Of a DNA stretch of 64,000 nt, positions 1-64,000 are shown piece by piece. This DNA comes from Microbacterium terrisoli (GTDB taxonomy: Bacteria > Actinomycetota > Actinomycetes > Actinomycetales > Microbacteriaceae). The translations under genes were made by a program, and so were the position numbers. The notes under the pieces are model-generated. The model was not told where the DNA came from. It ran no database searches and was given only the letters and a program-made list of their open reading frames with translations. The stretch is from NCBI RefSeq assembly GCF_030866805.1, contig NZ_CP133019.1, positions 1,054,001 through 1,118,000 of the forward strand, read 5' to 3'. Positions within the stretch are counted from its first letter, which is position 1; every line of letters begins with the position of its first letter.

Positions 1-1
1 G

Positions 2-964
2 GATCGTGCGACCGGTGATCGCACCGCGTTCTGGGCGGAGCGGGACTACCTCGCGCACCCCGAGAACATCACGGCGGCCACGCTCGTGGCCCACGGTCTG
101 AACGACTGGAACGTGATGACCAAGAACGCCTCCGACCTCTACGAGGCACTGAAGAAGACCGGCACCCCGCATCAGATCTACCTGCACCAGGGCGGCCACG
201 GCGGCAACCCGTCGGACACGATGCTGAACCGGTGGTTCACCCGCTATCTGTACAAGCAGCACAACGGCGTCGAGAACCTTCCGAAGGCCTATGTGGTGCG
301 CGAGGACAGGGTGCTCACCGAGTACCCGGACTGGCCGGACACCGACGCACGCCCCGCCACGGTGTGGCTCGGCGCCGCATCCGAGGCGAACACGGTCGGT
401 GCGCTGAGGTTCACGAAGCAGGCACAGGCGCCGAAGGAGACGATCGTCGACGACGCGTCGAAGAGGGTGTCCACGCTTGCAGCCGCATCGCAGTCGTCGA
501 ACCGCCTGGTGTACCGCACGCCCGTGCTCAACGACGACATCCGTCTGTCGGGCACGCCGACGGTGTCGGTGAACCTCTCGGTCGATCGCCCCAAGGCCAA
601 TCTCTCGGCGGTCCTGCTGCAGTATTCGGACACGGGTGCGGCGAAGGTGATCTCGCGCGGCTGGATGGATGTCGAGAACCGCAACAGTGATGCGGTCACC
701 GACACGATCACGCCGGGCCGGTTCTATCAGTTCTCGTTCGCGTTCGAGCCGAAGGACTACGTTTTCGCCGAGGGCACCAGCATCGGCGTGATGGTGATCA
801 GCTCCGACAACGAGTACACGGTCCGTCCGGCCGCCGGAACGACGCTGACCGTCGACCCGTCCAAGTCGAAGGTGAGCCTGCCGATCGTCGGCGGTGTGGC
901 CAAGCTGGTCCAGAGCATCGACTTCCACGGTGCCGGGCTCGGGGTGCCGGGTCCTCGCGACTGA
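2..964 (+). CDS. Xaa-Pro dipeptidyl-peptidase, C-terminal part (5' end outside window)
   Basis: The gene runs in from the left edge; its frame is open from base 2 and a GTG at 86 is internal, not the start. The product resembles the C-terminal half of serine peptidases of the S15/PepX family, which remove Xaa-Pro dipeptides from peptide N-termini. Two parts of the catalytic triad are visible: the Asp in HGLNDWNV and the His in HQGGHGG. The nucleophile serine would lie upstream of the window. After about residue 130 the sequence becomes the beta-rich C-terminal domain of this family (RLSGTPTVSVNLSVDRPKA). The gene ends at a TGA, 60 bases before the convergent stop of the next gene. An alpha/beta-hydrolase acylase with the same C-terminal domain is the main alternative. 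Confidence 0.85.
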   Translation, partial: DRATGDRTAFWAERDYLAHPENITAATLVAHGLNDWNVMTKNASDLYEALKKTGTPHQIYLHQGGHGGNPSDTMLNRWFTRYLYKQHNGVENLPKAYVVREDRVLTEYPDWPDTDARPATVWLGAASEANTVGALRFTKQAQAPKETIVDDASKRVSTLAAASQSSNRLVYRTPVLNDDIRLSGTPTVSVNLSVDRPKANLSAVLLQYSDTGAAKVISRGWMDVENRNSDAVTDTITPGRFYQFSFAFEPKDYVFAEGTSIGVMVISSDNEYTVRPAAGTTLTVDPSKSKVSLPIVGGVAKLVQSIDFHGAGLGVPGPRD

Positions 965-1024
965 CGCGCTGATCTGAGCACGATGCGGGGCCCGGGCCGA
1001 ACGACCCAGGCCCCGCATCCGAGC

Positions 1025-1468
1025 TCAGAAGAAGCGGAAGCGCTCAGGCCCCAGGTCCCACGGGTCGCGATCGAGGTACTCGGCGGCGGCGCGGAACATC
1101 GACCCTTCGATCACGATGCGCTCGCGCAGGTCGTCGCCCGGATGCACGCGACTCAGACGCTCGATCGGGATGCGGTACAGCACGATGCGCTTGGCGGCCT
1201 TGTCGACGAGCCAGCGCGGGATGCCTTCGGCGTCGGCTTCCACCGGCAGGTCGGCGATCTCGATCTTGACCTCGCGCAGCTCTTCCCAGGCCGATCGCAG
1301 GAATTCCGCAGCGGTGCCGACGATCAGATCGAACCGTTCGTAGCGGGTCTGCAGCGGCGGCAGCGGCGGCCGCACGACCGGGCTGCGCCCTTCACGGCCA
1401 TGTCGACCGTGGCGCGAGGGACGTGGCCGCACGGGTGCGGCTGACCGGCGGCGCATCATGCTGTCCAT
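1025..1468 (-). CDS. Zincin_1-like metallopeptidase-family protein lacking HExxH
   Basis: A 147-residue protein with an Arg-rich N-terminus (RRRSAAPVRPRPSRHGRHGR) followed by a compact domain starting near TRYERFDLIVG. This fits the small actinobacterial metallopeptidase family (Zincin_1) usually encoded beside DUF3499, as here. The zinc signature HExxH is not present: the equivalent helix reads ERIVIEGSMFRAAAEYL, so a peptidase activity is doubtful. I chose the ATG at 1468, because the family normally starts just before the Arg-rich stretch; a second ATG pair lies at 1459 and 1456. It is transcribed divergently from the DUF3499 gene with a 72-bp spacer. Confidence 0.7.
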   Translation of the reverse strand: MDSMMRRRSAAPVRPRPSRHGRHGREGRSPVVRPPLPPLQTRYERFDLIVGTAAEFLRSAWEELREVKIEIADLPVEADAEGIPRWLVDKAAKRIVLYRIPIERLSRVHPGDDLRERIVIEGSMFRAAAEYLDRDPWDLGPERFRFF

Positions 1469-1540
1469 CCTAGGTCGGGCGGGTGCGGCCGCGCGCCGAT
1501 GCGGGGGCCGCGGCATCCGGAGCGATAGCGTGAGGAGCAA

Positions 1541-1747
1541 ATGCGCCAGAGACTGTGTTCCAAGGTGGGGTGCTCCCGCGAAGCGGTGTCGACCCTGACA
1601 TACGACTACACCGACCAGATGGCCGCGATCGGCCCGCTCGGGCGTGAGGGCGACCCGCACGCACACGATCTGTGTGCGATCCACACCGAACGGCTGTCGG
1701 TGCCGCGAGGCTGGGTCGTCGTACGGCACGAGACGCTCCAGGCGTAA
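1541..1747 (+). CDS. DUF3499 family protein
   Basis: A 68-residue actinobacterial protein of unknown function. It begins MRQRLCSKVGCSREAVSTLT and ends with a conserved aromatic and His stretch (PRGWVVVRHE). Four cysteine or histidine pairs (CSKVGC, HAHDLC, IHTERL) suggest a small metal-binding fold. The start is supported by the purine-rich GTGAGGAGCAA directly upstream. It lies between the divergent Zincin_1-like gene and ahcY, an arrangement also known in mycobacteria. No function is assigned. Confidence 0.85.
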   Translation: MRQRLCSKVGCSREAVSTLTYDYTDQMAAIGPLGREGDPHAHDLCAIHTERLSVPRGWVVVRHETLQA

Positions 1748-1825
1748 GGCGGGTCGTCCCTCGGGGGCGTTTCGACTCAGTGCGCTCGCTCAACGACCTG
1801 CGGGGCGGCATGGGAGAATGGCGGG

Positions 1826-3298
1826 ATGCCGGCATCCACTTCTCAGGCTCCTGCCCGTCCGATCGACTATCGCGTCGCCGACCTGTCGCTCGCCGAGGCC
1901 GGACGCCACCAGCTGCGCCTCGCCGAGAACGAGATGCCGGGCCTGATGGCGCTGCGGGCGGAGTTCGCCGCATCGCAGCCGCTGGCCGGGGCGCGCATCG
2001 CGGGATCGCTGCACATGACCGTGCAGACCGCAGTGCTGATCGAAACCCTCGTCGCCCTCGGCGCTCAGGTGCGGTGGGCCAGCTGCAACATCTTCTCCAC
2101 GCAGGATGAGGCGGCCGCCGCTGTCGTGGTCGGACCCGGCGGCACGGTGGCCGAGCCGCAGGGAGTGCCGGTGTTCGCGTGGAAGGGCGAGACCCTCACC
2201 GAGTACTGGGACTGCGCCGACCGCATCTTCGACTGGTCGGCCGAAGGATTCGACGGGCCCAACCTGATCCTCGACGACGGGGGAGACGCCACCCTGCTGG
2301 TGCACAAGGGCGTCGAGTTCGAGAAGGCGGGGTCGGTGCCGGATGCCGCCGCCGGCGACTCCGTCGAGTACGGCGTGATCCTCGACCTGCTGCGGGGGAG
2401 CCTCGCCCGCGACCCCGAGCGGTTCACGCGGGTGGCGGCCGGGCTGCTGGGTGTGACCGAAGAGACCACGACCGGAGTGCACCGGCTGTATGAGCTCGCA
2501 GCGTCCGGCGGACTGCTGTTTCCCGCCATCAACGTCAACGACTCGGTGACCAAGTCGAAGTTCGACAACACGTACGGCATCCGCCACTCTCTGCCCGACG
2601 GCATCAACCGCGCCACCGACGTGCTCATCGGCGGCAAGGTCGCCTTCGTCGTCGGCTACGGAGACGTCGGCAAAGGTGCGGCCGAAGCCCTGCGCGGGCA
2701 GGGCGCGCGCGTGATCGTCAGCGAGATCGACCCGATCTGCGCGCTGCAGGCGGCGATGGACGGATTCCAGGTCGCGCGGCTGGACGACGTCGTGGACCAG
2801 GTCGACATCCTCATCACCGGAACCGGCAACACGCACGTCGTGACCGTCGAGCACCTGCTCGGACTCAAGCATCTGGCCATCGTCGGCAACGTGGGCCACT
2901 TCGACGACGAGATCGACATGGCCGGGCTCGAAGCGCTGCCGGGTGCGGTGCGCGTGGAGATCAAGCCGCAGGTGCACGAGTGGCGCCTGCCGAACGGGCG
3001 CAGCATCCTGGTCCTGTCCGAAGGCCGGCTGCTGAACCTCGGCAACGCGACCGGGCACCCCTCGTTCGTGATGAGCGCGTCGTTCACGAACCAGGTGCTC
3101 GGCCAGATCGAGCTGTTCACCCGCAACGAGGCCTACCCGGTGGGCGTGTACACGCTGCCCAAGGTGCTCGACGAGAAGGTCGCGCGCCTGCACCTCGATG
3201 CGCTCGGCGTGCACCTGACCACGCTCACCGACCAGCAGGCCGCGTATCTGGGAGTGCCGGTCGAAGGCCCGTACAAGCTGGACCACTACCGCTACTGA
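1826..3298 (+). CDS. ahcY: adenosylhomocysteinase (S-adenosylhomocysteine hydrolase)
   Basis: AhcY reversibly cleaves S-adenosylhomocysteine to adenosine and homocysteine, removing the product inhibitor of SAM-dependent methyltransferases; it is a cytosolic NAD+-containing tetramer. The 490 residues are the normal actinobacterial length. The substrate domain has the family motif [15 protein letters not shown] and [16 protein letters not shown]. The Rossmann NAD motif GYGDVGKG starts at residue 277. The C-terminal NAD-contact tail ends [10 protein letters not shown]. The ATG at 1826 follows GGGAGAATGGCGGG. The 77-bp gap upstream is too short for an obvious SAH riboswitch. A long hairpin follows at 3317-3377. 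Confidence 0.97.
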
Positions 3299-3316
3299 GC
3301 CGGTGAAGCGGGCGGC

Positions 3317-3377
3317 AGCAGGGGATTCTCGTCGAGACAGGGGACCTGGCCACGGGTCTCACCGAGAATCCCCTGCT
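3317..3377. terminator. long hairpin between convergent ahcY and RDD gene
   Basis: A perfect 15-bp inverted repeat, AGCAGGGGATTCTCG at 3317-3331 and its complement at 3363-3377, encloses a second short stem (GAGAC 3334-3338 with GTCTC 3356-3360). It sits between two converging stop codons and has no T-run on either side. Position and symmetry suggest a bidirectional terminator or mRNA 3'-end stabiliser. Confidence 0.6.
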
Positions 3378-3402
3378 TCGACGGCCGGCCGGTGCGCTGC
3401 GC

Positions 3403-4233
3403 TCAGCGCACGGCGGTGCGAGTCGGGGAAGCGGGCGGCAGCAGCGCCGCGACGCGCTGGTTCTCCAATTGCAGGGCGGCGTATTCGCGGTCGCGGCGCA
3501 CCGCGACGGCGCCCCGGATCAGCGTCTCGGGGTCGACGGGCGGAACCGGCGAAACGAACGGGGTGACCTCTGCGGCGAGGGATGTCGCGAGCCGCGCACG
3601 CACGGACGGCTCCATCTGCGCGGCCTGACGCACGAACTGCGCGCAGCGCCGGGCCAGAGGATCGGGGAGGCGCGACACGTCGGCGACCGCTGTCCATTCG
3701 TTCAGCACGGGTGGGGCGGGCTCTGCCGCCGGCGGCAGCGCGGGCGTCCTGGTGCGCTGGCAGTACGTGCCCGCCATCAGGTCGCCGAGCCGTTGCGACC
3801 GGGGTGCGAACGCGCCGGTGAGCGCGGCGATCGCACCGACCGTCATCCAGATCTCCAGTACGCCCACCAGCGCCCGCACCAGCGCCTGGCGAAAGCCGGC
3901 GGCCCCACCGTCGGCGCGCACGACGCGGCCGCCCACGGCGAGTCGGCCGAGGCTGCGGCCGTGGCTGAGGGTTTCGACCGACGCCGGCAGCACCACCGTG
4001 ACCAGCACGATCACCGAGACGCCGATGATGCCCGACGCGCTGGCGCTGACGATGCTCTCGCCCAGCAGCCACCCCGACAGCCAGGCCAGCAGCAGCAGCA
4101 CGGCCACACCCACCAGCACGTCGATCAGGCATCCGAGCGCGCGCAGGAAGAATCCGAGCGGCTGCACGTCGAGTGCGACAGCTTCACCGGTGAGCACCTC
4201 ATCGGGCACGATCGTGATCGGTTCGGCGGCCAT
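3403..4233 (-). CDS. RDD family membrane protein
   Basis: A 276-residue membrane protein of the RDD family, whose general role is unclear (some members move ions or compatible solutes). The RDD domain occupies roughly residues 25-150. Its first helix holds the signature Arg and Asp residues (FFLRALGCLIDVLVGVAVLL) and it has three hydrophobic segments. A charged C-terminal tail of about 120 residues follows, probably cytoplasmic. It is divergent from the SpoIIM-like gene with only 17 bp between start codons, so the two probably share a promoter region. The pairing RDD/SpoIIM/DUF58/MoxR is conserved in actinobacteria (Rv3695-Rv3690 in M. tuberculosis). Confidence 0.88.
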   Translation of the reverse strand: MAAEPITIVPDEVLTGEAVALDVQPLGFFLRALGCLIDVLVGVAVLLLLAWLSGWLLGESIVSASASGIIGVSVIVLVTVVLPASVETLSHGRSLGRLAVGGRVVRADGGAAGFRQALVRALVGVLEIWMTVGAIAALTGAFAPRSQRLGDLMAGTYCQRTRTPALPPAAEPAPPVLNEWTAVADVSRLPDPLARRCAQFVRQAAQMEPSVRARLATSLAAEVTPFVSPVPPVDPETLIRGAVAVRRDREYAALQLENQRVAALLPPASPTRTAVR

Positions 4234-4250
4234 GACCTACAGTGAACCAC

Positions 4251-5246
4251 ATGGATCTCGACGCGCTCACGGCCGCGCGCGAGCCCGAGTGGGCACGCCT
4301 GGAGCAGCTCAGTCGCGCCCGTGCGCTCAGCGGCGCCGAGGTCGACGAACTGGTCACCCGTTACCGTGCCGCCTCGGCTGATCTGTCGGAGATCAAGACC
4401 GCCGCCGGCCGTACCGGGGTCGGCGATCACGTGTCGACGATCCTCGCCCGTGCACGCCTGGCACTGACCGGATCGGGCACCGACACTCGCGGCGCGCTGC
4501 CGCGCTTCTTCGTCGGCCAACTGCCGGCAGCGCTGTATCGACTGCGATGGACGACCCTGGCCGTGGCGGTCGGATTCTTCGTCGTGGCCTCGTTGGTCGC
4601 GATCTGGATCTCGAGCGACGCGCAGGTGCTGGCATCCCTCGGCTCCAAGGCCGACCTCGAGTACTACGCCCAACACCAGTTCACCGACTATTACCGCGAC
4701 AATCCCGCGGCGGTGTTCGCCGGAACGGTGTGGACCAACAATGCGTGGATCGCCGTGCAGTGCGTGCTGTTCGGCGTCACCGGGGTCTGGCCGCTGTACG
4801 TCGTCATGCAGAACGCCGTCGGCGTCGGCTCGGCGGGCGCCGTCATGATCGGAACGGGTCACGCGGACGTGTTCTGGCAGTTCATCGCACCGCACGGGAT
4901 GCTGGAGCTGACCAGCGTCTTCGTCGCGGCCGCGGCGGGGCTGCACGTGTTCTGGGCGTGGGTGGCTCCCGGCCGCCGATCGCGCGGCGAGTCGCTCGCC
5001 GTGGCCGGGCGGTCACTGGTGACGGTCGCGATCGGGCTCGTGTTCTCGCTGGCGCTGTCGGGGGCCGTGGAGGGGTTCGTCACCCCGCAGCACTGGCCCT
5101 GGCCGATCAAGGTGCTGCTCGGCGCCTTCGCGCTGGCGATCTTCCTCGTGTACATGCTCGTGGTCGGGCGACGCGCGGTACGTGCGGGGGAGACCGGCGA
5201 CCTCGCCGAGAGCGAGACGGGCACGCCGCGGCTGGTCGCCGGCTGA
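4251..5246 (+). CDS. stage II sporulation protein M-like (DUF95) membrane protein
   Basis: A 331-residue integral membrane protein of the SpoIIM/DUF95 family. The organism group does not sporulate, so the name only marks the fold; the family is linked by neighbourhood to MoxR/DUF58 systems. A soluble N-terminal region (MDLDALTAAREPEWARLEQL) precedes about five hydrophobic segments from residue 103 on, including TLAVAVGFFVVASLVAIWIS and the conserved loop around VWTNNAWIAV. I chose the ATG at 4251, which gives the typical MDLDA start, over a GTG nine bases upstream. In relatives the next gene is the DUF58 gene; here a 33-kb block separates them. Confidence 0.87.
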   Translation: MDLDALTAAREPEWARLEQLSRARALSGAEVDELVTRYRAASADLSEIKTAAGRTGVGDHVSTILARARLALTGSGTDTRGALPRFFVGQLPAALYRLRWTTLAVAVGFFVVASLVAIWISSDAQVLASLGSKADLEYYAQHQFTDYYRDNPAAVFAGTVWTNNAWIAVQCVLFGVTGVWPLYVVMQNAVGVGSAGAVMIGTGHADVFWQFIAPHGMLELTSVFVAAAAGLHVFWAWVAPGRRSRGESLAVAGRSLVTVAIGLVFSLALSGAVEGFVTPQHWPWPIKVLLGAFALAIFLVYMLVVGRRAVRAGETGDLAESETGTPRLVAG

Positions 5247-5437
5247 CCGTGAGGCGGCGCACAGGTGACACCATGGCAGACTCCGGTCTTGACACAGGTT
5301 GCGCATAGGGCCACACTCAAGACCCAGTGGGCGTCTGGGGCTCACTTGCTGGTGGACGGACTCACCGCGCGGACATCTGGGGTTCGCTCGGGAATCATGG
5401 ATCCGGTTGCTGGCGCTGCGCTGGTGCGGAAGGTGTC
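5247..5437 (+). promoter_or_regulatory. leader region of the giant gene with a TTGACA box
   Basis: This 191-bp spacer between the SpoIIM-like gene and the giant gene contains a perfect TTGACA at 5289-5294. A weak -10 candidate, CACACT, lies 17 bases further at 5312-5317 and matches the consensus at only three positions. If used, the transcript would have an untranslated leader of roughly 110 bases. A ribosome binding site GGAAGG at 5428-5433 precedes the ATG at 5438. The -35 match is clear but the promoter as a whole is tentative. Confidence 0.35.
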
Positions 5438-5569
5438 ATGGTGCGCGGAAAATCGGGGATCGGTGAGTTGCGCCTGCGCAGCCACGGCCGCGGTCTTCGC
5501 CTGTGCGCCGTGATCGCGACCTTCTCGGTCATCGCGATGCCCGGAACACTTCCCGGCGCGGTCTTCGCC
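5438..5569 (+). other. Sec signal peptide of the giant protein
   Basis: Residues 1-44 have a long basic n-region (six Arg and one Lys in the first 21 residues) and a hydrophobic core LCAVIATFSVIAMPG. A small-residue cleavage site GAVFA|QPV ends at Ala44. No twin-arginine motif is present. It implies export through the SecA/SecYEG route; secA itself lies at 59333 in this window. Confidence 0.75.
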
Positions 5570-8500
5570 CAGCCGGTCTCGCACGCGCAGGCACTGCATG
5601 CGGTCGGCTCCTCACCCGCGTCATCCGCGTCGGCGTCACTCGATTCAGCCGACATCGCGCGGGTGCTGCCCGCGGCGCTGGCGATGTGGCCGGATTCTTC
5701 GAACGATCAGCGGATCCGTGACCTGAGCATTCAGATCGCGCCGCTCTCTGGCGATCTGCTGGCCATCACGCGCGGCGACACGATCACGGTCGACCCCGCC
5801 GCCGCCGGGCATGGCTGGTTCGCCGACCCCACGCCCTGGGCGTCTGAGGAATTCCGCGTGCAGGGCGGCATCGCACGTGCGCTCGCGACGGGACCGGCCG
5901 CCGGCCGCATGGACGTGCAGACCGTGCTCGCGCACGAGATCGGGCACGTGCTCGGTCGCGCAGATCTGAGCGACGGAGGCGACGCCGTCATGGAGGGCAC
6001 CCTCGCCACCGGTCGCCGCGTGCTCGGGGTCGGACGCGACGAGGGCGCGCAGCCGGCCGTGCAGCGCGCGCTGGCGGCGGGAACCGGGTTCGCGCTGCGA
6101 GCGATGGATGCCGCGGCGGACGCACCGACTGATCAGGTGTCTGCGGCCCCGGCCGATACGACGAGCGTCGATCCGACGACGACGGTCACGACGACCACCG
6201 CCGACAGCTCTGATCCCACCTCGGACCCGGCCGCGACGGATGCCACGGTGACGGACCCGGCCGCGACGGATGCCACGGCGACGGACCCGACGGTGACGGA
6301 CACCACGGTGACCGACACAGCCGCAACCGATCCGACCGCGCCGGATTCGACGGCGACGGATGCAGCCACGACGGGGAGCACATCCACCGACGCCACGGCG
6401 ACGGACACGACGGTGACGGATGCCACGGTGACGGACCCGACCACGACCGACGCGACCACGACCGACGCGACCACGACGGACGCCACGGTGACCGACCCGA
6501 CTGCGACGGTTGCGAACGCGGACGGCACACAGGCGTCTCCCGCCATCGCCGCGACGTCGACTGAGACGACGGTCCCGTCGGATTGGGAGTACGCCGCGGA
6601 CGCTGCCGCCGTCACCCAGGTGCGGGCCGGTGACGGGGTGCTCTCGGTCGGCGACCAGCAGCGCGCGCTGAACACCGTGACCTCGCTGCACATCTTCGGG
6701 ACGGATGCCGACGACACACTCGACATCGACTCCGGCGCACTCGCGGCCCTCGCCGGGCTCGTCGTGACCTACGACGGCGGTGCCGGCCACGACGCGCTGG
6801 TCGGGCCGAAGGCCGATGCGACCTGGACGGTCACCGGCACGGGTGAGGGCACGCTCGCCGCCGCCGGTGGGACCGTGGCATTCCGCGGGCTCGAGCTTCT
6901 GACCGGCGGCGTCGGCAACCACGACACATTCGTGCTCGACGCAGCCGGCACCATCGCCGCCGTCGACGGCGGCGCCGGCGGCTACGACACGCTCGTGGTG
7001 CGACACGGCACGTTCGCGCACGTCGCATCCACGGTCAGCGGTCCGCAGTCCGGCACCATCGTGCGCGATCAGTTCGTGACCGCATACGCCGGACTCGAGC
7101 CCATCAAGATCGAGAGCCCGACGGGCACCTATACGGTCTCTGCCGCCACCACCGGAAACCACACAGTGCGCATCCACAGCAACAACGCCACCGACGCGAC
7201 AGTGGACTTCACCGACGGCAGCGGCGAGTCCACGTCGATAACGATCACCAGTGCCGCGACCCTCAACGTCCTCGGCGGCGCCGGCGACGACAGCTTCGCA
7301 ATCGAGGCGCTGCCCTCACTGGTCACTCTGGTGGTCAGCGGCGGCGCCGGCAACGACACCTTCACGGTCGACAAGAGCTGGACCGGCGTGGTCACGATCG
7401 ACGGCGGCGCCGACGATGACACCATCATGGGACCGGATGTCGACACCGACTGGCTGATCACAGGCCTGAACAGCGGGTCGACCAGCACCATGTCGTTCAC
7501 GAACGTCGAGAACCTCACCGGCGGCACGGGTGTGGACGTGTTCACGCTCGGCACCGACACCACGGGCACCACCGTCGTCACCGGGCAGCTGAGCGGCACG
7601 ATCGACGGCGGCGCGACGCCGGTGGGCACGACGTCGCAGGACACGCTGACCGCTGCCGACATCGCAAACGAGTGGACGGTCGATGGTGCCGACAGCGGCA
7701 GCATCGGCACGGGGACCACGGTCACCTCCTTTCGCCGCATCGCGAACCTCGTCGGCGGATCGGCCGATGACACGTTCTCGATCCGTGCGGGCGGGTCGGT
7801 CAGCGGCACGATCTCGGGCGGCGCCGATGACGCCGACGCCGATATCCCGGCCGTCGACACCCTCACCTACGAACTGTTCGGCTCGCCGGTGACCTTCACC
7901 CTCACCAGTGGAGCGTTCGCCCTGAGCGACCTCTTCTCCGCTTCGACCGCGGCCGCCGACCCGGGCGCGGGTCGCGTGGCGATGAACGGCACCGACCCGA
8001 ACGCGGTCACCGAGCTGTTCCTGAGCACGGCCGACACGACCGGCGCGGATGCCACGGCATCCATCACGCGAGCCGAAGGCACCACCGGCGGCCAGATCCG
8101 ACTCTCCGGCACGAGCGACCCGTCATCGTGGCTGCTGTTCCGGCTGCTGGGGATGCTGGTCCCCGCCGGCGGCACGTATGCCATCGCGAATGTCGAGCTG
8201 ATCTCGGCCGGCTCCGGCGCCCCCTTCGTCGCCGGCGACACCGTCGTGGTGTCGTACCTGCCGCCCGCTCCCTTCGCCACCGCGGTCGGCGCGCTCGCCG
8301 ACATCGACGTGGTGACAGGCAGCGCATCCAGCGATACGATCCGCGGCCCCCCGGCCGATGTGGTGCAGTGGACAGTCGACGGCACGAACGAAGGCACCGT
8401 CGCCGGCGTCAGCTTCAGCTCCTTCGAAAACCTTCTCGGCTCGGCAGACAACGCCGATGTCTTCTCCGTCAGCAAAGGCGCGACGGTCTCGGGCATCATC

Positions 8501-11500
8501 GACGGCGGCTCTGGCGGAACCGACTCCCTGCTTCTGTTCACGAGCGACACCGATGCCGCCGTGTACAACGTGGCCGGCACCGACGTCGCCGGCACGACGC
8601 ACCTCGCGGGCACAGTCGCCGTCGCCTTCGCGGGCCTCGACCACCTCGACGTCATCAGCGGCAACGACAGCACCCGCTACATCTCGGGCACCGACTTCGC
8701 CGACACCATGACGTTCGCCTCCAACGGCGCAACCTCGATGAAGGTCACCCTGGCGCACGTCGCCTGGTACGACCCGGCCGCTGGTGTGATCACCTCGAGC
8801 CTCACGTTCGCCAACCCGCTCACCGCACTCGTGATCGAGGGTCGTGCAGGTGCCGACACGATCGTGATCCAGAGCCTGTCGCCGGGCTGGCACAGTGGCG
8901 CGAGCCTCTACGTGTACGGCAATCGCCGGCTCAGCGAGACCGTGCCGATCTTCGTGGACGACGACCTGGCCGACACCGTCTCGTTCACCGGCGACATCGA
9001 CACGAAAGACGGGACACTCGAGGCGTACGCGGCGCACATCTCCGTCGCCCCCGGCATCACGATCAACGCGGGCGAGGGATGGATCACCTTCCGCGCGCGC
9101 CAGATCGGCTTGGCCACCGTCGAGAACCTGTCGCCCGTGTACGTCACCGACCGCAACGTGTCGATCACGGTCGGCGCCGGTGCGGTCATCGCAGCGACCG
9201 GCATCTACCTGATCGCGCAGGCCGAAGACCGTTCTCTGTCGGAGTACCTGTCGGTGCCCAAAGAGGTCGCGAACTTCGTGATCGACCCGCTCACCGACAA
9301 GATCGGCTCTGCCCTGGCGCTGCCGGTCAAGGTGCTCGTGCGCAACTCGACGGCAACGATCACGATCGGCGACGGCGCGCACCTGGTGGGCGCCGACACG
9401 GTCGGGATCTACGCGACGGCCTCCGCCGATGCCGGCGGCACGGCGCACGGCAGCCTGTTCAGCGTCGGCTACGCGCAGGCCACAGCCACGGCGACCGTCA
9501 CGATCGGCACGAACGTGCTCATCACGAGCACCGCCGCGATCGTGATCACCAGCAGTGCCGAGGCCTCGGCATCCCTCAGCGCATCGACGTCGCGGTCGCT
9601 GGAGGGCATACGCACGCCGGGCGGCGCGCAGTTCGCCCTCTCCGTGGCCGTCAGCAACGCGGTGGCCACCTCGCACGTGACGGTCGGGCACGGCACGCGG
9701 ATCGAGGCTGACAAGACCGTCAATATCCAGGCCACCGGCGGCGTCGAGTCCGAAGCCGAAGCCGAAGCCGGCCTGTTCGCCGACGGCACGGCCGGGCTCG
9801 CATTCGGCATCCAGCTGTCGGATGCCGACATCAAGACGACCGTGGACGGCACGGTCATCGCGCACATGGTTCCCGGATCGATCGTGAAGATCGAGATCGA
9901 CCCGCTGAACACGACGCCTGACACCTACGGCTACGTCGACTATGCGAACAACCGCATCTGGGTCGGTGACATCGCTCTGGTCACCGAAGACACGATCACC
10001 TACACGAACCGGCGGGGCACCGACATCGGCGGTCTGGTCAACGGCCGCGAGTACTACCTCATCGTGTTCGGCGACGGATGGATCTACCTGGCACCCACCG
10101 AGCACGACGCGGTGATCGCAGGCCTCGGCGAAGATCACCTCGCCGGCCACGTCGTCGACCTCGTCAAGGGCAGCGGTGCCCTCGCGACGAAAGACAACAC
10201 ACGACCCTTCGCGGGCTCCGACGTCGACGGCGCGGACGACACCGTGACGCTGTCGTGGACCGGTGGCGTGTTCAACACGTTCGAGCTGGGCCAGGCGGTC
10301 GTCTACCACCAGGGCACGCAGGCGATCAGAGGGCTCGAAGACAAGCACACGTACTACATCATCGCCAGCACCGGGCAGAACAACCTGCAGGGTGACACGC
10401 GCTTCGCGACCGCTCAGGTCGTGGGACTCGCAGAAACCGAGAATGAAGCGCGCGCGGGTGTGGCCATCGACATCGGCGACGTGTCCGACGCGGCGACCGG
10501 ATACAGCTTCGCCGCCATGCACGTGCTGGACTCCGGGTTCGCGACCGGCGTGGGAATCGTCGCCGCGCTCGACGCGTCGGATTCGAGCTCGGCCTCGGGC
10601 GGGCTGGAGCCCGAGAACGACAACACCAACACGTGGTCGAAGTTCAAGGACGTCATCGGCACGAACGTCGGCGACAAGATCTTCGGGGCGCTCACGAAGT
10701 CGTACGCCCAGGAGCAGGCCAAAGCCGGCGTCCCATCGAACAGCGGTCTGGCCGTGGCCGGTTCGCTGGCGTTCACCTTCGCCCACCACGACGTGATCAC
10801 CGACGTCGTCGGCACCGCCCACATCTTCTCGGGTGAAGACCTCGAGATCCGCGCCACGATCGAGCAGTCGCTCACGCTGAACGCGGAAAGCAGCGTGGAG
10901 CCGCAGACCGATGCCACCGGCGCGAGCGGGGCCACCAGCGCCGAGACGATGATCAGCATCGCGGTGTCGGTGGGCGTCGTGGAGAACACCGCCAAGGCCA
11001 CCGTGCACACGGGGGCGACCCTGGACGGCACCCGGGCGACGCGTGTGATCTCGGATGTCTCCTACCCGTTCCTCACGCGTCTGGACCAGTACCTGCCGCT
11101 GTCGTGGGGCGCCTTCATCGACTCGCTGCGCAACGACGGCTACGGCGCGGTCACGAAGTACGTGGACACGACCCTCGGCGTGAAGGGCGCGTTCTTCAAC
11201 ACCTGGACGTCGGCCACCGCCGAGGCCGACGAGGTGGGCGTGGCCGGGTCGGTCACGGTGCTCGTGCTCACCAACGACTCCGAAGCGACCGTGCAGACCG
11301 GCGTCGCCATCAACGAAGACGCAGCGTGGCTCACCGGAGATGAGCAGACCGTGTCGGTCGAGGCCACCAATTACGCGCAGTTCATCGACATGGCCGGCAT
11401 CTTCTCGCTGCCCGACATCGACCTCGACTCCAAGAACACGAAGTTCAAGGACCGCATCTCGCTCTCGCCGGTGGGTGCGAACGGCGAGAAGGGCGGCGCC

Positions 11501-14500
11501 GGCGGCTCGTTCTACATCTTCGTTCAGCACAACACCACGCACGCCACCGTCGAAGACGGCGCGTACGTCTACAGCGGCGCCGACGGCGGCTTCAACATGA
11601 AGGCCGAAGAAGCGCTGCTGCACGTCGTGCTCGTGCAGTCGGGCACCACAGGCGGCAAGTTCGCCGTCGCCGGTGCCGTGGCATACATCGGCCAGACCAG
11701 CGACACCATCGCCCGACTCGGTGCCAAGGCCACGGTACGCGGCCGCGACGTGCGCATCTACGCAGGCGACCTGATGACCCAGGTGACCTGGGTCGGCGGC
11801 ATCACGAAGGGCGAAGGCGTCGGCGTCGGCATCTCGGTCGCCATCAACGATCTCGATCGCACCACCAAGGCCGTCATCGGAGCCGTCGACGCGACCAGCA
11901 CCGCGACCGGCACCGCCTGGGTGCCCACCGTCGACAGCGGCATCTCGGTCAGCGGAGCCGTCGACCTGCTCGCCAAGATCGACGGCGACCTGTGGGCGTT
12001 CAGCGTCGCCGGGTCGGCCTCCGCCCCCGGTGAGACCCCGCCCGCCCCTCCGGCGAACACGCCCAACAAGGCGCTGGCGGTGCTCGGCAACGAGGTGAAG
12101 ACCCCGCCGACCGGCGTCGCCGTCGCCGGTGCGGCATCCGTCAACATCGTCTCCGACACCGTGCAGGCCTCGATCGCCGATGCGGGACGCATCGACGCGG
12201 GCAGCATCACCGTCACCGCGCGGGACGATCTGTTCCAGCTGTCGGTCACCGGCGGCGCGGCATTCACCGTGGGCCAGCGCAGCGGATCGAAATCGCTGGC
12301 CGGCGCTTTCAGCTTCAACGACATCGACGCCACCGTCGAGGCGTTCATCGTCACCACCGACGCTGTCACGACCGGTGACCTCACCGTCGTCGCCGAACGC
12401 AGCGGCGACCTGGTGACCATCTCTGCGGGTCTGGCCGGAGCCGCAGGCAACGACAGTCTGAGCGTCGCCGGCTCGTTCTCGGCGAACGTGATCGTCGGCG
12501 GCACCCGGGCCACGGTGCGGGGCATGACCGGCGCGATCGGCGGCAGCGTGCGCGTGGCGGCATCCGACAGCAGCCGCATCATCGCGATCGGCGGCGGCAT
12601 CGCCTTCGGCGGCAAAGCCGGCGTGGGCCTGGGCGTCGGCGTGAACCTCCTGGGCACCACGGGCGAGGCGCTCGACGTGCATGCCACGATCGCGGGGTCC
12701 CGGCTGACCATCGGCGGTTCCTCACTGAAGGTCACCGCCGACGCCGTCAACCCCGCCACCGGCCAGCGCATCTATGCGCTGGGTGCGGGGATCGGTGCGG
12801 CGGTCGGGCCCAAGACCGACATCGGGCTCGGCTTCATGATGTCGATCAACATCATCCACGGGTCGACCATCGCGCAGATCGTCAGCACCTCGATCACCGA
12901 CCAGCCCGGCGGCAGCGCGTTGAACACCACCGTGCATGCGAAGGACGACTCGGGCATCGTCGCGATCTCGGGCGCCGTGGGCGTCTCGAGCTCGACGGCC
13001 ATCGGCGCGGCCATCGGCTACAACGAGATCTCGGGCGACATCCACGCGACGCTGGATGACGTCGACCTGGTCGCCGACGGATCGCTCACGATCGAAGCCA
13101 TCGCAGACCAGGAGATCGGCGGCGTCGCCGTCGGTGTGGCCGTCAGCATCGGCAGCCAGGGCAAGCTCGCCGGGGCGGGCTCTCTGCTGATCGACATCAT
13201 CGACCAGGATGTCGCCGCGACGATCCTCGACGACGTGGCGGACTCGCCCATCGGCGCCTCGGTCATCAGCGTCGCCGGGCCGGTGAAGCTCAGCGCCACC
13301 GACACGTCGCTGATCGTCGCGATCGGCGGAGGCATCTCGGTCGCCGTGCGCGGTGCCGCGGTCGGCGCCGCCATCAGCTACAACCTCATCACGAACTCGC
13401 TGCACGCCGGCATCGACTCGGCCAGCGTCGACGCACGCACGGGCAACCTCACCATCGAGGCGATCTCGAAGGCCACTCTGGCTGCGGTCGCCGTGGGCGT
13501 GGCCGTCAGCGGCGGCAACGCGGCGATCGGGGGCTCGGTCGCAGTCAACTCGATCGCGAACGGCGTCGACGCGCACATCCGCAACAGCACGAACGTGCAC
13601 GCCGCCGGCACGGTGACCGTCACGGCGACCGAGTCGGCAACCCTCATCTCAGTGGGCGGCGGCGTCGGCGTGAGCCTGCGCGGCACGGCCATCGGCGGCT
13701 CGTTCGCCTACAACTACATCGGCGGCGGGTTCGACGCCGCCAACCCCGACGTCGTGCACCGGGACAGCTCCAGCACCGATCAGATCAGCGCCGTGATCGA
13801 GAACGCGGCCGTCACAGCAGGCGCAGACATCGTCGTCACGGCGGGCTACCAGCCCCCGACCGGCCCGCTGCCCACCACCGTGCAGATCGCCGGAGTCGAC
13901 GCCGACAGTCCCGGCGTCAGCATCGACATCCCCGGCGACCCGAGCACCGAGGCGAACAAGCCGTTCGCCGCGCTGATCGTCAGCGTCGCGATCGGCGGTG
14001 CGGTCGCCGACAACATCGCCGTCGGCGCCGCGGTCGCGATCAACGTCGTCGCGCACACCATCACCGCCCACATCAGCGGCAGCCGTCCGGTCAGCGCCGG
14101 CGGCAGCATCCTGGTCTCGGCCGCCGACGATCTGACGGCCGTCGCCGTCGCCGGCGGCGCGGCGGTGGGCCAGAACGGTGCCGGCATCGCCGTGCCGCTG
14201 CAGATCGACCTGAGCACGGTGACCGCATACATCGGCGCCGGCACCACCGTCGACGCCCAGGGCGCCGGCACGGGCGTGACCGCGCGCACCGGCACCAAGA
14301 CCGGCAGCACCCCCGACACGCAGAAGGTCATCGGAATCGCGGTGGCGGCCACCTCGTTCGAGACCGTGCGCACGATCGCGATCGGCCTGGCCGGCGGTGC
14401 GCGCTTCGGCGTGGCAGGATCGGGCAGCGTCACCGTCATGGACCGCACCGTGAAGGCGTACATCGGCGACGGCGCGAAGATCAACCAGGGCACCACCGGC

Positions 14501-17500
14501 GAGAGCACCGCACAATCGGTCCTGGTGCGCGCGTCCGACCGCCTCGACCACATCGGCATCGCCGGCTCGGCCGCACTGGGCGGCATCGCCGGCATCGGCG
14601 CCGGGGTGGAAGTGGGTGTGATCACCCGCCACACCCAGGCGTGGATCGGCGCGGGCGCGAAGGTGCAGGCGCGCGGCGATATCCGCGTGCTGGCGACCTC
14701 GGCGGAAACGGTCGTCTCCGTCGCCGGCGGCATCGCGGCCGGCATCGATGCCGGCATCGCCGGGGCGGTCGACGTCTACGTCATGGATGTCACCACGACC
14801 GCCGAGATCCGCGGCACCGACTCCGATGCGGCATCGCCGACGGTCGTCCTGGCCGAAGGCAGCGTGCAGGTCGCCGCCGCCGACGCCCTGACCGTGGACT
14901 TTGTGGCCGGTAACGTCGCCGTGGGCGGCGACGCCGGCATCGGGGGAGCGGTCGCGGTACCCGTGATCACGAAGACCGTCACAGCGCGCATCGGCACCCG
15001 GGCTGTCGTGGACGCGCGCGGCCTGCGTCCCGGCATCGACATCCCCGCCGGCCTGACCGTCTCGTACGGCGCCTACAGTGACGACCCCTCGCAGGTCGCC
15101 CCTCCCGCCATCACGGCATCCGACGTCGGATACGACTCGAGCACGCAGAGCGCCGACCAGAACCCGCTCACCGATCCCCAGCTCACACAGCGGCGGACGG
15201 TCGCCCCCGTGCTGCGCACAGGCTTCACCGGTGTCGCCGTGACCGCGCTGAACAGCGATGACATCGGCTTGTACGGCATCGGTGTGAGCGGTTCGGGGAC
15301 AGCTTCCGTCCAGATCTCCGCCGCCGTGCACGTGCTCAACGCCACGGTGCTGGCCACGATCGACGCGGACGCGAAGGTGAACGCGACCGCCGGCACAGAG
15401 GGGTCCACGCAGAGCGTGCTCGTCGCGGCAGACAACGACTACCAGCTGCTGGCCGTCGCCGGCGGTGCGGCGGTGTCGGGCGTGGTCGCAGCGACCCCCG
15501 GAGCTTCCGTCGCCGTCGTGACCGACACGGTCACGGCGCGGATCGCCGACGACGCCCAGGTGCAGGCATCCGCCGACATCGCCGTCAGCGCCCACACGAC
15601 GCATGAGATCCTCGTCATCGCGATCGCCATCGCCGGCAGCGGCGAAGTCGCGATCGCGGGCGCGGCCGGGGTGCTCGTGCTCGATGACACCACCCACGCG
15701 TTCGTCGGTGACGGTGCAGTGGTCCGCGCCGGCGGCAACGTCGTGGTGGCGGCCTCCAGCGACTCCGACGTCGACGTGCTCGCGATCGGCGCAGGCATCG
15801 GCATCGGCGCGGCGGGCATCGGCGCAGGTGTGGGTGTGACCGTCATCACGAAAGACACGCGCGCCTGGATCGGCGATGCGTCCGTCGATGCCACCGGCGG
15901 CAGCGCCGCCTTCGTGGTCGTGAACGACGGAACCCTCGGCGACGACGGCGCATTCGGTGCGACCGACTCCGGCGATGACGTGCACGGAGTGATCGTCAGC
16001 GCTGCCTCGAGCGAAGACATCCTGTCGGTCGGCATCGCCGGCGCCGGTGGCCTCGGGGCCGGCATCGCCGGCGCGGTCACGGTCGAAGTGCTCGACGCCG
16101 ACACGCGCGCCTACATCGCCGGCGGTGCCCTGATCAACACGCTCACCACCGGCGCCGCCCACCAGGACGTGCGCGTGGTAGCCACGGACGACGTGCATGT
16201 CCTGGCCATCGCGGGAGCAATCGCCGGGGGCATCGTGGGTCTGGCCGGCGGCGTCGACGTGGGCGTGGTGCACAACGACACGACCGCCTTCATCGCCGGA
16301 CACGACGTGCGCGCGGTGCGCGACGTCGCCGTCGGCGCGGCTGCCAACCGCAAGATCAGCAGCTACGCGATCAGCGCCGCCGGCGGCGCAGTGGGCCTCG
16401 GCGCGGCAGTGAGCGTCTGGTCGCTGGCCGGCAACCTCGTCTCGACGTACACCTACCGCGATCAAGAGGCGGGCAACCAGAGCTCGAACGCGCTGAACGG
16501 CAAGGATGACGACGGGAATGCCACCTCGACGATCAGCAGCCTGGACGACCAGCTCGGAAAGATCGGCGCCTCGAACACACTGGGCACGATCGCCTCGCCG
16601 CATTCCGACGGCGAGGAGGTCGGTGACACGCAGAACTCGGCAGACATCCGGGATGCCGCGTCGCGGACGAAGAACACCCTCGACGAGAACTCGCCCGAAG
16701 GGTCGGTCGCCGCCGGCACGTCGGCCACCGCGGTCAGCACGACCATGGGCAGCCAGACCGTCCCCGCCGGCACGACCGCCTTCATCGGACGAAGCGCCGC
16801 AGTCACTGCCGGCGGCGACATCGATGTGACCGCGCGCGAGCACCTCGAGATCACGATGATCGGCGGCGGCCTAGGCGTCGGCGGCGTCGGAGTCGGCGCG
16901 GGCGTCGCGATCCTCACCGCAAGCGATGCGGTCACCGCGTTCGTCGGCTACGGCGCGACGCTGCGAGCCGGTGGCACCGTCTCGGTGATCGCCGTGCGGC
17001 ACGCGGACCTGTCGGTGCTGGGCGTCACCGCCGGGATCGGCCTGGCCGGCGGTGCGGCGGCGAATGTCGTGGTCATCACCGACAGCGCCGCCGTGGCCGC
17101 CTACCTCGAAGACGGACCGAGCGCAGGGAAGGGTGTGACGATCCTGGCGGCGGGCGCCGTCGAGATCAGCGCCGAGAGCATCGCGCGCATCCACACTCTG
17201 GCCGTCGTCGCCGCCGGCGGCATGCTCGCAGGGCTCGGCGTCGCAGTGCTCGTGCTCACCCTCGAGGGCACCTCCTCGGCCGCCATCGGCATGTACGCGA
17301 CGGTCGGCACCGACACCGCGACCCGCACCGTGGGCGATGTCACCGTTTCGGCGACAGGCACGGCGTCGATCAGCAATTTTGGTGACTCCGCCGTCACGAT
17401 CGTGGCGATCGCGGGCGGTACGGTGGCGATCTCGGCCGGCGTTCTGGCGGCCGTGATCGGCGAGGCGGGCGCCGTGCGCACCTCGGCGTCGATCAAGCGC

Positions 17501-20500
17501 GGTGCGAAGGTGTTCTCGTCGGGCGCCGTCCGGGTGACCGTTGACCAGGAAGGCACCATCACGGTCTCGGGCGGGGCAGGCGGTCTCGGCTTCGTCGCCG
17601 CCGGCGGCCTGGGCGTCTCGAGTGCCGTGCACGGCGAAGGCGCGGCGAGCGTCGCCGAAGGCGTGACGGTGCGTGCCGCCTCGGTGACCGTCTCAGCGAA
17701 GGACACATCGGCGGTGACGGGAGAGATCACCGTCATCGGGCTCGGTGCGATCGGCGTCTCCGGCGCACGCGTGGACAGCGACATCGACGCATCGGCGTCG
17801 GCGGAGGTCGGCTCGACCTCCGGTGCGGTCACCACACTCGACGCCAGTGGCGCGATCTCGCTGCTGGCGACCTCGTCGCAGACTGCCACAGCCGACGCAC
17901 GCGGCGGCAGCGGTGGTGTGGGCGCGGTCGCGTGGCTCGTCGCCGACGCCACCGTGACCGGGAGCACGACGGCCCGCATCATCGGTCGCACCGCGATTGC
18001 GAACGCACTCGGTGTCGACGTGACCGCCGAGGCGCTGTCGGCTCGCACGTATGGGCATGTCGTCGTCGGCTCCGGAGGCGGCGTCTCGATCGGCGGGTCG
18101 CAGGCGTTCGCTACGACGGCGCCGCAGGTGACCGCAGGCATCGGCGACGATGTGACGATCGGCTCGGCCCCGAGCGGATCCGCCACGGCGGACCCCATCG
18201 ACGGCGGCGTCAGCGTGCACGCGTCGGCGGCACCCGAAGCCGACAGCGTCGCCAACGCGTACGGCGGCGGGGCGGTGCAGGTCGGCATCCCCGAAGCCGT
18301 CTCGACGATCGTGCCCGAACTCGACGCCCACATCGGGGTCAGCGCATCGAACACCGTGATCTATGCGAAGGGTTCGGTGTCGGTCGCCGCCGACCTCACC
18401 GACGAGGCGGGCGAACCCCTCAGCGACAAGATCAGCGGCATCAGCATCGACGAGGACACCCTGACGTTCACTTATCCGGGCATCGGCGAGGGCGCGACCC
18501 TGCGATACATCGGCAGCAGAGAGATCAGCGGGCTGCACTCCGGCAGTGAATACACGGTGCTCGACACCGACACGGTGGGCACGATCCGCCTCGGCTCCCT
18601 GTTCGATGCCGCCGCGGTCGACCCGCTGCAGGAGACCATCACCTTCGGCTCGCCGCATGGCTTCGAGAGCGGTGACTGCGTCGTCTACGACGTGCGCGGG
18701 GGCATCTCGATCCTCGGATCCAGCGCAACCGCCGGCTGCGGGGGCTCGGGCACCTCGACGTTCTTCGTGCGGGTCATCGACGGCACCACGATCAAGCTCA
18801 CCACCACGCACGACGCGGCCGTCGCATCCAGCGACGCGACCGACGCTGTGACCGTCAGCGACGGCGTGCTCACCAATGGCACCATCGCCGCCGAGCCGTC
18901 GGGCACGGCCGTCATCTACCGGGCCCCCGCAGCCGGCACCTTCTCGGCCGGTGCGGTCAACGTCACTCCGGTGCAGATCACCGATCCGCAGGACGACACC
19001 AAGAAGATCTGGGCGCCCAAGACCACCACGGCAGACGACGGCACGGTCTCGATCACGCACGACTCCTCGCTGCACAACATCTTCGTGGGCACCGACCTGG
19101 CGGCCAAGCTCCACGACGGCGACGCCGTGCTCTACCTGCAGCGCGGCTCGACCGCCATCACGGGGCTGACCAGCGGCCACACCTACTACGTGATCAAGGG
19201 CGAGAACGGCATCATCCAGCTCGCCACCGACCTCTGCCAGGCCACCGGGTGCGACGACACCGACATCACCGCGATCGCGATCACGACCAGCGGCGACGAG
19301 TCCGCGCTGTTCTCGCTCGAGCGGTCGCTGGCGGGGCTGCGCGACGGCCAGACGTACTACACCATCACGGGAGGGTCGCTCGGCACCGGTCAGTTCCAGC
19401 TCGCCACCACCCCGGGAGGCACGGCGATCGCCGTCTCTGATGCGAACCGTCCCGGGCCGCACCTGTTCGGCATCGTCGAGGTCGACCTGAACGTCGGCAC
19501 GGGCACGCAGGCGCTGTACGCGAACCTCACCGGCACGTTCCCCGACGACGGGGGCGATGTCGAGTACTTCACCGCCGCGGGCGGCACACCCCTCGCCGTC
19601 GCGGTTCCCGCGGGTGGCGACGGCGTCTCGGGCGCGACGGTCAACGGCGGTTCGGGCGGCGGCGTGGACGTCAGCGTTCCCACGGCTGCGGTGAACGGCT
19701 CCCGCACGGTCGACGGTGTCACCCACAATGCGACGGTCACCGCCACCATGACTGTCGACACCGTGAACGCACAAGCAGACGTGACAGTGACCGCGAACGG
19801 CGCTCTCGCCGCCACCGCCTACGCGAACGCCGCCGGCGGAGGCGTCGTCGAGGTCGGCGAGGCGCACGCCGACGTCAACCTCAGGTCGGTGACCGTCGCC
19901 GCCACGATCAGCGCCGACTCCCACATCCGTGCGGGGCGGGACGTGACGGTGTCGGCGCACTCCGACCACTCCGTGTCGGCGACCGCGCAGTCCAAGGGCG
20001 GCGGTGTCATCTCGGCCAAGATCGCCGAGACCACGGCACGGCTGACCGGGTCGACGACCGCGGCGGTCGGCGCCGGCGCCGACGTGCACGCCGGCCGCGA
20101 CATCCTGATCTCGGCCGACAGCGCACTGTTCGGCAAGACCGTCGCCGACACGGCGTCGTGGGGAGTGGGCGCCGGTGCCGACTCCGACAACACCAATGAC
20201 GACCGCGGAGTGCGGCTCACGATGGCCACCACGGTCACGATCGCCGCCGGCGTGCAGCTGATCGGCGCGACGGTCACTCTGCTCGCACAGCTGTCGAAAC
20301 TGGATGCCTCGGCCCGAGCCATCGCCCTCGGCGTCAATCCCATCCTGCTCGGGGTGGCCACCGCCTACGCGAACGCCGACGTGAACATCGACTCCGACGT
20401 CACCGTCACCGTCGGCACCGACAACGGAGCGCAGACGATCGTGCGCGGCGAGCACGGCGTCGACATCCGCGCAATCACCGACGACGTGCACATCACACGT

Positions 20501-23500
20501 GACGCGGAGCGGCTGGCCGTCGCGCTCATCCCGCCGCAGGCCGCGCACGCAGGCGGCACCGACGACTTCGCGAACACCGTCACGACCGCCGACCCGGCGC
20601 TGATCATCGCCGGTGCGCGCGCCGCAGGCGGACCGCTGACCACACCCGCCGGCGCCGACCACGTCGCCCTGTATGTGCAGGCCGAGAACCTCGGCATCCA
20701 CGTCGACAACGACCCGCCGCGCGACAGCGATCGCTACCGCGACAGCGACGACTCGCACCAGAAGCGCTCGGGCGCGATCGCCTGGTCGGCCGATGTGCTG
20801 ATCCTGGGCGGGCAGGACGGGGCGCCGCTGCTGGTCGTCGACGCGAACGGCAGGATCGCCGCGGTCAACGCGGTCACCGTCAACGCAGCGGTGGCCCACG
20901 TCGGCGACCAGGTCGACCCCGACGGCGACGGCGCCTACACGGTGGGACCGATCACGAACAGCGGTTACGGCAACGTGGTGTTCGCCTCGAACTGCACGGG
21001 CTGCGCGATCCGCAACGCCGCCGACACCGATGGCGCGCAGCCGGTGTTCGAATTCCGCGACACCCTCGCCTCGGTCACCATCGTCGACTACTCCGGCAAG
21101 GCCGCCACGATCACGGGCATCGACGTCGCCTACCGCGGCCAGGACACCCCGTTGATCGTGCTGCGGTCGGTGCCGGCGGGCGTGACGGTCACCTTCGACC
21201 TGCGACACTCGGTGGCACCCAGCATCGTTGACATCGAGAAGCGCGGCGACGCCACGCTCACCATCGCCGGCACCATCGTCAACCCGATCGGGCTGACCCG
21301 TGTCGTCAACCTGTTCCGGCAGATCCTGGCCGGCACCGCCGGGCTGATCGTCACGAACCTGCTCGACATCCAGGCCACAGACGCGACCGACGGCTCGATC
21401 GGCGCCCCGGGCGCACGGCTGCGGGTCGACCTGGTGCGCTACACGGCGACCCCGCGCGTGGACGCGCCCTCCGCCTCGGGCCCGCGCGACCCGCGCATCG
21501 TCGCCCAGGCGGCCGTCGATGTCTTCTTGAGTCTGCGGGGTCTGGAGCGCACGCAGACCGGTGCGGTGGGCATGACGATCCCGATCGACCTCATCCGCGC
21601 CGGCGGCGACATCGACCTCGAGGTGCGCACCGCCCAGCGGCAGGACGGCACCTCCACCACCGCGGACGTGCGCGTGCAGGTGCCCAACGAGATCATTCCC
21701 GGAACGTGGGTGCAGCCGAAGGTCGTGCACCGTCACTTCCGGCCCGACAGCGGCGTGGCCTCCACCCTCGACGGTGCCGTGTATCCGTCGGCGACCGGGG
21801 CGACCGACATCGACAGCGTCTACGTGTTCGCCCAGCGCAACGCCGTGCTGGAGCGCACCGAGATCCCCGTGGGAACCACCGGACTCGCGCAGTACGACAC
21901 GGCGGTGCGCGACGGCGAGCTCGTGCTGTTCGCCTCGACGGCTCTGCCCGGCGGCACACCGGGCCTCCTGGCCGGTGACCACATCAGCGTCCGCGACACC
22001 GAGTCACTGGCCCGCGGGATGGACGCGGTGGATGTCGGCACTCCCACGACGATCTCGCTGCAGGGGTTCATCGACCTGGCCGACGACGGCACGGGGTGGC
22101 TGGACGCCGACGTCGACGGCTCGATCGACCTGACCGAGACCAGCGGCGACCTGCGGCTGGGCCTGGTGCGCTCGCGCACCTCGGACGTGACGTTGACCGC
22201 GGATGACAGCATCCTGGACGCCGACCCCGCCGACCACCTGGTCGCCGTCGACCCGCGTGACGTGGAGGGCGTGAACATCACGCTCATCGCGACGCACGGG
22301 ACGATCGGCACCGAGGCCGACTTCCTCGAGATCAACCTGCTCGACACGGTGGGGGTCGCCGCCACACCGGTGCACGGCATCCTGAACGCGACCGCAGCCC
22401 TGGGCGTCTACCTGCGGGAGACCGTCGGCGATCTGCGGCTGGGCCTGGTCACCTCGGGCCGTTCCGCGGGCGTGACCGATGTCAGCCTGTCCACGGCCGC
22501 CGGTTCGATTCTCGACGGAGCAGGCGACGGGGCAGGGGATGCCGCCGCCGACGTGGTGGCCGATCGCATCGACATGCGCGCCTGGGGCGGCGGCATCGGC
22601 TCGCTCGCACACGACGTCGACATCGACTCGGCCGGCACCACCGGATCCGGGCGCCTGTACACCGCCGCCGACGGCAGCGTTTTCATCACCGAGACCGACG
22701 GAGACCTCTCGGTGCTCACCGCCCGCTCCGACACCGGCGATGTGCGCCTGACGATCCCCGACCTGAACGGCGTGCGCGGACCTCCGAACACCGGCACGCA
22801 GAACCTCATCCTGCTCACCGACGGCGTGAGCCTGGTCACCCAGGACCAGCCCCGCCACACCACCCCCGGAGCGGCCGACACCGTCACCACCACCCGCACC
22901 GGCATCTGGGCGCAGCGCGACATCTCCCTCTGGGTCGGCGACGACGTCCTGGCCCCCGTGAACTCCGACATCGTCGCCGGGCGCACGATCTACATCCACG
23001 GCGACACCAACCGCGGCCCCGGCGGCGGCACCGCCCTCGACCCCGACCCGCTCGGGGCCCCCGTCGACGAGAACGCCGACACCGCGACTTCCCCGACCAC
23101 CGCCGCAGGCGACTTCGGCACGACGATGACCTTCGCCGGGCGGCTGGGCGGCGTGTTCGACCTGGGCGGGTCGTCCGACCGCACCGACGGTGCCCTGATC
23201 TTCGGTCACATCGACCTCGACCACTTCCTGTTCACCGGCACGCAGCTGGGCACCGCCGTCCACGTCTACGGCAGCCAGAACCTCTCGGCGACCGACCGCA
23301 CCGCCTGCGCCCCCACCGTGCTGCAGTTGGGCTGCGGTGACGGCGAAGACCAGTTCCTCGTCCGCGACCTGCACACCCCCGACCTGCCGGCGAGCAACAC
23401 CCTCACCCTCGACGGGCAGCAGGGCACCGACCACTACCGGGTGGAGACGACCGCCGACGCCACCCGCACCTACACCGTCAACCTCCTCGACTCGGGCGCC

Positions 23501-26500
23501 CCGGCCGACGGCGCCGACGAGGCGACCGTGGTCGGCACGGCCGGCGACGACGTGTTCCTGCTGCGGCGCACCACCTGCATCGCCGGCGAGCAGGCCGACC
23601 GGCCCGCCTTCGTCGCCCTGGTGCACGGCACGGTCGATGGCCTGCGCGCCTCGCCCGCGACCGGCACCGGCGTCGAGCGCATCGCGTACGACACGGCGCT
23701 GAACGGCCGGCTCGCGGTGCTCGCGGGGGCAGGCGATGACACGTTCGCCGTCGACGACACATCCACCGCCATCACACTGGACGGGGGCGCCGGGGCCGAC
23801 ACCTTCCAGATCGGGCAGCTGTTCGGCACTCCGCGCGACGCGGCGGCAGGCCTTTCGCCGGACGACGTCTTCCCGCGGCTGATGCCGACCACGCGCGGCT
23901 ACCTCAGCCCCGGCACCGGTGCACCGCTGGTCGCCCTGGGAGGCACCGGCGACGACAGGTTCACGGTGTACGCGAACCAGGCCACCGTGCGGCTGGAGGG
24001 GGAGGACGGCAACGACCAGTTCGTGGTCCGCGCCTTCGCCCTGGCCAAGACGAACGCCGATGGCACGATCCGCCTCGACGCCGACGGGGTCGCGATCCCC
24101 GACATCGGATCTTCCACCGCGGCCGCCCTCGACATCCGCTCCGGCGGCGGCGACGACGAAGTCCGCTACGTCATGAACGCGCCGGTCTCCATCGATGGCG
24201 GCACCGGGTACGACAAGCTCATCGTGCTGGGCACCGAGTTCCCCGACGACATCGTCATCACCGCCGACGGCATCTTCGGCGCCGGTGCCACCGTCACCTA
24301 TCGCACGGTCGAGTCCGTCGAGATCGACGGACTCGAAGGCTCGGATCAGTTCTTCGTGCAGTCCACGCAGGGCGGCGTCGCCTACCGCGTGATCGGCGGC
24401 CTGGGCAGCGACAGCATCAACGTCGCCGGCGACATCTCCACCGACATCGCCGTGCGCGACATCGAGGGCGCCAGCGGTGCCGTCAACCACCTCGTCAGCT
24501 CGGCCGACCCCGACTACGACGGCATCATCGCCGGCGGCATCGACCTGCACGTGGCGGGAGTGAACGAAGGACTCGTGGTGATCACCGAATCCGGCGGCAC
24601 CACGGCGGTCACCGAGGGCGGCGGCGCGGCGGCCTTCGACACGTACACCGTGCGGCTGTCGAAGGCGCCGACGGGAGCCGTCTACGTCACGGTGTCGGCG
24701 GCGGGGTCGGATGCTGCGGAGTCGGCCGCCGGCGGTGACACGATCTGGCTCTGCACCGGCACCGCGGCCCAGTGCGCCGACGCTTTCGCCGACTACCGCC
24801 GCCACGTCATCGACGACGGCGAGCCGAAGGTCGAGCCGCAGCGCGCGGTCGTGCTCACGTTCGACGCGGACACGTGGAACATCGCCCAGACCGTGCACGT
24901 GTACGCCGTCGACGACGCGCTGCCCGAGGGTGACCGCGTCGTCGCGATCGGGCACACAGTGATCGCCCGTGACGCGGACGACCGTGCCGCCGGCTTCGAC
25001 GGGGCCGTCGTCCGGGATGTCGCTGTGCTCGTGCGCGACAGTGACACACCCGGCGTGAACGTCGTCGAGATCGACCCGGCCACCGATGCCGAAGACGGCA
25101 CGAACCTCGTGCTCGAAGGCGTCCACGGCTTCACCGACGATGTGCTGGTCTCGCTGGCCTCGCCTCCGTCGGGCGCCGTGAAGATCCGGGCCGACGTGCC
25201 CGACGGGCGCCTCGTGATCACCAGCGCCGACGGTCGGTACGACGCCGCGACCCGTACGATCACGTTCGCCGCCGGCGACACCGCCTCGGTGCGCCTGACG
25301 ATCGGCGTCACCGACGACACCGTCAGGCAGGACCCGGCATGGCTGCGACTGGTGCTCACGCGCGTCTCGGGCCCCGTCGGCTACGTGTTCGACGCACGCA
25401 CCCTGTACGTCGACGTGCGCGATGACGACTCGCCGGGTGTGATCGTGCAGCAGAGCGGCGGCGAGACCACCGTCATCAGCGGCGGGCAGGGCGACGACTA
25501 CACGATCCGCCTCACGCACAAGCCCACGGCCGATGTCGTCGTCGCGATCGAGCCCGACGGTCTGGTCGACGCCGTGCTGGGCGGTCGGGTCGCGCTGCGG
25601 GCGGTCGGTGCGAGCGGGCGCGGCCTGTACACGGGCACCGTGACCATCGACTCCACCTCCCGGCGCATCACCCGCGCCGACGGCGGCAGCTTCTTGGCGG
25701 ACGGCTTCGAAGAGGGCCAGCTCATCTCGTTCGACGGCGGCGCGACGGTGTACAAGATCGCCGTCATCCGCGGCACGAACGCCACGAAAGACGACGTGCT
25801 CGAGCTGACCGCGACCGGCGCGCTGTCGAGTCTCTCGGGTGCATACACGATTCGCCGCTATGCGGCGGCGGTGACCTTCACCCCCGACGACTGGTATCTG
25901 CCGGTCACCGTGGAGCTCGTGGCCGACACCGCGTTCGCCCTGCCCGCTGTGCGGCAAGGCGTGAAGACGTTCGCGGTGCAGCCGCACCTGCTCTCGCAGC
26001 TGGTGGGCCCGCTGTCGGTCGAGGGCGGCGTGACCGGCGCCGACCGGTCGCTGCACACCGGCATCAAGCTGCCCGGCGAGACCGACGGCCTGCTGCCGGG
26101 CATCGCCGCCCAGCCTCCCGAGAACCGTCAGATCGACATCCTGAACATCTTCGACGACTCGAGCATGCAGGACCAGAACCGGGTCCTGACCTCGACGAGC
26201 CTGACCGGCACCGGGCTGCCCCAGGGCTATACCGTCGGCGGTGCCACGGCGTTCGGCGAGCCGGCCACGGTGCCCGGCGGCATCTCGTTCGGCCGCATCA
26301 GCGTCACCGCGGGTGCCGACGGCACGGTGACCGGCATCTCGACGGATGCGGCGCTGTCCACCATCGAGGTGCTGAACATCCTGTTCGGGCAGGGCAACGA
26401 CCGTCTGCTGATCACCGGAACCCTCAACGCCGCACCCGAAGACGACGGCGACCCGACAACAGATCCGAACCCGCCGGCCGCGCACGGAGTGCTCACCGTC

Positions 26501-29500
26501 GTGCACGGCGGCGGCAACCAGTACGTCGACGGCGTGATCGGCGGCGACACGATCATCGTCACCGGCGGCGCCGGACCCGATTCGCCACTGGTGGTCTACG
26601 GCGACACGTCGCAGGACGGCGTCTGGTATTCAGGGGCGCCCGACCGGCAGGATGCGGGAGACTTCGGCTCGCAGCCCTACGACTCCTTCCCCGGCGTCGC
26701 CGACGAAGACGAGCACTTCCTGCTGCCGTTGGCCAGCCCCTACGCGCACGCCGGCAACGATGTGATCGACGCGAGCGCCCTGTTCCGGGATGCCGCAGCC
26801 GCCGCCCTGCCCACTGTCGGGCTGATCGCCTACGGCGGCGAGGGCGACGACACGATCATCGGAAGCCAGACCGGCGACTACCTCGCCGGCGGGTCCGGGA
26901 ACGACACGATCCAGGGGCAGCGCGGCCGCGATCAGATCTACGGCGACTCGGGCGTGAACGTGGACATCATCACCCGTGCGCTCACGATCGCGACCGTCAA
27001 CGCCAGCGCAGCCCCGAACGCCGACGGCCTGGCCACCGGCGATGACGTGCTGCACGGCGAGGGAACAGGCAGCGCCGTTGCGGCATCCACCGCCGACGAC
27101 GTCGACATCGTCTTCGGCGACCACGGCGTCGTCACGCAGGACGTCGCCGACGCCCGCACCGACCTCACCGGCCCGCCGGTGTTCGTGCGCCTGCAGACGA
27201 CTGTGCGGGTGACCTCGATGCACACCGTCCGACCCGCCGACGGCGGCGCCGACGTCATCACCGGCGACATCGGCGACGATTGGATCTTCGGCGGCAACGG
27301 CACCGACACCATCGCAGGCTCCGACGGCCTCGACACCATCCTGGGCGATAACGGCTCCATCGTGCTGGTGCGCCCCGACGGGCTGATGCGTCTGGTGACC
27401 ACGACCGACCCGACTGCGGGTGCCGCCGACGTCATCACCGGCGACGCGGGCAACGACCTGATCTTCGGCGGCACCGGGTCCGACACCGTGGCAGGCTCCG
27501 CCGGCAAGGACCTGGTGTTCGGCGACCACGGCCAGGTCGCCGCGACCGTCGCCTACCAGGGCGGCATCGGCATCCGGCTCGACCTGCTGCCGGTGAACCT
27601 GCCGGTGGCCCAGCACCCGTTCGTGTGGACCTCGATCGACACCGGGGCAGCCGAGGGCGGCGCGGCCGATCTGCTGCGCGGCAACGCCGGCGACGACATC
27701 GTCATCGGCGGGCAGGGCGCCGACCGCATCACCGGCGGCGACGGCGCCGACGACCTCATCGGCGGACACAACGTCGCCGGCGGCAGCGACACCGGGGACT
27801 TCATCGACGGCGGTGCCGGAGACGACGCGATCGCCGGCGACAACGCCGACCTGCTGCGCACCGGCGGCATCGCGAGCCTGCGCTTCCAGACGCTGACGGC
27901 GACCACGATCTTCGTGACCGACACCGGGTGCCCGAACATCGCGGCATCCGGCCCGTGCGGCGCGGCGCCCACCACCGGGTACGACGACCCGCGCGGTGCG
28001 CCCGCTCGCACCGTGCAGCTGTTCGACCACGACACGTCCACCGTGCCCGGGGTGTACGGCGATGACGTCATCGCCGGCGGCGCCGAAGATGACGTGATCT
28101 TCGGTCAGCTCGGCGACGACTGGATCCAGGGCGACGGGTCGGTCATCGACGACGAGGGCGCCACAACGATCGACATCCGCGTCACGCGCCGTTCGGTCGA
28201 GGACTGGGCAGGTGCCCGGCGCGACGGCGACGACTACATCGAAGGCAACGGCGGCGACGACGTGATCTTCGGCGGCCTGGGCCGCGACGACCTGGTCGGC
28301 GGCAGCTCCGACATGTTCAGCCTCACCACGCCCGAGCGTCGTCCGGACGGCTCCGACACGATCTTCGGCGGCGCCGGCACCCGCCTTGAGCGCAGCAACC
28401 TCGGCGACCTCAGCGCGAACGGCCACGCGCACGACAGCGACGTGATCCTCGGCGACAACGGTGACATCTTCCGGCTCGTCGTGCAGGGCCCTGCCGTGCT
28501 CGACGCGATGACACCGTCCACGACGTTCCTGCGGTTCGCGTACGACACCTACAGCGGCACCGATCGGCTGCTGCCGCGTGCCTACGCACTGCTGGACTAC
28601 ACGCCGGGATCGCCCGTCGGCATCGGCGCGGCCGACCTCGTGCACGGCGAGAGCGGCGACGACACCATCCACGGGCAGCTCGGCGACGACGTGCTGTTCG
28701 GCGAGGGCCAGGACGACGACCTGTACGGCGAATGGGGCAACGACCGCCTGTACGGCGGCAGCGGCTCTGACGGCATGCTCGGCGACGACGGCGTCATGCG
28801 CACGAGCCGCAACGGCATCGCCGAACCGCTGTACGGACTGACCACGGCCGACCAGCAGTCGTACGCGTCGATCCCCGGCCCGTTCACCGGCGCCGACCTG
28901 TACGTGAGCGGCCGCATCTTCAAGCGCGTCGACCTGACCACCTGGATCGACGGCGCCGTCGGCAACAACGACACCATGTACGGCGGACTCGGCGACGACT
29001 TCATGCACGGCGGCGAGGGCAGCGACGCCATGAGCGGTGCCGAGGCGCTGCGCGTCTTCTACAACGCCGATCTGCTGCGCGGCGCTCTGACCCGCCTGGC
29101 CACCGAGCTGCCTGTCGTCGACACCGACCCGCTGCACTATGACCCGACCACCACGAAGTTCGCCGACTACGACGCCGACGACCCCTGGGCGAAGATCCCC
29201 GGCTTCCTGCTCAACTTCGACGCGTACGTCGTCGACGAGCGCACCGGGCTGCCGATCATGGTCGACGGGCAGACGGTGAAGAGCCACGACGGCCGCGACA
29301 TGATGTTCGGCGACCTGTGGCACGACTGGCTCGTCGGCGGCACTGACTGCGACTGGCTGTTCGGGGGCTGGGGCGATGACCTGCTGCAACTCGACGACAA
29401 CCTCGAGACCGCGGGCGGAGCCAACACGGACCCCGAGAACGACGACCCGCGCTTCCGCGACGGCGACTTCGCCTACGGCGGCGCCGGGCGCGACGTGCTC

Positions 29501-32500
29501 ATCGCCAACACGGCGCAGGACCGCATGTTCGACTGGTCGGGCGAGTTCAACAGCTTCGTGGTGCCGTTCAGCCCGTTCGGCACCCCGACCGTCAACCGCA
29601 CGTTCAGCCCGCACGCCCGCGACTTCATCCGGGCGCTGGGCGACGCCGCCGGCGCCGACACCGGGCCCGCGATCCCCGCCGGCGAGCCGTTCGACGAGAT
29701 CGCACTGGTCGAACCTGACGACGCGGCCTGGGGCGACCAGCACGGCGGACCGCGTGACCCGCAGCCGGGCAACATCCCCGGCGGCGGTCGCGACGACGTC
29801 GGCGGCCCGCACCTCGGGTGCGGCTGCGACGGCACGGGCCTCGGCGGCACACCCACCGTCAACGTCGTCAAGTACGTCAACGGCGACGACGCGAACCAGA
29901 CCGGCCCGGCGCTGGCCATCGGCGCCCCCGTCACCTGGACGTACGAAGTGAGCGTCGTGGGCGCGGCATCCGCGCAGCTGACCGGCATCCACGATGACAA
30001 CGGCACCGCGGGCGCCACCGGCGACGACTTCGACCCGGAATATGTCACCGGCGACACGAACGGCGACGGCTGGATCGACCCGGGCGAACTGTGGCTGTTC
30101 CGCGCCGCCGGAATCGTCCAGGCCGGCCGCTACCTGAACACCGTCACCGTCACCGCGCTCGGTGCCGACGGCACAGCCGTGGGCGACACCGATACGGCCA
30201 CCTACACCGGCGTGGATGTCGATGGGGCGGCGGTGCACGTCGAAACCGCCGTGAACGCGGCCGACCCGTGGCATCCGACCGTTGCCGAAGACGCCGACCA
30301 GCCCACCGGTCCGCAGCTGACCGTGGGCAAGACCGTCGTGTTCACGTATCTGGTGAGCGCTGCGGGAGCCACGCCGATCTCCGGGGTCGTCGTCACCGAC
30401 GACAACGGCACCCCCGGTCTGGCATCCGATGACTTCACGGCCGTGTTCATCGGCGGCGACACCGACGCCGACGGCCTGCTCGAGACAGGCGAGATCTGGC
30501 TGTTCCGCGCCGAGCGCGTCGTGCGCGAAGGGCAGTACACGGCGCGCGGATCGGTCGCCGGCACCGCCGGCGGCGTCGACCTCGACGATGCGGACCCGGT
30601 CAACTACCAGGGAGCGCCGGCCGGCGTGCTGGTCGTGAAGAAGGCCGTGAACGCGGCATCGCCCCTCTCTCCCACGACCGCCGACGAGGCCGACACGGCA
30701 GCAGCGGCGAAGCTGATCGCCGCCGGCGCCGCAGTCGTGTGGACCTACCGGGTGTGGAGCACAGGCGGGGCGCTGCGCGATGTCGCCGTCACCGATGACA
30801 ACGGTTCGCCGGACTTCTCGGATGACGACTTCGACCCCGTGTACGTGTCGGGCGACACGAACGGCGACGGTGTGCTGGATCCCGGCGAGGTCTGGCTGTA
30901 CACCTCGCTGGGCGTGATCGCATTCCCCGCCGAGCGGGGACTGTTCGGCAACACGGTCGGAGCCACCGCGCGCACCGAAGCCGGCGACGCGGTGCAGGCG
31001 TCGGACGCCGCTTACGGATTCGGCACGGTGATCACACCCCACGTCAGCAAGACCGTGAACGGTGTGGCCGCGCCCGCGGCGCCCGGGCCGACCGTTCCCG
31101 CCGGAATGACGCTGATCTGGCGTTACCAGGTGACCAACACCGGCAACATCGGCGGCGTCGTCGCTCTGTGGGACGACAACGGCACGCCGGGCGACGTCAG
31201 TGACGACTTCGGGCCCGTCTACGTCTCGGGCGACACCGACGGCGACGGCCTGCTCGACCCCGGCGAGACGTGGCTGTACACGGCACAGGGAGTCGCTCCG
31301 CTGGGCGCCTACGCCAACGTCGCCACCGCCACTGTCACACTGGCAGCGACCGGGCAGAGCGGAACGGCCACCGCCATCGCGCACGTGTTCGGCATCGCGG
31401 TGCCGCCCACCGGTCTCACCGTCGACAAGCGCGCGAACGGCGTCGCCGGCACGACCCTGCAGGTCAAGGCCGGCTCGACCGTCGCCTGGACGGTCGCGGT
31501 CCGCCTGATCGACGGCTCGCTGCCGCTGCAGGGCACGATCGTGATCGACGACCTCGGCACGGCCGACACCGGCGATGACGTCGTGCTGAGCCTGACCGGG
31601 GGAGACACGGACGGCGACGGGGTGCTCGACCCCGGCGAGACGTGGCTGTTCTCGTATTCGCTGCCCGCCGCAGCGGGGCTCGTGTGCAACACTGCCGCCG
31701 CCGGGGCGCACGACCAGTACGGCCGCGCGTTCGTCGCGCAGGACTCGGCGTGCGTGTTCGGCTCTGCCCCCGGCATCCGCATCAAGAAGGCCGTGAACGC
31801 AGCCGACCCGTGGCACCCGACGGGCATCGACGACGCCGACGGTGCCGGAAAGCAGTTCCTGACCGGCACGCGCATGGTCTACACGTACCTGGTGACCAAC
31901 ACCGGCAACGTCGCGCTGACCCTCGGAGCGTTCGCCGACGACAACGGCACAGCGTCCGATGCATCCGACGACTTCACGCCCCGGTACGTCGGCGGCGACA
32001 CGGACGGCGACGGCCTGCTGGATGTCGGTGAGATCTGGCTGTTCACCTCGGACGGGGTGATCACCCGCATCGCACGCACCGCCGGGGTCACCAACGTCGT
32101 GCGGATCACCGCCACCGCGACCGACCCCGCGCTGAGCGTGTCGTCCTCCGATTCCGCAACCTACCGCGTGTCGGCGACCGCCGAAGGGCTCACACCCGGC
32201 TTCTGGAAGAACAACGCCCTGTCGTGGGATGCCGCAGCCTGGCCGCGAAACCCCGATGGCACGCTCGTCTACCGCCCCGATCAGACCGTCGGCAGCGTGT
32301 TCGGTGCGGCGACCGGAGCAGTGGCGTCGATGACCCTGCTGGATGCGCTGAGCGCCGGCGGCGGGGGAGTGAACGCGATGCTGCGCGCGGCGGTGGCGGC
32401 CCTGCTCGGGTCCGCCCACCCGGACGTGGCCTACCCGCTGACCGTCGCGGGTCTGATCGACGCAGTGAACGCCGCGCTGGCCGACGGCGGCAAGAAGACG

Positions 32501-32944
32501 ATGTCGTCGCTGCAGGCCGTGCTCGACTACGACAACAACCGCGAAGCCGACGTCGACCAGCACGGCATCGCGACGGGTGCGGTGACGACGACCACGACGG
32601 CGACCGGGGTGACGACGACCGGGGCGTCGGAAGTCGGAGCGTCGGGTGGCGATTCGGCCGAGGCGACGGTGCCGGCAGGGTCGACCGCATTGTCGAGTGC
32701 AGCATTCGCCTGGGCTCCGTCCGACGCGACGGTCGCGTATGTCGGAGGACAGCGTGACGGGGCCGATTCGGCATCCGCAGGTGCGGCCGACAGCGGCGAT
32801 TCGACCGCCGTGACCGATTCGACGGTCGTGATCGCCTCGGGCGGGGACCTCGGCCTGCCGCCCGCCGGCTCCTCGAGCCTTGCGTTGCGCCTCCTCGCGC
32901 TGCTGGTGGGCGCGGATCCGAACGATCTCGTCCTCGCGGGCTGA
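5438..32944 (+). CDS. giant secreted repeat protein (about 9,168 residues), RTX/adhesin type
   Basis: One uninterrupted reading frame of 27.5 kb encodes a protein of very roughly 0.9 MDa, rich in Gly, Ala, Asp, Thr and Val. The frame is open from 5327, but the ATG at 5438 is preferred because GGAAGG precedes it and a Sec signal peptide follows at once. Modules in residue order: signal peptide 1-44; matrixin-like domain about 71-200; Thr/Asp-rich linker 236-361; GGxGxDT/ENLTGG repeats 381-1075; LktA-like beta repeats about 1300-5090, interrupted by TYYV modules; further beta repeats to about 6370; Calx-beta-like modules 6371-6851; RTX nonapeptides 7100-8040; six DxDxDG modules 8138-8911; TPGFWKN domain 8916-9041; Ser/Thr-rich tail. 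The mosaic is known from giant adhesins, mostly of Gram-negative bacteria and Planctomycetes. A calcium-stabilised surface or matrix protein is the best inference. No type I secretion, two-partner or sortase gene is nearby. Confidence 0.85.
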   Translation: MVRGKSGIGELRLRSHGRGLRLCAVIATFSVIAMPGTLPGAVFAQPVSHAQALHAVGSSPASSASASLDSADIARVLPAALAMWPDSSNDQRIRDLSIQIAPLSGDLLAITRGDTITVDPAAAGHGWFADPTPWASEEFRVQGGIARALATGPAAGRMDVQTVLAHEIGHVLGRADLSDGGDAVMEGTLATGRRVLGVGRDEGAQPAVQRALAAGTGFALRAMDAAADAPTDQVSAAPADTTSVDPTTTVTTTTADSSDPTSDPAATDATVTDPAATDATATDPTVTDTTVTDTAATDPTAPDSTATDAATTGSTSTDATATDTTVTDATVTDPTTTDATTTDATTTDATVTDPTATVANADGTQASPAIAATSTETTVPSDWEYAADAAAVTQVRAGDGVLSVGDQQRALNTVTSLHIFGTDADDTLDIDSGALAALAGLVVTYDGGAGHDALVGPKADATWTVTGTGEGTLAAAGGTVAFRGLELLTGGVGNHDTFVLDAAGTIAAVDGGAGGYDTLVVRHGTFAHVASTVSGPQSGTIVRDQFVTAYAGLEPIKIESPTGTYTVSAATTGNHTVRIHSNNATDATVDFTDGSGESTSITITSAATLNVLGGAGDDSFAIEALPSLVTLVVSGGAGNDTFTVDKSWTGVVTIDGGADDDTIMGPDVDTDWLITGLNSGSTSTMSFTNVENLTGGTGVDVFTLGTDTTGTTVVTGQLSGTIDGGATPVGTTSQDTLTAADIANEWTVDGADSGSIGTGTTVTSFRRIANLVGGSADDTFSIRAGGSVSGTISGGADDADADIPAVDTLTYELFGSPVTFTLTSGAFALSDLFSASTAAADPGAGRVAMNGTDPNAVTELFLSTADTTGADATASITRAEGTTGGQIRLSGTSDPSSWLLFRLLGMLVPAGGTYAIANVELISAGSGAPFVAGDTVVVSYLPPAPFATAVGALADIDVVTGSASSDTIRGPPADVVQWTVDGTNEGTVAGVSFSSFENLLGSADNADVFSVSKGATVSGIIDGGSGGTDSLLLFTSDTDAAVYNVAGTDVAGTTHLAGTVAVAFAGLDHLDVISGNDSTRYISGTDFADTMTFASNGATSMKVTLAHVAWYDPAAGVITSSLTFANPLTALVIEGRAGADTIVIQSLSPGWHSGASLYVYGNRRLSETVPIFVDDDLADTVSFTGDIDTKDGTLEAYAAHISVAPGITINAGEGWITFRARQIGLATVENLSPVYVTDRNVSITVGAGAVIAATGIYLIAQAEDRSLSEYLSVPKEVANFVIDPLTDKIGSALALPVKVLVRNSTATITIGDGAHLVGADTVGIYATASADAGGTAHGSLFSVGYAQATATATVTIGTNVLITSTAAIVITSSAEASASLSASTSRSLEGIRTPGGAQFALSVAVSNAVATSHVTVGHGTRIEADKTVNIQATGGVESEAEAEAGLFADGTAGLAFGIQLSDADIKTTVDGTVIAHMVPGSIVKIEIDPLNTTPDTYGYVDYANNRIWVGDIALVTEDTITYTNRRGTDIGGLVNGREYYLIVFGDGWIYLAPTEHDAVIAGLGEDHLAGHVVDLVKGSGALATKDNTRPFAGSDVDGADDTVTLSWTGGVFNTFELGQAVVYHQGTQAIRGLEDKHTYYIIASTGQNNLQGDTRFATAQVVGLAETENEARAGVAIDIGDVSDAATGYSFAAMHVLDSGFATGVGIVAALDASDSSSASGGLEPENDNTNTWSKFKDVIGTNVGDKIFGALTKSYAQEQAKAGVPSNSGLAVAGSLAFTFAHHDVITDVVGTAHIFSGEDLEIRATIEQSLTLNAESSVEPQTDATGASGATSAETMISIAVSVGVVENTAKATVHTGATLDGTRATRVISDVSYPFLTRLDQYLPLSWGAFIDSLRNDGYGAVTKYVDTTLGVKGAFFNTWTSATAEADEVGVAGSVTVLVLTNDSEATVQTGVAINEDAAWLTGDEQTVSVEATNYAQFIDMAGIFSLPDIDLDSKNTKFKDRISLSPVGANGEKGGAGGSFYIFVQHNTTHATVEDGAYVYSGADGGFNMKAEEALLHVVLVQSGTTGGKFAVAGAVAYIGQTSDTIARLGAKATVRGRDVRIYAGDLMTQVTWVGGITKGEGVGVGISVAINDLDRTTKAVIGAVDATSTATGTAWVPTVDSGISVSGAVDLLAKIDGDLWAFSVAGSASAPGETPPAPPANTPNKALAVLGNEVKTPPTGVAVAGAASVNIVSDTVQASIADAGRIDAGSITVTARDDLFQLSVTGGAAFTVGQRSGSKSLAGAFSFNDIDATVEAFIVTTDAVTTGDLTVVAERSGDLVTISAGLAGAAGNDSLSVAGSFSANVIVGGTRATVRGMTGAIGGSVRVAASDSSRIIAIGGGIAFGGKAGVGLGVGVNLLGTTGEALDVHATIAGSRLTIGGSSLKVTADAVNPATGQRIYALGAGIGAAVGPKTDIGLGFMMSINIIHGSTIAQIVSTSITDQPGGSALNTTVHAKDDSGIVAISGAVGVSSSTAIGAAIGYNEISGDIHATLDDVDLVADGSLTIEAIADQEIGGVAVGVAVSIGSQGKLAGAGSLLIDIIDQDVAATILDDVADSPIGASVISVAGPVKLSATDTSLIVAIGGGISVAVRGAAVGAAISYNLITNSLHAGIDSASVDARTGNLTIEAISKATLAAVAVGVAVSGGNAAIGGSVAVNSIANGVDAHIRNSTNVHAAGTVTVTATESATLISVGGGVGVSLRGTAIGGSFAYNYIGGGFDAANPDVVHRDSSSTDQISAVIENAAVTAGADIVVTAGYQPPTGPLPTTVQIAGVDADSPGVSIDIPGDPSTEANKPFAALIVSVAIGGAVADNIAVGAAVAINVVAHTITAHISGSRPVSAGGSILVSAADDLTAVAVAGGAAVGQNGAGIAVPLQIDLSTVTAYIGAGTTVDAQGAGTGVTARTGTKTGSTPDTQKVIGIAVAATSFETVRTIAIGLAGGARFGVAGSGSVTVMDRTVKAYIGDGAKINQGTTGESTAQSVLVRASDRLDHIGIAGSAALGGIAGIGAGVEVGVITRHTQAWIGAGAKVQARGDIRVLATSAETVVSVAGGIAAGIDAGIAGAVDVYVMDVTTTAEIRGTDSDAASPTVVLAEGSVQVAAADALTVDFVAGNVAVGGDAGIGGAVAVPVITKTVTARIGTRAVVDARGLRPGIDIPAGLTVSYGAYSDDPSQVAPPAITASDVGYDSSTQSADQNPLTDPQLTQRRTVAPVLRTGFTGVAVTALNSDDIGLYGIGVSGSGTASVQISAAVHVLNATVLATIDADAKVNATAGTEGSTQSVLVAADNDYQLLAVAGGAAVSGVVAATPGASVAVVTDTVTARIADDAQVQASADIAVSAHTTHEILVIAIAIAGSGEVAIAGAAGVLVLDDTTHAFVGDGAVVRAGGNVVVAASSDSDVDVLAIGAGIGIGAAGIGAGVGVTVITKDTRAWIGDASVDATGGSAAFVVVNDGTLGDDGAFGATDSGDDVHGVIVSAASSEDILSVGIAGAGGLGAGIAGAVTVEVLDADTRAYIAGGALINTLTTGAAHQDVRVVATDDVHVLAIAGAIAGGIVGLAGGVDVGVVHNDTTAFIAGHDVRAVRDVAVGAAANRKISSYAISAAGGAVGLGAAVSVWSLAGNLVSTYTYRDQEAGNQSSNALNGKDDDGNATSTISSLDDQLGKIGASNTLGTIASPHSDGEEVGDTQNSADIRDAASRTKNTLDENSPEGSVAAGTSATAVSTTMGSQTVPAGTTAFIGRSAAVTAGGDIDVTAREHLEITMIGGGLGVGGVGVGAGVAILTASDAVTAFVGYGATLRAGGTVSVIAVRHADLSVLGVTAGIGLAGGAAANVVVITDSAAVAAYLEDGPSAGKGVTILAAGAVEISAESIARIHTLAVVAAGGMLAGLGVAVLVLTLEGTSSAAIGMYATVGTDTATRTVGDVTVSATGTASISNFGDSAVTIVAIAGGTVAISAGVLAAVIGEAGAVRTSASIKRGAKVFSSGAVRVTVDQEGTITVSGGAGGLGFVAAGGLGVSSAVHGEGAASVAEGVTVRAASVTVSAKDTSAVTGEITVIGLGAIGVSGARVDSDIDASASAEVGSTSGAVTTLDASGAISLLATSSQTATADARGGSGGVGAVAWLVADATVTGSTTARIIGRTAIANALGVDVTAEALSARTYGHVVVGSGGGVSIGGSQAFATTAPQVTAGIGDDVTIGSAPSGSATADPIDGGVSVHASAAPEADSVANAYGGGAVQVGIPEAVSTIVPELDAHIGVSASNTVIYAKGSVSVAADLTDEAGEPLSDKISGISIDEDTLTFTYPGIGEGATLRYIGSREISGLHSGSEYTVLDTDTVGTIRLGSLFDAAAVDPLQETITFGSPHGFESGDCVVYDVRGGISILGSSATAGCGGSGTSTFFVRVIDGTTIKLTTTHDAAVASSDATDAVTVSDGVLTNGTIAAEPSGTAVIYRAPAAGTFSAGAVNVTPVQITDPQDDTKKIWAPKTTTADDGTVSITHDSSLHNIFVGTDLAAKLHDGDAVLYLQRGSTAITGLTSGHTYYVIKGENGIIQLATDLCQATGCDDTDITAIAITTSGDESALFSLERSLAGLRDGQTYYTITGGSLGTGQFQLATTPGGTAIAVSDANRPGPHLFGIVEVDLNVGTGTQALYANLTGTFPDDGGDVEYFTAAGGTPLAVAVPAGGDGVSGATVNGGSGGGVDVSVPTAAVNGSRTVDGVTHNATVTATMTVDTVNAQADVTVTANGALAATAYANAAGGGVVEVGEAHADVNLRSVTVAATISADSHIRAGRDVTVSAHSDHSVSATAQSKGGGVISAKIAETTARLTGSTTAAVGAGADVHAGRDILISADSALFGKTVADTASWGVGAGADSDNTNDDRGVRLTMATTVTIAAGVQLIGATVTLLAQLSKLDASARAIALGVNPILLGVATAYANADVNIDSDVTVTVGTDNGAQTIVRGEHGVDIRAITDDVHITRDAERLAVALIPPQAAHAGGTDDFANTVTTADPALIIAGARAAGGPLTTPAGADHVALYVQAENLGIHVDNDPPRDSDRYRDSDDSHQKRSGAIAWSADVLILGGQDGAPLLVVDANGRIAAVNAVTVNAAVAHVGDQVDPDGDGAYTVGPITNSGYGNVVFASNCTGCAIRNAADTDGAQPVFEFRDTLASVTIVDYSGKAATITGIDVAYRGQDTPLIVLRSVPAGVTVTFDLRHSVAPSIVDIEKRGDATLTIAGTIVNPIGLTRVVNLFRQILAGTAGLIVTNLLDIQATDATDGSIGAPGARLRVDLVRYTATPRVDAPSASGPRDPRIVAQAAVDVFLSLRGLERTQTGAVGMTIPIDLIRAGGDIDLEVRTAQRQDGTSTTADVRVQVPNEIIPGTWVQPKVVHRHFRPDSGVASTLDGAVYPSATGATDIDSVYVFAQRNAVLERTEIPVGTTGLAQYDTAVRDGELVLFASTALPGGTPGLLAGDHISVRDTESLARGMDAVDVGTPTTISLQGFIDLADDGTGWLDADVDGSIDLTETSGDLRLGLVRSRTSDVTLTADDSILDADPADHLVAVDPRDVEGVNITLIATHGTIGTEADFLEINLLDTVGVAATPVHGILNATAALGVYLRETVGDLRLGLVTSGRSAGVTDVSLSTAAGSILDGAGDGAGDAAADVVADRIDMRAWGGGIGSLAHDVDIDSAGTTGSGRLYTAADGSVFITETDGDLSVLTARSDTGDVRLTIPDLNGVRGPPNTGTQNLILLTDGVSLVTQDQPRHTTPGAADTVTTTRTGIWAQRDISLWVGDDVLAPVNSDIVAGRTIYIHGDTNRGPGGGTALDPDPLGAPVDENADTATSPTTAAGDFGTTMTFAGRLGGVFDLGGSSDRTDGALIFGHIDLDHFLFTGTQLGTAVHVYGSQNLSATDRTACAPTVLQLGCGDGEDQFLVRDLHTPDLPASNTLTLDGQQGTDHYRVETTADATRTYTVNLLDSGAPADGADEATVVGTAGDDVFLLRRTTCIAGEQADRPAFVALVHGTVDGLRASPATGTGVERIAYDTALNGRLAVLAGAGDDTFAVDDTSTAITLDGGAGADTFQIGQLFGTPRDAAAGLSPDDVFPRLMPTTRGYLSPGTGAPLVALGGTGDDRFTVYANQATVRLEGEDGNDQFVVRAFALAKTNADGTIRLDADGVAIPDIGSSTAAALDIRSGGGDDEVRYVMNAPVSIDGGTGYDKLIVLGTEFPDDIVITADGIFGAGATVTYRTVESVEIDGLEGSDQFFVQSTQGGVAYRVIGGLGSDSINVAGDISTDIAVRDIEGASGAVNHLVSSADPDYDGIIAGGIDLHVAGVNEGLVVITESGGTTAVTEGGGAAAFDTYTVRLSKAPTGAVYVTVSAAGSDAAESAAGGDTIWLCTGTAAQCADAFADYRRHVIDDGEPKVEPQRAVVLTFDADTWNIAQTVHVYAVDDALPEGDRVVAIGHTVIARDADDRAAGFDGAVVRDVAVLVRDSDTPGVNVVEIDPATDAEDGTNLVLEGVHGFTDDVLVSLASPPSGAVKIRADVPDGRLVITSADGRYDAATRTITFAAGDTASVRLTIGVTDDTVRQDPAWLRLVLTRVSGPVGYVFDARTLYVDVRDDDSPGVIVQQSGGETTVISGGQGDDYTIRLTHKPTADVVVAIEPDGLVDAVLGGRVALRAVGASGRGLYTGTVTIDSTSRRITRADGGSFLADGFEEGQLISFDGGATVYKIAVIRGTNATKDDVLELTATGALSSLSGAYTIRRYAAAVTFTPDDWYLPVTVELVADTAFALPAVRQGVKTFAVQPHLLSQLVGPLSVEGGVTGADRSLHTGIKLPGETDGLLPGIAAQPPENRQIDILNIFDDSSMQDQNRVLTSTSLTGTGLPQGYTVGGATAFGEPATVPGGISFGRISVTAGADGTVTGISTDAALSTIEVLNILFGQGNDRLLITGTLNAAPEDDGDPTTDPNPPAAHGVLTVVHGGGNQYVDGVIGGDTIIVTGGAGPDSPLVVYGDTSQDGVWYSGAPDRQDAGDFGSQPYDSFPGVADEDEHFLLPLASPYAHAGNDVIDASALFRDAAAAALPTVGLIAYGGEGDDTIIGSQTGDYLAGGSGNDTIQGQRGRDQIYGDSGVNVDIITRALTIATVNASAAPNADGLATGDDVLHGEGTGSAVAASTADDVDIVFGDHGVVTQDVADARTDLTGPPVFVRLQTTVRVTSMHTVRPADGGADVITGDIGDDWIFGGNGTDTIAGSDGLDTILGDNGSIVLVRPDGLMRLVTTTDPTAGAADVITGDAGNDLIFGGTGSDTVAGSAGKDLVFGDHGQVAATVAYQGGIGIRLDLLPVNLPVAQHPFVWTSIDTGAAEGGAADLLRGNAGDDIVIGGQGADRITGGDGADDLIGGHNVAGGSDTGDFIDGGAGDDAIAGDNADLLRTGGIASLRFQTLTATTIFVTDTGCPNIAASGPCGAAPTTGYDDPRGAPARTVQLFDHDTSTVPGVYGDDVIAGGAEDDVIFGQLGDDWIQGDGSVIDDEGATTIDIRVTRRSVEDWAGARRDGDDYIEGNGGDDVIFGGLGRDDLVGGSSDMFSLTTPERRPDGSDTIFGGAGTRLERSNLGDLSANGHAHDSDVILGDNGDIFRLVVQGPAVLDAMTPSTTFLRFAYDTYSGTDRLLPRAYALLDYTPGSPVGIGAADLVHGESGDDTIHGQLGDDVLFGEGQDDDLYGEWGNDRLYGGSGSDGMLGDDGVMRTSRNGIAEPLYGLTTADQQSYASIPGPFTGADLYVSGRIFKRVDLTTWIDGAVGNNDTMYGGLGDDFMHGGEGSDAMSGAEALRVFYNADLLRGALTRLATELPVVDTDPLHYDPTTTKFADYDADDPWAKIPGFLLNFDAYVVDERTGLPIMVDGQTVKSHDGRDMMFGDLWHDWLVGGTDCDWLFGGWGDDLLQLDDNLETAGGANTDPENDDPRFRDGDFAYGGAGRDVLIANTAQDRMFDWSGEFNSFVVPFSPFGTPTVNRTFSPHARDFIRALGDAAGADTGPAIPAGEPFDEIALVEPDDAAWGDQHGGPRDPQPGNIPGGGRDDVGGPHLGCGCDGTGLGGTPTVNVVKYVNGDDANQTGPALAIGAPVTWTYEVSVVGAASAQLTGIHDDNGTAGATGDDFDPEYVTGDTNGDGWIDPGELWLFRAAGIVQAGRYLNTVTVTALGADGTAVGDTDTATYTGVDVDGAAVHVETAVNAADPWHPTVAEDADQPTGPQLTVGKTVVFTYLVSAAGATPISGVVVTDDNGTPGLASDDFTAVFIGGDTDADGLLETGEIWLFRAERVVREGQYTARGSVAGTAGGVDLDDADPVNYQGAPAGVLVVKKAVNAASPLSPTTADEADTAAAAKLIAAGAAVVWTYRVWSTGGALRDVAVTDDNGSPDFSDDDFDPVYVSGDTNGDGVLDPGEVWLYTSLGVIAFPAERGLFGNTVGATARTEAGDAVQASDAAYGFGTVITPHVSKTVNGVAAPAAPGPTVPAGMTLIWRYQVTNTGNIGGVVALWDDNGTPGDVSDDFGPVYVSGDTDGDGLLDPGETWLYTAQGVAPLGAYANVATATVTLAATGQSGTATAIAHVFGIAVPPTGLTVDKRANGVAGTTLQVKAGSTVAWTVAVRLIDGSLPLQGTIVIDDLGTADTGDDVVLSLTGGDTDGDGVLDPGETWLFSYSLPAAAGLVCNTAAAGAHDQYGRAFVAQDSACVFGSAPGIRIKKAVNAADPWHPTGIDDADGAGKQFLTGTRMVYTYLVTNTGNVALTLGAFADDNGTASDASDDFTPRYVGGDTDGDGLLDVGEIWLFTSDGVITRIARTAGVTNVVRITATATDPALSVSSSDSATYRVSATAEGLTPGFWKNNALSWDAAAWPRNPDGTLVYRPDQTVGSVFGAATGAVASMTLLDALSAGGGGVNAMLRAAVAALLGSAHPDVAYPLTVAGLIDAVNAALADGGKKTMSSLQAVLDYDNNREADVDQHGIATGAVTTTTTATGVTTTGASEVGASGGDSAEATVPAGSTALSSAAFAWAPSDATVAYVGGQRDGADSASAGAADSGDSTAVTDSTVVIASGGDLGLPPAGSSSLALRLLALLVGADPNDLVLAG
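5648..6040 (+). other. matrixin-like zinc protease domain in the giant protein
   Basis: Residues about 71-200. The segment HGWFADPTPW followed by VLAHEIGHVLGRAD (His166, Glu167, His170, Asp176) matches the metzincin-type pattern HExxHxxGxxD found near the N-terminus of several giant repeat proteins. It is preceded by a beta-strand-rich stretch (IAPLSGDLLAITRGDTITVD). All three presumed zinc ligands and the catalytic Glu are present, so activity is possible, for example in self-processing. This is inferred from the motif only. Confidence 0.6.
6145..6520 (+). repeat. Thr/Asp-rich low-complexity linker with in-frame tandem DNA repeats
   Basis: Residues about 236-361 consist almost only of Thr, Asp, Ala, Val and Pro in a degenerate TDATVTDP pattern. 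In DNA this appears as variants of gcgacggatgccacggtgac. The clearest exact tandem is a 15-bp unit at 6439-6453, 6454-6468 and 6469-6483; the third copy differs by one base. All units are multiples of three, so copy changes would keep the frame. It separates the protease-like domain from the repeat body. Confidence 0.85.
6580..8660 (+). repeat. GGxGxDT / ENLTGG beta-repeat region of the giant protein
   Basis: Residues about 381-1075 hold some six to eight degenerate repeats of roughly 70-100 residues. The recurring pattern is W-V-G-x-GT, then FxxIENLxGGSxDDTF, then GGAGxDTL. Examples are WTVTGTGEGTLAAAGGTV, VENLTGGTGVDVF and IANLVGGSADDTF. Similar units occur in giant surface proteins of Proteobacteria and Planctomycetes. 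The Asp-Gly turns could bind calcium as in RTX rolls but are less regular. Confidence 0.7.
8830..9240 (+). other. conserved ITFRARxIG module of the giant protein
   Basis: Residues about 1131-1268 contain LEAYAAHISVAPGITINAG, GWITFRARQIGLATVENL and AGAVIAATGIYLIAQAEDRS. I recognise this run as a conserved transition segment in other giant repeat proteins, between GGxGxD repeats and the long beta-repeat array. Its function is unknown. Confidence 0.5.
9966..10440 (+). repeat. TYYV-type module cluster 1 (two copies) in the giant protein
   Basis: Two copies of a roughly 60-75-residue module with the core GLxxxxxYYxI, then an Ile/Leu-x-Leu-Ala strand. The copies show GLVNGREYYLIVFGDGWIYL and GLEDKHTYYIIASTGQNN. 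They interrupt the beta-repeat array and are followed by a less repetitive stretch around GALTKSYAQEQAKAG. Function unknown; the repeating core is visible directly in the sequence. Confidence 0.6.
18450..19440 (+). repeat. TYYV-type module cluster 2 (four copies) in the giant protein
   Basis: Four further copies of the module seen at 9966-10440. The cores read SGLHSGSEYTVLDTD, GFESGDCVVYDVRGGISI, GLTSGHTYYVIKGENGIIQL and GLRDGQTYYTITGGSLGTG. The first cysteines of the mature protein occur here, in DCVVYD, AGCGGS and LCQATGC. Recurrence of the module in two distant places suggests duplication of a defined domain. Confidence 0.6.
20980..22770 (+). other. mixed beta region with three SGDLRLGLV repeats in the giant protein
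   Basis: Residues about 5182-5778. The first part contains a two-Cys loop NCTGC and a conserved stretch DLRHSVAPSIVDIEKRGDA followed by NPIGLTRVVNLF, which recalls a module of other giant repeat proteins. From 22090 three related repeats of about 80 residues appear, with cores ETSGDLRLGLVRSRTSDVTL, ETVGDLRLGLVTSG and ETDGDLSVLTARSDTGDVRL. Each is followed by a SILD-like or Ile-Pro-Asp turn. Confidence 0.5.
24550..25990 (+). repeat. three Calx-beta-like modules in the giant protein
   Basis: Residues about 6371-6851 carry three beta-sandwich-like modules. They share the order glycine-rich strand, YTVRLSKAPTGAVYVTV-type strand, a LTFDADTWNIAQTV-type strand and a terminal acidic turn (RDSDTPGVNV, RDDDSPGVIV). 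This order is typical of Calx-beta domains, which bind calcium in sodium/calcium exchangers and surface adhesins. The first module also has a Cys pair (LCTGTAAQC). Confidence 0.55.
26735..29560 (+). repeat. RTX-type calcium-binding nonapeptide region of the giant protein
   Basis: Residues about 7100-8041 contain some 25-30 glycine/aspartate nonapeptides of the GGxGxDxux type in short runs. Examples are GGEGDDTI, GGNGTDTIAGSDGLDTILG, GGQGADRITGGDGADDLIGG and GQLGDDVLFGEGQDDDLYG. Such parallel beta-rolls fold on binding calcium outside the cell. The runs are separated by longer spacers, a layout common in giant adhesins. In Gram-negative bacteria this usually goes with type I secretion; here a Sec signal is present instead. 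Confidence 0.88.
29850..32170 (+). repeat. six DUF7507/DUF11-like modules, each with a DxDxDG calcium loop
   Basis: Residues about 8138-8911 form six tandem modules of 120-130 residues. Most open with a KxVNG or KAVNAADPWHPT motif, followed by a Val-rich strand (VTWTYEVSVVG-type). Five contain a DDNGT turn; the fifth has IDDLGTADTGDD instead. Each carries an EF-hand or dockerin-like loop: GDTNGDGWIDPGELWLF near 30050, GDTDADGLLETGEIWLF near 30454, GDTNGDGVLDPGEVWLY near 30851, GDTDGDGLLDPGETWLY near 31231, GDTDGDGVLDPGETWLF near 31600 and GDTDGDGLLDVGEIWLF near 31994. They look like cell-surface stalk domains with one calcium site each. Confidence 0.8.
32185..32944 (+). other. TPGFWKN domain and C-terminal tail of the giant protein
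   Basis: TPGFWKNNALSWD (residues about 8916-8928) opens a domain seen at the C-terminus of several DUF11-type surface proteins. After residue 9041 the chain is Ser/Thr/Ala/Asp-rich and disordered-looking, with a TTTTTATGV-like stretch. The last 30 residues read LPPAG (32855-32869), then SSSLALRLLALLVGA, then DPNDLVLAG. This resembles a sortase signal in order (LPxxG, hydrophobic segment), but Ala replaces Thr, the hydrophobic part is short and contains Arg, and no basic tail follows. Anchoring is therefore uncertain. Confidence 0.55.
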
Positions 32945-32979
32945 TCGCACCGCCCGGCGCCTCCCGCCGCCCCCGACGA

Positions 32980-33002
32980 TTCTTTTGCTTTACTCAAAAG
33001 AA
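32980..33002. promoter_or_regulatory. AT-rich palindrome, probable FurA operator
   Basis: TTCTTTTG (32980-32987) and CAAAAGAA (32995-33002) form a perfect 8-bp inverted repeat with a 7-base spacer. It stands out as the most AT-rich stretch of this GC-rich locus and lies 17 bases upstream of the furA start codon. Actinobacterial furA-katG operons are autoregulated by FurA from an AT-rich site in just this place. It probably overlaps the promoter and gives a very short leader. Confidence 0.7.
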
Positions 33003-33018
33003 AGCATAGGCTGAGGTC

Positions 33019-33459
33019 ATGCACGCGCACACCGCCGGGACCGAAGACGCCGGGACGGTCATCCGTGCTGCGGGACTGCGCCTGACCGATCCGCGGGCTG
33101 CCGTGCTGGACGCGCTGCGCGACCACCCGCACGCCAGCGCCGACCAGGTTCTCGCCGAGGTCGCGCCGAAGCTGCAGCATCCGAGCGTGCAGTCCGTGTA
33201 CAACGCGCTCAATGATTTCGTGGCCGCGGGGCTCGCCCGCCGCATCGAGCCGGCCGGGCATCCGCAGCTGTTCGAACTGCGGGTCGGCGACAATCACCAC
33301 CATCTCGTGTGCACCACGTGCGGCAGCGTGCGCGATGTCGACTGCGTCGTCGGCGAAGCGCCGTGTCTGACGCCGTCCGACCCGCGCGGCTTCCTGATCG
33401 ACGAGGCCGAAGTCACGTTCTGGGGCACGTGCGCCGCGTGCGCCGCCGGCGTCGCCTGA
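33019..33459 (+). CDS. furA: Fur-family regulator (FurA/PerR/CatR type)
   Basis: A 146-residue transcriptional repressor of the ferric-uptake family, most likely peroxide-sensing because it is followed directly by katG. An N-terminal winged helix ([20 protein letters not shown], then VYNALNDF as recognition helix) precedes the dimerisation domain. The latter has the His-rich regulatory metal site GDNHHHLVC. Two CxxC pairs (CTTCG and CAAC) probably form a structural zinc site. The spacer to katG is 73 bp, so both are probably cotranscribed from the palindrome at 32980-33002. In relatives FurA represses katG and leaves DNA upon metal-catalysed oxidation. Confidence 0.88.
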
Positions 33460-33532
33460 TCCTCACGCAGCCGGGCATCGCCCTGCCACAGCGCTGTCTG
33501 CCGACCATCGAAGCCGAAAGAGAAAGGGAACA

Positions 33533-35803
33533 ATGACCGACTACGTCATCGCCGAGAACGAGGGCATCATCGACGCTCCGACCGCTCACGAAGAGGCCGC
33601 CGCCGAAGCCTCAGCCGGCGCTTGCCCGGTCGTGCACACCGGCCCGAGCCGGGTCGGTGGATCGTCTGCGCGCAACTGGTGGCCCAACCGGCTGAACCTG
33701 CGCGTTCTGGCGAAGAATCCGCCGGCGACCAACCCGCTGGGAGCCGAGTTCGACTACAAGAAGGCGTTCGAGACAGTGGATCTCGACGAGCTGCGCGCCG
33801 ACATCGTCGAGGTGCTGACCACACCACAGGACTGGTGGCCCGCCGACTTCGACAACTACGGACCTGCCGTCGTGCGCATGGCCTGGCACAGCGCCGGCAC
33901 CTACCGGGTCACCGACGGCCGCGGCGGTGGCAACACCGGGCAGCAGCGGTTCGCCCCGCTGAACAGCTGGCCCGACAACGCGGGACTCGACAAGCCGCGT
34001 CGCATCCTCTGGCCGGTCAAGAAGAAGTGGGGCCGGCGCGTCTCGTGGGCCGACCTGATGATCTTCGCCGGCAACGTCGCGATGGAGCAGATGGGGTTCA
34101 CGACATTCGGGTTCGCCGGTGGGCGAGTGGATGCCTGGGAGCCCGACGACGACGTCTACTGGGGCTCGGAGTCCACGTGGCTCGGCGACGAGAAGCGCTA
34201 CGAGCCGGGTGAGAAGCGAGACCTGGAGAACCCCCTCGCGGCCGTGCAGATGGGCCTGATCTACGTCAACCCAGAGGGCATCGGCGGCGACCCCGACCCG
34301 ATCGCGCTGGCCGGCGACATCCGCGAGACGTTCGCGCGCATGGCCATGAACGATGAAGAGACCGTTGCGCTGATCGCCGGCGGACACACGTTCGGCAAGA
34401 CGCACGGTGCGGGCTCCGCCGACCTGGTCGGCCCCGGCCCCGAAGACGCCCCGATGGAGCAGATGGGCCTGGGCTGGAAGAACTCCTTCGGCACCGGCAA
34501 GGGCGACGATCAGACCGCCAGCGGCATCGAGGTCACCTGGACCTACCACCCGACGCGCTGGGATGACGAGTACTTCCACATCCTGTTCGGCTACGAGTGG
34601 GAGCTCATGGAGAGCCCCGCCGGGGCCATGCAGTGGCGGCCGAAGAACGGCGGCGGCGCCGACATGGTGCCGATGGCGCACGACCCGAGCACGCGTCGCG
34701 AGCCCCGCATGCTCACCAGCGACCTGTCGCTGCGCTTCGACCCGATCTACGGTCCGATCTCGGCGAGGTTCCGCGACGACCCCGAGGCGTTCGCCGACGC
34801 GTATGCCCGCGCCTGGTTCAAGCTCACGCACCGTGACATGGGGCCGTCCTCGCGCTATCTCGGAAAGCTCGCACCCACCGAAGAGCTGCTCTGGCAGGAC
34901 CCGGTACCCGCCGTCGACCACGAGCTGATCGACGACGCGGATGCCGCCGCCCTCAAGCGGCAGATCCTCGACTCGGGGCTGACGATCTCGGAGCTGGTGT
35001 CCACCGCGTGGGCTTCGGCCGCGTCGTTCCGCAACAGCGACAAGCGCGGTGGCGCCAACGGCGCCCGGCTGGCGCTGGCGCCGCAGAACGGCTGGGAGGT
35101 CAACAACCCGGCCCGCAGCGCGAAGGTCATCGACGTTCTGCGCGGCATCAAGGACGGGTTCGAGGCATCCGGCGCACGCGTGTCGCTGGCCGACCTGATC
35201 GTGCTCGCCGGCAATGCGGGTGTCGAGAAGGCTGCGAAGGATGCCGGACACGACGTGGTCGTTCCCTTCCGGGCGGGTCGTACCGATGCCACGCAGGAGA
35301 AGACCGACGTCGCGTCGTTCGCCTACCTCGAGCCGATCGCCGACGGGTTCCGCAACTACGTCGGCCCGCTGGCCACGTCTGCAGAACTGCCGGCCGAGCA
35401 CCTGCTGGTCGACAAGGCGAGCCTGCTGAACCTGACCGCGCCCGAGATGACGGTGCTGATCGGGGGCCTGCGCGTGCTGGAGACCAACTGGGACGGCTCG
35501 ACGTACGGAGTGTTCACCGACCGCCCCGGTCAGCTCACGAACGACTTCTTCGTGAACGTGCTCGACATGGCCTACGAGTGGAAGCCGCTGGATCCGGGCT
35601 CGCACGCGTTCCAGGCCACGAACCTGGGCGACGGCGAGAAGAAGTGGGTGGGCACGCGCGCCGACCTCGTGTTCGGCTCGAACTCCGAGCTGCGCGCGGT
35701 CGCCGAGGTGTATGCGGCCGACGATGCGGGCGAGAAGTTCGTCGCCGACTTCGTCGCCGCCTGGACCAAGGTGCTCGAGCTCGACCGGTTCGACCTGGTC
35801 TGA
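33533..35803 (+). CDS. katG: catalase-peroxidase
   Basis: KatG decomposes hydrogen peroxide by catalase and peroxidase activities with heme b; it is a cytosolic dimer. The 756 residues comprise two peroxidase-fold halves, only the first binding heme. The distal site [12 protein letters not shown] gives Arg115, Trp118 and His119. The proximal heme ligand is His285 in [11 protein letters not shown]. The Met-Tyr-Trp crosslink needed for catalase activity is complete: Trp118, Tyr244 (GLIYVNPEG) and Met270 (RMAMND). The ATG is preceded by AAAGGGAAC. A strong hairpin terminator follows at 35847-35891. Confidence 0.97.
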
Positions 35804-35846
35804 GCCAGACACGCGGCGAAGCGCCGCACCGTCGCCGAAAGTACGT

Positions 35847-35891
35847 CTGGCGGACGAGAGCGTGGGGAAAACCCATGCCCTCGTCCGCCAG
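35847..35891. terminator. hairpin terminator between katG and the aquaporin gene
   Basis: CTGGCGGACGAG (35847-35858) pairs perfectly with 35880-35891. The stem continues inward after one mismatch through GCGTGGG with CCCATGC (one G-U pair) to a short GAAAA-type loop. TTGTTCTCT follows on the + strand. It lies between convergent genes and probably stops transcription from both sides. Confidence 0.75.
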
Positions 35892-35924
35892 TTGTTCTCT
35901 CGCGGCCGGTGTGGTGGTGCTCGC

Positions 35925-36683
35925 TCAGAGCGCCTTCGGCTCGGGGAACAGGGCCTTGTGCAGGATGCCGGCCAGCGCGCCGCCGATCAGCGGGAACACG
36001 ATGAACGCCCACACCTGTGAGATGGCGCCGACTCCGCCGTAGATGGCCGTCGCGATCGAGCGGGCGGGGTTCAGCGAGCCGTTGTCGATCGGGATGGCCA
36101 CGAGCAGGCCCAGCGTCAGGGCCAGACCGATCGCGATGCCGGCGAACCCGGCCGGCGCACGGGTGCTGGTGGAACCTGCCACGACCATCACGAAGATGCA
36201 GGTCAGGACGATCTCGGCGACGATCGTGCCGCCCAGGCCGAACCCGGCAGGTGACTGGTCGGCGAAACCGTTGCTGGCGAACCCGCCCCTCTGCGCGGTG
36301 CTGAGCCACCCCGAAGGCCCGAACAGCCCCACGAGCACCAGCAGCGTCGAGGCGACGATGCCGCCGACGACCTGCCCGGCCCAGTAGCCGACGGCCTCTT
36401 TCCACGTCAGTCGGCCGGCGATGGTCAGTCCCAGCGTGATCGCGGGGTTGAAGTGACCACCCGAGATGGGGCCCCACGCGTAGATGCCGATCACGACGGT
36501 CAGTCCGAACGCGAGGGCGACCCCCAGGTAACCCACTCCCATGGGCGAGCCTGCCGGTCCCACGGCCGCATCGGCGGCGAACAGTGCGGTACCGACTCCG
36601 CCGAAGACCAGGACCAGGGTCCCGATCGCTTCGGCGACCACGCGCGTGACCAGCGGTGGTGCCTCGGGGGAGGAGTTCGACAT
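35925..36683 (-). CDS. aquaporin (MIP family, AqpZ-like)
   Basis: A 252-residue channel protein with six transmembrane helices and both half-helix NPA motifs: GGHFNPAIT near residue 77 and NGSLNPARS near residue 203. The absence of the Asp after the second NPA that marks glycerol facilitators favours a water channel. AAAGGAG stands 8 bases upstream of the start. It is read in the same direction as the ChaA-type gene, with a 145-bp gap, and converges on katG. Some aquaporins pass hydrogen peroxide, which would fit the neighbour, but selectivity cannot be read from the sequence alone. Confidence 0.92.
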   Translation of the reverse strand: MSNSSPEAPPLVTRVVAEAIGTLVLVFGGVGTALFAADAAVGPAGSPMGVGYLGVALAFGLTVVIGIYAWGPISGGHFNPAITLGLTIAGRLTWKEAVGYWAGQVVGGIVASTLLVLVGLFGPSGWLSTAQRGGFASNGFADQSPAGFGLGGTIVAEIVLTCIFVMVVAGSTSTRAPAGFAGIAIGLALTLGLLVAIPIDNGSLNPARSIATAIYGGVGAISQVWAFIVFPLIGGALAGILHKALFPEPKAL

Positions 36684-36828
36684 GTGGGGTCTCCTTTCGC
36701 AGATGACGCGAGGCTATCGGCTGGCGCCGTGCCTCACCCCAGTGCGACACGGCAAATGCACAGAGTCGGCCGTGCCGGATCGTCGCGGGCACGCGACGAC
36801 GTCACGGATATGCCGGCTACGGCATCCA

Positions 36829-38016
36829 TCACGCGAACAGCGTGAGTACGAACATCGCGAACAGCACGAGGTGGGCCGAGCCGTGGACGGCCGTCACCCG
36901 CCGCCCCGAGAACGTCGCGATCGAGAGCACCAGTGAGGCTGTCAGCAGCAGCGCCGTGACCGGATCGAGCGCGAACACCGGGTGCGCACCGGTGAGAAGG
37001 CCCACCATCAGCACCGCCGGAATCGTCAGGCCGACCGTCGAGACCAGCGCGCCGTGGCACAGGTTGATCACTCGTTGGATCTCACCTCGGTGCGCCGCGC
37101 GCACAGCGGTGACCGACTCGGGCAGGAAGACGATCGCCGCGATGATCACACCCGACAGCGTCGGCGGGGCCTGCAGCCGGGCGAAGCCGTCGTCGAGCAG
37201 CGCAGCCAGGTTGTGCGAGAGCAGGACGATCGGCGCCATCGTCGCCGCCAGGACCGCCGTGCGGGCGATGAGCTCGGTGCGGTGCGTCCGCGGCGACGGT
37301 GTGGAACGTCCGGCGGTGCCGCGTGCCGCCTGGCCTTCGGGCGACCGCATGCCGGCATGGGCATATGCGATCTCGACGTAGTCGCCGGCCTGTGCGCCGA
37401 TCTGCCGCCACAGGAAGAATCCGTATGACGCGAGGGTCAGGACGATGACGACGACCGCCGCCACGGGGGTGAACGTGCCGCCGGCGCCCGCAAGGGTGGG
37501 CAGGCCGAACACGAGGGCGAGGAGGGCCACGAGCATCCCGAGATACGTCGAGGTGCCCGTGCGGTTGTGGCGCAGCCCGCCGTGGCGCAGGCCGCCCGCC
37601 ACCAACGCGACACCGATCACGAGATTGAGGATGATCATCGACACGGCCAGCACCGAATCGCGCGCGATCGTCGCGTGCTCGCCCGGCCCGAGCATGATCG
37701 CGACGATCAGCACGACCTCGATCAGCACGATCGAGAGGGTGAGCACGAGGGTGCCCCAGGGGTCGCCCAGACGCTCGGCGAGGCGTTCGGCCTGCTGCAC
37801 GACGCCCAGTGCGCACACCACGACGACGCCGATCGTCGCGACCAGCACGGCGATGAGCACCGGTGTCGACGCGGCGTCGTGCAGCAGCGGTGCGGCGGCG
37901 GCGAGCAGACCGGCCGCGAGCCATCCGAGGGCGACGCGCGCGAGCGCTCCCGGGGTGAGTATCGCCCGGAGCGCCGTGGGCGCGGACGTGGGACCGGTGG
38001 GGACGTGGGCGTTCAT
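36829..38016 (-). CDS. ChaA-type calcium (sodium)/proton antiporter
   Basis: A 395-residue member of the calcium/cation antiporter superfamily with about eleven transmembrane segments. The two alpha-repeats characteristic of the family are visible: GTLVLTLSIVLIEVVLIVA in the N-terminal half and FLPESVTAVRAAHRGEIQR followed by NLCHGALVSTVGLTIPAV in the C-terminal half. Acidic residues in these repeats bind the ion. A hydrophilic loop (residues about 235-265) separates the halves. The ATG at 38016 gives a short N-terminus as in ChaA; in-frame starts further upstream (38052, 38106) are possible. It exports calcium or sodium in exchange for protons. Confidence 0.82.
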   Translation of the reverse strand: MNAHVPTGPTSAPTALRAILTPGALARVALGWLAAGLLAAAAPLLHDAASTPVLIAVLVATIGVVVVCALGVVQQAERLAERLGDPWGTLVLTLSIVLIEVVLIVAIMLGPGEHATIARDSVLAVSMIILNLVIGVALVAGGLRHGGLRHNRTGTSTYLGMLVALLALVFGLPTLAGAGGTFTPVAAVVVIVLTLASYGFFLWRQIGAQAGDYVEIAYAHAGMRSPEGQAARGTAGRSTPSPRTHRTELIARTAVLAATMAPIVLLSHNLAALLDDGFARLQAPPTLSGVIIAAIVFLPESVTAVRAAHRGEIQRVINLCHGALVSTVGLTIPAVLMVGLLTGAHPVFALDPVTALLLTASLVLSIATFSGRRVTAVHGSAHLVLFAMFVLTLFA

Positions 38017-38177
38017 CGCGGGACCTGTCTTCGGGGTCGTCCCCGTCGGCATCTCGCGGCGCCGGGTCGTCCCGGTCGTCGGCGTGCATCGTGCGCTGCG
38101 GGCCACGATAGCAACCGTGTCTGGGCGCTGCCCGGGCAGCAGCCGGACTGGGCGCCGCCTCAGGCGGCCGCCGCACG

Positions 38178-39479
38178 CTACAGGCGTCCGGCCGCTTTCA
38201 ATGCGAGGTAACGGTCGGCCAGCCGCGGGGGCAGGTCGTCGGCTCCCGCGGCCAGGGCCTCAGCCCCCGCCCGATTCACAGCCTGGGTGACCAGGTCGGC
38301 GTCGGCGATGGTCTGCTCGGTCGCGGCGGCGCGGTAGATCTCGCCGACCGTCGCGCGCGCGGCGACCCGCACGGCAAGGCCCGTGTCGGTCACCGTCCCC
38401 ACGAGCACCCGGGTCGAAGCGGCCAGCGACGGCAGCGACCCGAGAAATCCACGGGCGGCGGCAGGGTCGTCCTGCGCGGTCAGCAGCACCACCAGCGAGG
38501 GCCGCACGGTCAGCGACCGCACCTGCGCGAACGTCGCATCCCAGTCGGTGTCGATGAGGCTCGGCTCGACCGCGGCCATGGCGTCCACGAGCGCCGGCAG
38601 CAGCGCATCGCCGTCCACGCCCGAGACGCGTGCGCGCACCGCGCGGTCGAACATCAGCAGGTGCACGTGATCGCCCGCCTCGGCCGCCAGGGCCGCCAGC
38701 AGCAGAGCCGCTTCCATCTCGGCGTCCAGTCGCACGCCGTCGTCCACGCGCGCGGCAGAGGTGCGCCCGGTGTCGATGACGATCACGACGTGGCGGTCGC
38801 GCTCGGGTCGCCACGTGCGCAGCATCGTGGTGCCGGCCCGGGCTGTGGCCCGCCAGTCGATCGAGCGCACATCGTCGCCGCGCACGTACGGGCGCAGGCT
38901 GTCGAATTCGGTTCCCTGCCCGCGGATGAGCACGCTGGTGGCCCCGTCCAGCTCGCGCAGCCGCGCCAGGCGCGAGGGCAGGTGCCGGCGCGCGGTGAAC
39001 GGGGGAAGCACGCGCACGGCCCCGCGCACCGCGATCCGCCCCTGTCGGCCGGCGAGACCCAGAGGCCCCGCGCTGCGGATCACGACGAACTCACTGACCA
39101 GTTCTCCCCGCCGTCGCGGACGCAGCGGCACCTCGAAGCTCTGCGGCTGGTCCGGTTGCAGCCGCAGCAGAAGGCGGGATGCCGGAGCCCCCGCCGTCGG
39201 CTGCCACCCGTCGCGCATCCACCCGCGCAGCCGGCGCGGGCTGCGCGCGGCCACCGTCGTGATCACCGTGCTGTGCAGCAGCGCACGTCGCGGCACGTCG
39301 CGCTGCACGCGCACTGCGCGCGGCGATGCGGCGGAGGCGGCATCCACCCCTGCCAGCACTGCGCACAGCACGATCCAGCCGCCCGCGGTGATCCAGGCGT
39401 CCACGCCGGCGACGGCGAGCACGACCACCGGGATCACCCCGAGGGCGACCAGCAGGGGAAAGCGGCCGGTGAGATACAT
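38178..39479 (-). CDS. DUF58 domain protein
   Basis: A 433-residue protein with two N-terminal membrane segments (LLVALGVIPVVVLAVAG and ITAGGWIVLCAVLAGVDAA), a beta-rich middle and a DUF58 domain that continues as a von Willebrand A-like fold. The signature is DSLRPYVRGDDVRSIDWRAT followed by RDRHVVIVIDTGRTS, where the Asp-x-Gly-x-Ser is a MIDAS-like metal site. DUF58 proteins act with MoxR ATPases; the moxR gene is 18 bases upstream in the same transcript. It is the last gene of a five-gene operon starting at 43772. Confidence 0.9.
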   Translation of the reverse strand: MYLTGRFPLLVALGVIPVVVLAVAGVDAWITAGGWIVLCAVLAGVDAASAASPRAVRVQRDVPRRALLHSTVITTVAARSPRRLRGWMRDGWQPTAGAPASRLLLRLQPDQPQSFEVPLRPRRRGELVSEFVVIRSAGPLGLAGRQGRIAVRGAVRVLPPFTARRHLPSRLARLRELDGATSVLIRGQGTEFDSLRPYVRGDDVRSIDWRATARAGTTMLRTWRPERDRHVVIVIDTGRTSAARVDDGVRLDAEMEAALLLAALAAEAGDHVHLLMFDRAVRARVSGVDGDALLPALVDAMAAVEPSLIDTDWDATFAQVRSLTVRPSLVVLLTAQDDPAAARGFLGSLPSLAASTRVLVGTVTDTGLAVRVAARATVGEIYRAAATEQTIADADLVTQAVNRAGAEALAAGADDLPPRLADRYLALKAAGRL

Positions 39480-39497
39480 GTGCGAGTGGGCGGCTTT

Positions 39498-40510
<1,013 letters not shown>

Positions 40511-40514
<4 letters not shown>

Positions 40515-41731
40515 GAAGGGGTCCTCCCGGTGTCGGTGGATGAGGAGTCGGGGCGCAGTGCCGCCTGCGCGGCACGTTCGAGCGCGCCCAGCCGGTCGCT
40601 GAGATCGAGCAGATCGCGTTCGGTGTGCGGCACGTCGTCGATCAGGATGGCGCGCACCTGGATCCGCGGCATCCCGAGCAGGTCCGCAACGGCGTCGGAG
40701 ACGGCACCGGCGTCGGTGGTGCGGCCCAGCCCGTGCGCCCGCGCGAGGCGCACCAGGGCGCCCGCTCGCAATCGACCGGCCACGTGCGCGACGTCGCGCG
40801 AGCGCGCGTACAGGCGTGCGCGGCCGTCGGTGGTCTCGATCGCGCGGACGGTCACCGGCAGGTTCTCGGCCACGAGCGGCCCGAAACGCCGGCCCCGCCA
40901 GATCGCGGCGGCGATGCCGGCCACCAGCAGCAGGACGATCACCGGCGAGACCCATGACGGGGTCAGCTCGCCCAGGGTCGGCGGTTGGATGCCCGGGTCT
41001 GCGTTGCGCGGCACGAACCAGATCAGCGTGTCGTGCGCGCCCAGAAGGTTGACCGCCAGCGCGGCGTTGCCGTTCTGCGTGAGCGTGGCGTTGGTGAACA
41101 GCTCGGATCCGTCGATCGCGGTGATGCGCGAACCGGCCAGCGTGCGTTGCAGCAGGGCGACGTCCTGGCCCGAGCGGTAGCAGGTCTGCACATCCGGCTG
41201 CGCGCTGAGGGTGTACAGCGTGGCCGGCAGGATCGCTCCGGCGCGCACGGCGGCATCCACCGCGCACTGCGGGGCGACGGGTGCGTCGGCACCGAATCCT
41301 GCGGGCCTCGCATCGAACGTCAGACGCATGCCGCGGGCGAGCGGCTGCATGATGACGACGTCCTCGGCGGCGCCGCTCAACGAGCTGAAATGCTTGTCGG
41401 TCAGCAGCGGACTGTCGGGCAGCACGAGCGTCGCGTGGGCGTGCTGCCCGCCTCTGCGCCCCGCCTCGGCGAGCGCCCTGTCGACCTCGTCGCCCGTGCG
41501 CGCCACCTCGACGTGCACGCCGTGCGTGCTCAGCACGTGGGCCAGGGCCCGGGCGCCGTTCGCGCCGGTGGAGTCCGGGTCGAGCAGGTCGTGCTTGTTC
41601 CATTGCACGAGCCCGGCGATCACGGCGGCGGCGATCCCGCCGACCACGATCACGACGGCAATCACGACCCAGGCACCGGCGCGCCGACGGCGGCCGGGGG
41701 CGACGGTGGCGGCCGCTTCGATGACCGTCAC
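40511..41731 (-). CDS. DUF4350 domain membrane protein
   Basis: A 406-residue protein with a transmembrane segment near residues 20-40 (GAWVVIAVVIVVGGIAAAVIAG), an extracytoplasmic DUF4350 domain (STGANGARALAHVLSTHGVH) and a second membrane segment (VSPVIVLLLVAGIAAAIW) before a cytosolic tail. The GTG start at 41731 overlaps the stop of the DUF4129 gene as GTGA, which decides the start. DUF4350 genes are standard members of MoxR/DUF58 operons; a role in envelope assembly is likely but not demonstrated by the sequence. Confidence 0.88.
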
Positions 41732-42453
41732 TCGGCCGCTCCGTGTGAACGGGAGCCCGAGGATGAACTGCGCCCGGCACCCACCCGCTCGCGGGCGTGC
41801 GGTGCGGGCTCGCCATCCAGGGGCCGGTCGGCCCGCACGCCGTCGTCGGCGCGGGCCACGGTCGCATACAGGTCTGCGGTGCCGGGGCGGCGCAGATACC
41901 GGACGTCGTCGAACGCGTCGGCTGCGGCATCCACTGCGCCGGCGTGGGCGGGGAACACGCGGCCGGCGGCCCGCGCGAAGGAGTGCGTGGTCGCGCCCGG
42001 CGTCAGATCGACCGCTCCCCGTTCGACGGTGCCGCGAGCCAGAGCGCGGAAGCGCAGGATGACCGCCTCGCTCCAGTCCTGCGCGTCGGCGGCCGCAGCC
42101 GCGGTGCGCCGCAGTTCGGCAGCCGAACGCGTCTCGACGTCGCCGAACAGCTGCGACTGGCCGGCCGCGGTGCGCCGTGACAGGCGCGAGCGGCCCGAGA
42201 GCACCACCGCGACCACGATGAGGGCGATGAGCACGACGGCCACCCCCACCGCGAGCCACACGGCCCACACGCCGTCGGCGCTGCCGCTGAACAGGCTCGC
42301 GAAGAAGTCCTGCACGGCGCGGGCCATGCGGTCGATGGGCGTGGGGTGGGCGGCCGCATACGCCGGGTCGCTCAGTTCGTGCTGCGCCCACTGGCGTGCC
42401 TGTTCGGCATCGGGGGTCAGGGGAGGCGCGTCATCGGCGAGCAGGACGATCAC
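41728..42453 (-). CDS. DUF4129 domain membrane protein
   Basis: A 241-residue protein with one transmembrane helix (VWAVWLAVGVAVVLIALIVVAVVL, near residues 62-86) and a cytosolic C-terminal DUF4129 domain. The domain contains AQDWSEAVILRFRALARGTV and ATTHSFARAAG. The family always accompanies MoxR/DUF58 proteins and sometimes transglutaminase-like proteins. Start and stop overlap the flanking genes by 4 bp each, so expression is translationally coupled. Confidence 0.88.
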   Translation of the reverse strand: MIVLLADDAPPLTPDAEQARQWAQHELSDPAYAAAHPTPIDRMARAVQDFFASLFSGSADGVWAVWLAVGVAVVLIALIVVAVVLSGRSRLSRRTAAGQSQLFGDVETRSAAELRRTAAAAADAQDWSEAVILRFRALARGTVERGAVDLTPGATTHSFARAAGRVFPAHAGAVDAAADAFDDVRYLRRPGTADLYATVARADDGVRADRPLDGEPAPHARERVGAGRSSSSGSRSHGAAE

Positions 42454-43772
42454 GGCCGCTCCGCGTCATCGGAGGACGTACCCGGCGCGGTCCATTGGGT
42501 GGCCGTCGGGGCGCGGTCGGCGCCGGGCCCGGGATCGGCGGTCGGAGGCGATGCAGGCTCCCCGTCGCGAGTGTCGGGATGCCGCGGCTCGGCCGCCTGC
42601 GGTGCGGGCGACTGTCCATACGGTGCCTGCCCGTACGGTGCCCGTCCGTACGGTGCCTGTCCGTAGGGCGCCTGCTGCGGGTACCCGGCCGGCGCCGGCG
42701 CGTACTGCACGGGATACGCCGGTGGGCGCACGAGCGTCCGCCCGATGTGCTGCGTGTACGGGTCGGGCAGCGCGGTCGCCCCGGCGTCGCGTCGTTCGAC
42801 GTACTGCAGCAGGTCGAGGTCGAGGCCCTCGTGTCGCATCCGGGCATCGATGTACAGCAGCGAGGTCGCGGTGGCCTGCACCACCGCGGCCACCGATGAG
42901 ATCAGCAGACTGATGATCTGGGGCAGGGCGATCGCGACGATCAACGTGATGACCGAGGTCGTCTCGGGGTCGCCGGTGGGGGCGATCAGCGACCCGATGA
43001 GCCCGCCGAACAGCGAGAACGGGATCGCGACGATCTGGGCCACGACGCCGAAGATCACCTGGATCAGCACGATCACGCCCAGGATCGGCCAGAAGCGGGT
43101 GCGTGTCAGTCGCCACGAGCGCGCGATCGCGGTGCGGATGGTGCCGTGCTCGAGGATGATGACCGCCGGTGCCAGTTGCAGCTTGGTCGACAGCCACAGC
43201 ACGATCGGGATCGCCGCGAGCACCGCCAGGATCGTCAGCACGATGCCGATGATCGGTGCCATCGTGGCCACGGCGATGACGATCCCGGTGACGGCGGCGA
43301 CCGCGGCCAGCAGTGCGATGGCCACCAGCAGCGCATATCCGACCAGGCGCCACGCGACCGGCCGCACCTGCTGCCAGAGCCCGCGCAGCCGCAGGCGCTC
43401 GGCGACCACGGCGTGGGCGACCTCGGTGAGCACGACCCCCTGCACGATGATGCTCAGCGCCGCGGCGACCAGGCCCAGAGCGAACGAGACGACGGCGATG
43501 ATCGCGATCGACCCGGCCTGGATCTGCCTGTAGGCCTCGGTGTTCTGCGGCACATTGTCCAGTCGCGACAGCGACCAGAACGTCACCGCGCCCACGACCG
43601 CGGCGATCACCAGAAACCCCACGACCTGCACGACCATCGCGAAGCCGAGCAGCACGCGCGGGTTCTGGCGCAGCGCGGCGAACGAGCGCCCCAGAACGGT
43701 GCCGAACGAAAGCGGGTGAAGCGGGATGATACCCGGGCGCGGTGCGGGCGTCCAAGAGGGATAGGCGGTCAC
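42450..43772 (-). CDS. polytopic membrane protein with PYGQA-repeat tail
   Basis: A 440-residue protein, first gene of the MoxR operon. About six long hydrophobic segments fill residues 35-310 (for example IVIAVATMAPIIGIVLTILAVLAAIPIVLWL, shown in part). The arrangement fits the glycerophosphodiesterase-type membrane domain or DUF7847 family, without the catalytic domain. The cytosolic tail from about residue 335 has tandem PYGQA/PYGRA units, then a Pro/Asp-rich end. The start is set by the divergent gap to mtrA. Function unknown. Confidence 0.75.
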   Translation of the reverse strand: MTAYPSWTPAPRPGIIPLHPLSFGTVLGRSFAALRQNPRVLLGFAMVVQVVGFLVIAAVVGAVTFWSLSRLDNVPQNTEAYRQIQAGSIAIIAVVSFALGLVAAALSIIVQGVVLTEVAHAVVAERLRLRGLWQQVRPVAWRLVGYALLVAIALLAAVAAVTGIVIAVATMAPIIGIVLTILAVLAAIPIVLWLSTKLQLAPAVIILEHGTIRTAIARSWRLTRTRFWPILGVIVLIQVIFGVVAQIVAIPFSLFGGLIGSLIAPTGDPETTSVITLIVAIALPQIISLLISSVAAVVQATATSLLYIDARMRHEGLDLDLLQYVERRDAGATALPDPYTQHIGRTLVRPPAYPVQYAPAPAGYPQQAPYGQAPYGRAPYGQAPYGQSPAPQAAEPRHPDTRDGEPASPPTADPGPGADRAPTATQWTAPGTSSDDAERP

Positions 43773-43936
43773 GAAGCCTCCTCGCGCGGGACGGTTCCAT
43801 TCTCTATCGTGTCACACCCCTGCGCGGCTCCCACCGTCTTGCCCGCTGCCTCGGCTACGCTGTAGCAGGCGCACGGGGACTGCGCTACGCGATGTGCCGC
43901 GGACCGCGCGGCGGATGAGGGACCAGAACCATTCCG
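43773..43936. promoter_or_regulatory. divergent promoter region between the MoxR operon and mtrA
   Basis: This 164-bp spacer separates two operons read in opposite directions and must hold promoters for both. I see no clear sigma-factor consensus or strong palindrome. A short imperfect symmetry, GCTACGCTGTAGC, lies near 43855-43868. Confidence 0.4.
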
Positions 43937-44617
43937 ATGACTTCACGAATCCTGGTGGTCGACGACGACACCGCACTGGCGGAGATGATCGGCATCGTTC
44001 TGCGCACCGAAGGGTTCGAGACCGACTTCTGCGCCGACGGCGCGAAGGCCGTCGACGCCTGGCGCGCCGGGCGACCCGACCTCATCCTGCTCGACCTGAT
44101 GCTGCCGGGCATGGACGGCATCGAGATCTGCACGCGCATCCGCGCCGAGTCCGGCGTGCCGATCATCATGCTCACCGCACGCACCGACACCGCCGACGTC
44201 GTGCGGGGATTGGAGTCGGGGGCCGACGACTACATCGTCAAACCGTTCAACCCGAAGGAGCTCGTGGCGCGCATCCGCACGCGTCTGCGCCCCGGCACGC
44301 ACGCGATCGCCGATGTGCTGCGCATCGGAGACCTCGAAGTGGATGTCGCCGCCCATGAGGTCCGCCGCAGCGACGCGGCGATCGCCCTCACGCCGCTGGA
44401 GTTCGAGCTTCTGGTGGCGCTGGCGTCGAAGCCGCAGCAGGTGTTCTCCCGCGAGATGCTGCTCGAGCAGGTGTGGGGCTACCACTACAAGGCCGACACG
44501 CGGCTCGTGAATGTCCACGTCCAGCGTCTGCGGGCCAAGGTGGAGCGCGACCCCGACAATCCGAAGATCGTCACGACCGTGCGCGGGGTCGGCTACCGAG
44601 CCGGCGCCGTCATCTGA
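43937..44617 (+). CDS. mtrA: response regulator MtrA
   Basis: A 226-residue OmpR/PhoB-type regulator. In the receiver domain the phospho-acceptor is Asp53 (LILLDLMLPG), with acidic pocket Asp9/Asp10, Thr80 and Lys102. A winged-helix DNA-binding domain follows from about residue 130; its end reads VNVHVQRLRAKVERDPDNP and VTTVRGVGYRAG. In actinobacteria MtrA with MtrB controls cell division, cell-wall hydrolases and osmotic adaptation, and is often essential. The mtrA-mtrB-lpqB order identifies it among the many OmpR-type regulators. Confidence 0.95.
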   Translation: MTSRILVVDDDTALAEMIGIVLRTEGFETDFCADGAKAVDAWRAGRPDLILLDLMLPGMDGIEICTRIRAESGVPIIMLTARTDTADVVRGLESGADDYIVKPFNPKELVARIRTRLRPGTHAIADVLRIGDLEVDVAAHEVRRSDAAIALTPLEFELLVALASKPQQVFSREMLLEQVWGYHYKADTRLVNVHVQRLRAKVERDPDNPKIVTTVRGVGYRAGAVI

Positions 44618-44624
44618 GCACGCC

Positions 44625-46325
44625 ATGACCGGTGTGGTGCCCACCGCCTCATCGCCGCCCACCTGGCGCGATGCCGACTGGTGGCGGGCGCGGTACGAAG
44701 ACCTCAGCACCCTCTGGCGGCGGTCTCTGCGGTTCCGCACCGTGGCGATCACCCTGGTGCTGACGGCGTCGGCGATCATCATCGCGTGCGTCTGGATGGC
44801 ACTGGCCATCCAGAACGACCTCTTCGAATCGCGCAAATCGCAGGCTCTCACCGACGCACGCCGCGCCGTCGACTCGGCGCAGACGACGCTGTACGACGCT
44901 GTCGTGCAAGACGACCCGGTGCAGATGCAGAACCTGCTGCGCAGCGTGCAGACCTCGCTGTCACAGCAGGCGGCGACCGACATGACGCTGGCCGTGCGCA
45001 TCGATAAGACGCCGTCGCAGACCGCCCCGCCCGGATTCCAGTCCGGGGGGCTGCAGGAGGACATGATCTCCCCGGCGCTGCGGGCGCACGTGCGCTCGCC
45101 GAATCAGGCCGACCTGCAGTGGGGGCAGTCGATCGCGCTGCCCGACGACGGAGCCACCCGCCCGGGGATCATCGTGGGCCAGCAGATCGTCGTTCCCGAC
45201 GTCGGACCCTACGAGCTGTACCTCGCCTACGACCTCGACGATGCGGGCCGCACCCTCAGTTTCGTCCAGGCGACCCTGTGGATCGTCGGAACGGCGCTGG
45301 TCGTGCTGATCGGAGCCATCGCCTGGTTCACCCTGCGCGCGGTCACGGTGCCGATCCGGCAGGCCGCCGACACCAGCGCGGAACTCGCCTCCGGAGACCT
45401 GAACGTGCGCCTGACCGTGCACGGCGAAGACGAACTGGCCACCCTCGGACGCTCGTTCAACGCGATGGCCGACAGCATCCAGTCTCAGATCACCCAGCTC
45501 GCCGAGCTCTCGCTCGTGCAGCAGAGGTTCGTCTCGGATGTCTCGCACGAGCTGCGCACGCCTCTGACGACCATCCGGCTGGCGGCCGACATGATCAACG
45601 ACCAGCGCGAGGCTTTCGATCCGGCGACCGCCCGGGCCGCCGAGCTGCTGTATGCCCAGGTGCAGCGCTTCGAAGAGCTGCTGACCGATCTGCTGGAGAT
45701 CAGCCGGTACGACGCGGGGTCGGTGCAGCTCGAGCTGGAGCCGACGAGCCTGGCCCACCTGGCCGAAGACGTGATGAACTCGATGCAGCAGCTGGCCGAC
45801 CAGCACGGGTCGGACGTGCGTCTGGTCGCGCCGGGCGGGTACTCGCTCGTCGACATGGATCCGCGCCGCATCCGCCGTATCGTGCGCAATCTGCTGGGCA
45901 ACGCGATCGAGCACGGCGAGGGACGACCGATCGTGATCACCGTCGACAGCAACCAGCAGGCGGTCGCCCTCGGCGTGCGCGACTACGGCATGGGAATGAC
46001 CGAAGCCGACAGCGAGCGCGTGTTCGACCGGTTCTGGCGCGCCGACCCCTCACGCAAGCGCACGATCGGCGGCACCGGCCTCGGCCTGTCGATCGCCCTC
46101 GGCGATGCGCGGCTGCACCACGGCACGCTGACGGTGTGGTCGTCGCCGGGCATCGGCACCAACTTCGTGCTGACGCTGCCGCGTGGCGGCGCGTCGCTGA
46201 CCGACGGCTCGCCCATCCCCACCGACCCGGGCGATGACACCGCGTCGCTGGACGCTCTGGGGCTGACCCAGCCGATCTCGCTCACCGCTCGCACACCCGG
46301 CGCAGACGACGGAGGTGCCGCATGA
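44625..46325 (+). CDS. mtrB: sensor histidine kinase MtrB
   Basis: A 566-residue sensor kinase. A transmembrane helix near residues 40-62 (VAITLVLTASAIIIACVWMA) and a second near 215-237 flank an extracellular sensor domain. A HAMP domain follows, then the dimerisation box VSDVSHELRTPLTT with phospho-accepting His308, and the ATPase boxes N (NLLGNAIEHGEG), G1 (DYGMGM) and G2 (GGTGLGLSIA). The ATG at 44625, 7 bases after mtrA, is preferred; the frame is open upstream but overlaps mtrA. The stop overlaps the lpqB start by 4 bp. Confidence 0.94.
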   Translation: MTGVVPTASSPPTWRDADWWRARYEDLSTLWRRSLRFRTVAITLVLTASAIIIACVWMALAIQNDLFESRKSQALTDARRAVDSAQTTLYDAVVQDDPVQMQNLLRSVQTSLSQQAATDMTLAVRIDKTPSQTAPPGFQSGGLQEDMISPALRAHVRSPNQADLQWGQSIALPDDGATRPGIIVGQQIVVPDVGPYELYLAYDLDDAGRTLSFVQATLWIVGTALVVLIGAIAWFTLRAVTVPIRQAADTSAELASGDLNVRLTVHGEDELATLGRSFNAMADSIQSQITQLAELSLVQQRFVSDVSHELRTPLTTIRLAADMINDQREAFDPATARAAELLYAQVQRFEELLTDLLEISRYDAGSVQLELEPTSLAHLAEDVMNSMQQLADQHGSDVRLVAPGGYSLVDMDPRRIRRIVRNLLGNAIEHGEGRPIVITVDSNQQAVALGVRDYGMGMTEADSERVFDRFWRADPSRKRTIGGTGLGLSIALGDARLHHGTLTVWSSPGIGTNFVLTLPRGGASLTDGSPIPTDPGDDTASLDALGLTQPISLTARTPGADDGGAA

Positions 46326-48031
46326 CACGCCGAAGGATGCCGCGACCGCTGCAGGTGGCGGTCATGATCATGGCGGCGCTCATGCTCTCGGCCTGCGCGG
46401 GCCTGCCCACGTCGGGGCCCGTGTTCGCCGGGCTCAAGCCCGGGGCGGTCGCCCCGCCGGACTTCTCGTTCATCCCGTTGAAGCCGCAGGACGGGGCCAC
46501 GCCCGAGCAGATCGTGCAGGGATTCGTCGATGCCGCCACCGGGCCCGACGGAAACTGGGCGGTTGCGCAGCTGTACCTGGCGCCGTCGTTCCGCGGCAAG
46601 TGGAACCCGCTGGAGGGAACCACCATCGACGCGCGCTCCGATCGCGCATACTCCACCAGCGGCGACGACACCGTGACCCTGACGATCACGCAGCGGGCGA
46701 CCGTGGACGCGACCGGCGCATACCGGCCGTCCGGCGGCGGACGCTCGACGCTGCCGCCCTTCGCACTGGCGAAGGTGGACGGGCAATGGCGCATCACGCA
46801 GGCGCCGAACGGCATCATCGTGGGAGCCGACCAGTTCACCGGCGTGTTCCACCAGTACGCGGTCATGTACTTCGACCCCGGCTGGCACTATCTCGTCCCC
46901 GACGTGCGCTGGTTCCCCTCGTACAACGCGGCCACCCGCATCGCGCAGAGCCTCATCGACGGCAAACCCACACCGTGGATGGCCGAGAGCGTGAAGTCGG
47001 CCTTCCCCGAGAGCGTCTCGCTGAACGTCCCGTCGGTGCCGCTGACAGCGGGCGGCGTCGCGCGCGTCGAACTCTCCGGACCCGTGCTCGCACTCGATCA
47101 GCCGACCCTCGATCGCATGCAGACGCAGCTGCAGCGCAGCCTTGCCAGCGCGGGCGTGACGGACGTGTCGATGACCGGGGCGACCGGCGCCGAGCTCAGC
47201 GCCAGCGACGTGGCCACGGCATCCACCCGCATCGATGCACGCGCCCTCGTCGAGACCGACAAGGACTTCGGGTTCCTTTCGCCGGGCAACCGCATCGAAG
47301 CCATCCCCGGGCTCACCCAGGCGATGCGCACCGTGCGGCCCGAGGCGATCGAGCTGGCCGGCGACTACGCATCGGCGGCGGTGCGCACGCAATCGCACGT
47401 CGTGGCCAGGATCTCCGACCAGGTCACGCCCCTGGATGACCGCGCCGGCCTGATCGACCCCGCCGTGGACGCGGACGGCTTCATCTGGAGCGTTCCCGGA
47501 CAGACGCCCGCGGCCCTGCTCGCATTCGGCGCCGACGGCAAGAAGCACGCCGTCAACGGCAGCGCCTGGGCCAACGCGACCCGGCTGCGGGCGATCTCGA
47601 TCTCGCGCGACGGCACGCGGATCGCGGCGATCGCAGAGGTCGGCGGGCAGGATGTCGTGCAGGTGGCCGGGATCGTGCGTGACCAGAACGGCGTTCCCCA
47701 GCGGCTGGGAGATGTCGTTCAGGTCGGCGCGCTGTCGGGCCCGGGGATCGATCTCACGTGGATCGACGACTCGACGCTGGCCATCGCCGCGCGCACCGGG
47801 TCTGACGCGGAAGTCATGCGGCAGACCGTCGGGGGACCGGCCGCGAGTTCGATCGCGGCTCCCGGTGACATCACCTCGATCTCCGGCACCACAGGCACGA
47901 CCGTGCGGCTGCGTGGTGCAGACGGCGCGCTGTATGCGCAGCGCGGGTCGAACTGGGAGCGGGCCGGCAGTGGCGTCCGGGTGCTCGCCACGGTGCAGGG
48001 AATGCCGCCGCAGGCGCAGACGCAGCGCTGA
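46322..48031 (+). CDS. lpqB: lipoprotein LpqB
   Basis: A 569-residue lipoprotein that works with MtrAB; in mycobacteria it modulates MtrA phosphorylation from outside the membrane. The signal peptide ends in the lipobox LSAC with Cys25 as lipid attachment site. A GerMN-like domain lies around residues 180-330 (for example PTPWMAESVKSAFPESVSLN), followed by a beta-propeller-like C-terminal domain (SRDGTRIAAIAEVGGQDVVQ). It overlaps mtrB by ATGA, so the three genes form one operon. Confidence 0.93.
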   Translation: MTRRRMPRPLQVAVMIMAALMLSACAGLPTSGPVFAGLKPGAVAPPDFSFIPLKPQDGATPEQIVQGFVDAATGPDGNWAVAQLYLAPSFRGKWNPLEGTTIDARSDRAYSTSGDDTVTLTITQRATVDATGAYRPSGGGRSTLPPFALAKVDGQWRITQAPNGIIVGADQFTGVFHQYAVMYFDPGWHYLVPDVRWFPSYNAATRIAQSLIDGKPTPWMAESVKSAFPESVSLNVPSVPLTAGGVARVELSGPVLALDQPTLDRMQTQLQRSLASAGVTDVSMTGATGAELSASDVATASTRIDARALVETDKDFGFLSPGNRIEAIPGLTQAMRTVRPEAIELAGDYASAAVRTQSHVVARISDQVTPLDDRAGLIDPAVDADGFIWSVPGQTPAALLAFGADGKKHAVNGSAWANATRLRAISISRDGTRIAAIAEVGGQDVVQVAGIVRDQNGVPQRLGDVVQVGALSGPGIDLTWIDDSTLAIAARTGSDAEVMRQTVGGPAASSIAAPGDITSISGTTGTTVRLRGADGALYAQRGSNWERAGSGVRVLATVQGMPPQAQTQR

Positions 48032-48032
48032 G

Positions 48033-48071
48033 CCTGCACACTGTCTCCTGGCTCCTGCACGCTGTCTCCTG
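48033..48071. repeat. 18-bp direct repeat just after lpqB
   Basis: CCTGCACACTGTCTCCTG at 48033-48050 recurs at 48054-48071 with one change (CACG for CACA), a 21-base period. It begins 2 bases after the lpqB stop in the 123-bp gap before comF. Its role is unknown; it is short enough to be a slippage product. Confidence 0.7.
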
Positions 48072-48154
48072 CACAGGCGCGTGCCGGGTCCCTGTGTCCA
48101 CGGATGCGCCGGGATGGCCCCGTGGGCCGGTGCGCATGCGCGGATGCTGGAGTC

Positions 48155-48844
48155 ATGCCCCGATCAGAGCTGCAGCTCGTGCGCGCCGCCCTCGGCGAGG
48201 CCCTCTCGCTGATGTTTCCGACCGCGTGCGCAGGGTGCGACCTGCGGGATGTGTCGCTGTGCGATGAATGTCGGCATCTGCTCGTGCCGCAGGTGCGTGA
48301 GCGTGACGTGGCGGGGCTGGTCGTGCGCAGCGGCACAGACTTCGGTGGGGTGCCTGCCCGGGTGCTGCGGGCGCTGAAGGCCGACGGGCGCACGGGGCTC
48401 GCCCGCGCGCTGGCCCCTGCGCTGGCAGCCGCGGCGGCGGGCTGGAGCCGGCCCGACGTCGTCGTGGTCGCGGTGCCGACCTCGCGCGCGGCGATGCGCC
48501 GACGCGGGTACCGAGTGGCCGAGCTGCTGGCGCGCCGTGCCGGGCTGCGTCCGCGTCGACTGCTGACGACCACCCGTGCCGTGGCCGATCAGCGCGGGCT
48601 CGGGCGCGGGGCGCGGGCGGGCAACGTCTCCGGCAGCATGCGCGCAGCGCGACGGCTGGACGGTGTGCGGGTGCTGATCGTCGATGACGTGGTGACCACG
48701 GGCGCGACCCTGGCCGAGGCCACCCGCGCGCTGCAGGCGGCCGGAGCCGTGCCGGTGGGGGCGGCGACGGTGGCGTCGACCGCACGACGCCGTGCACGGT
48801 TCGATGACCGCATCGGGAACGCCCGGCAAATCGGTGGTGGCTGA
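48155..48844 (+). CDS. ComF-family phosphoribosyltransferase-like protein
   Basis: A 229-residue protein of the ComF family, related to amidophosphoribosyltransferases and linked to DNA uptake in naturally competent bacteria. The N-terminal zinc-ribbon-like Cys pairs are present (CAGCDLRD, CDECRHLL). The PRPP-binding motif VLIVDDVVTTGATL stands at the C-terminal end. The ATG at 48155 after GGAGTC gives the usual short N-terminus. The gene sits between lpqB and hpf as in many actinobacteria; competence is not implied. Confidence 0.88.
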   Translation: MPRSELQLVRAALGEALSLMFPTACAGCDLRDVSLCDECRHLLVPQVRERDVAGLVVRSGTDFGGVPARVLRALKADGRTGLARALAPALAAAAAGWSRPDVVVVAVPTSRAAMRRRGYRVAELLARRAGLRPRRLLTTTRAVADQRGLGRGARAGNVSGSMRAARRLDGVRVLIVDDVVTTGATLAEATRALQAAGAVPVGAATVASTARRRARFDDRIGNARQIGGG

Positions 48845-48939
48845 AGGGTGACATCCTGCGGTGGGCCGACTACGGTGGGGGGCACAAGGCGACTGATGGT
48901 CCGCCCTTGGCCGGGGGGACCGGAACAAGGAGGTCAGGG

Positions 48940-49605
48940 ATGGAAACCAGCATCGTCGGCGTGGGCGTCAGCGTTTCGGATCGGTTCCGCGGCGTGGTGG
49001 ACGAGAAGGCACTCCGCATCGCCAACATCGCCCCGCGCGCGCAGACCCTCGACGTGAAGGTCACGCATCGGGCGTACCACAACGGTCGCATGGAGGACTC
49101 CACGGTCGAGTTGACGCTCACCGGCAAGGGTCTTCCGCTCGTACGCGCCGAAGCCGTGGACGGCGACAAGTTCGCAGCTCTCGACATCGCGGTCGACAAG
49201 CTCACCGAGCAGGTGCGCCGAGCCAAAGAAAAGCGTGTGGACGCGCGCAGGCATCCGCGTGGCGCCGTGCTCGACAAGGGCACCGGCACCATCAGCGGAG
49301 TGGATCTGCAGCCGGCGTCGGTCGACGTGCTGCGAGCGGTGGCCACCGGTGAGATCCCTGTGATCACGGGCAACGAGGGCGAAGAGGATTACACGCCCGT
49401 GGTCATCCGCACCAAGCGGTTCGACGCGGAGTGGATGACGGTCGAAGACGCCGTGGACCGCATGGAGCTGGTCGGCCACGACTTCTTCCTGTTCATCGAT
49501 GCGCGCACCGATCACCCGAGCGTCGTCTACCGCCGCAAGGGCTGGGACTACGGCGTGATCTCGCTGACGACGCTGGCACCGCCGCAGGAGGAGCTCGTCT
49601 CCTGA
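48940..49605 (+). CDS. hpf: ribosome hibernation-promoting factor, long form
   Basis: A 221-residue long HPF that dimerises 70S ribosomes into inactive 100S particles in stationary phase. The N-terminal S30AE/RaiA-type domain spans residues 1-105 (SIVGVGVSVSDRFRGVVDEK). A basic linker (KEKRVDARRHPRG) follows, then the C-terminal dimerisation domain around residues 150-215 (VVIRTKRFDAEWMTVEDAVD, HDFFLFIDARTDHPSVVYRR). The start ATG is fixed by a perfect AAGGAGG at 48927-48933. A strong hairpin follows. Confidence 0.95.
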   Translation: METSIVGVGVSVSDRFRGVVDEKALRIANIAPRAQTLDVKVTHRAYHNGRMEDSTVELTLTGKGLPLVRAEAVDGDKFAALDIAVDKLTEQVRRAKEKRVDARRHPRGAVLDKGTGTISGVDLQPASVDVLRAVATGEIPVITGNEGEEDYTPVVIRTKRFDAEWMTVEDAVDRMELVGHDFFLFIDARTDHPSVVYRRKGWDYGVISLTTLAPPQEELVS

Positions 49606-49618
49606 CGATCCTGGCGAA

Positions 49619-49667
49619 GTGACGCAGAGAACCGTCCGCGCTGTGCGCGGGCGGTTCTCTGCGTCAC
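49619..49667. terminator. 23-bp stem terminator after hpf
   Basis: Bases 49619-49641 (GTGACGCAGAGAACCG then TCCGCGC) pair with 49645-49667 over 23 positions with one G-U wobble and a 3-base TGT loop. It lies between the convergent hpf and coiled-coil genes and should act in both directions. No T-run follows. Confidence 0.75.
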
Positions 49668-49691
49668 AAGCGCGGTACGTCCCCCAGACGG

Positions 49692-51041
49692 CTAGTTGAA
49701 GAAGTCGCCCAGGATGCTGCCGATGACGAGCCCGCCGAGGATGCCGCCGATCGCGTTGCCGCCGCCGCGCCGGTCCTCGCCCCAGCCGGATCCGCCGGGT
49801 CCGCCCCAGCCCTGCGCCGGTTGCGGGCGCGCAGCGTCGATGTCGCGCTGTGCGAGCTGAAGGGCCTCGGCGGCGAGATAGGCGGCGCGGCGCGCGAGGA
49901 GGAGGGCCTGTTCACGTCGTTCCTCGTCGATCGGCCGGGCCCCCATCGCGGCATCGTGGCCCACGAGTCGGGTGAGCTCTTCGCGGATGCGCTCGCCCTC
50001 GGCGTATCGGGTGCGGGCGTCGGCGCCGATCCAGCCGCGGTGCCCGCCGATGATGTCGCGTGCGATCGCCAGCTGGCGGTCCGCATCGTCGATCGCGTTG
50101 CGCACCTGGTCGGCGCCCGGCAGCGGGTGTGCGGCCCGCTCGCGAGCGGCCGCGATCGTGGCATCCAAGCCGGAGTTCGCCTCGCGCAGCGCCGTGAGCT
50201 GCGCGAACGGATCGGTGTTCACGCCCGCGGCTGGAAGCGCCGCGAGTGCAGCCTCCAGATTCGCGACGGCGGCGCGCACCTCGGGGGTCTGCGGCGCACT
50301 GCCGGCGGCGACGAGATCACTGCGGGAGTCCTCGATGATCGCATTGAGCGTGGATTCGGCGCGCAGCGCCTCGATCTCGAAACTGTCGACCGCATCGATG
50401 AGCGCGCGTGAGCGCCGCACGGACTCGGTCGCCGCCTCCAGGGCGACGTTCGCCGGCTCGCGCTGGCCGGCCTCGCGACGCTCTGCGGCGATGCGGGAAC
50501 TGTGCTCGGCGAACCCGATGAGCTGCTCGGCCTCGGCCGGGTTGCCTTCGACGCGGTGCAGCGCGGCGGGGGAGTAGCGGGCGCCGAGCCGCACGAGTGT
50601 CGCTCGGGCCGGTTCCAGCGCGTCGCGCAGAGTCACGATGTCGCGCTGCACCTGAGCGAGGATCTGTGGGGCCCGGCGGGCATGCGCGATGCGGTCGGCC
50701 AAGACCGACATCCGCTCCTCGATCAGGCCCTCGGCCCACTCGCACAGCTGCACGATCCGTGCGTTCCGGGTGCGCAGCTCTTCCACGGTGTCGGGGATGT
50801 CGTCGTGATTGAGCTGATTGAGCTGGAACGCCTCGCCCAGATGCTGCTTGACGGCCGCGAGTGCCTCGCGCAGCGGCTGCGTGGCCTCGGTCCCGAGCTC
50901 GGCTTCGGCGAAGGTCAGCTCGTCGGTGGTCAGCCGCACGCGCTCGTCGGCGGCGATCAGCGCGGCGTCGGCACGCCGGGTGAGATCGGCATCCTGTTCG
51001 GTGATCTGCGCGCGCTGGCGTCGTCCCCAGAATCCGGTCAT
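49692..51041 (-). CDS. coiled-coil protein with glycine-rich C-terminus
   Basis: A 449-residue hydrophilic, Ala/Arg/Glu-rich protein that is almost wholly alpha-helical, with heptad-like patterns (for example LRDALEPARATLVRLG). It has no signal peptide. It ends in a Trp/Gly-rich stretch (GWGGPGGSGWGEDRRGGG) and a small hydrophobic glycine-zipper-like segment, AIGGILGGLVIGSILGDFF. It resembles the C-terminal half of actinobacterial TPM-domain proteins, but no TPM domain or N-terminal membrane anchor is present. I cannot assign a function. It starts the accessory stretch between hpf and secA. Confidence 0.65.
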   Translation of the reverse strand: MTGFWGRRQRAQITEQDADLTRRADAALIAADERVRLTTDELTFAEAELGTEATQPLREALAAVKQHLGEAFQLNQLNHDDIPDTVEELRTRNARIVQLCEWAEGLIEERMSVLADRIAHARRAPQILAQVQRDIVTLRDALEPARATLVRLGARYSPAALHRVEGNPAEAEQLIGFAEHSSRIAAERREAGQREPANVALEAATESVRRSRALIDAVDSFEIEALRAESTLNAIIEDSRSDLVAAGSAPQTPEVRAAVANLEAALAALPAAGVNTDPFAQLTALREANSGLDATIAAARERAAHPLPGADQVRNAIDDADRQLAIARDIIGGHRGWIGADARTRYAEGERIREELTRLVGHDAAMGARPIDEERREQALLLARRAAYLAAEALQLAQRDIDAARPQPAQGWGGPGGSGWGEDRRGGGNAIGGILGGLVIGSILGDFFN

Positions 51042-51112
51042 TCCGGCATCCTATGAGCGCTCGCTCGCAACCGGCTGTACGTGCCGTCGTACGAGAACCC
51101 CCGCACGCAGAT

Positions 51113-51149
51113 CACGCGGGCGGCCGAGGGGGGATCGGCCGCCCGCGTG
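51113..51149. terminator. 14-bp GC-rich hairpin downstream of the DUF2249 gene
   Basis: CACGCGGGCGGCCG (51113-51126) pairs perfectly with 51136-51149 around a 9-base loop AGGGGGGAT. It lies just beyond the stop of the minus-strand DUF2249 gene and upstream of the coiled-coil gene read in the same direction. It probably separates the two transcripts. Confidence 0.65.
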
Positions 51150-51183
51150 GGTCATTCCCCAGAGGAGCTTTGTCTGCGACGCT

Positions 51184-51513
51184 CTATGCGACGTTGCGGA
51201 GCAGGACGCGCCAGCGCTGCGGACCCTTCTCCACGAAGGTCGCGGTGACCTTCTCGCCGTAGCGCAGCTCGAGCTGCGCGAGCAGCGGCATCGGTGCGTG
51301 GCCCGCTGAGATGATCAGTCCCGCGCCCGGCTTGAGCGCATCGACGGCGCCGAAGATCATGGCATGGCGGATCGCGTGGGGGATCTGCTGCACGTCCATC
51401 TCGGGCAGATCTTCGTTGGCCTCACCGCACGTGCACTCTGCGGCGTGGTTCAGCGCCGCCTGGCTGTTCTCGGCCGCTTCCTGCTTCGACCGGTTGATCT
51501 CGATATCGGTCAT
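51184..51513 (-). CDS. DUF2249 domain protein
   Basis: A 109-residue small cytosolic protein. A CxC pair (ECTCGE) precedes the DUF2249 domain: DVQQIPHAIRHAMIFGAVDAL, GAGLIISAGHAPMPLLAQLE and FVEKGPQRWRVLLRN. The family occurs beside hemerythrin-like, denitrification and iron-sulfur repair genes. Here it is divergent from a cysteine-containing regulator and a copper nitrite reductase operon. A role in handling NO or metal stress is an inference from this context. The ATG at 51513 is preceded by CAGGAGAGAC. Confidence 0.8.
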   Translation of the reverse strand: MTDIEINRSKQEAAENSQAALNHAAECTCGEANEDLPEMDVQQIPHAIRHAMIFGAVDALKPGAGLIISAGHAPMPLLAQLELRYGEKVTATFVEKGPQRWRVLLRNVA

Positions 51514-51570
51514 GTCTCTCCTGTCGATTGCCGTTCCGAACATCGGTCAGAGTTTATTACACTGGATCCC
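51514..51570. promoter_or_regulatory. 57-bp divergent control region of the nitrite reductase locus
   Basis: This spacer separates the DUF2249 start from the regulator's GTG start and is AT-rich for the locus (AGAGTTTATTACACTGG). Both promoters and any operator of the regulator must fit in or next to it. I see no perfect palindrome. The second gene appears to have almost no leader. Confidence 0.4.
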
Positions 51571-52233
51571 GTGGAAAATACCTCGGCGCAGATCGTGGGG
51601 GGCCGCCGCCGGATCTCGGCGAGCGGCCGCCGATACTCCTCGACCCGCGAGATGGTGCTGCGCATGGTCGAGGCGCAGGCGTCGCCGGTGTCGACGGCCG
51701 CCCTGAGCGAGGCGACCGGGCTGCACGAGAACACGATCCGCGGCCACCTCGAGCAGTTGCGCACCGACGGATACGTGCGGCGTGAAGCCCACCCCGCCGA
51801 AGGGCGGGGCCGGCCCGCATGGCGGTGGCGCGCGAACAGTCAGGCGATGCAGAACCCTTACGCAGGCCTGGCCACGGCGCTCGCCGACTCGCTGGCCCGA
51901 TCCAGCGACGACCCCATCGGTCGGGCGCGGGATGCCGGTCGGGCGTGGGGCGATGAGATCGCCGCGACCCACCACAGCGAGGCGTCGGGCCGTGAGGCCG
52001 TGATCGAGGCCATGCGCGAACAGGGTTTCGCCCCACAGGACACCGGCGACGACGTGCTGCTGCGTCGCTGCCCGCTGATCGAGGCCGCGACGCGGCATCC
52101 CGACATCGTCTGCGCCGTGCACCAGGGCATGATCGACGGCGTCCTGGCCGCGCGCGGCGAAGAGGCCTTCAGCCGCCTGCATCCGTTCACCGGTCCCAGC
52201 GAGTGCACGCTGGAACTGCGAGCACGCCGGTGA
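51571..52233 (+). CDS. HTH transcriptional regulator with three C-terminal cysteines (SufR-like)
   Basis: A 220-residue regulator with an N-terminal winged helix-turn-helix (STAALSEATGLHENTIRGHL, then LRTDGYVRRE) and a C-terminal sensory domain. Cys167, Cys181 and Cys212 (RRCPLIEAATRHPDIVCAVH and SECTLEL) are spaced in a way that recalls iron-sulfur regulators of the SufR type. It could therefore sense NO, iron or redox state; ligand identity is not proven. The GTG at 51571 is the best start. The stop overlaps the next gene's GTG (GTGA), so regulator and target operon are coupled. Confidence 0.7.
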   Translation: MENTSAQIVGGRRRISASGRRYSSTREMVLRMVEAQASPVSTAALSEATGLHENTIRGHLEQLRTDGYVRREAHPAEGRGRPAWRWRANSQAMQNPYAGLATALADSLARSSDDPIGRARDAGRAWGDEIAATHHSEASGREAVIEAMREQGFAPQDTGDDVLLRRCPLIEAATRHPDIVCAVHQGMIDGVLAARGEEAFSRLHPFTGPSECTLELRARR

Positions 52234-53435
52234 CGGCCGCGCGGCGCCCGTCATGGCGCCTGCTCTGGATCCTTCCCGCCGGCCTGTCGCTGCTGGCCGG
52301 TCTTGACGCCGCACTGCTGCTGCTGGGCGTCGGGGCTCCGGTCACCGCGGCGCGGCTGCCCGACGTGCACGGCATGCTCATGGTGCTCGGGTTCGTCGGG
52401 ACGCTCATCTCGTTGGAGCGCGCCACCGCGCTCGGGCGGTGGTACGGGTTCTTCGCACCGGCGCTGCTGGGCGCGGGCGGCATCGCCCTGCTGGCAGACC
52501 CCGTGCCGCTGATCGTGGCCAAGGTGATTCTGGTGGCCGGCACCCTGGCGTTCACCCTGGTCTACATCCCGCTGTGGCACCGCCAGTTCGACGAGCCGCT
52601 GCTGGTGCAGCTGCTGGGAGCGGCCCTCGGCTGCGCGGGAGCGGTGATCTGGCTGAACCAGCCGACGATGGAGCAGGTGCTGCCGTGGCTCATCGGCTTC
52701 GTCGTGCTCACCATCGCCGCCGAGCGCGTGGAGCTCGCGCGCATCACGATGGGCCCGCACGCCGGCGTGCGATTGCTCGTGCACGCATGGACGATCGTGA
52801 TCGCGCTGCTGATCGGAGTGCCCTTCCCGGATGCCGGGGCCATTGCACTGGGCCTGGCCCTGGCGGGGCTGGTCTCGTGGCTGGTCGTGCACGACATCGC
52901 CCGCCGCACGATCCGTGCGAAGGGCGCGGCGCGCTACATGGCCGCCTGCATCCTGTCGGGGTACGTCTGGCTGGCGGTGGCCGCCGTCGCGCTGCTGTTC
53001 GGCAGCCCGACCGCCCAGCCCGCATACGACGCCGTCGTGCACGCCGTCTTCCTCGGCTACACGATCTCGATGATCATGGCCCACGCCACCACGATCCTGC
53101 CCGCCGTGCTGCACATCGCCCTGCCGTACCGCCCCGCGTTCTGGGTTCCGGCGGCCATCCTGCAGCTCAGCCTCGTCGTGCGACTGTGGGTCGGCGACGC
53201 TCTCGGCCTTCCGCTCGGATGGCAGGTCGGCGGCGTGCTGGGCGTCATCGCGCTGCTGGCGTTCGTGATCGTCGCCGTCACCAGCGCCGTGCTCGGCCCG
53301 ACGCGCAAGAACGCAGCTCCGGTCAAGAAGACCGGGGCTGCCCGCACGACCACATCCGCGGCATCCGGCACTGTTTCCGCCTCTGCGCCGATCCACGAAC
53401 CGGCCGCGCCGTCGGCCTCCGAAGGAGACGAATGA
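52230..53435 (+). CDS. polytopic membrane protein, NnrS-like
   Basis: A 401-residue protein with about twelve transmembrane segments covering residues 10-360. It has a conserved early motif HGMLMVLGFVGTLISLERA and a later one SMIMAHATTILPAV with histidines in the membrane. The pattern resembles NnrS-type heme/copper membrane proteins linked to NO tolerance and the membrane parts of some nitrite reductase fusions. The tail is Lys/Ala/Thr-rich. Its start overlaps the regulator and its stop overlaps the nitrite reductase fusion by 4 bp, indicating one operon. Confidence 0.65.
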   Translation: MTAARRPSWRLLWILPAGLSLLAGLDAALLLLGVGAPVTAARLPDVHGMLMVLGFVGTLISLERATALGRWYGFFAPALLGAGGIALLADPVPLIVAKVILVAGTLAFTLVYIPLWHRQFDEPLLVQLLGAALGCAGAVIWLNQPTMEQVLPWLIGFVVLTIAAERVELARITMGPHAGVRLLVHAWTIVIALLIGVPFPDAGAIALGLALAGLVSWLVVHDIARRTIRAKGAARYMAACILSGYVWLAVAAVALLFGSPTAQPAYDAVVHAVFLGYTISMIMAHATTILPAVLHIALPYRPAFWVPAAILQLSLVVRLWVGDALGLPLGWQVGGVLGVIALLAFVIVAVTSAVLGPTRKNAAPVKKTGAARTTTSAASGTVSASAPIHEPAAPSASEGDE

Positions 53436-56200
53436 ACGCCCCGACGTCGCCGGAGGGTTCCGCACACGATCCCGCCGGCTCGCCGAAGCAGCCTGCTGGC
53501 GGCACGGCCACCCGCCCGTCGCCCGACGACAAGGCACCGAACCGCGGGTTCTGGGTGATCCGCGACATCCCGACCCTGCTGTGGCTGATCCTCGTCGCGC
53601 TGGCGGTGCTGTTCCATCAGCTGCTGCCCCACGGCGTCGCCACCTGGCTCATGCTGCATCTGCTGCTGCTGGGCGCGGTCACGCACGCGATCCTGGTGTG
53701 GAGCCAGTACTTCTCCTATGCGCTGCTGCGCACCGCGCCCACCGTCCGCGATCGGCGGCGGCAGTCGGTGCGCCTGGGGCTGACCAACGGGGGAGCCGCG
53801 CTGGTCATCATCGGCGTCACGACGGCCGTGTGGGCCATCACGCTCGTCGGTGCCGCGGCCCTGATCGCGGGCGTCATCTGGCACGGTGTCAGCCTGTACG
53901 CCCGCTCGCGCGGACGTCTGCCGGGCCGGTTCGGGCGCACCCTGCGCTACTACATCGTCGCCGCTGCGATCCTGCCGATCGGCGCCGCGCTGGGCGCCTG
54001 GCTCGCGCACGACAACAGCGCGGGCACGCTCGTGCTGGCCCATGCGCTGCTGAACGTGCTCGGCTGGATCGGGCTGACCGTGGCCGGCACGATCGTCACG
54101 CTGTGGCCCACGATTCTGCGCACACGCGCCGACGAGAAGGCCGCACAGGGCGCCGCCCGGGCGCTGCCGGTGCTCGCCGGGGGTGTGCTGGTGGCCGCGG
54201 CGGGGGCAGCGGGCGGATGGCTGCCCGGACTCGCGCTGGGCCTTCTCGCCTACGTCACGGGTCTGGGCATCATCGCCGTGTCGCTGTGGCGCGCCGCCCG
54301 CAGCGCGCCGCCGCGCACGTTCTCGGCCCTCTCGGTCGGCATGGCGTTCGTGTGGTGGGCGGGGTGCGTGGTCGCACTGGTCGTGGCAGCCTTCGTCGGC
54401 ATCGTCGACGGGTCCGGCTTCGCGAAGGCGCAGGATGCCGTCGCTGCGGTCATCCCGTTCCTTGCCGCCGGATTCGCCGCCCAGGTGCTGGTGGGTGCGC
54501 TCAGCTACCTGATCCCGGTCGTGGTCGGGGGCGGGCCCACTCCCGTGCGCGTGGGCACGGCGGCCTTCGACCGCGGCGGCTCGTTCCGCATCGCGACCGC
54601 CAACGCCGCCCTGCTCGTGTGCGCGCTGCCGGTCTCGAGCCTGATGCGGGTCGTGGCCTCCCTTCTCTACTTCGTCGCGATGGCGTCGTTCCTGTACTTC
54701 ATGCTCGTCGGCATGCGTGCGCAGGCAGCGGCCAAGCGCTCGGGCGCGGCCCTGGCCAAGACGAAGGCCGACATGGCCGCCGGCACCCGGCCGCACGGGC
54801 CGATCATGCCCGAGGGCGCGAAGCCTCACCGCGCGGGTCAGGCGGTGGCGGGCCTGCTGGCCGTCGTGCTGGCAGTGGCCGTGACCGCGGCGATCGACCC
54901 GGTCGCGTTGGGCTGGAGCGCTCCGGTGACAGCACCCAGTGACGCGCCGGTCAAGACCGTGACGGTCACCGCCGCGAACTACCGGTTCAGCCCCAGCACG
55001 ATCACCGTTCCCGCAGGCACCCACCTGAAGATCGAGCTGAAGAACACCGATCCGTCGATGGTGCACGACCTGGTGTTCGCCAACGGCGTCGCCGGCCCCC
55101 GCATCTCGCCCGGCGAAAGCGAGCTGATCGACGTCGGCGTGATCTCGGGCACGCTCGACGGCTGGTGCTCGATCATCGGGCACCGCCAGCTGGGCATGGT
55201 CATGACGGTGAAGACGTCGGGGTCTGCCGCCCCGGCGCCCACGCCGTCCTCGACCGCGACGATGCCGGGCATGGACATGCCGGGCATGGACATGCCGGGC
55301 ATGGACCACGGCAGCAGCGGCATCGATCTGAGCGCTCAGCCCGGACCCGGGTTCCAGCCGTACAAGGCGGAACTTGCGCCCTTGCCCCCGGCATCCGGCC
55401 CCGTCACCCGGCGGGTCACGCTGGACATCACCGACAAGAAGATCGAGGTCGCGCCCGGGGTCACCCAGACGCTGTGGGTCTACAACGGCACGGCGCCAGG
55501 GCCTGTGCTGCATGGGCGGGTGGGCGACACCTTCGTCGTCACGCTCGTGAACAACGGCACGATGGGGCATTCGATCGACTTCCATGCGGGAGAGCTGGCG
55601 CCCGACAAGCCGATGCGCACGATCGCGCCCGGCGAGAGCCTGACCTACACGTTCACGGCGAACCGCTCGGGTATCTGGATGTACCACTGCTCGACCATGC
55701 CGATGACTGCGCACATCGCCAACGGCATGTACGGCGCGGTGGTCATCGACCCGCCCGACCTCGCGCCGGTGGCCAAGACGTACGTGATCGTGCAGTCCGA
55801 GTTCTACCTCGGCTCGCACGACGGCGGCTCGGTCGACCTGACCAAGGTCGACGAAGAGAGGCCGGACCTGGTCGTCTTCAACGGCTACGCGAACCAGTAC
55901 GACCACGCCCCGCTGACGGCGAAGGTCGGAGAGCGCGTGCGCATCTGGGTGCTGGATGCCGGCATCGACAGGGCGACGAGCTTCCACGTCGTGGGCGGCC
56001 AGTTCGACACCGTGTGGTCGGAGGGGCGGTACCTCATCAAGCACGCCGTCGACACCGGCTCACAGGCGCTCGGGCTCATGCCCGCGCAGGGCGGGTTCGT
56101 GGAGCTCGCCTTCCTCGAGGCCGGGCACTATCCGTTCGTGTCGCATTTCATGGTCGACGCCGAGCGCGGCGCCCACGGGATCTTCGACGTGACGAAGTAG
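53432..56200 (+). CDS. membrane-anchored copper nitrite reductase fusion (membrane domain, cupredoxin, NirK)
   Basis: A 922-residue fusion. Residues about 45-435 form a membrane domain of some ten helices. A further helix (AGLLAVVLAVAVTAAI) leads to the outside. A cupredoxin follows with type 1 copper ligands His545, Cys579, His584 and Met589 (WCSIIGHRQLGM). A Met-rich linker (residues about 610-627) connects to two NirK-type domains. In these, type 1 ligands are His713, Cys753, His761 and Met766; type 2 ligands are His718, His752 and His905; catalytic Asp716 (HSIDFH) and His852 (FHVVGGQFD) are also kept. The set matches copper nitrite reductases, which reduce nitrite to NO. A different multicopper oxidase activity is less likely given the Asp/His pair. 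No NO reductase is in the window. Confidence 0.82.
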   Translation: MNAPTSPEGSAHDPAGSPKQPAGGTATRPSPDDKAPNRGFWVIRDIPTLLWLILVALAVLFHQLLPHGVATWLMLHLLLLGAVTHAILVWSQYFSYALLRTAPTVRDRRRQSVRLGLTNGGAALVIIGVTTAVWAITLVGAAALIAGVIWHGVSLYARSRGRLPGRFGRTLRYYIVAAAILPIGAALGAWLAHDNSAGTLVLAHALLNVLGWIGLTVAGTIVTLWPTILRTRADEKAAQGAARALPVLAGGVLVAAAGAAGGWLPGLALGLLAYVTGLGIIAVSLWRAARSAPPRTFSALSVGMAFVWWAGCVVALVVAAFVGIVDGSGFAKAQDAVAAVIPFLAAGFAAQVLVGALSYLIPVVVGGGPTPVRVGTAAFDRGGSFRIATANAALLVCALPVSSLMRVVASLLYFVAMASFLYFMLVGMRAQAAAKRSGAALAKTKADMAAGTRPHGPIMPEGAKPHRAGQAVAGLLAVVLAVAVTAAIDPVALGWSAPVTAPSDAPVKTVTVTAANYRFSPSTITVPAGTHLKIELKNTDPSMVHDLVFANGVAGPRISPGESELIDVGVISGTLDGWCSIIGHRQLGMVMTVKTSGSAAPAPTPSSTATMPGMDMPGMDMPGMDHGSSGIDLSAQPGPGFQPYKAELAPLPPASGPVTRRVTLDITDKKIEVAPGVTQTLWVYNGTAPGPVLHGRVGDTFVVTLVNNGTMGHSIDFHAGELAPDKPMRTIAPGESLTYTFTANRSGIWMYHCSTMPMTAHIANGMYGAVVIDPPDLAPVAKTYVIVQSEFYLGSHDGGSVDLTKVDEERPDLVVFNGYANQYDHAPLTAKVGERVRIWVLDAGIDRATSFHVVGGQFDTVWSEGRYLIKHAVDTGSQALGLMPAQGGFVELAFLEAGHYPFVSHFMVDAERGAHGIFDVTK
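55257..55314 (+). repeat. 15-bp tandem repeat encoding a Met-rich linker
   Basis: Three tandem copies of the 15-bp unit atgccgggcatggac, followed by a variant, encode MPGMD repeats ending in MDHG. Met- and His-rich segments of this kind bind copper(I). It joins the cupredoxin to the nitrite reductase domains of the fusion protein. The unit length is a multiple of three, so copy number may vary without a frameshift. Confidence 0.85.
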
Positions 56201-56247
56201 CGGGCGCTGCGGGTCGAAACGCGCCCACGACGATGTCGGACGGGCTT

Positions 56248-56288
56248 CGCCCCTCGGCCTCCGCCCCTGGGCCTCCGCCCCTCGGCCG
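56248..56288. repeat. short tandem repeat GCCCCTCGGCCTCC
   Basis: About three imperfect copies of a 14-15-base unit (GCCCCTCGGCCTCC) stand directly before palindromic element A. They lie between the convergent nitrite reductase and DUF559 genes. No function is visible. Confidence 0.7.
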
Positions 56289-56294
56289 GTCCTC

Positions 56295-56347
56295 AGTCGA
56301 CGCGTTTTACAACTGCGCGTGGGCGAACCCGCACATCGCGCCGACCG
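56295..56347. repeat. palindromic repeat element, copy A
   Basis: An imperfect hairpin of about 53 bases: the left arm begins AGTCGACGCGTTTTAC and the right arm ends CGCGCCGACC. It is one of four related elements (A-D) around the DUF559 gene. A and B lie beyond its 3' end. Confidence 0.7.
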
Positions 56348-56365
56348 AACGCGGCCAGCGATCCT

Positions 56366-56421
56366 TGAGTCGACGCGTTTTACGAACTTCTGCCGGCCGG
56401 TCGGCAAGACGCGCCGACTGA
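56366..56421. repeat. palindromic repeat element, copy B
   Basis: The left arm AGTCGACGCGTTTTAC (56368-56383) is identical to the same stretch of copy A over 16 bases. The right arm ACGCGCCGACT (56409-56419) closes an imperfect stem. The inner part contains GCCGGCCGGTCGGC, which can pair with itself. Confidence 0.75.
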
Positions 56422-56461
56422 AGTCCGCCGACGACAGTGCGGCGGCCGACCGCGGCGCGTG

Positions 56462-57490
56462 TCAGCGCGTGCGGCGAGCGATGGCGTCGCGCACGCGCTC
56501 GACGAGCGTGTCGGGGGTGACGAACAGCATCGTGTGCGTGACGCGGATGATGATCCAACCTTCTGCCTCGAGCTGCGCGTAACGGTCGATGTCCGCCTCC
56601 CACCGTTCGTCGGTGTTGTGATGAGCGCCCTCGTATTCGATCGCGATCTTCCATTGCGGATACGCCATGTCGACTCGCGCGAGAAAGCGGCGCACGCTGT
56701 CGAAGACATCGTGATCGAGCATGGGTTCGGGAAGTCCGCCGTCGACCAGGGTGAGCCGTGTCCAGGTCTCGGTGCGCGACGCAGCCCCGGTGCGCACCCG
56801 CGGCAGCGCCGCACGCAGCAGGGCGACACCTTCGCGTCGACCGGCGTTCATCGCGGCGGCCAGCTGCGCGATCGATGACAGCGGAAGCGGAACGCGCCTG
56901 TTCGGCACGCTGTGCGGCGGACGCGTTCTGTGCACGAAGTGGTCGGCCACGGCGATCAGGTCGTACGGATGCCGCAGCACCGGTGCGAGCGTCGCCCAGG
57001 TCGATGCGGGGCTGGCCAGGAGCAGTTTCGACACCGGATGCCGGGTCGCGTTCGCGAGTCCGATCCGCACGGCACGGCCCCTGATTCCGGTCGTCCGCGG
57101 TGCCCGCTTCGGCCAGTGGACGGCAACCTCGAGCACGTCGGGATCGATCTCGGGCGGTTGATCGTCGAAGGAGCGGAACTTGCGTGCCGGGATCGGGGCA
57201 TCCCACAAGACCGCCGCCGTGACCCCCGAGAAGAAGGCGCCGTCCTTCATCACCGGGGCGTACTGCGCGGCCCTCTCGTGGATGCGCGTCGCCTCGGCGC
57301 TGCGCGGATATGCGCGACCTGCATCGGCTGCGGCGTCGGGTACGAGCGAGGCGCCCGACACGGCACGGGCGCCGTGGAACGTGGTCCGCACATCGCGTCG
57401 GCGCAGCCGCGAACGGCTCACGCCTGCGCGCCGCGCAGCGCTCACGCTGAACGCGGCGCCCAGCGCTGTGGGCAGGTCGTCGGCCGGCAT
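56462..57490 (-). CDS. DUF559 (Vsr-like nuclease fold) protein with AbiEi-like N-terminus
   Basis: A 342-residue protein. The N-terminal part (AAFSVSAARRAGVSRSRLRR) looks like the winged-helix start of AbiEi-type type IV antitoxins. The C-terminal domain KIAIEYEGAHHNTD, then DIDRYAQLEAEGWIIIRVT, matches DUF559, a PD-(D/E)xK fold related to Vsr endonuclease, with the acidic residues retained. Such genes are frequent and variable in Microbacteriaceae; no toxin partner is adjacent. I chose the ATG at 57490; another lies 6 bases upstream. Pairs of palindromic repeats stand on both sides of the gene. Confidence 0.7.
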   Translation of the reverse strand: MPADDLPTALGAAFSVSAARRAGVSRSRLRRRDVRTTFHGARAVSGASLVPDAAADAGRAYPRSAEATRIHERAAQYAPVMKDGAFFSGVTAAVLWDAPIPARKFRSFDDQPPEIDPDVLEVAVHWPKRAPRTTGIRGRAVRIGLANATRHPVSKLLLASPASTWATLAPVLRHPYDLIAVADHFVHRTRPPHSVPNRRVPLPLSSIAQLAAAMNAGRREGVALLRAALPRVRTGAASRTETWTRLTLVDGGLPEPMLDHDVFDSVRRFLARVDMAYPQWKIAIEYEGAHHNTDERWEADIDRYAQLEAEGWIIIRVTHTMLFVTPDTLVERVRDAIARRTR

Positions 57491-57612
57491 GCACATACTG
57501 TGGCACGGTCGGCGGTTCGCCCGTTGCGGTTGTCCACAGGCCGCGGCATCCATCGGCGGCGCCCGCCGGTGTCACCGCCTTCTCCACCCCGCGTGCAGTC
57601 GTGTCGGAGCGT

Positions 57613-57668
57613 TGAGTCGGCGCGTTTCACGACTTTCGGCGCTGAGGGCGGTCACACGCGTCGACTGA
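57613..57668. repeat. palindromic repeat element, copy C
   Basis: The left arm AGTCGGCGCGTTTCAC (57615-57630) differs from copies A and B at two positions. The right arm ACGCGTCGACT (57656-57666) closes the stem. It keeps the same length and the flanking TTGAGTCG...CGACTGAA symmetry seen in copy B. Confidence 0.75.
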
Positions 57669-57686
57669 AACTTCGCGCCGTCGTTC

Positions 57687-57740
57687 GGTCGACGCGTTTC
57701 GCGGCGCTTCGGCGTGAGAACTGGTGAATCGCGCCGACCG
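57687..57740. repeat. palindromic repeat element, copy D
   Basis: The left arm CGGTCGACGCGTTTCGC and the right arm CGCGCCGACCG (57730-57740) form an 11-bp stem with one mismatch. It follows copy C after about 20 bases, just as B follows A. Confidence 0.7.
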
Positions 57741-57832
57741 GGCCGTCACGCGATCGAGCGGGCCCCCACTCGACCATGACGCTGAGTCCGTCGTCGCCGG
57801 GGTGATGCCGACCAGCCGCAGGACCGTCTCGC

Positions 57833-58441
57833 TCACAGGACCTTCTCCGTCGGGGTCGCAGCGACCGGACGGCCGCGCTTGGGCAGTTCGGTCGACAGCT
57901 CCAGCGCCATCGCGCGGTGCGGGCGCATCGCCAGCCGCTGCTCGGTGTGGTCGAGCCAGCGCACTTCGGCCTCGGCCGAGAAGATCATCGAATCGACCAC
58001 GAGCGACCATGCGAGCTCTTCGGGCCCCTCGGGGTCGGCGCCGGCGTACTTGGCGCGGTTGAGCTCCTGCAGCTGGGATAGCGACGCGCGACGCTGGGTC
58101 TGGATGACGTCGGTCACATCGACGCCGGGCAGGGTGGCAGCAAGCGCGAGCTTGATCGCGAGCTCGTCGCGCGTGCCCTTCCCGCGCTGGACGGGGGAGC
58201 CCAGCCAGGCGCGCACCTCGGCGCGGCCGGCGTCGGTGATCTCGAAGAACACGTGCCCCTGGGCGTCGGTCTCGGCCTTGGCGACCAGGCCGTCGCGCTC
58301 GAGGCGCTCGAGCGTGTTGTAGATCTGACCGACGTTCAGCGGCCAGGTCGAGCCGGTGCGCCGGTCGAATTCGCTGCGCAGCTGATATCCGTAGCAGGGA
58401 CCCTGATCCAGGATCGCCAGCAGGCTCTGCTTGACCGACAT
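57833..58441 (-). CDS. PadR-family transcriptional regulator
   Basis: A 202-residue repressor. The winged helix begins MSVKQSLLAILDQGPCYGYQLR and contains the PadR signature WPLNVGQIYNTLERLERDGLV, followed by FFEITDAGRAEV. A helical dimerisation domain with a long basic tail completes it. PadR proteins usually sense a small toxic compound and repress a neighbouring transporter or enzyme. A perfect palindrome lies 30 bases upstream of its start, in the gap shared with the divergent membrane-protein gene, which is the likely target. Confidence 0.92.
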   Translation of the reverse strand: MSVKQSLLAILDQGPCYGYQLRSEFDRRTGSTWPLNVGQIYNTLERLERDGLVAKAETDAQGHVFFEITDAGRAEVRAWLGSPVQRGKGTRDELAIKLALAATLPGVDVTDVIQTQRRASLSQLQELNRAKYAGADPEGPEELAWSLVVDSMIFSAEAEVRWLDHTEQRLAMRPHRAMALELSTELPKRGRPVAATPTEKVL

Positions 58442-58471
58442 CCGGCCTCCTTGTGCATGTCGAGTATGTAA

Positions 58472-58497
58472 TTGCCGAGTATATGCATACTCGGCAA
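58472..58497. promoter_or_regulatory. perfect palindrome, probable PadR operator
   Basis: TTGCCGAGTAT (58472-58482), a 4-base spacer ATGC, and the exact complement ATACTCGGCAA (58487-58497). A third CGAGTAT half-site lies at about 58461-58467 towards padR. The AT-rich centre is typical of PadR sites, and its position between divergent genes suits autoregulation plus control of the membrane-protein gene at 58555. Confidence 0.75.
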
Positions 58498-58554
58498 CAC
58501 CTGCATACCCCGCGCGCCGCCCGCAACGGCCTGCGTGGTCGGTAGGGTCAGAGC

Positions 58555-59214
58555 ATGGATGCTGCAGCCCCGCCGGCCCGTCCCGTTCGGATCGTCCGGC
58601 CCACCTGGGTGTGGGCCGGGGGAGTGCTGATCGTCGGGACGCTTCTCGGCCTCATGCCGCGCAGCGTCGGCGGCACGTGGTGGCTGCCCTGGCTGGGCAT
58701 GATCCTGGTCGCGGGGGCGTGGATCCTGTTCGCGGTCGGCCGCGACCGTGCCGTGCCCGGCGCGTCGGGCGTGGTCGCGCTGTTCGTCCTGGCGCTGTGG
58801 CCGGTGGCGAGCCAGATCGTCTGGCGGCTGCTCACCCCCGGTTTCGACCCGAATGCCGCCACGCCGACGTGGTGGATGATCGCGAGCACGGTCGATGCGC
58901 TCGTCCCGGCAGTGGCCGCCGTCATCGCCGCTCTCGCGGTGTGGCGCGGGGGCGTCGTGCCGCGGGAATTCCGTGTAGTGCCGCTGATCGCTGCGGGGCT
59001 GTGCATCGTGCCGGCGATCGCTTTCCAGATCGGGGCGACCGCGATGGCGATGTCGGGCGGCGTCTCGGCCGGCATGTTCGTCGGACTGTCGCAATTCGCC
59101 TCGCTGTGCGCGGTGGTCGGCCTGGTCGGGTTGGGAGTGGTCGCGATCGTCTCGGGCCTGCAGCCGCGGCAGGCCGCGGCATCCGGCACCGTCGTTTATC
59201 CGCCCGCCGACTGA
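58555..59214 (+). CDS. six-helix membrane protein of unknown function
   Basis: A 219-residue protein with about six transmembrane helices (for example GGTWWLPWLGMILVAGAWIL and QFASLCAVVGLVGLGVVAIV) and short loops. I recognise no family motif. It is divergent from padR across a perfect palindrome and so is probably PadR-regulated. Many PadR targets are efflux systems, but this protein has no ABC or MFS signature. Confidence 0.7.
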   Translation: MDAAAPPARPVRIVRPTWVWAGGVLIVGTLLGLMPRSVGGTWWLPWLGMILVAGAWILFAVGRDRAVPGASGVVALFVLALWPVASQIVWRLLTPGFDPNAATPTWWMIASTVDALVPAVAAVIAALAVWRGGVVPREFRVVPLIAAGLCIVPAIAFQIGATAMAMSGGVSAGMFVGLSQFASLCAVVGLVGLGVVAIVSGLQPRQAAASGTVVYPPAD

Positions 59215-59332
59215 CGGGCGCTCGCCGTCCTCTCACTGCCAGCACCCTCAAAGGTCTGCGGTGGATAACATGGGTGGGTGTGCCCGGGCGCTGACCTGTG
59301 CGGCATGACCACCCGATAGATGGAGATCCTCC

Positions 59333-62152
<2,820 letters not shown>

Positions 62153-62195
62153 CCGACGCGAATCGGGCGGCGCGCGGCGGCAGTAGTCTTTACGG

Positions 62196-63425
62196 ATGAA
62201 CCCGCTTCGCCCGCTCGACCAATCCACCAAGCTCAAGGACGTCCTCTACGAGATCCGTGGAGCCGCCCTGGTGGAGGCCGGCCGGCTGGAGGCAGACGGG
62301 CACAAGATCCTGAAGCTGAACACGGGCAACCCCGCGATCTTCGGCTTCGATGCGCCCTACCAGATCGTGCGCGACATGATCGAGGCGGTGCCCTACGCGC
62401 ACGGCTACAGCGACAGCCGCGGCATCATGCCCGCCCGCCGCGCGGTCGTCTCGCGCTACGAGCAGATCCCCGGCTTCCCGACGTTCGACCCCGACGACGT
62501 CTACCTCGGCAATGGTGTGTCTGAGCTGATCACGATGACCATGCAGGCACTGCTGGACACCGGCGACGAAGTGCTCATACCCGCGCCGGACTACCCGCTG
62601 TGGACGGCGATGACCAGTCTCGGCGGCGGGGTGCCGGTGCACTACCGGTGCGACCCCGACGGCGACTGGCAGCCTGACCTGGACGACATCCGCAGCAAGA
62701 TCACCGAGCACACCAAGGCCATCGTCGTGATCAACCCGAACAACCCCACCGGGTCGGTGTACACGCGCCAGACGCTGCAGGGCATCGTCGACATCGCCCG
62801 GGAGCATTCGCTGCTGCTGCTGGCCGATGAGATCTACGATCGCATCCTGTTCGACGGTGCCGAGCACATCAGCCTCGCCACCCTCGCGCCCGACCTGCTG
62901 TGCCTGACGTTCAACGGGCTGTCCAAGACCTACCGCGTAGCCGGCTACCGCAGCGGCTGGCTGGTGGTGACCGGGCCGAAGAGCCACGCGAAGGGCTTCC
63001 TCGAGGGGATCACCCTGCTGGCCTCCACCCGGCTGTGCCCGAACGTGCCCGCTCAGTACGCGGTGCAGGCGGCCCTGTCGGGCGTGCAGTCCATCGACGC
63101 CCTCATCGGCCCCACGGGGCGGCTGCACGAGCAGCGCGACATCGCCTGGAAGGGCCTGGAGTCCATCCCCGGCGTCACCTGCTACAAGTCGCAGGGCGCG
63201 CTGTATGCGTTCCCGCACTTGGACCCGAACGTGTATGAGATCCGCGACGACGCCAAGATGGTCTACGACCTTCTGGTCGCCGAGCACGTGCTGGTCGTGC
63301 AGGGCACCGGCTTCAACTGGCCTGCGCCCGATCACTTCCGCATCGTGACGCTGCCTGAGCCGCGAGTGCTGGCCGATGCCGTCGAGCGCATCGGCAACTT
63401 CTTGGTCTCGTACAAGCAGCAGTAG
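62196..63425 (+). CDS. pyridoxal-phosphate aminotransferase (alanine aminotransferase AlaA-like)
   Basis: A 409-residue fold-type I aminotransferase. The start MNPLRPLDQSTKLKDVLYEI and the stretch LKLNTGNPAIFGFDAPYQI match the AlaA/alanine transaminase group (alanine with 2-oxoglutarate to pyruvate and glutamate). PLP contacts are seen in NPNNPTG and LADEIYDRI, and the Schiff-base lysine lies in GLSKTYRVAGYRSGW. It starts 43 bases after secA. Its TAG stop abuts the stop of the convergent gene with no base between. Confidence 0.92.
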   Translation: MNPLRPLDQSTKLKDVLYEIRGAALVEAGRLEADGHKILKLNTGNPAIFGFDAPYQIVRDMIEAVPYAHGYSDSRGIMPARRAVVSRYEQIPGFPTFDPDDVYLGNGVSELITMTMQALLDTGDEVLIPAPDYPLWTAMTSLGGGVPVHYRCDPDGDWQPDLDDIRSKITEHTKAIVVINPNNPTGSVYTRQTLQGIVDIAREHSLLLLADEIYDRILFDGAEHISLATLAPDLLCLTFNGLSKTYRVAGYRSGWLVVTGPKSHAKGFLEGITLLASTRLCPNVPAQYAVQAALSGVQSIDALIGPTGRLHEQRDIAWKGLESIPGVTCYKSQGALYAFPHLDPNVYEIRDDAKMVYDLLVAEHVLVVQGTGFNWPAPDHFRIVTLPEPRVLADAVERIGNFLVSYKQQ

Positions 63426-63845
63426 TCACAGCAGCGCGAGCGAGGACGCCCGCCACCGGTGGTCCATGCCCTCGAGCCGGATCGCCACGGCGCGGGTGCG
63501 CGCGGGCCCGCCGATGATCACGACCGCCTCGATCGCATCGGCGGTCGGCGCCGTGCGGTGCACCGATCGGATCGCGTGCACCGGACGGGTGGCGACCACG
63601 CCGCGTGCGCTGCGGGCCCGTGCGGCCAGGCCTGCGCGGGTCACGAGCGAGCGGAAGGCGTCCTCGGTCATCCACCGTGCCAGCTGGTTCACGTCACGGA
63701 CCCCGGCGAGCACCTCGAGCACTCCCTGGGTGAGATTTCGCAGCAGGGGGTCGGGATCGGGCAGAGCCGAGGCCGGCGTGCGTTGCGGAGCACCGGGGTC
63801 TCGTTCGTCTTGCCGCCGTCGCGCCGTCGCAGACCTCACCGTCAT
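63426..63845 (-). CDS. Rv3235-family protein
   Basis: A 139-residue protein of an actinobacterial family named after Rv3235, which lies near secA1 in M. tuberculosis. The N-terminus is basic and disordered-looking (MTVRSATARRRQDERDP). The conserved part begins LRNLTQGVLEVLAGVRDVNQ and RWMTEDAFRSLVTRAGLAAR, then two beta strands (AIEAVVIIGGPARTRAVAIR), ending WRASSLALL. Function unknown. I chose the ATG at 63845 after GAGAGAGGCGATCGG; an in-frame start further upstream (near 63932) cannot be excluded. Confidence 0.75.
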   Translation of the reverse strand: MTVRSATARRRQDERDPGAPQRTPASALPDPDPLLRNLTQGVLEVLAGVRDVNQLARWMTEDAFRSLVTRAGLAARARSARGVVATRPVHAIRSVHRTAPTADAIEAVVIIGGPARTRAVAIRLEGMDHRWRASSLALL

Positions 63846-64000
63846 CCGATCGCCTCTCTCGCTGCACCTCGGATGCGACCGAGGAAGGATGTCAGGACCG
63901 CTCCAGTACAGCACACAGACAACTCTCAGCTTCATGAGAAGCCTCTCACCTGTGGATAACCCGTCGCGCGGCGTCATGTCCGCGTACTCTCGCACCGTGC

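What the first reader, a model, noticed from the sequence alone, without database searches (positions are those of the whole stretch)
5438..32944. A 27.5-kb intact gene for a roughly 9,168-residue mosaic surface protein in a Microbacterium-like genome
The frame has no stop over 9,168 codons, so it is under selection or very recent. Its module order (signal peptide, matrixin-like protease, LktA-like array, Calx-beta, RTX, EF-hand-like modules, TPGFWKN) is mostly known from Gram-negative or planctomycete giant adhesins; I am not aware of a characterised actinobacterial example with all of these.
Basis: partly seen in the sequence, partly recalled or inferred. Interest (0 to 1): 0.85.

Follow-up and report, generated by a model that had tools for sequence, protein, structure and literature searches.

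The report
Giant secreted fibre-like protein, Microbacterium
A Microbacterium genome carries one unbroken gene for a roughly 0.9-megadalton secreted, probably fibre-like protein; it is one of three giants in that genome, and relatives in unrelated bacteria have much the same body beside what look like different export genes.

Summary
The gene is real: 9,168 codons (5438-32944), no stop, codon-position composition like its neighbours. The same genome holds two more giants (10,933 and 12,189 aa); 27 of 366 genus genomes, own included, carry the family's signature module. Four near full-length orthologues (55-59% identity) exist; pN/pS against three is 0.47-0.84 in every 1,000-residue stretch. 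Confirmed: Sec-type signal, metzincin-like domain (Asp as third ligand), LktA-type and RTX repeats, six EF-hand-like loops. Calx-beta fails by Pfam in this copy; orthologue tails have it. Alphaproteobacterial plasmids encode relatives of 8,148-12,918 aa without Sec-type signal, beside HlyD, M50-HlyD and truncated-SecA genes in those read; HlyD and M50 partners gave one weak hit each in 12 giant-bearing Microbacterium genomes, none in this one. Most likely a Sec-exported, calcium-stiffened extracellular fibre with adhesive or scaffolding role. Function is untested.

The parts
5289..5317 (+). promoter-like pair TTGACA-N17-CACACT
   Evidence: consensus match only
5428..5433 (+). Shine-Dalgarno-like GGAAGG before ATG 5438
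   Evidence: read by eye
5438..32944 (+). giant gene, 9,168 aa, 917 kDa
5438..5569 (+). Sec-type signal peptide, aa 1-44 (AVFA|QP)
   Evidence: by eye; hydropathy 2.11 over 15 residues; no dedicated predictor was available
5633..6037 (+). metzincin-like domain; HEIGHVLGRAD at 5933-5965, invariant Met downstream
6137..6514 (+). Thr/Asp/Ala/Pro-rich low-complexity linker
6593..8887 (+). beta-rich segment with GGxGxD motifs; parts resemble stretches near the N-terminus of the alphaproteobacterial giants
11234..17041 (+). LktA-type repeat array, 20 of the 21 units found, about 52 aa each with gaps between some
   Evidence: model
18059..23716 (+). conserved body segment, collinear with other giants
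25037..25933 (+). two modelled Ig-like beta-sandwich domains
   Evidence: Pfam negative
25835..26407 (+). family signature module (KLPGExD, QxPExxQID)
   Evidence: its middle has no confident fold
26564..29497 (+). RTX nonapeptide-repeat region
29825..32182 (+). DUF7507-type segment with six GDxDGDGxLDxGE-like EF-hand-like loops
32192..32572 (+). TPGFWKN module
32573..32941 (+). tail without similarity to the orthologues, which end in Calx-beta or a look-alike instead
4242..5246 (+). SpoIIM gene, left flank of the site
33019..33459 (+). Fur gene, right flank of the site (katG follows at 33533-35803)

Best explanation
The gene encodes a 0.92-MDa protein that is exported through the housekeeping Sec pathway by an N-terminal signal peptide and folds outside the cell, with calcium, into a long beta-rich fibre: an LktA-type repeat array as a stiff part, Ig-like modules, RTX repeats and EF-hand-like loops as calcium-locked parts, and an N-terminal metzincin-like domain. 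It probably works as a fibrillar adhesin or matrix scaffold. It belongs to a multi-copy actinobacterial family whose body is conserved, whose ends differ (Calx-beta, concanavalin-A-like, Ig-like, LAxTG tail, second metzincin) and whose genes stand at different chromosomal sites one gene at a time. Shown by computation: frame, modules, family, selection, closed sites, no match to a type I HlyD model, no partner homologue in the own genome. Inferred: Sec export, calcium folding, fibre shape, adhesion, proteolysis.
For: Signal-peptide-like core: 28 of 33 giants reach hydropathy 1.8 over 15 residues in the first 140 (window 2.11; the five below are 1.79, 1.67, 1.62, 1.62 and 0.33, the last with a doubtful start), against 0 of 6 alphaproteobacterial relatives (highest 1.39); 8 of 41 frames, truncated or broken, were left out. 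No match to the type I HlyD model at E 0.001 in the own genome; the same loose search rings in 13 of 14 control genomes, in 1 over the cut-off. LktA array over cut-off; a 355-residue model of it has pLDDT 75.5, pTM 0.71 and two strands of about 20 residues per repeat. RTX over cut-off, DUF7507 over cut-off in a short piece. 18 of 18 aligned metzincin domains keep HExGHxxG and the Met; a profile of them finds karilysin and MMPs in the PDB, best E 5.4e-7. Tails of other giants given to Pfam match Calx-beta, Big_13 and M10 over cut-off, and a ConA-like family (3keto-disac_hyd) at or just under its cut-off; the LAxTG tail matched nothing. Purifying selection. Closed sites.
Confidence: 0.6

Rival explanations
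1. A giant secreted protease: the fibre is mainly a carrier that holds the metzincin at a distance or processes the protein itself or other surface proteins.
For: 18 of 40 giant frames hold an HExGH motif of this domain, conserved with its Met in all 18; two have a second one near the C-terminus, one of which is at Pfam's M10 cut-off (24.3 against 24).
Against: 22 of 40 giant frames have no HExGH motif, some of them truncated at the N-terminus; the window group has Asp at the third ligand place; the domain is about 1.5% of the protein.
Confidence: 0.15
2. A released matrix or biofilm scaffold rather than a cell-bound adhesin.
For: No recognised anchor in this copy; only 3 of 41 frames end in an LAxTG-like motif.
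Against: Non-covalent retention cannot be excluded; one sortase gene is present in the genome.
Confidence: 0.35
3. Assembly or annotation artefact, or a silent relic.
For: No read, transcript or protein data here. Some family members are broken or truncated (G018 and G070 frames; G158 pieces).
Against: One-contig genome; 37 of 41 collected frames are 8,422 to 12,530 aa, some of them cut by a contig or stretch end, in many independent genomes; pN/pS below 1 in every stretch against three orthologues. pS is 0.43-0.45, so some saturation; no core-gene control was run.
Confidence: 0.04

Closest known systems
LEPR-XLL giant calcium-binding proteins of Alphaproteobacteria (Ensifer adhaerens plasmid NZ_CP118611.1, 9,023 aa; Pseudosulfitobacter WP_114295156.1, 12,918 aa)
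   Same: Ensifer and Sinorhizobium align collinearly with window aa 2,573-8,119 and 2,965-8,119 at 30-46% identity, Pseudosulfitobacter with 5,302-8,119 at 33-45%; signature and RTX segments; a metzincin domain.
   Different: LEPRxLL start and no Sec-type core in these three; metzincin at the C-terminus; HlyD, M50-HlyD and truncated SecA genes follow. The window protein has a Sec-type signal, an N-terminal metzincin and no such neighbours.
Fibrillar adhesin-like proteins of Firmicutes and Actinobacteria (PMC9210967, passages seen)
   Same: Long secreted protein with a repeat stalk.
   Different: Mean length of that training set 1,196 residues; no recognised adhesive domain or anchor here.
Giant1-5 of Apilactobacillus kunkeei (PMC12863079, abstract and outline seen)
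   Same: Several giant extracellular proteins per genome in a Gram-positive; predicted beta-solenoid parts.
   Different: 3,000-8,000 residues and five consecutive genes there; homology was not tested here.
LktA_tand_53 repeat proteins (NCBIfam NF012206)
   Same: Repeat model matched at 242 bits.
   Different: The array region is about a fifth of the protein; the rest is other modules.

Membership tests
LEPR-XLL giant proteins (NF012209) | LEPR-XLL segment near the N-terminus | tested here: not met
   pattern LEPR.[LF]L absent from the window protein and from the other collected actinobacterial frames, some truncated; the Ensifer N-terminus matches NF012209 at 34.9 bits, cut-off 17
LEPR-XLL giant proteins (NF012209) | collinear body | tested here: met
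LEPR-XLL giant proteins (NF012209) | adjacent HlyD, M50-HlyD and SecA-like genes | tested here: not met
   five partner proteins against all fetched actinobacterial giant regions: only the SecA-like query matched, and only the window's full-length SecA 26 kb away
Matrixin (peptidase M10) | HExxHxxGxxH zinc site | tested here: not met
   HEIGHVLGRAD: Asp in the third place
Matrixin (peptidase M10) | Met after the zinc motif (Met-turn) | tested here: met
   invariant in 18 of 18
Matrixin (peptidase M10) | PF00413 over its cut-off | tested here: not met
   20.2 against 24 for the window copy
RTX proteins of type I secretion | RTX nonapeptide repeats | tested here: met
   91.9 bits against 23
RTX proteins of type I secretion | type I HlyD adaptor in the genome | tested here: not met
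   no match at E 0.001 in the own genome
LktA_tand_53 | repeat model over cut-off for the protein | tested here: met
   242.1 against 50
Calx-beta | PF03160 match | tested here: not met
   no match in the window pieces scanned; met in three of three orthologue tails given, of five orthologues
Calx-beta | fold | tested here: inconclusive
Fibrillar adhesin | repeat stalk and secretion signal | tested here: met
   signal by hydropathy only
Fibrillar adhesin | cell-surface anchor | tested here: not met
   none found in this copy; anchors were found in 846 of 1,666 proteins of the published training set (PMC9210967), so it does not define the class
Fibrillar adhesin | adhesive domain with a bound ligand | not testable with these tools
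   no ligand data

The most novel reading that the evidence does not exclude
One megadalton extracellular body has been fitted to two export routes across phyla. In Alphaproteobacteria it is served by a so far undescribed secretion apparatus built from a truncated SecA, an HlyD adaptor and an M50-HlyD fusion. In Actinomycetota that apparatus is gone and a Sec signal peptide takes its place; there the gene has become a single-gene mobile module that relocates between core-gene sites and varies at its C-terminal tip.
Probability: 0.4. Interest if true: 0.78.

Novelty: new variant of a known kind. Interest (0 to 1): 0.57.

Why it matters
The three giants take up about 2.7% of this 3.6-Mb genome (96.9 of 3,625.5 kb), a cost that argues for a real function in a cell without an outer membrane. 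Related bodies with and without neighbouring export genes allow a direct comparison of how megadalton beta-rich proteins leave Gram-negative and Gram-positive cells, and whether calcium folding or a SecA-type motor does the pulling. The closed alternative sites show a 27.5-kb gene that changed place alone.

Full report
What is there. The frame at 5438-32944 (+) is open for 9,168 codons. An in-frame GTG at 5327 exists, but GGAAGG stands before ATG 5438 and the promoter-like pair lies at 5289-5317, so the ATG is preferred. Codon-position G+C is 0.67/0.53/0.91, like the flanking genes. Long antisense frames in the region, up to 2,106 aa, have G+C highest in the first position and are shadows of the coding strand.

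Anatomy. In order: a Sec-type signal peptide (aa 1-44); a metzincin-like domain with HEIGHVLGRAD at aa 166; a Thr/Asp-rich linker; a beta-rich segment with GGxGxD motifs; an LktA-type array of about 52-residue units (20 stretches with NF012206; 21 with a model trained on this family, 20 of them in aa 1,933-3,868); a long conserved body; two modelled Ig-like domains; the family signature; RTX repeats; a DUF7507-type segment with six spaced EF-hand-like loops; a TPGFWKN module; and a tail of about 120 residues with no similarity to the orthologues. Mass 917 kDa, pI 4.18.

Metzincin. In an alignment of 18 giants the HExGH, the following Leu-Gly and the downstream Met are invariant. These are all of the 40 frames examined that hold HExGH. 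The profile finds karilysin and vertebrate MMPs in the PDB (best E 5.4e-7); each of the 18 members has a Pfam M10 match at E up to 1, best 1.1e-8. The six members of the window's group have Asp at the third ligand place, the other twelve have His. Recalled, from no call: snapalysins use Asp there, so loss of zinc does not follow.

Family. The same genome holds frames of 10,933 and 12,189 aa. The signature is found in 27 of 366 genus genomes, 5 of 347 genomes drawn from the order and 2 of 396 drawn from the phylum, the own genome included each time. The LktA model alone was found in 6 of 98 relatives, own included. The named collection gave 21 loci, all Actinomycetota by their titles: 11 Microbacterium, 4 Arthrobacter, 2 Humibacillus, and one each of Sinomonas, Agromyces, Pseudarthrobacter and Salsipaludibacter (two strict peptide patterns, so an undercount, and it cannot show that other phyla lack it). 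I fetched all places except the two G158 pieces, and G018, G028 and G049 places; one search lists 41 main frames of 1,954 to 12,530 aa. Of 40 frames (the G070 fragment left out), 18 have HExGH and 22 do not. LktA repeats were found by my own model in 35 of the 41 frames; the six without are G000c, G179, G232c, G277b, G371 and the truncated G329. Three of 41 end in an LAxTG-like motif, membrane segment and basic residues.

Selection. Orthologues G163, G277a, G316b and G232b cover 8,664-9,015 of 9,168 residues at mean identity 55-59%, G154b 6,628 at 48%. Against the three tested (G163, G277a, G316b), pN is 0.26-0.28, pS 0.43-0.45, and pN/pS is 0.47-0.84 per 1,000-residue stretch, highest in the short last stretch. 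Among four other pairs of giants one, G274-G286, has stretches at 1.00 and 1.15, so parts of some giants evolve fast. No core-gene control was run.

One gene, two places. SpoIIM lies within about 1.1 kb of Fur in 24 of 29 other genus loci read; five show no SpoIIM in the piece (30 loci, own included, were returned of 94 genomes with a match among 99). In four of five genomes that hold an orthologue of the giant, the SpoIIM and Fur matches are 88-131 bp apart; in the fifth the piece read shows no SpoIIM. Those five orthologues stand between the MurJ-side genes and a cca-type nucleotidyltransferase (these gene names are recognised by eye, from no family search). In the window's genome that site is closed: about 72 bp lie between the methyltransferase and nucleotidyltransferase matches. 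So the gene stands at one site or the other. The window has no tRNA gene, the ten neighbour frames scanned hold no integrase, and the two flanks of the gene share no repeat above shuffles. How it moved is not known.

Across phyla. Thirteen plasmid records match the central 1,333 residues; seven cover at least 80%, one Rhodococcus and six Alphaproteobacteria. Ensifer and Sinorhizobium giants align collinearly with window aa 2,573-8,119 and 2,965-8,119, Pseudosulfitobacter with 5,302-8,119, while the window's N-terminal metzincin aligns with their C-termini. Beside the Ensifer and Pseudosulfitobacter giants are an HlyD adaptor, an M50 protein (with an HlyD part in Ensifer, the one scanned) and a 658- or 674-residue SecA relative that matches the motor and preprotein domains but not the wing-and-scaffold domain; Sinorhizobium has close homologues of all three. 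Alisedimentitalea has HlyD, peptidase M50 and SecA genes by annotation; Pontibrevibacter has an adaptor, a relative of the M50 protein and a 'DEAD/DEAH box helicase' in the SecA place. For the sixth, Rhodobacteraceae M382, only the annotation under the M50 hit was seen: M50 and SecA. Starts: LEPRxLL in Ensifer, Sinorhizobium and Pseudosulfitobacter, MEPRVLL in Pontibrevibacter, IEPRILL in Thalassospira, none in Alisedimentitalea as annotated. Against a strict rule: Thalassospira's smaller LEPR-XLL protein has HlyD and TolC neighbours but no annotated SecA-like gene, and a Leisingera hit has none of this. The Rhodococcus antarcticus plasmid has no annotated exporter gene near its two hypothetical frames. 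In 12 giant-bearing Microbacterium genomes the HlyD query gave one weak match (E 3.6e-4, G232) and the M50 query one partial match (E 3.6e-11, G049), none in the window's genome. Hydropathy of the first 140 residues separates most of the two sets.

Reading. The parsimonious account is a Sec-exported extracellular fibre that folds with calcium. Adhesion is inferred from architecture and from the ends of relatives. Papers seen: PMC11573180 (passages), PMC9210967 (passages), PMC12863079 (abstract and outline), PMC5489592 (passages: RTX-like proteins without Sec signal in roseobacter exoproteomes, not shown to be this family). What I saw of them does not describe these giants.

Limits. Signal peptide, promoter and ribosome site were judged by pattern and hydropathy. 

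Noticed in passing
L265, L266, L269, L273, L274 (alphaproteobacterial plasmids): Giants of the LEPR-XLL kind lie beside HlyD, M50-HlyD and truncated SecA-like genes, a candidate dedicated export apparatus; the paper searches showed no description.
   Followed up: partly
G000:C1:779946-812747 and 1698504-1735073 (L021-L023, L096-L099): Two further giants of 10,933 and 12,189 aa in the window's genome; the second has no LktA repeat by my model and ends in a basic GKRKK tail.
   Followed up: partly
G217b and G120a giants (L151-L153, L166-L168): A second HExGH motif close to the C-terminus in addition to the N-terminal one.
   Followed up: partly
G163 giant flanks (L148-L150): About 115 bp of the promoter-leader region recurs directly downstream of the giant.
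   Followed up: no
G790:C45 (L193, L194): Three giant frames (7,448, 11,695 and 13,159 aa) on one contig of a distant actinobacterium, probably Salsipaludibacter albus by coordinates.
   Followed up: no
window 59333-62152: Full-length SecA gene (TIGR00963 1,102 bits, cut-off 800) 26 kb downstream of the giant; probably coincidence.
   Followed up: yes
window 52439-56200: 1,253-aa frame with cupredoxin and multicopper-oxidase matches in its C-terminal part.
   Followed up: no
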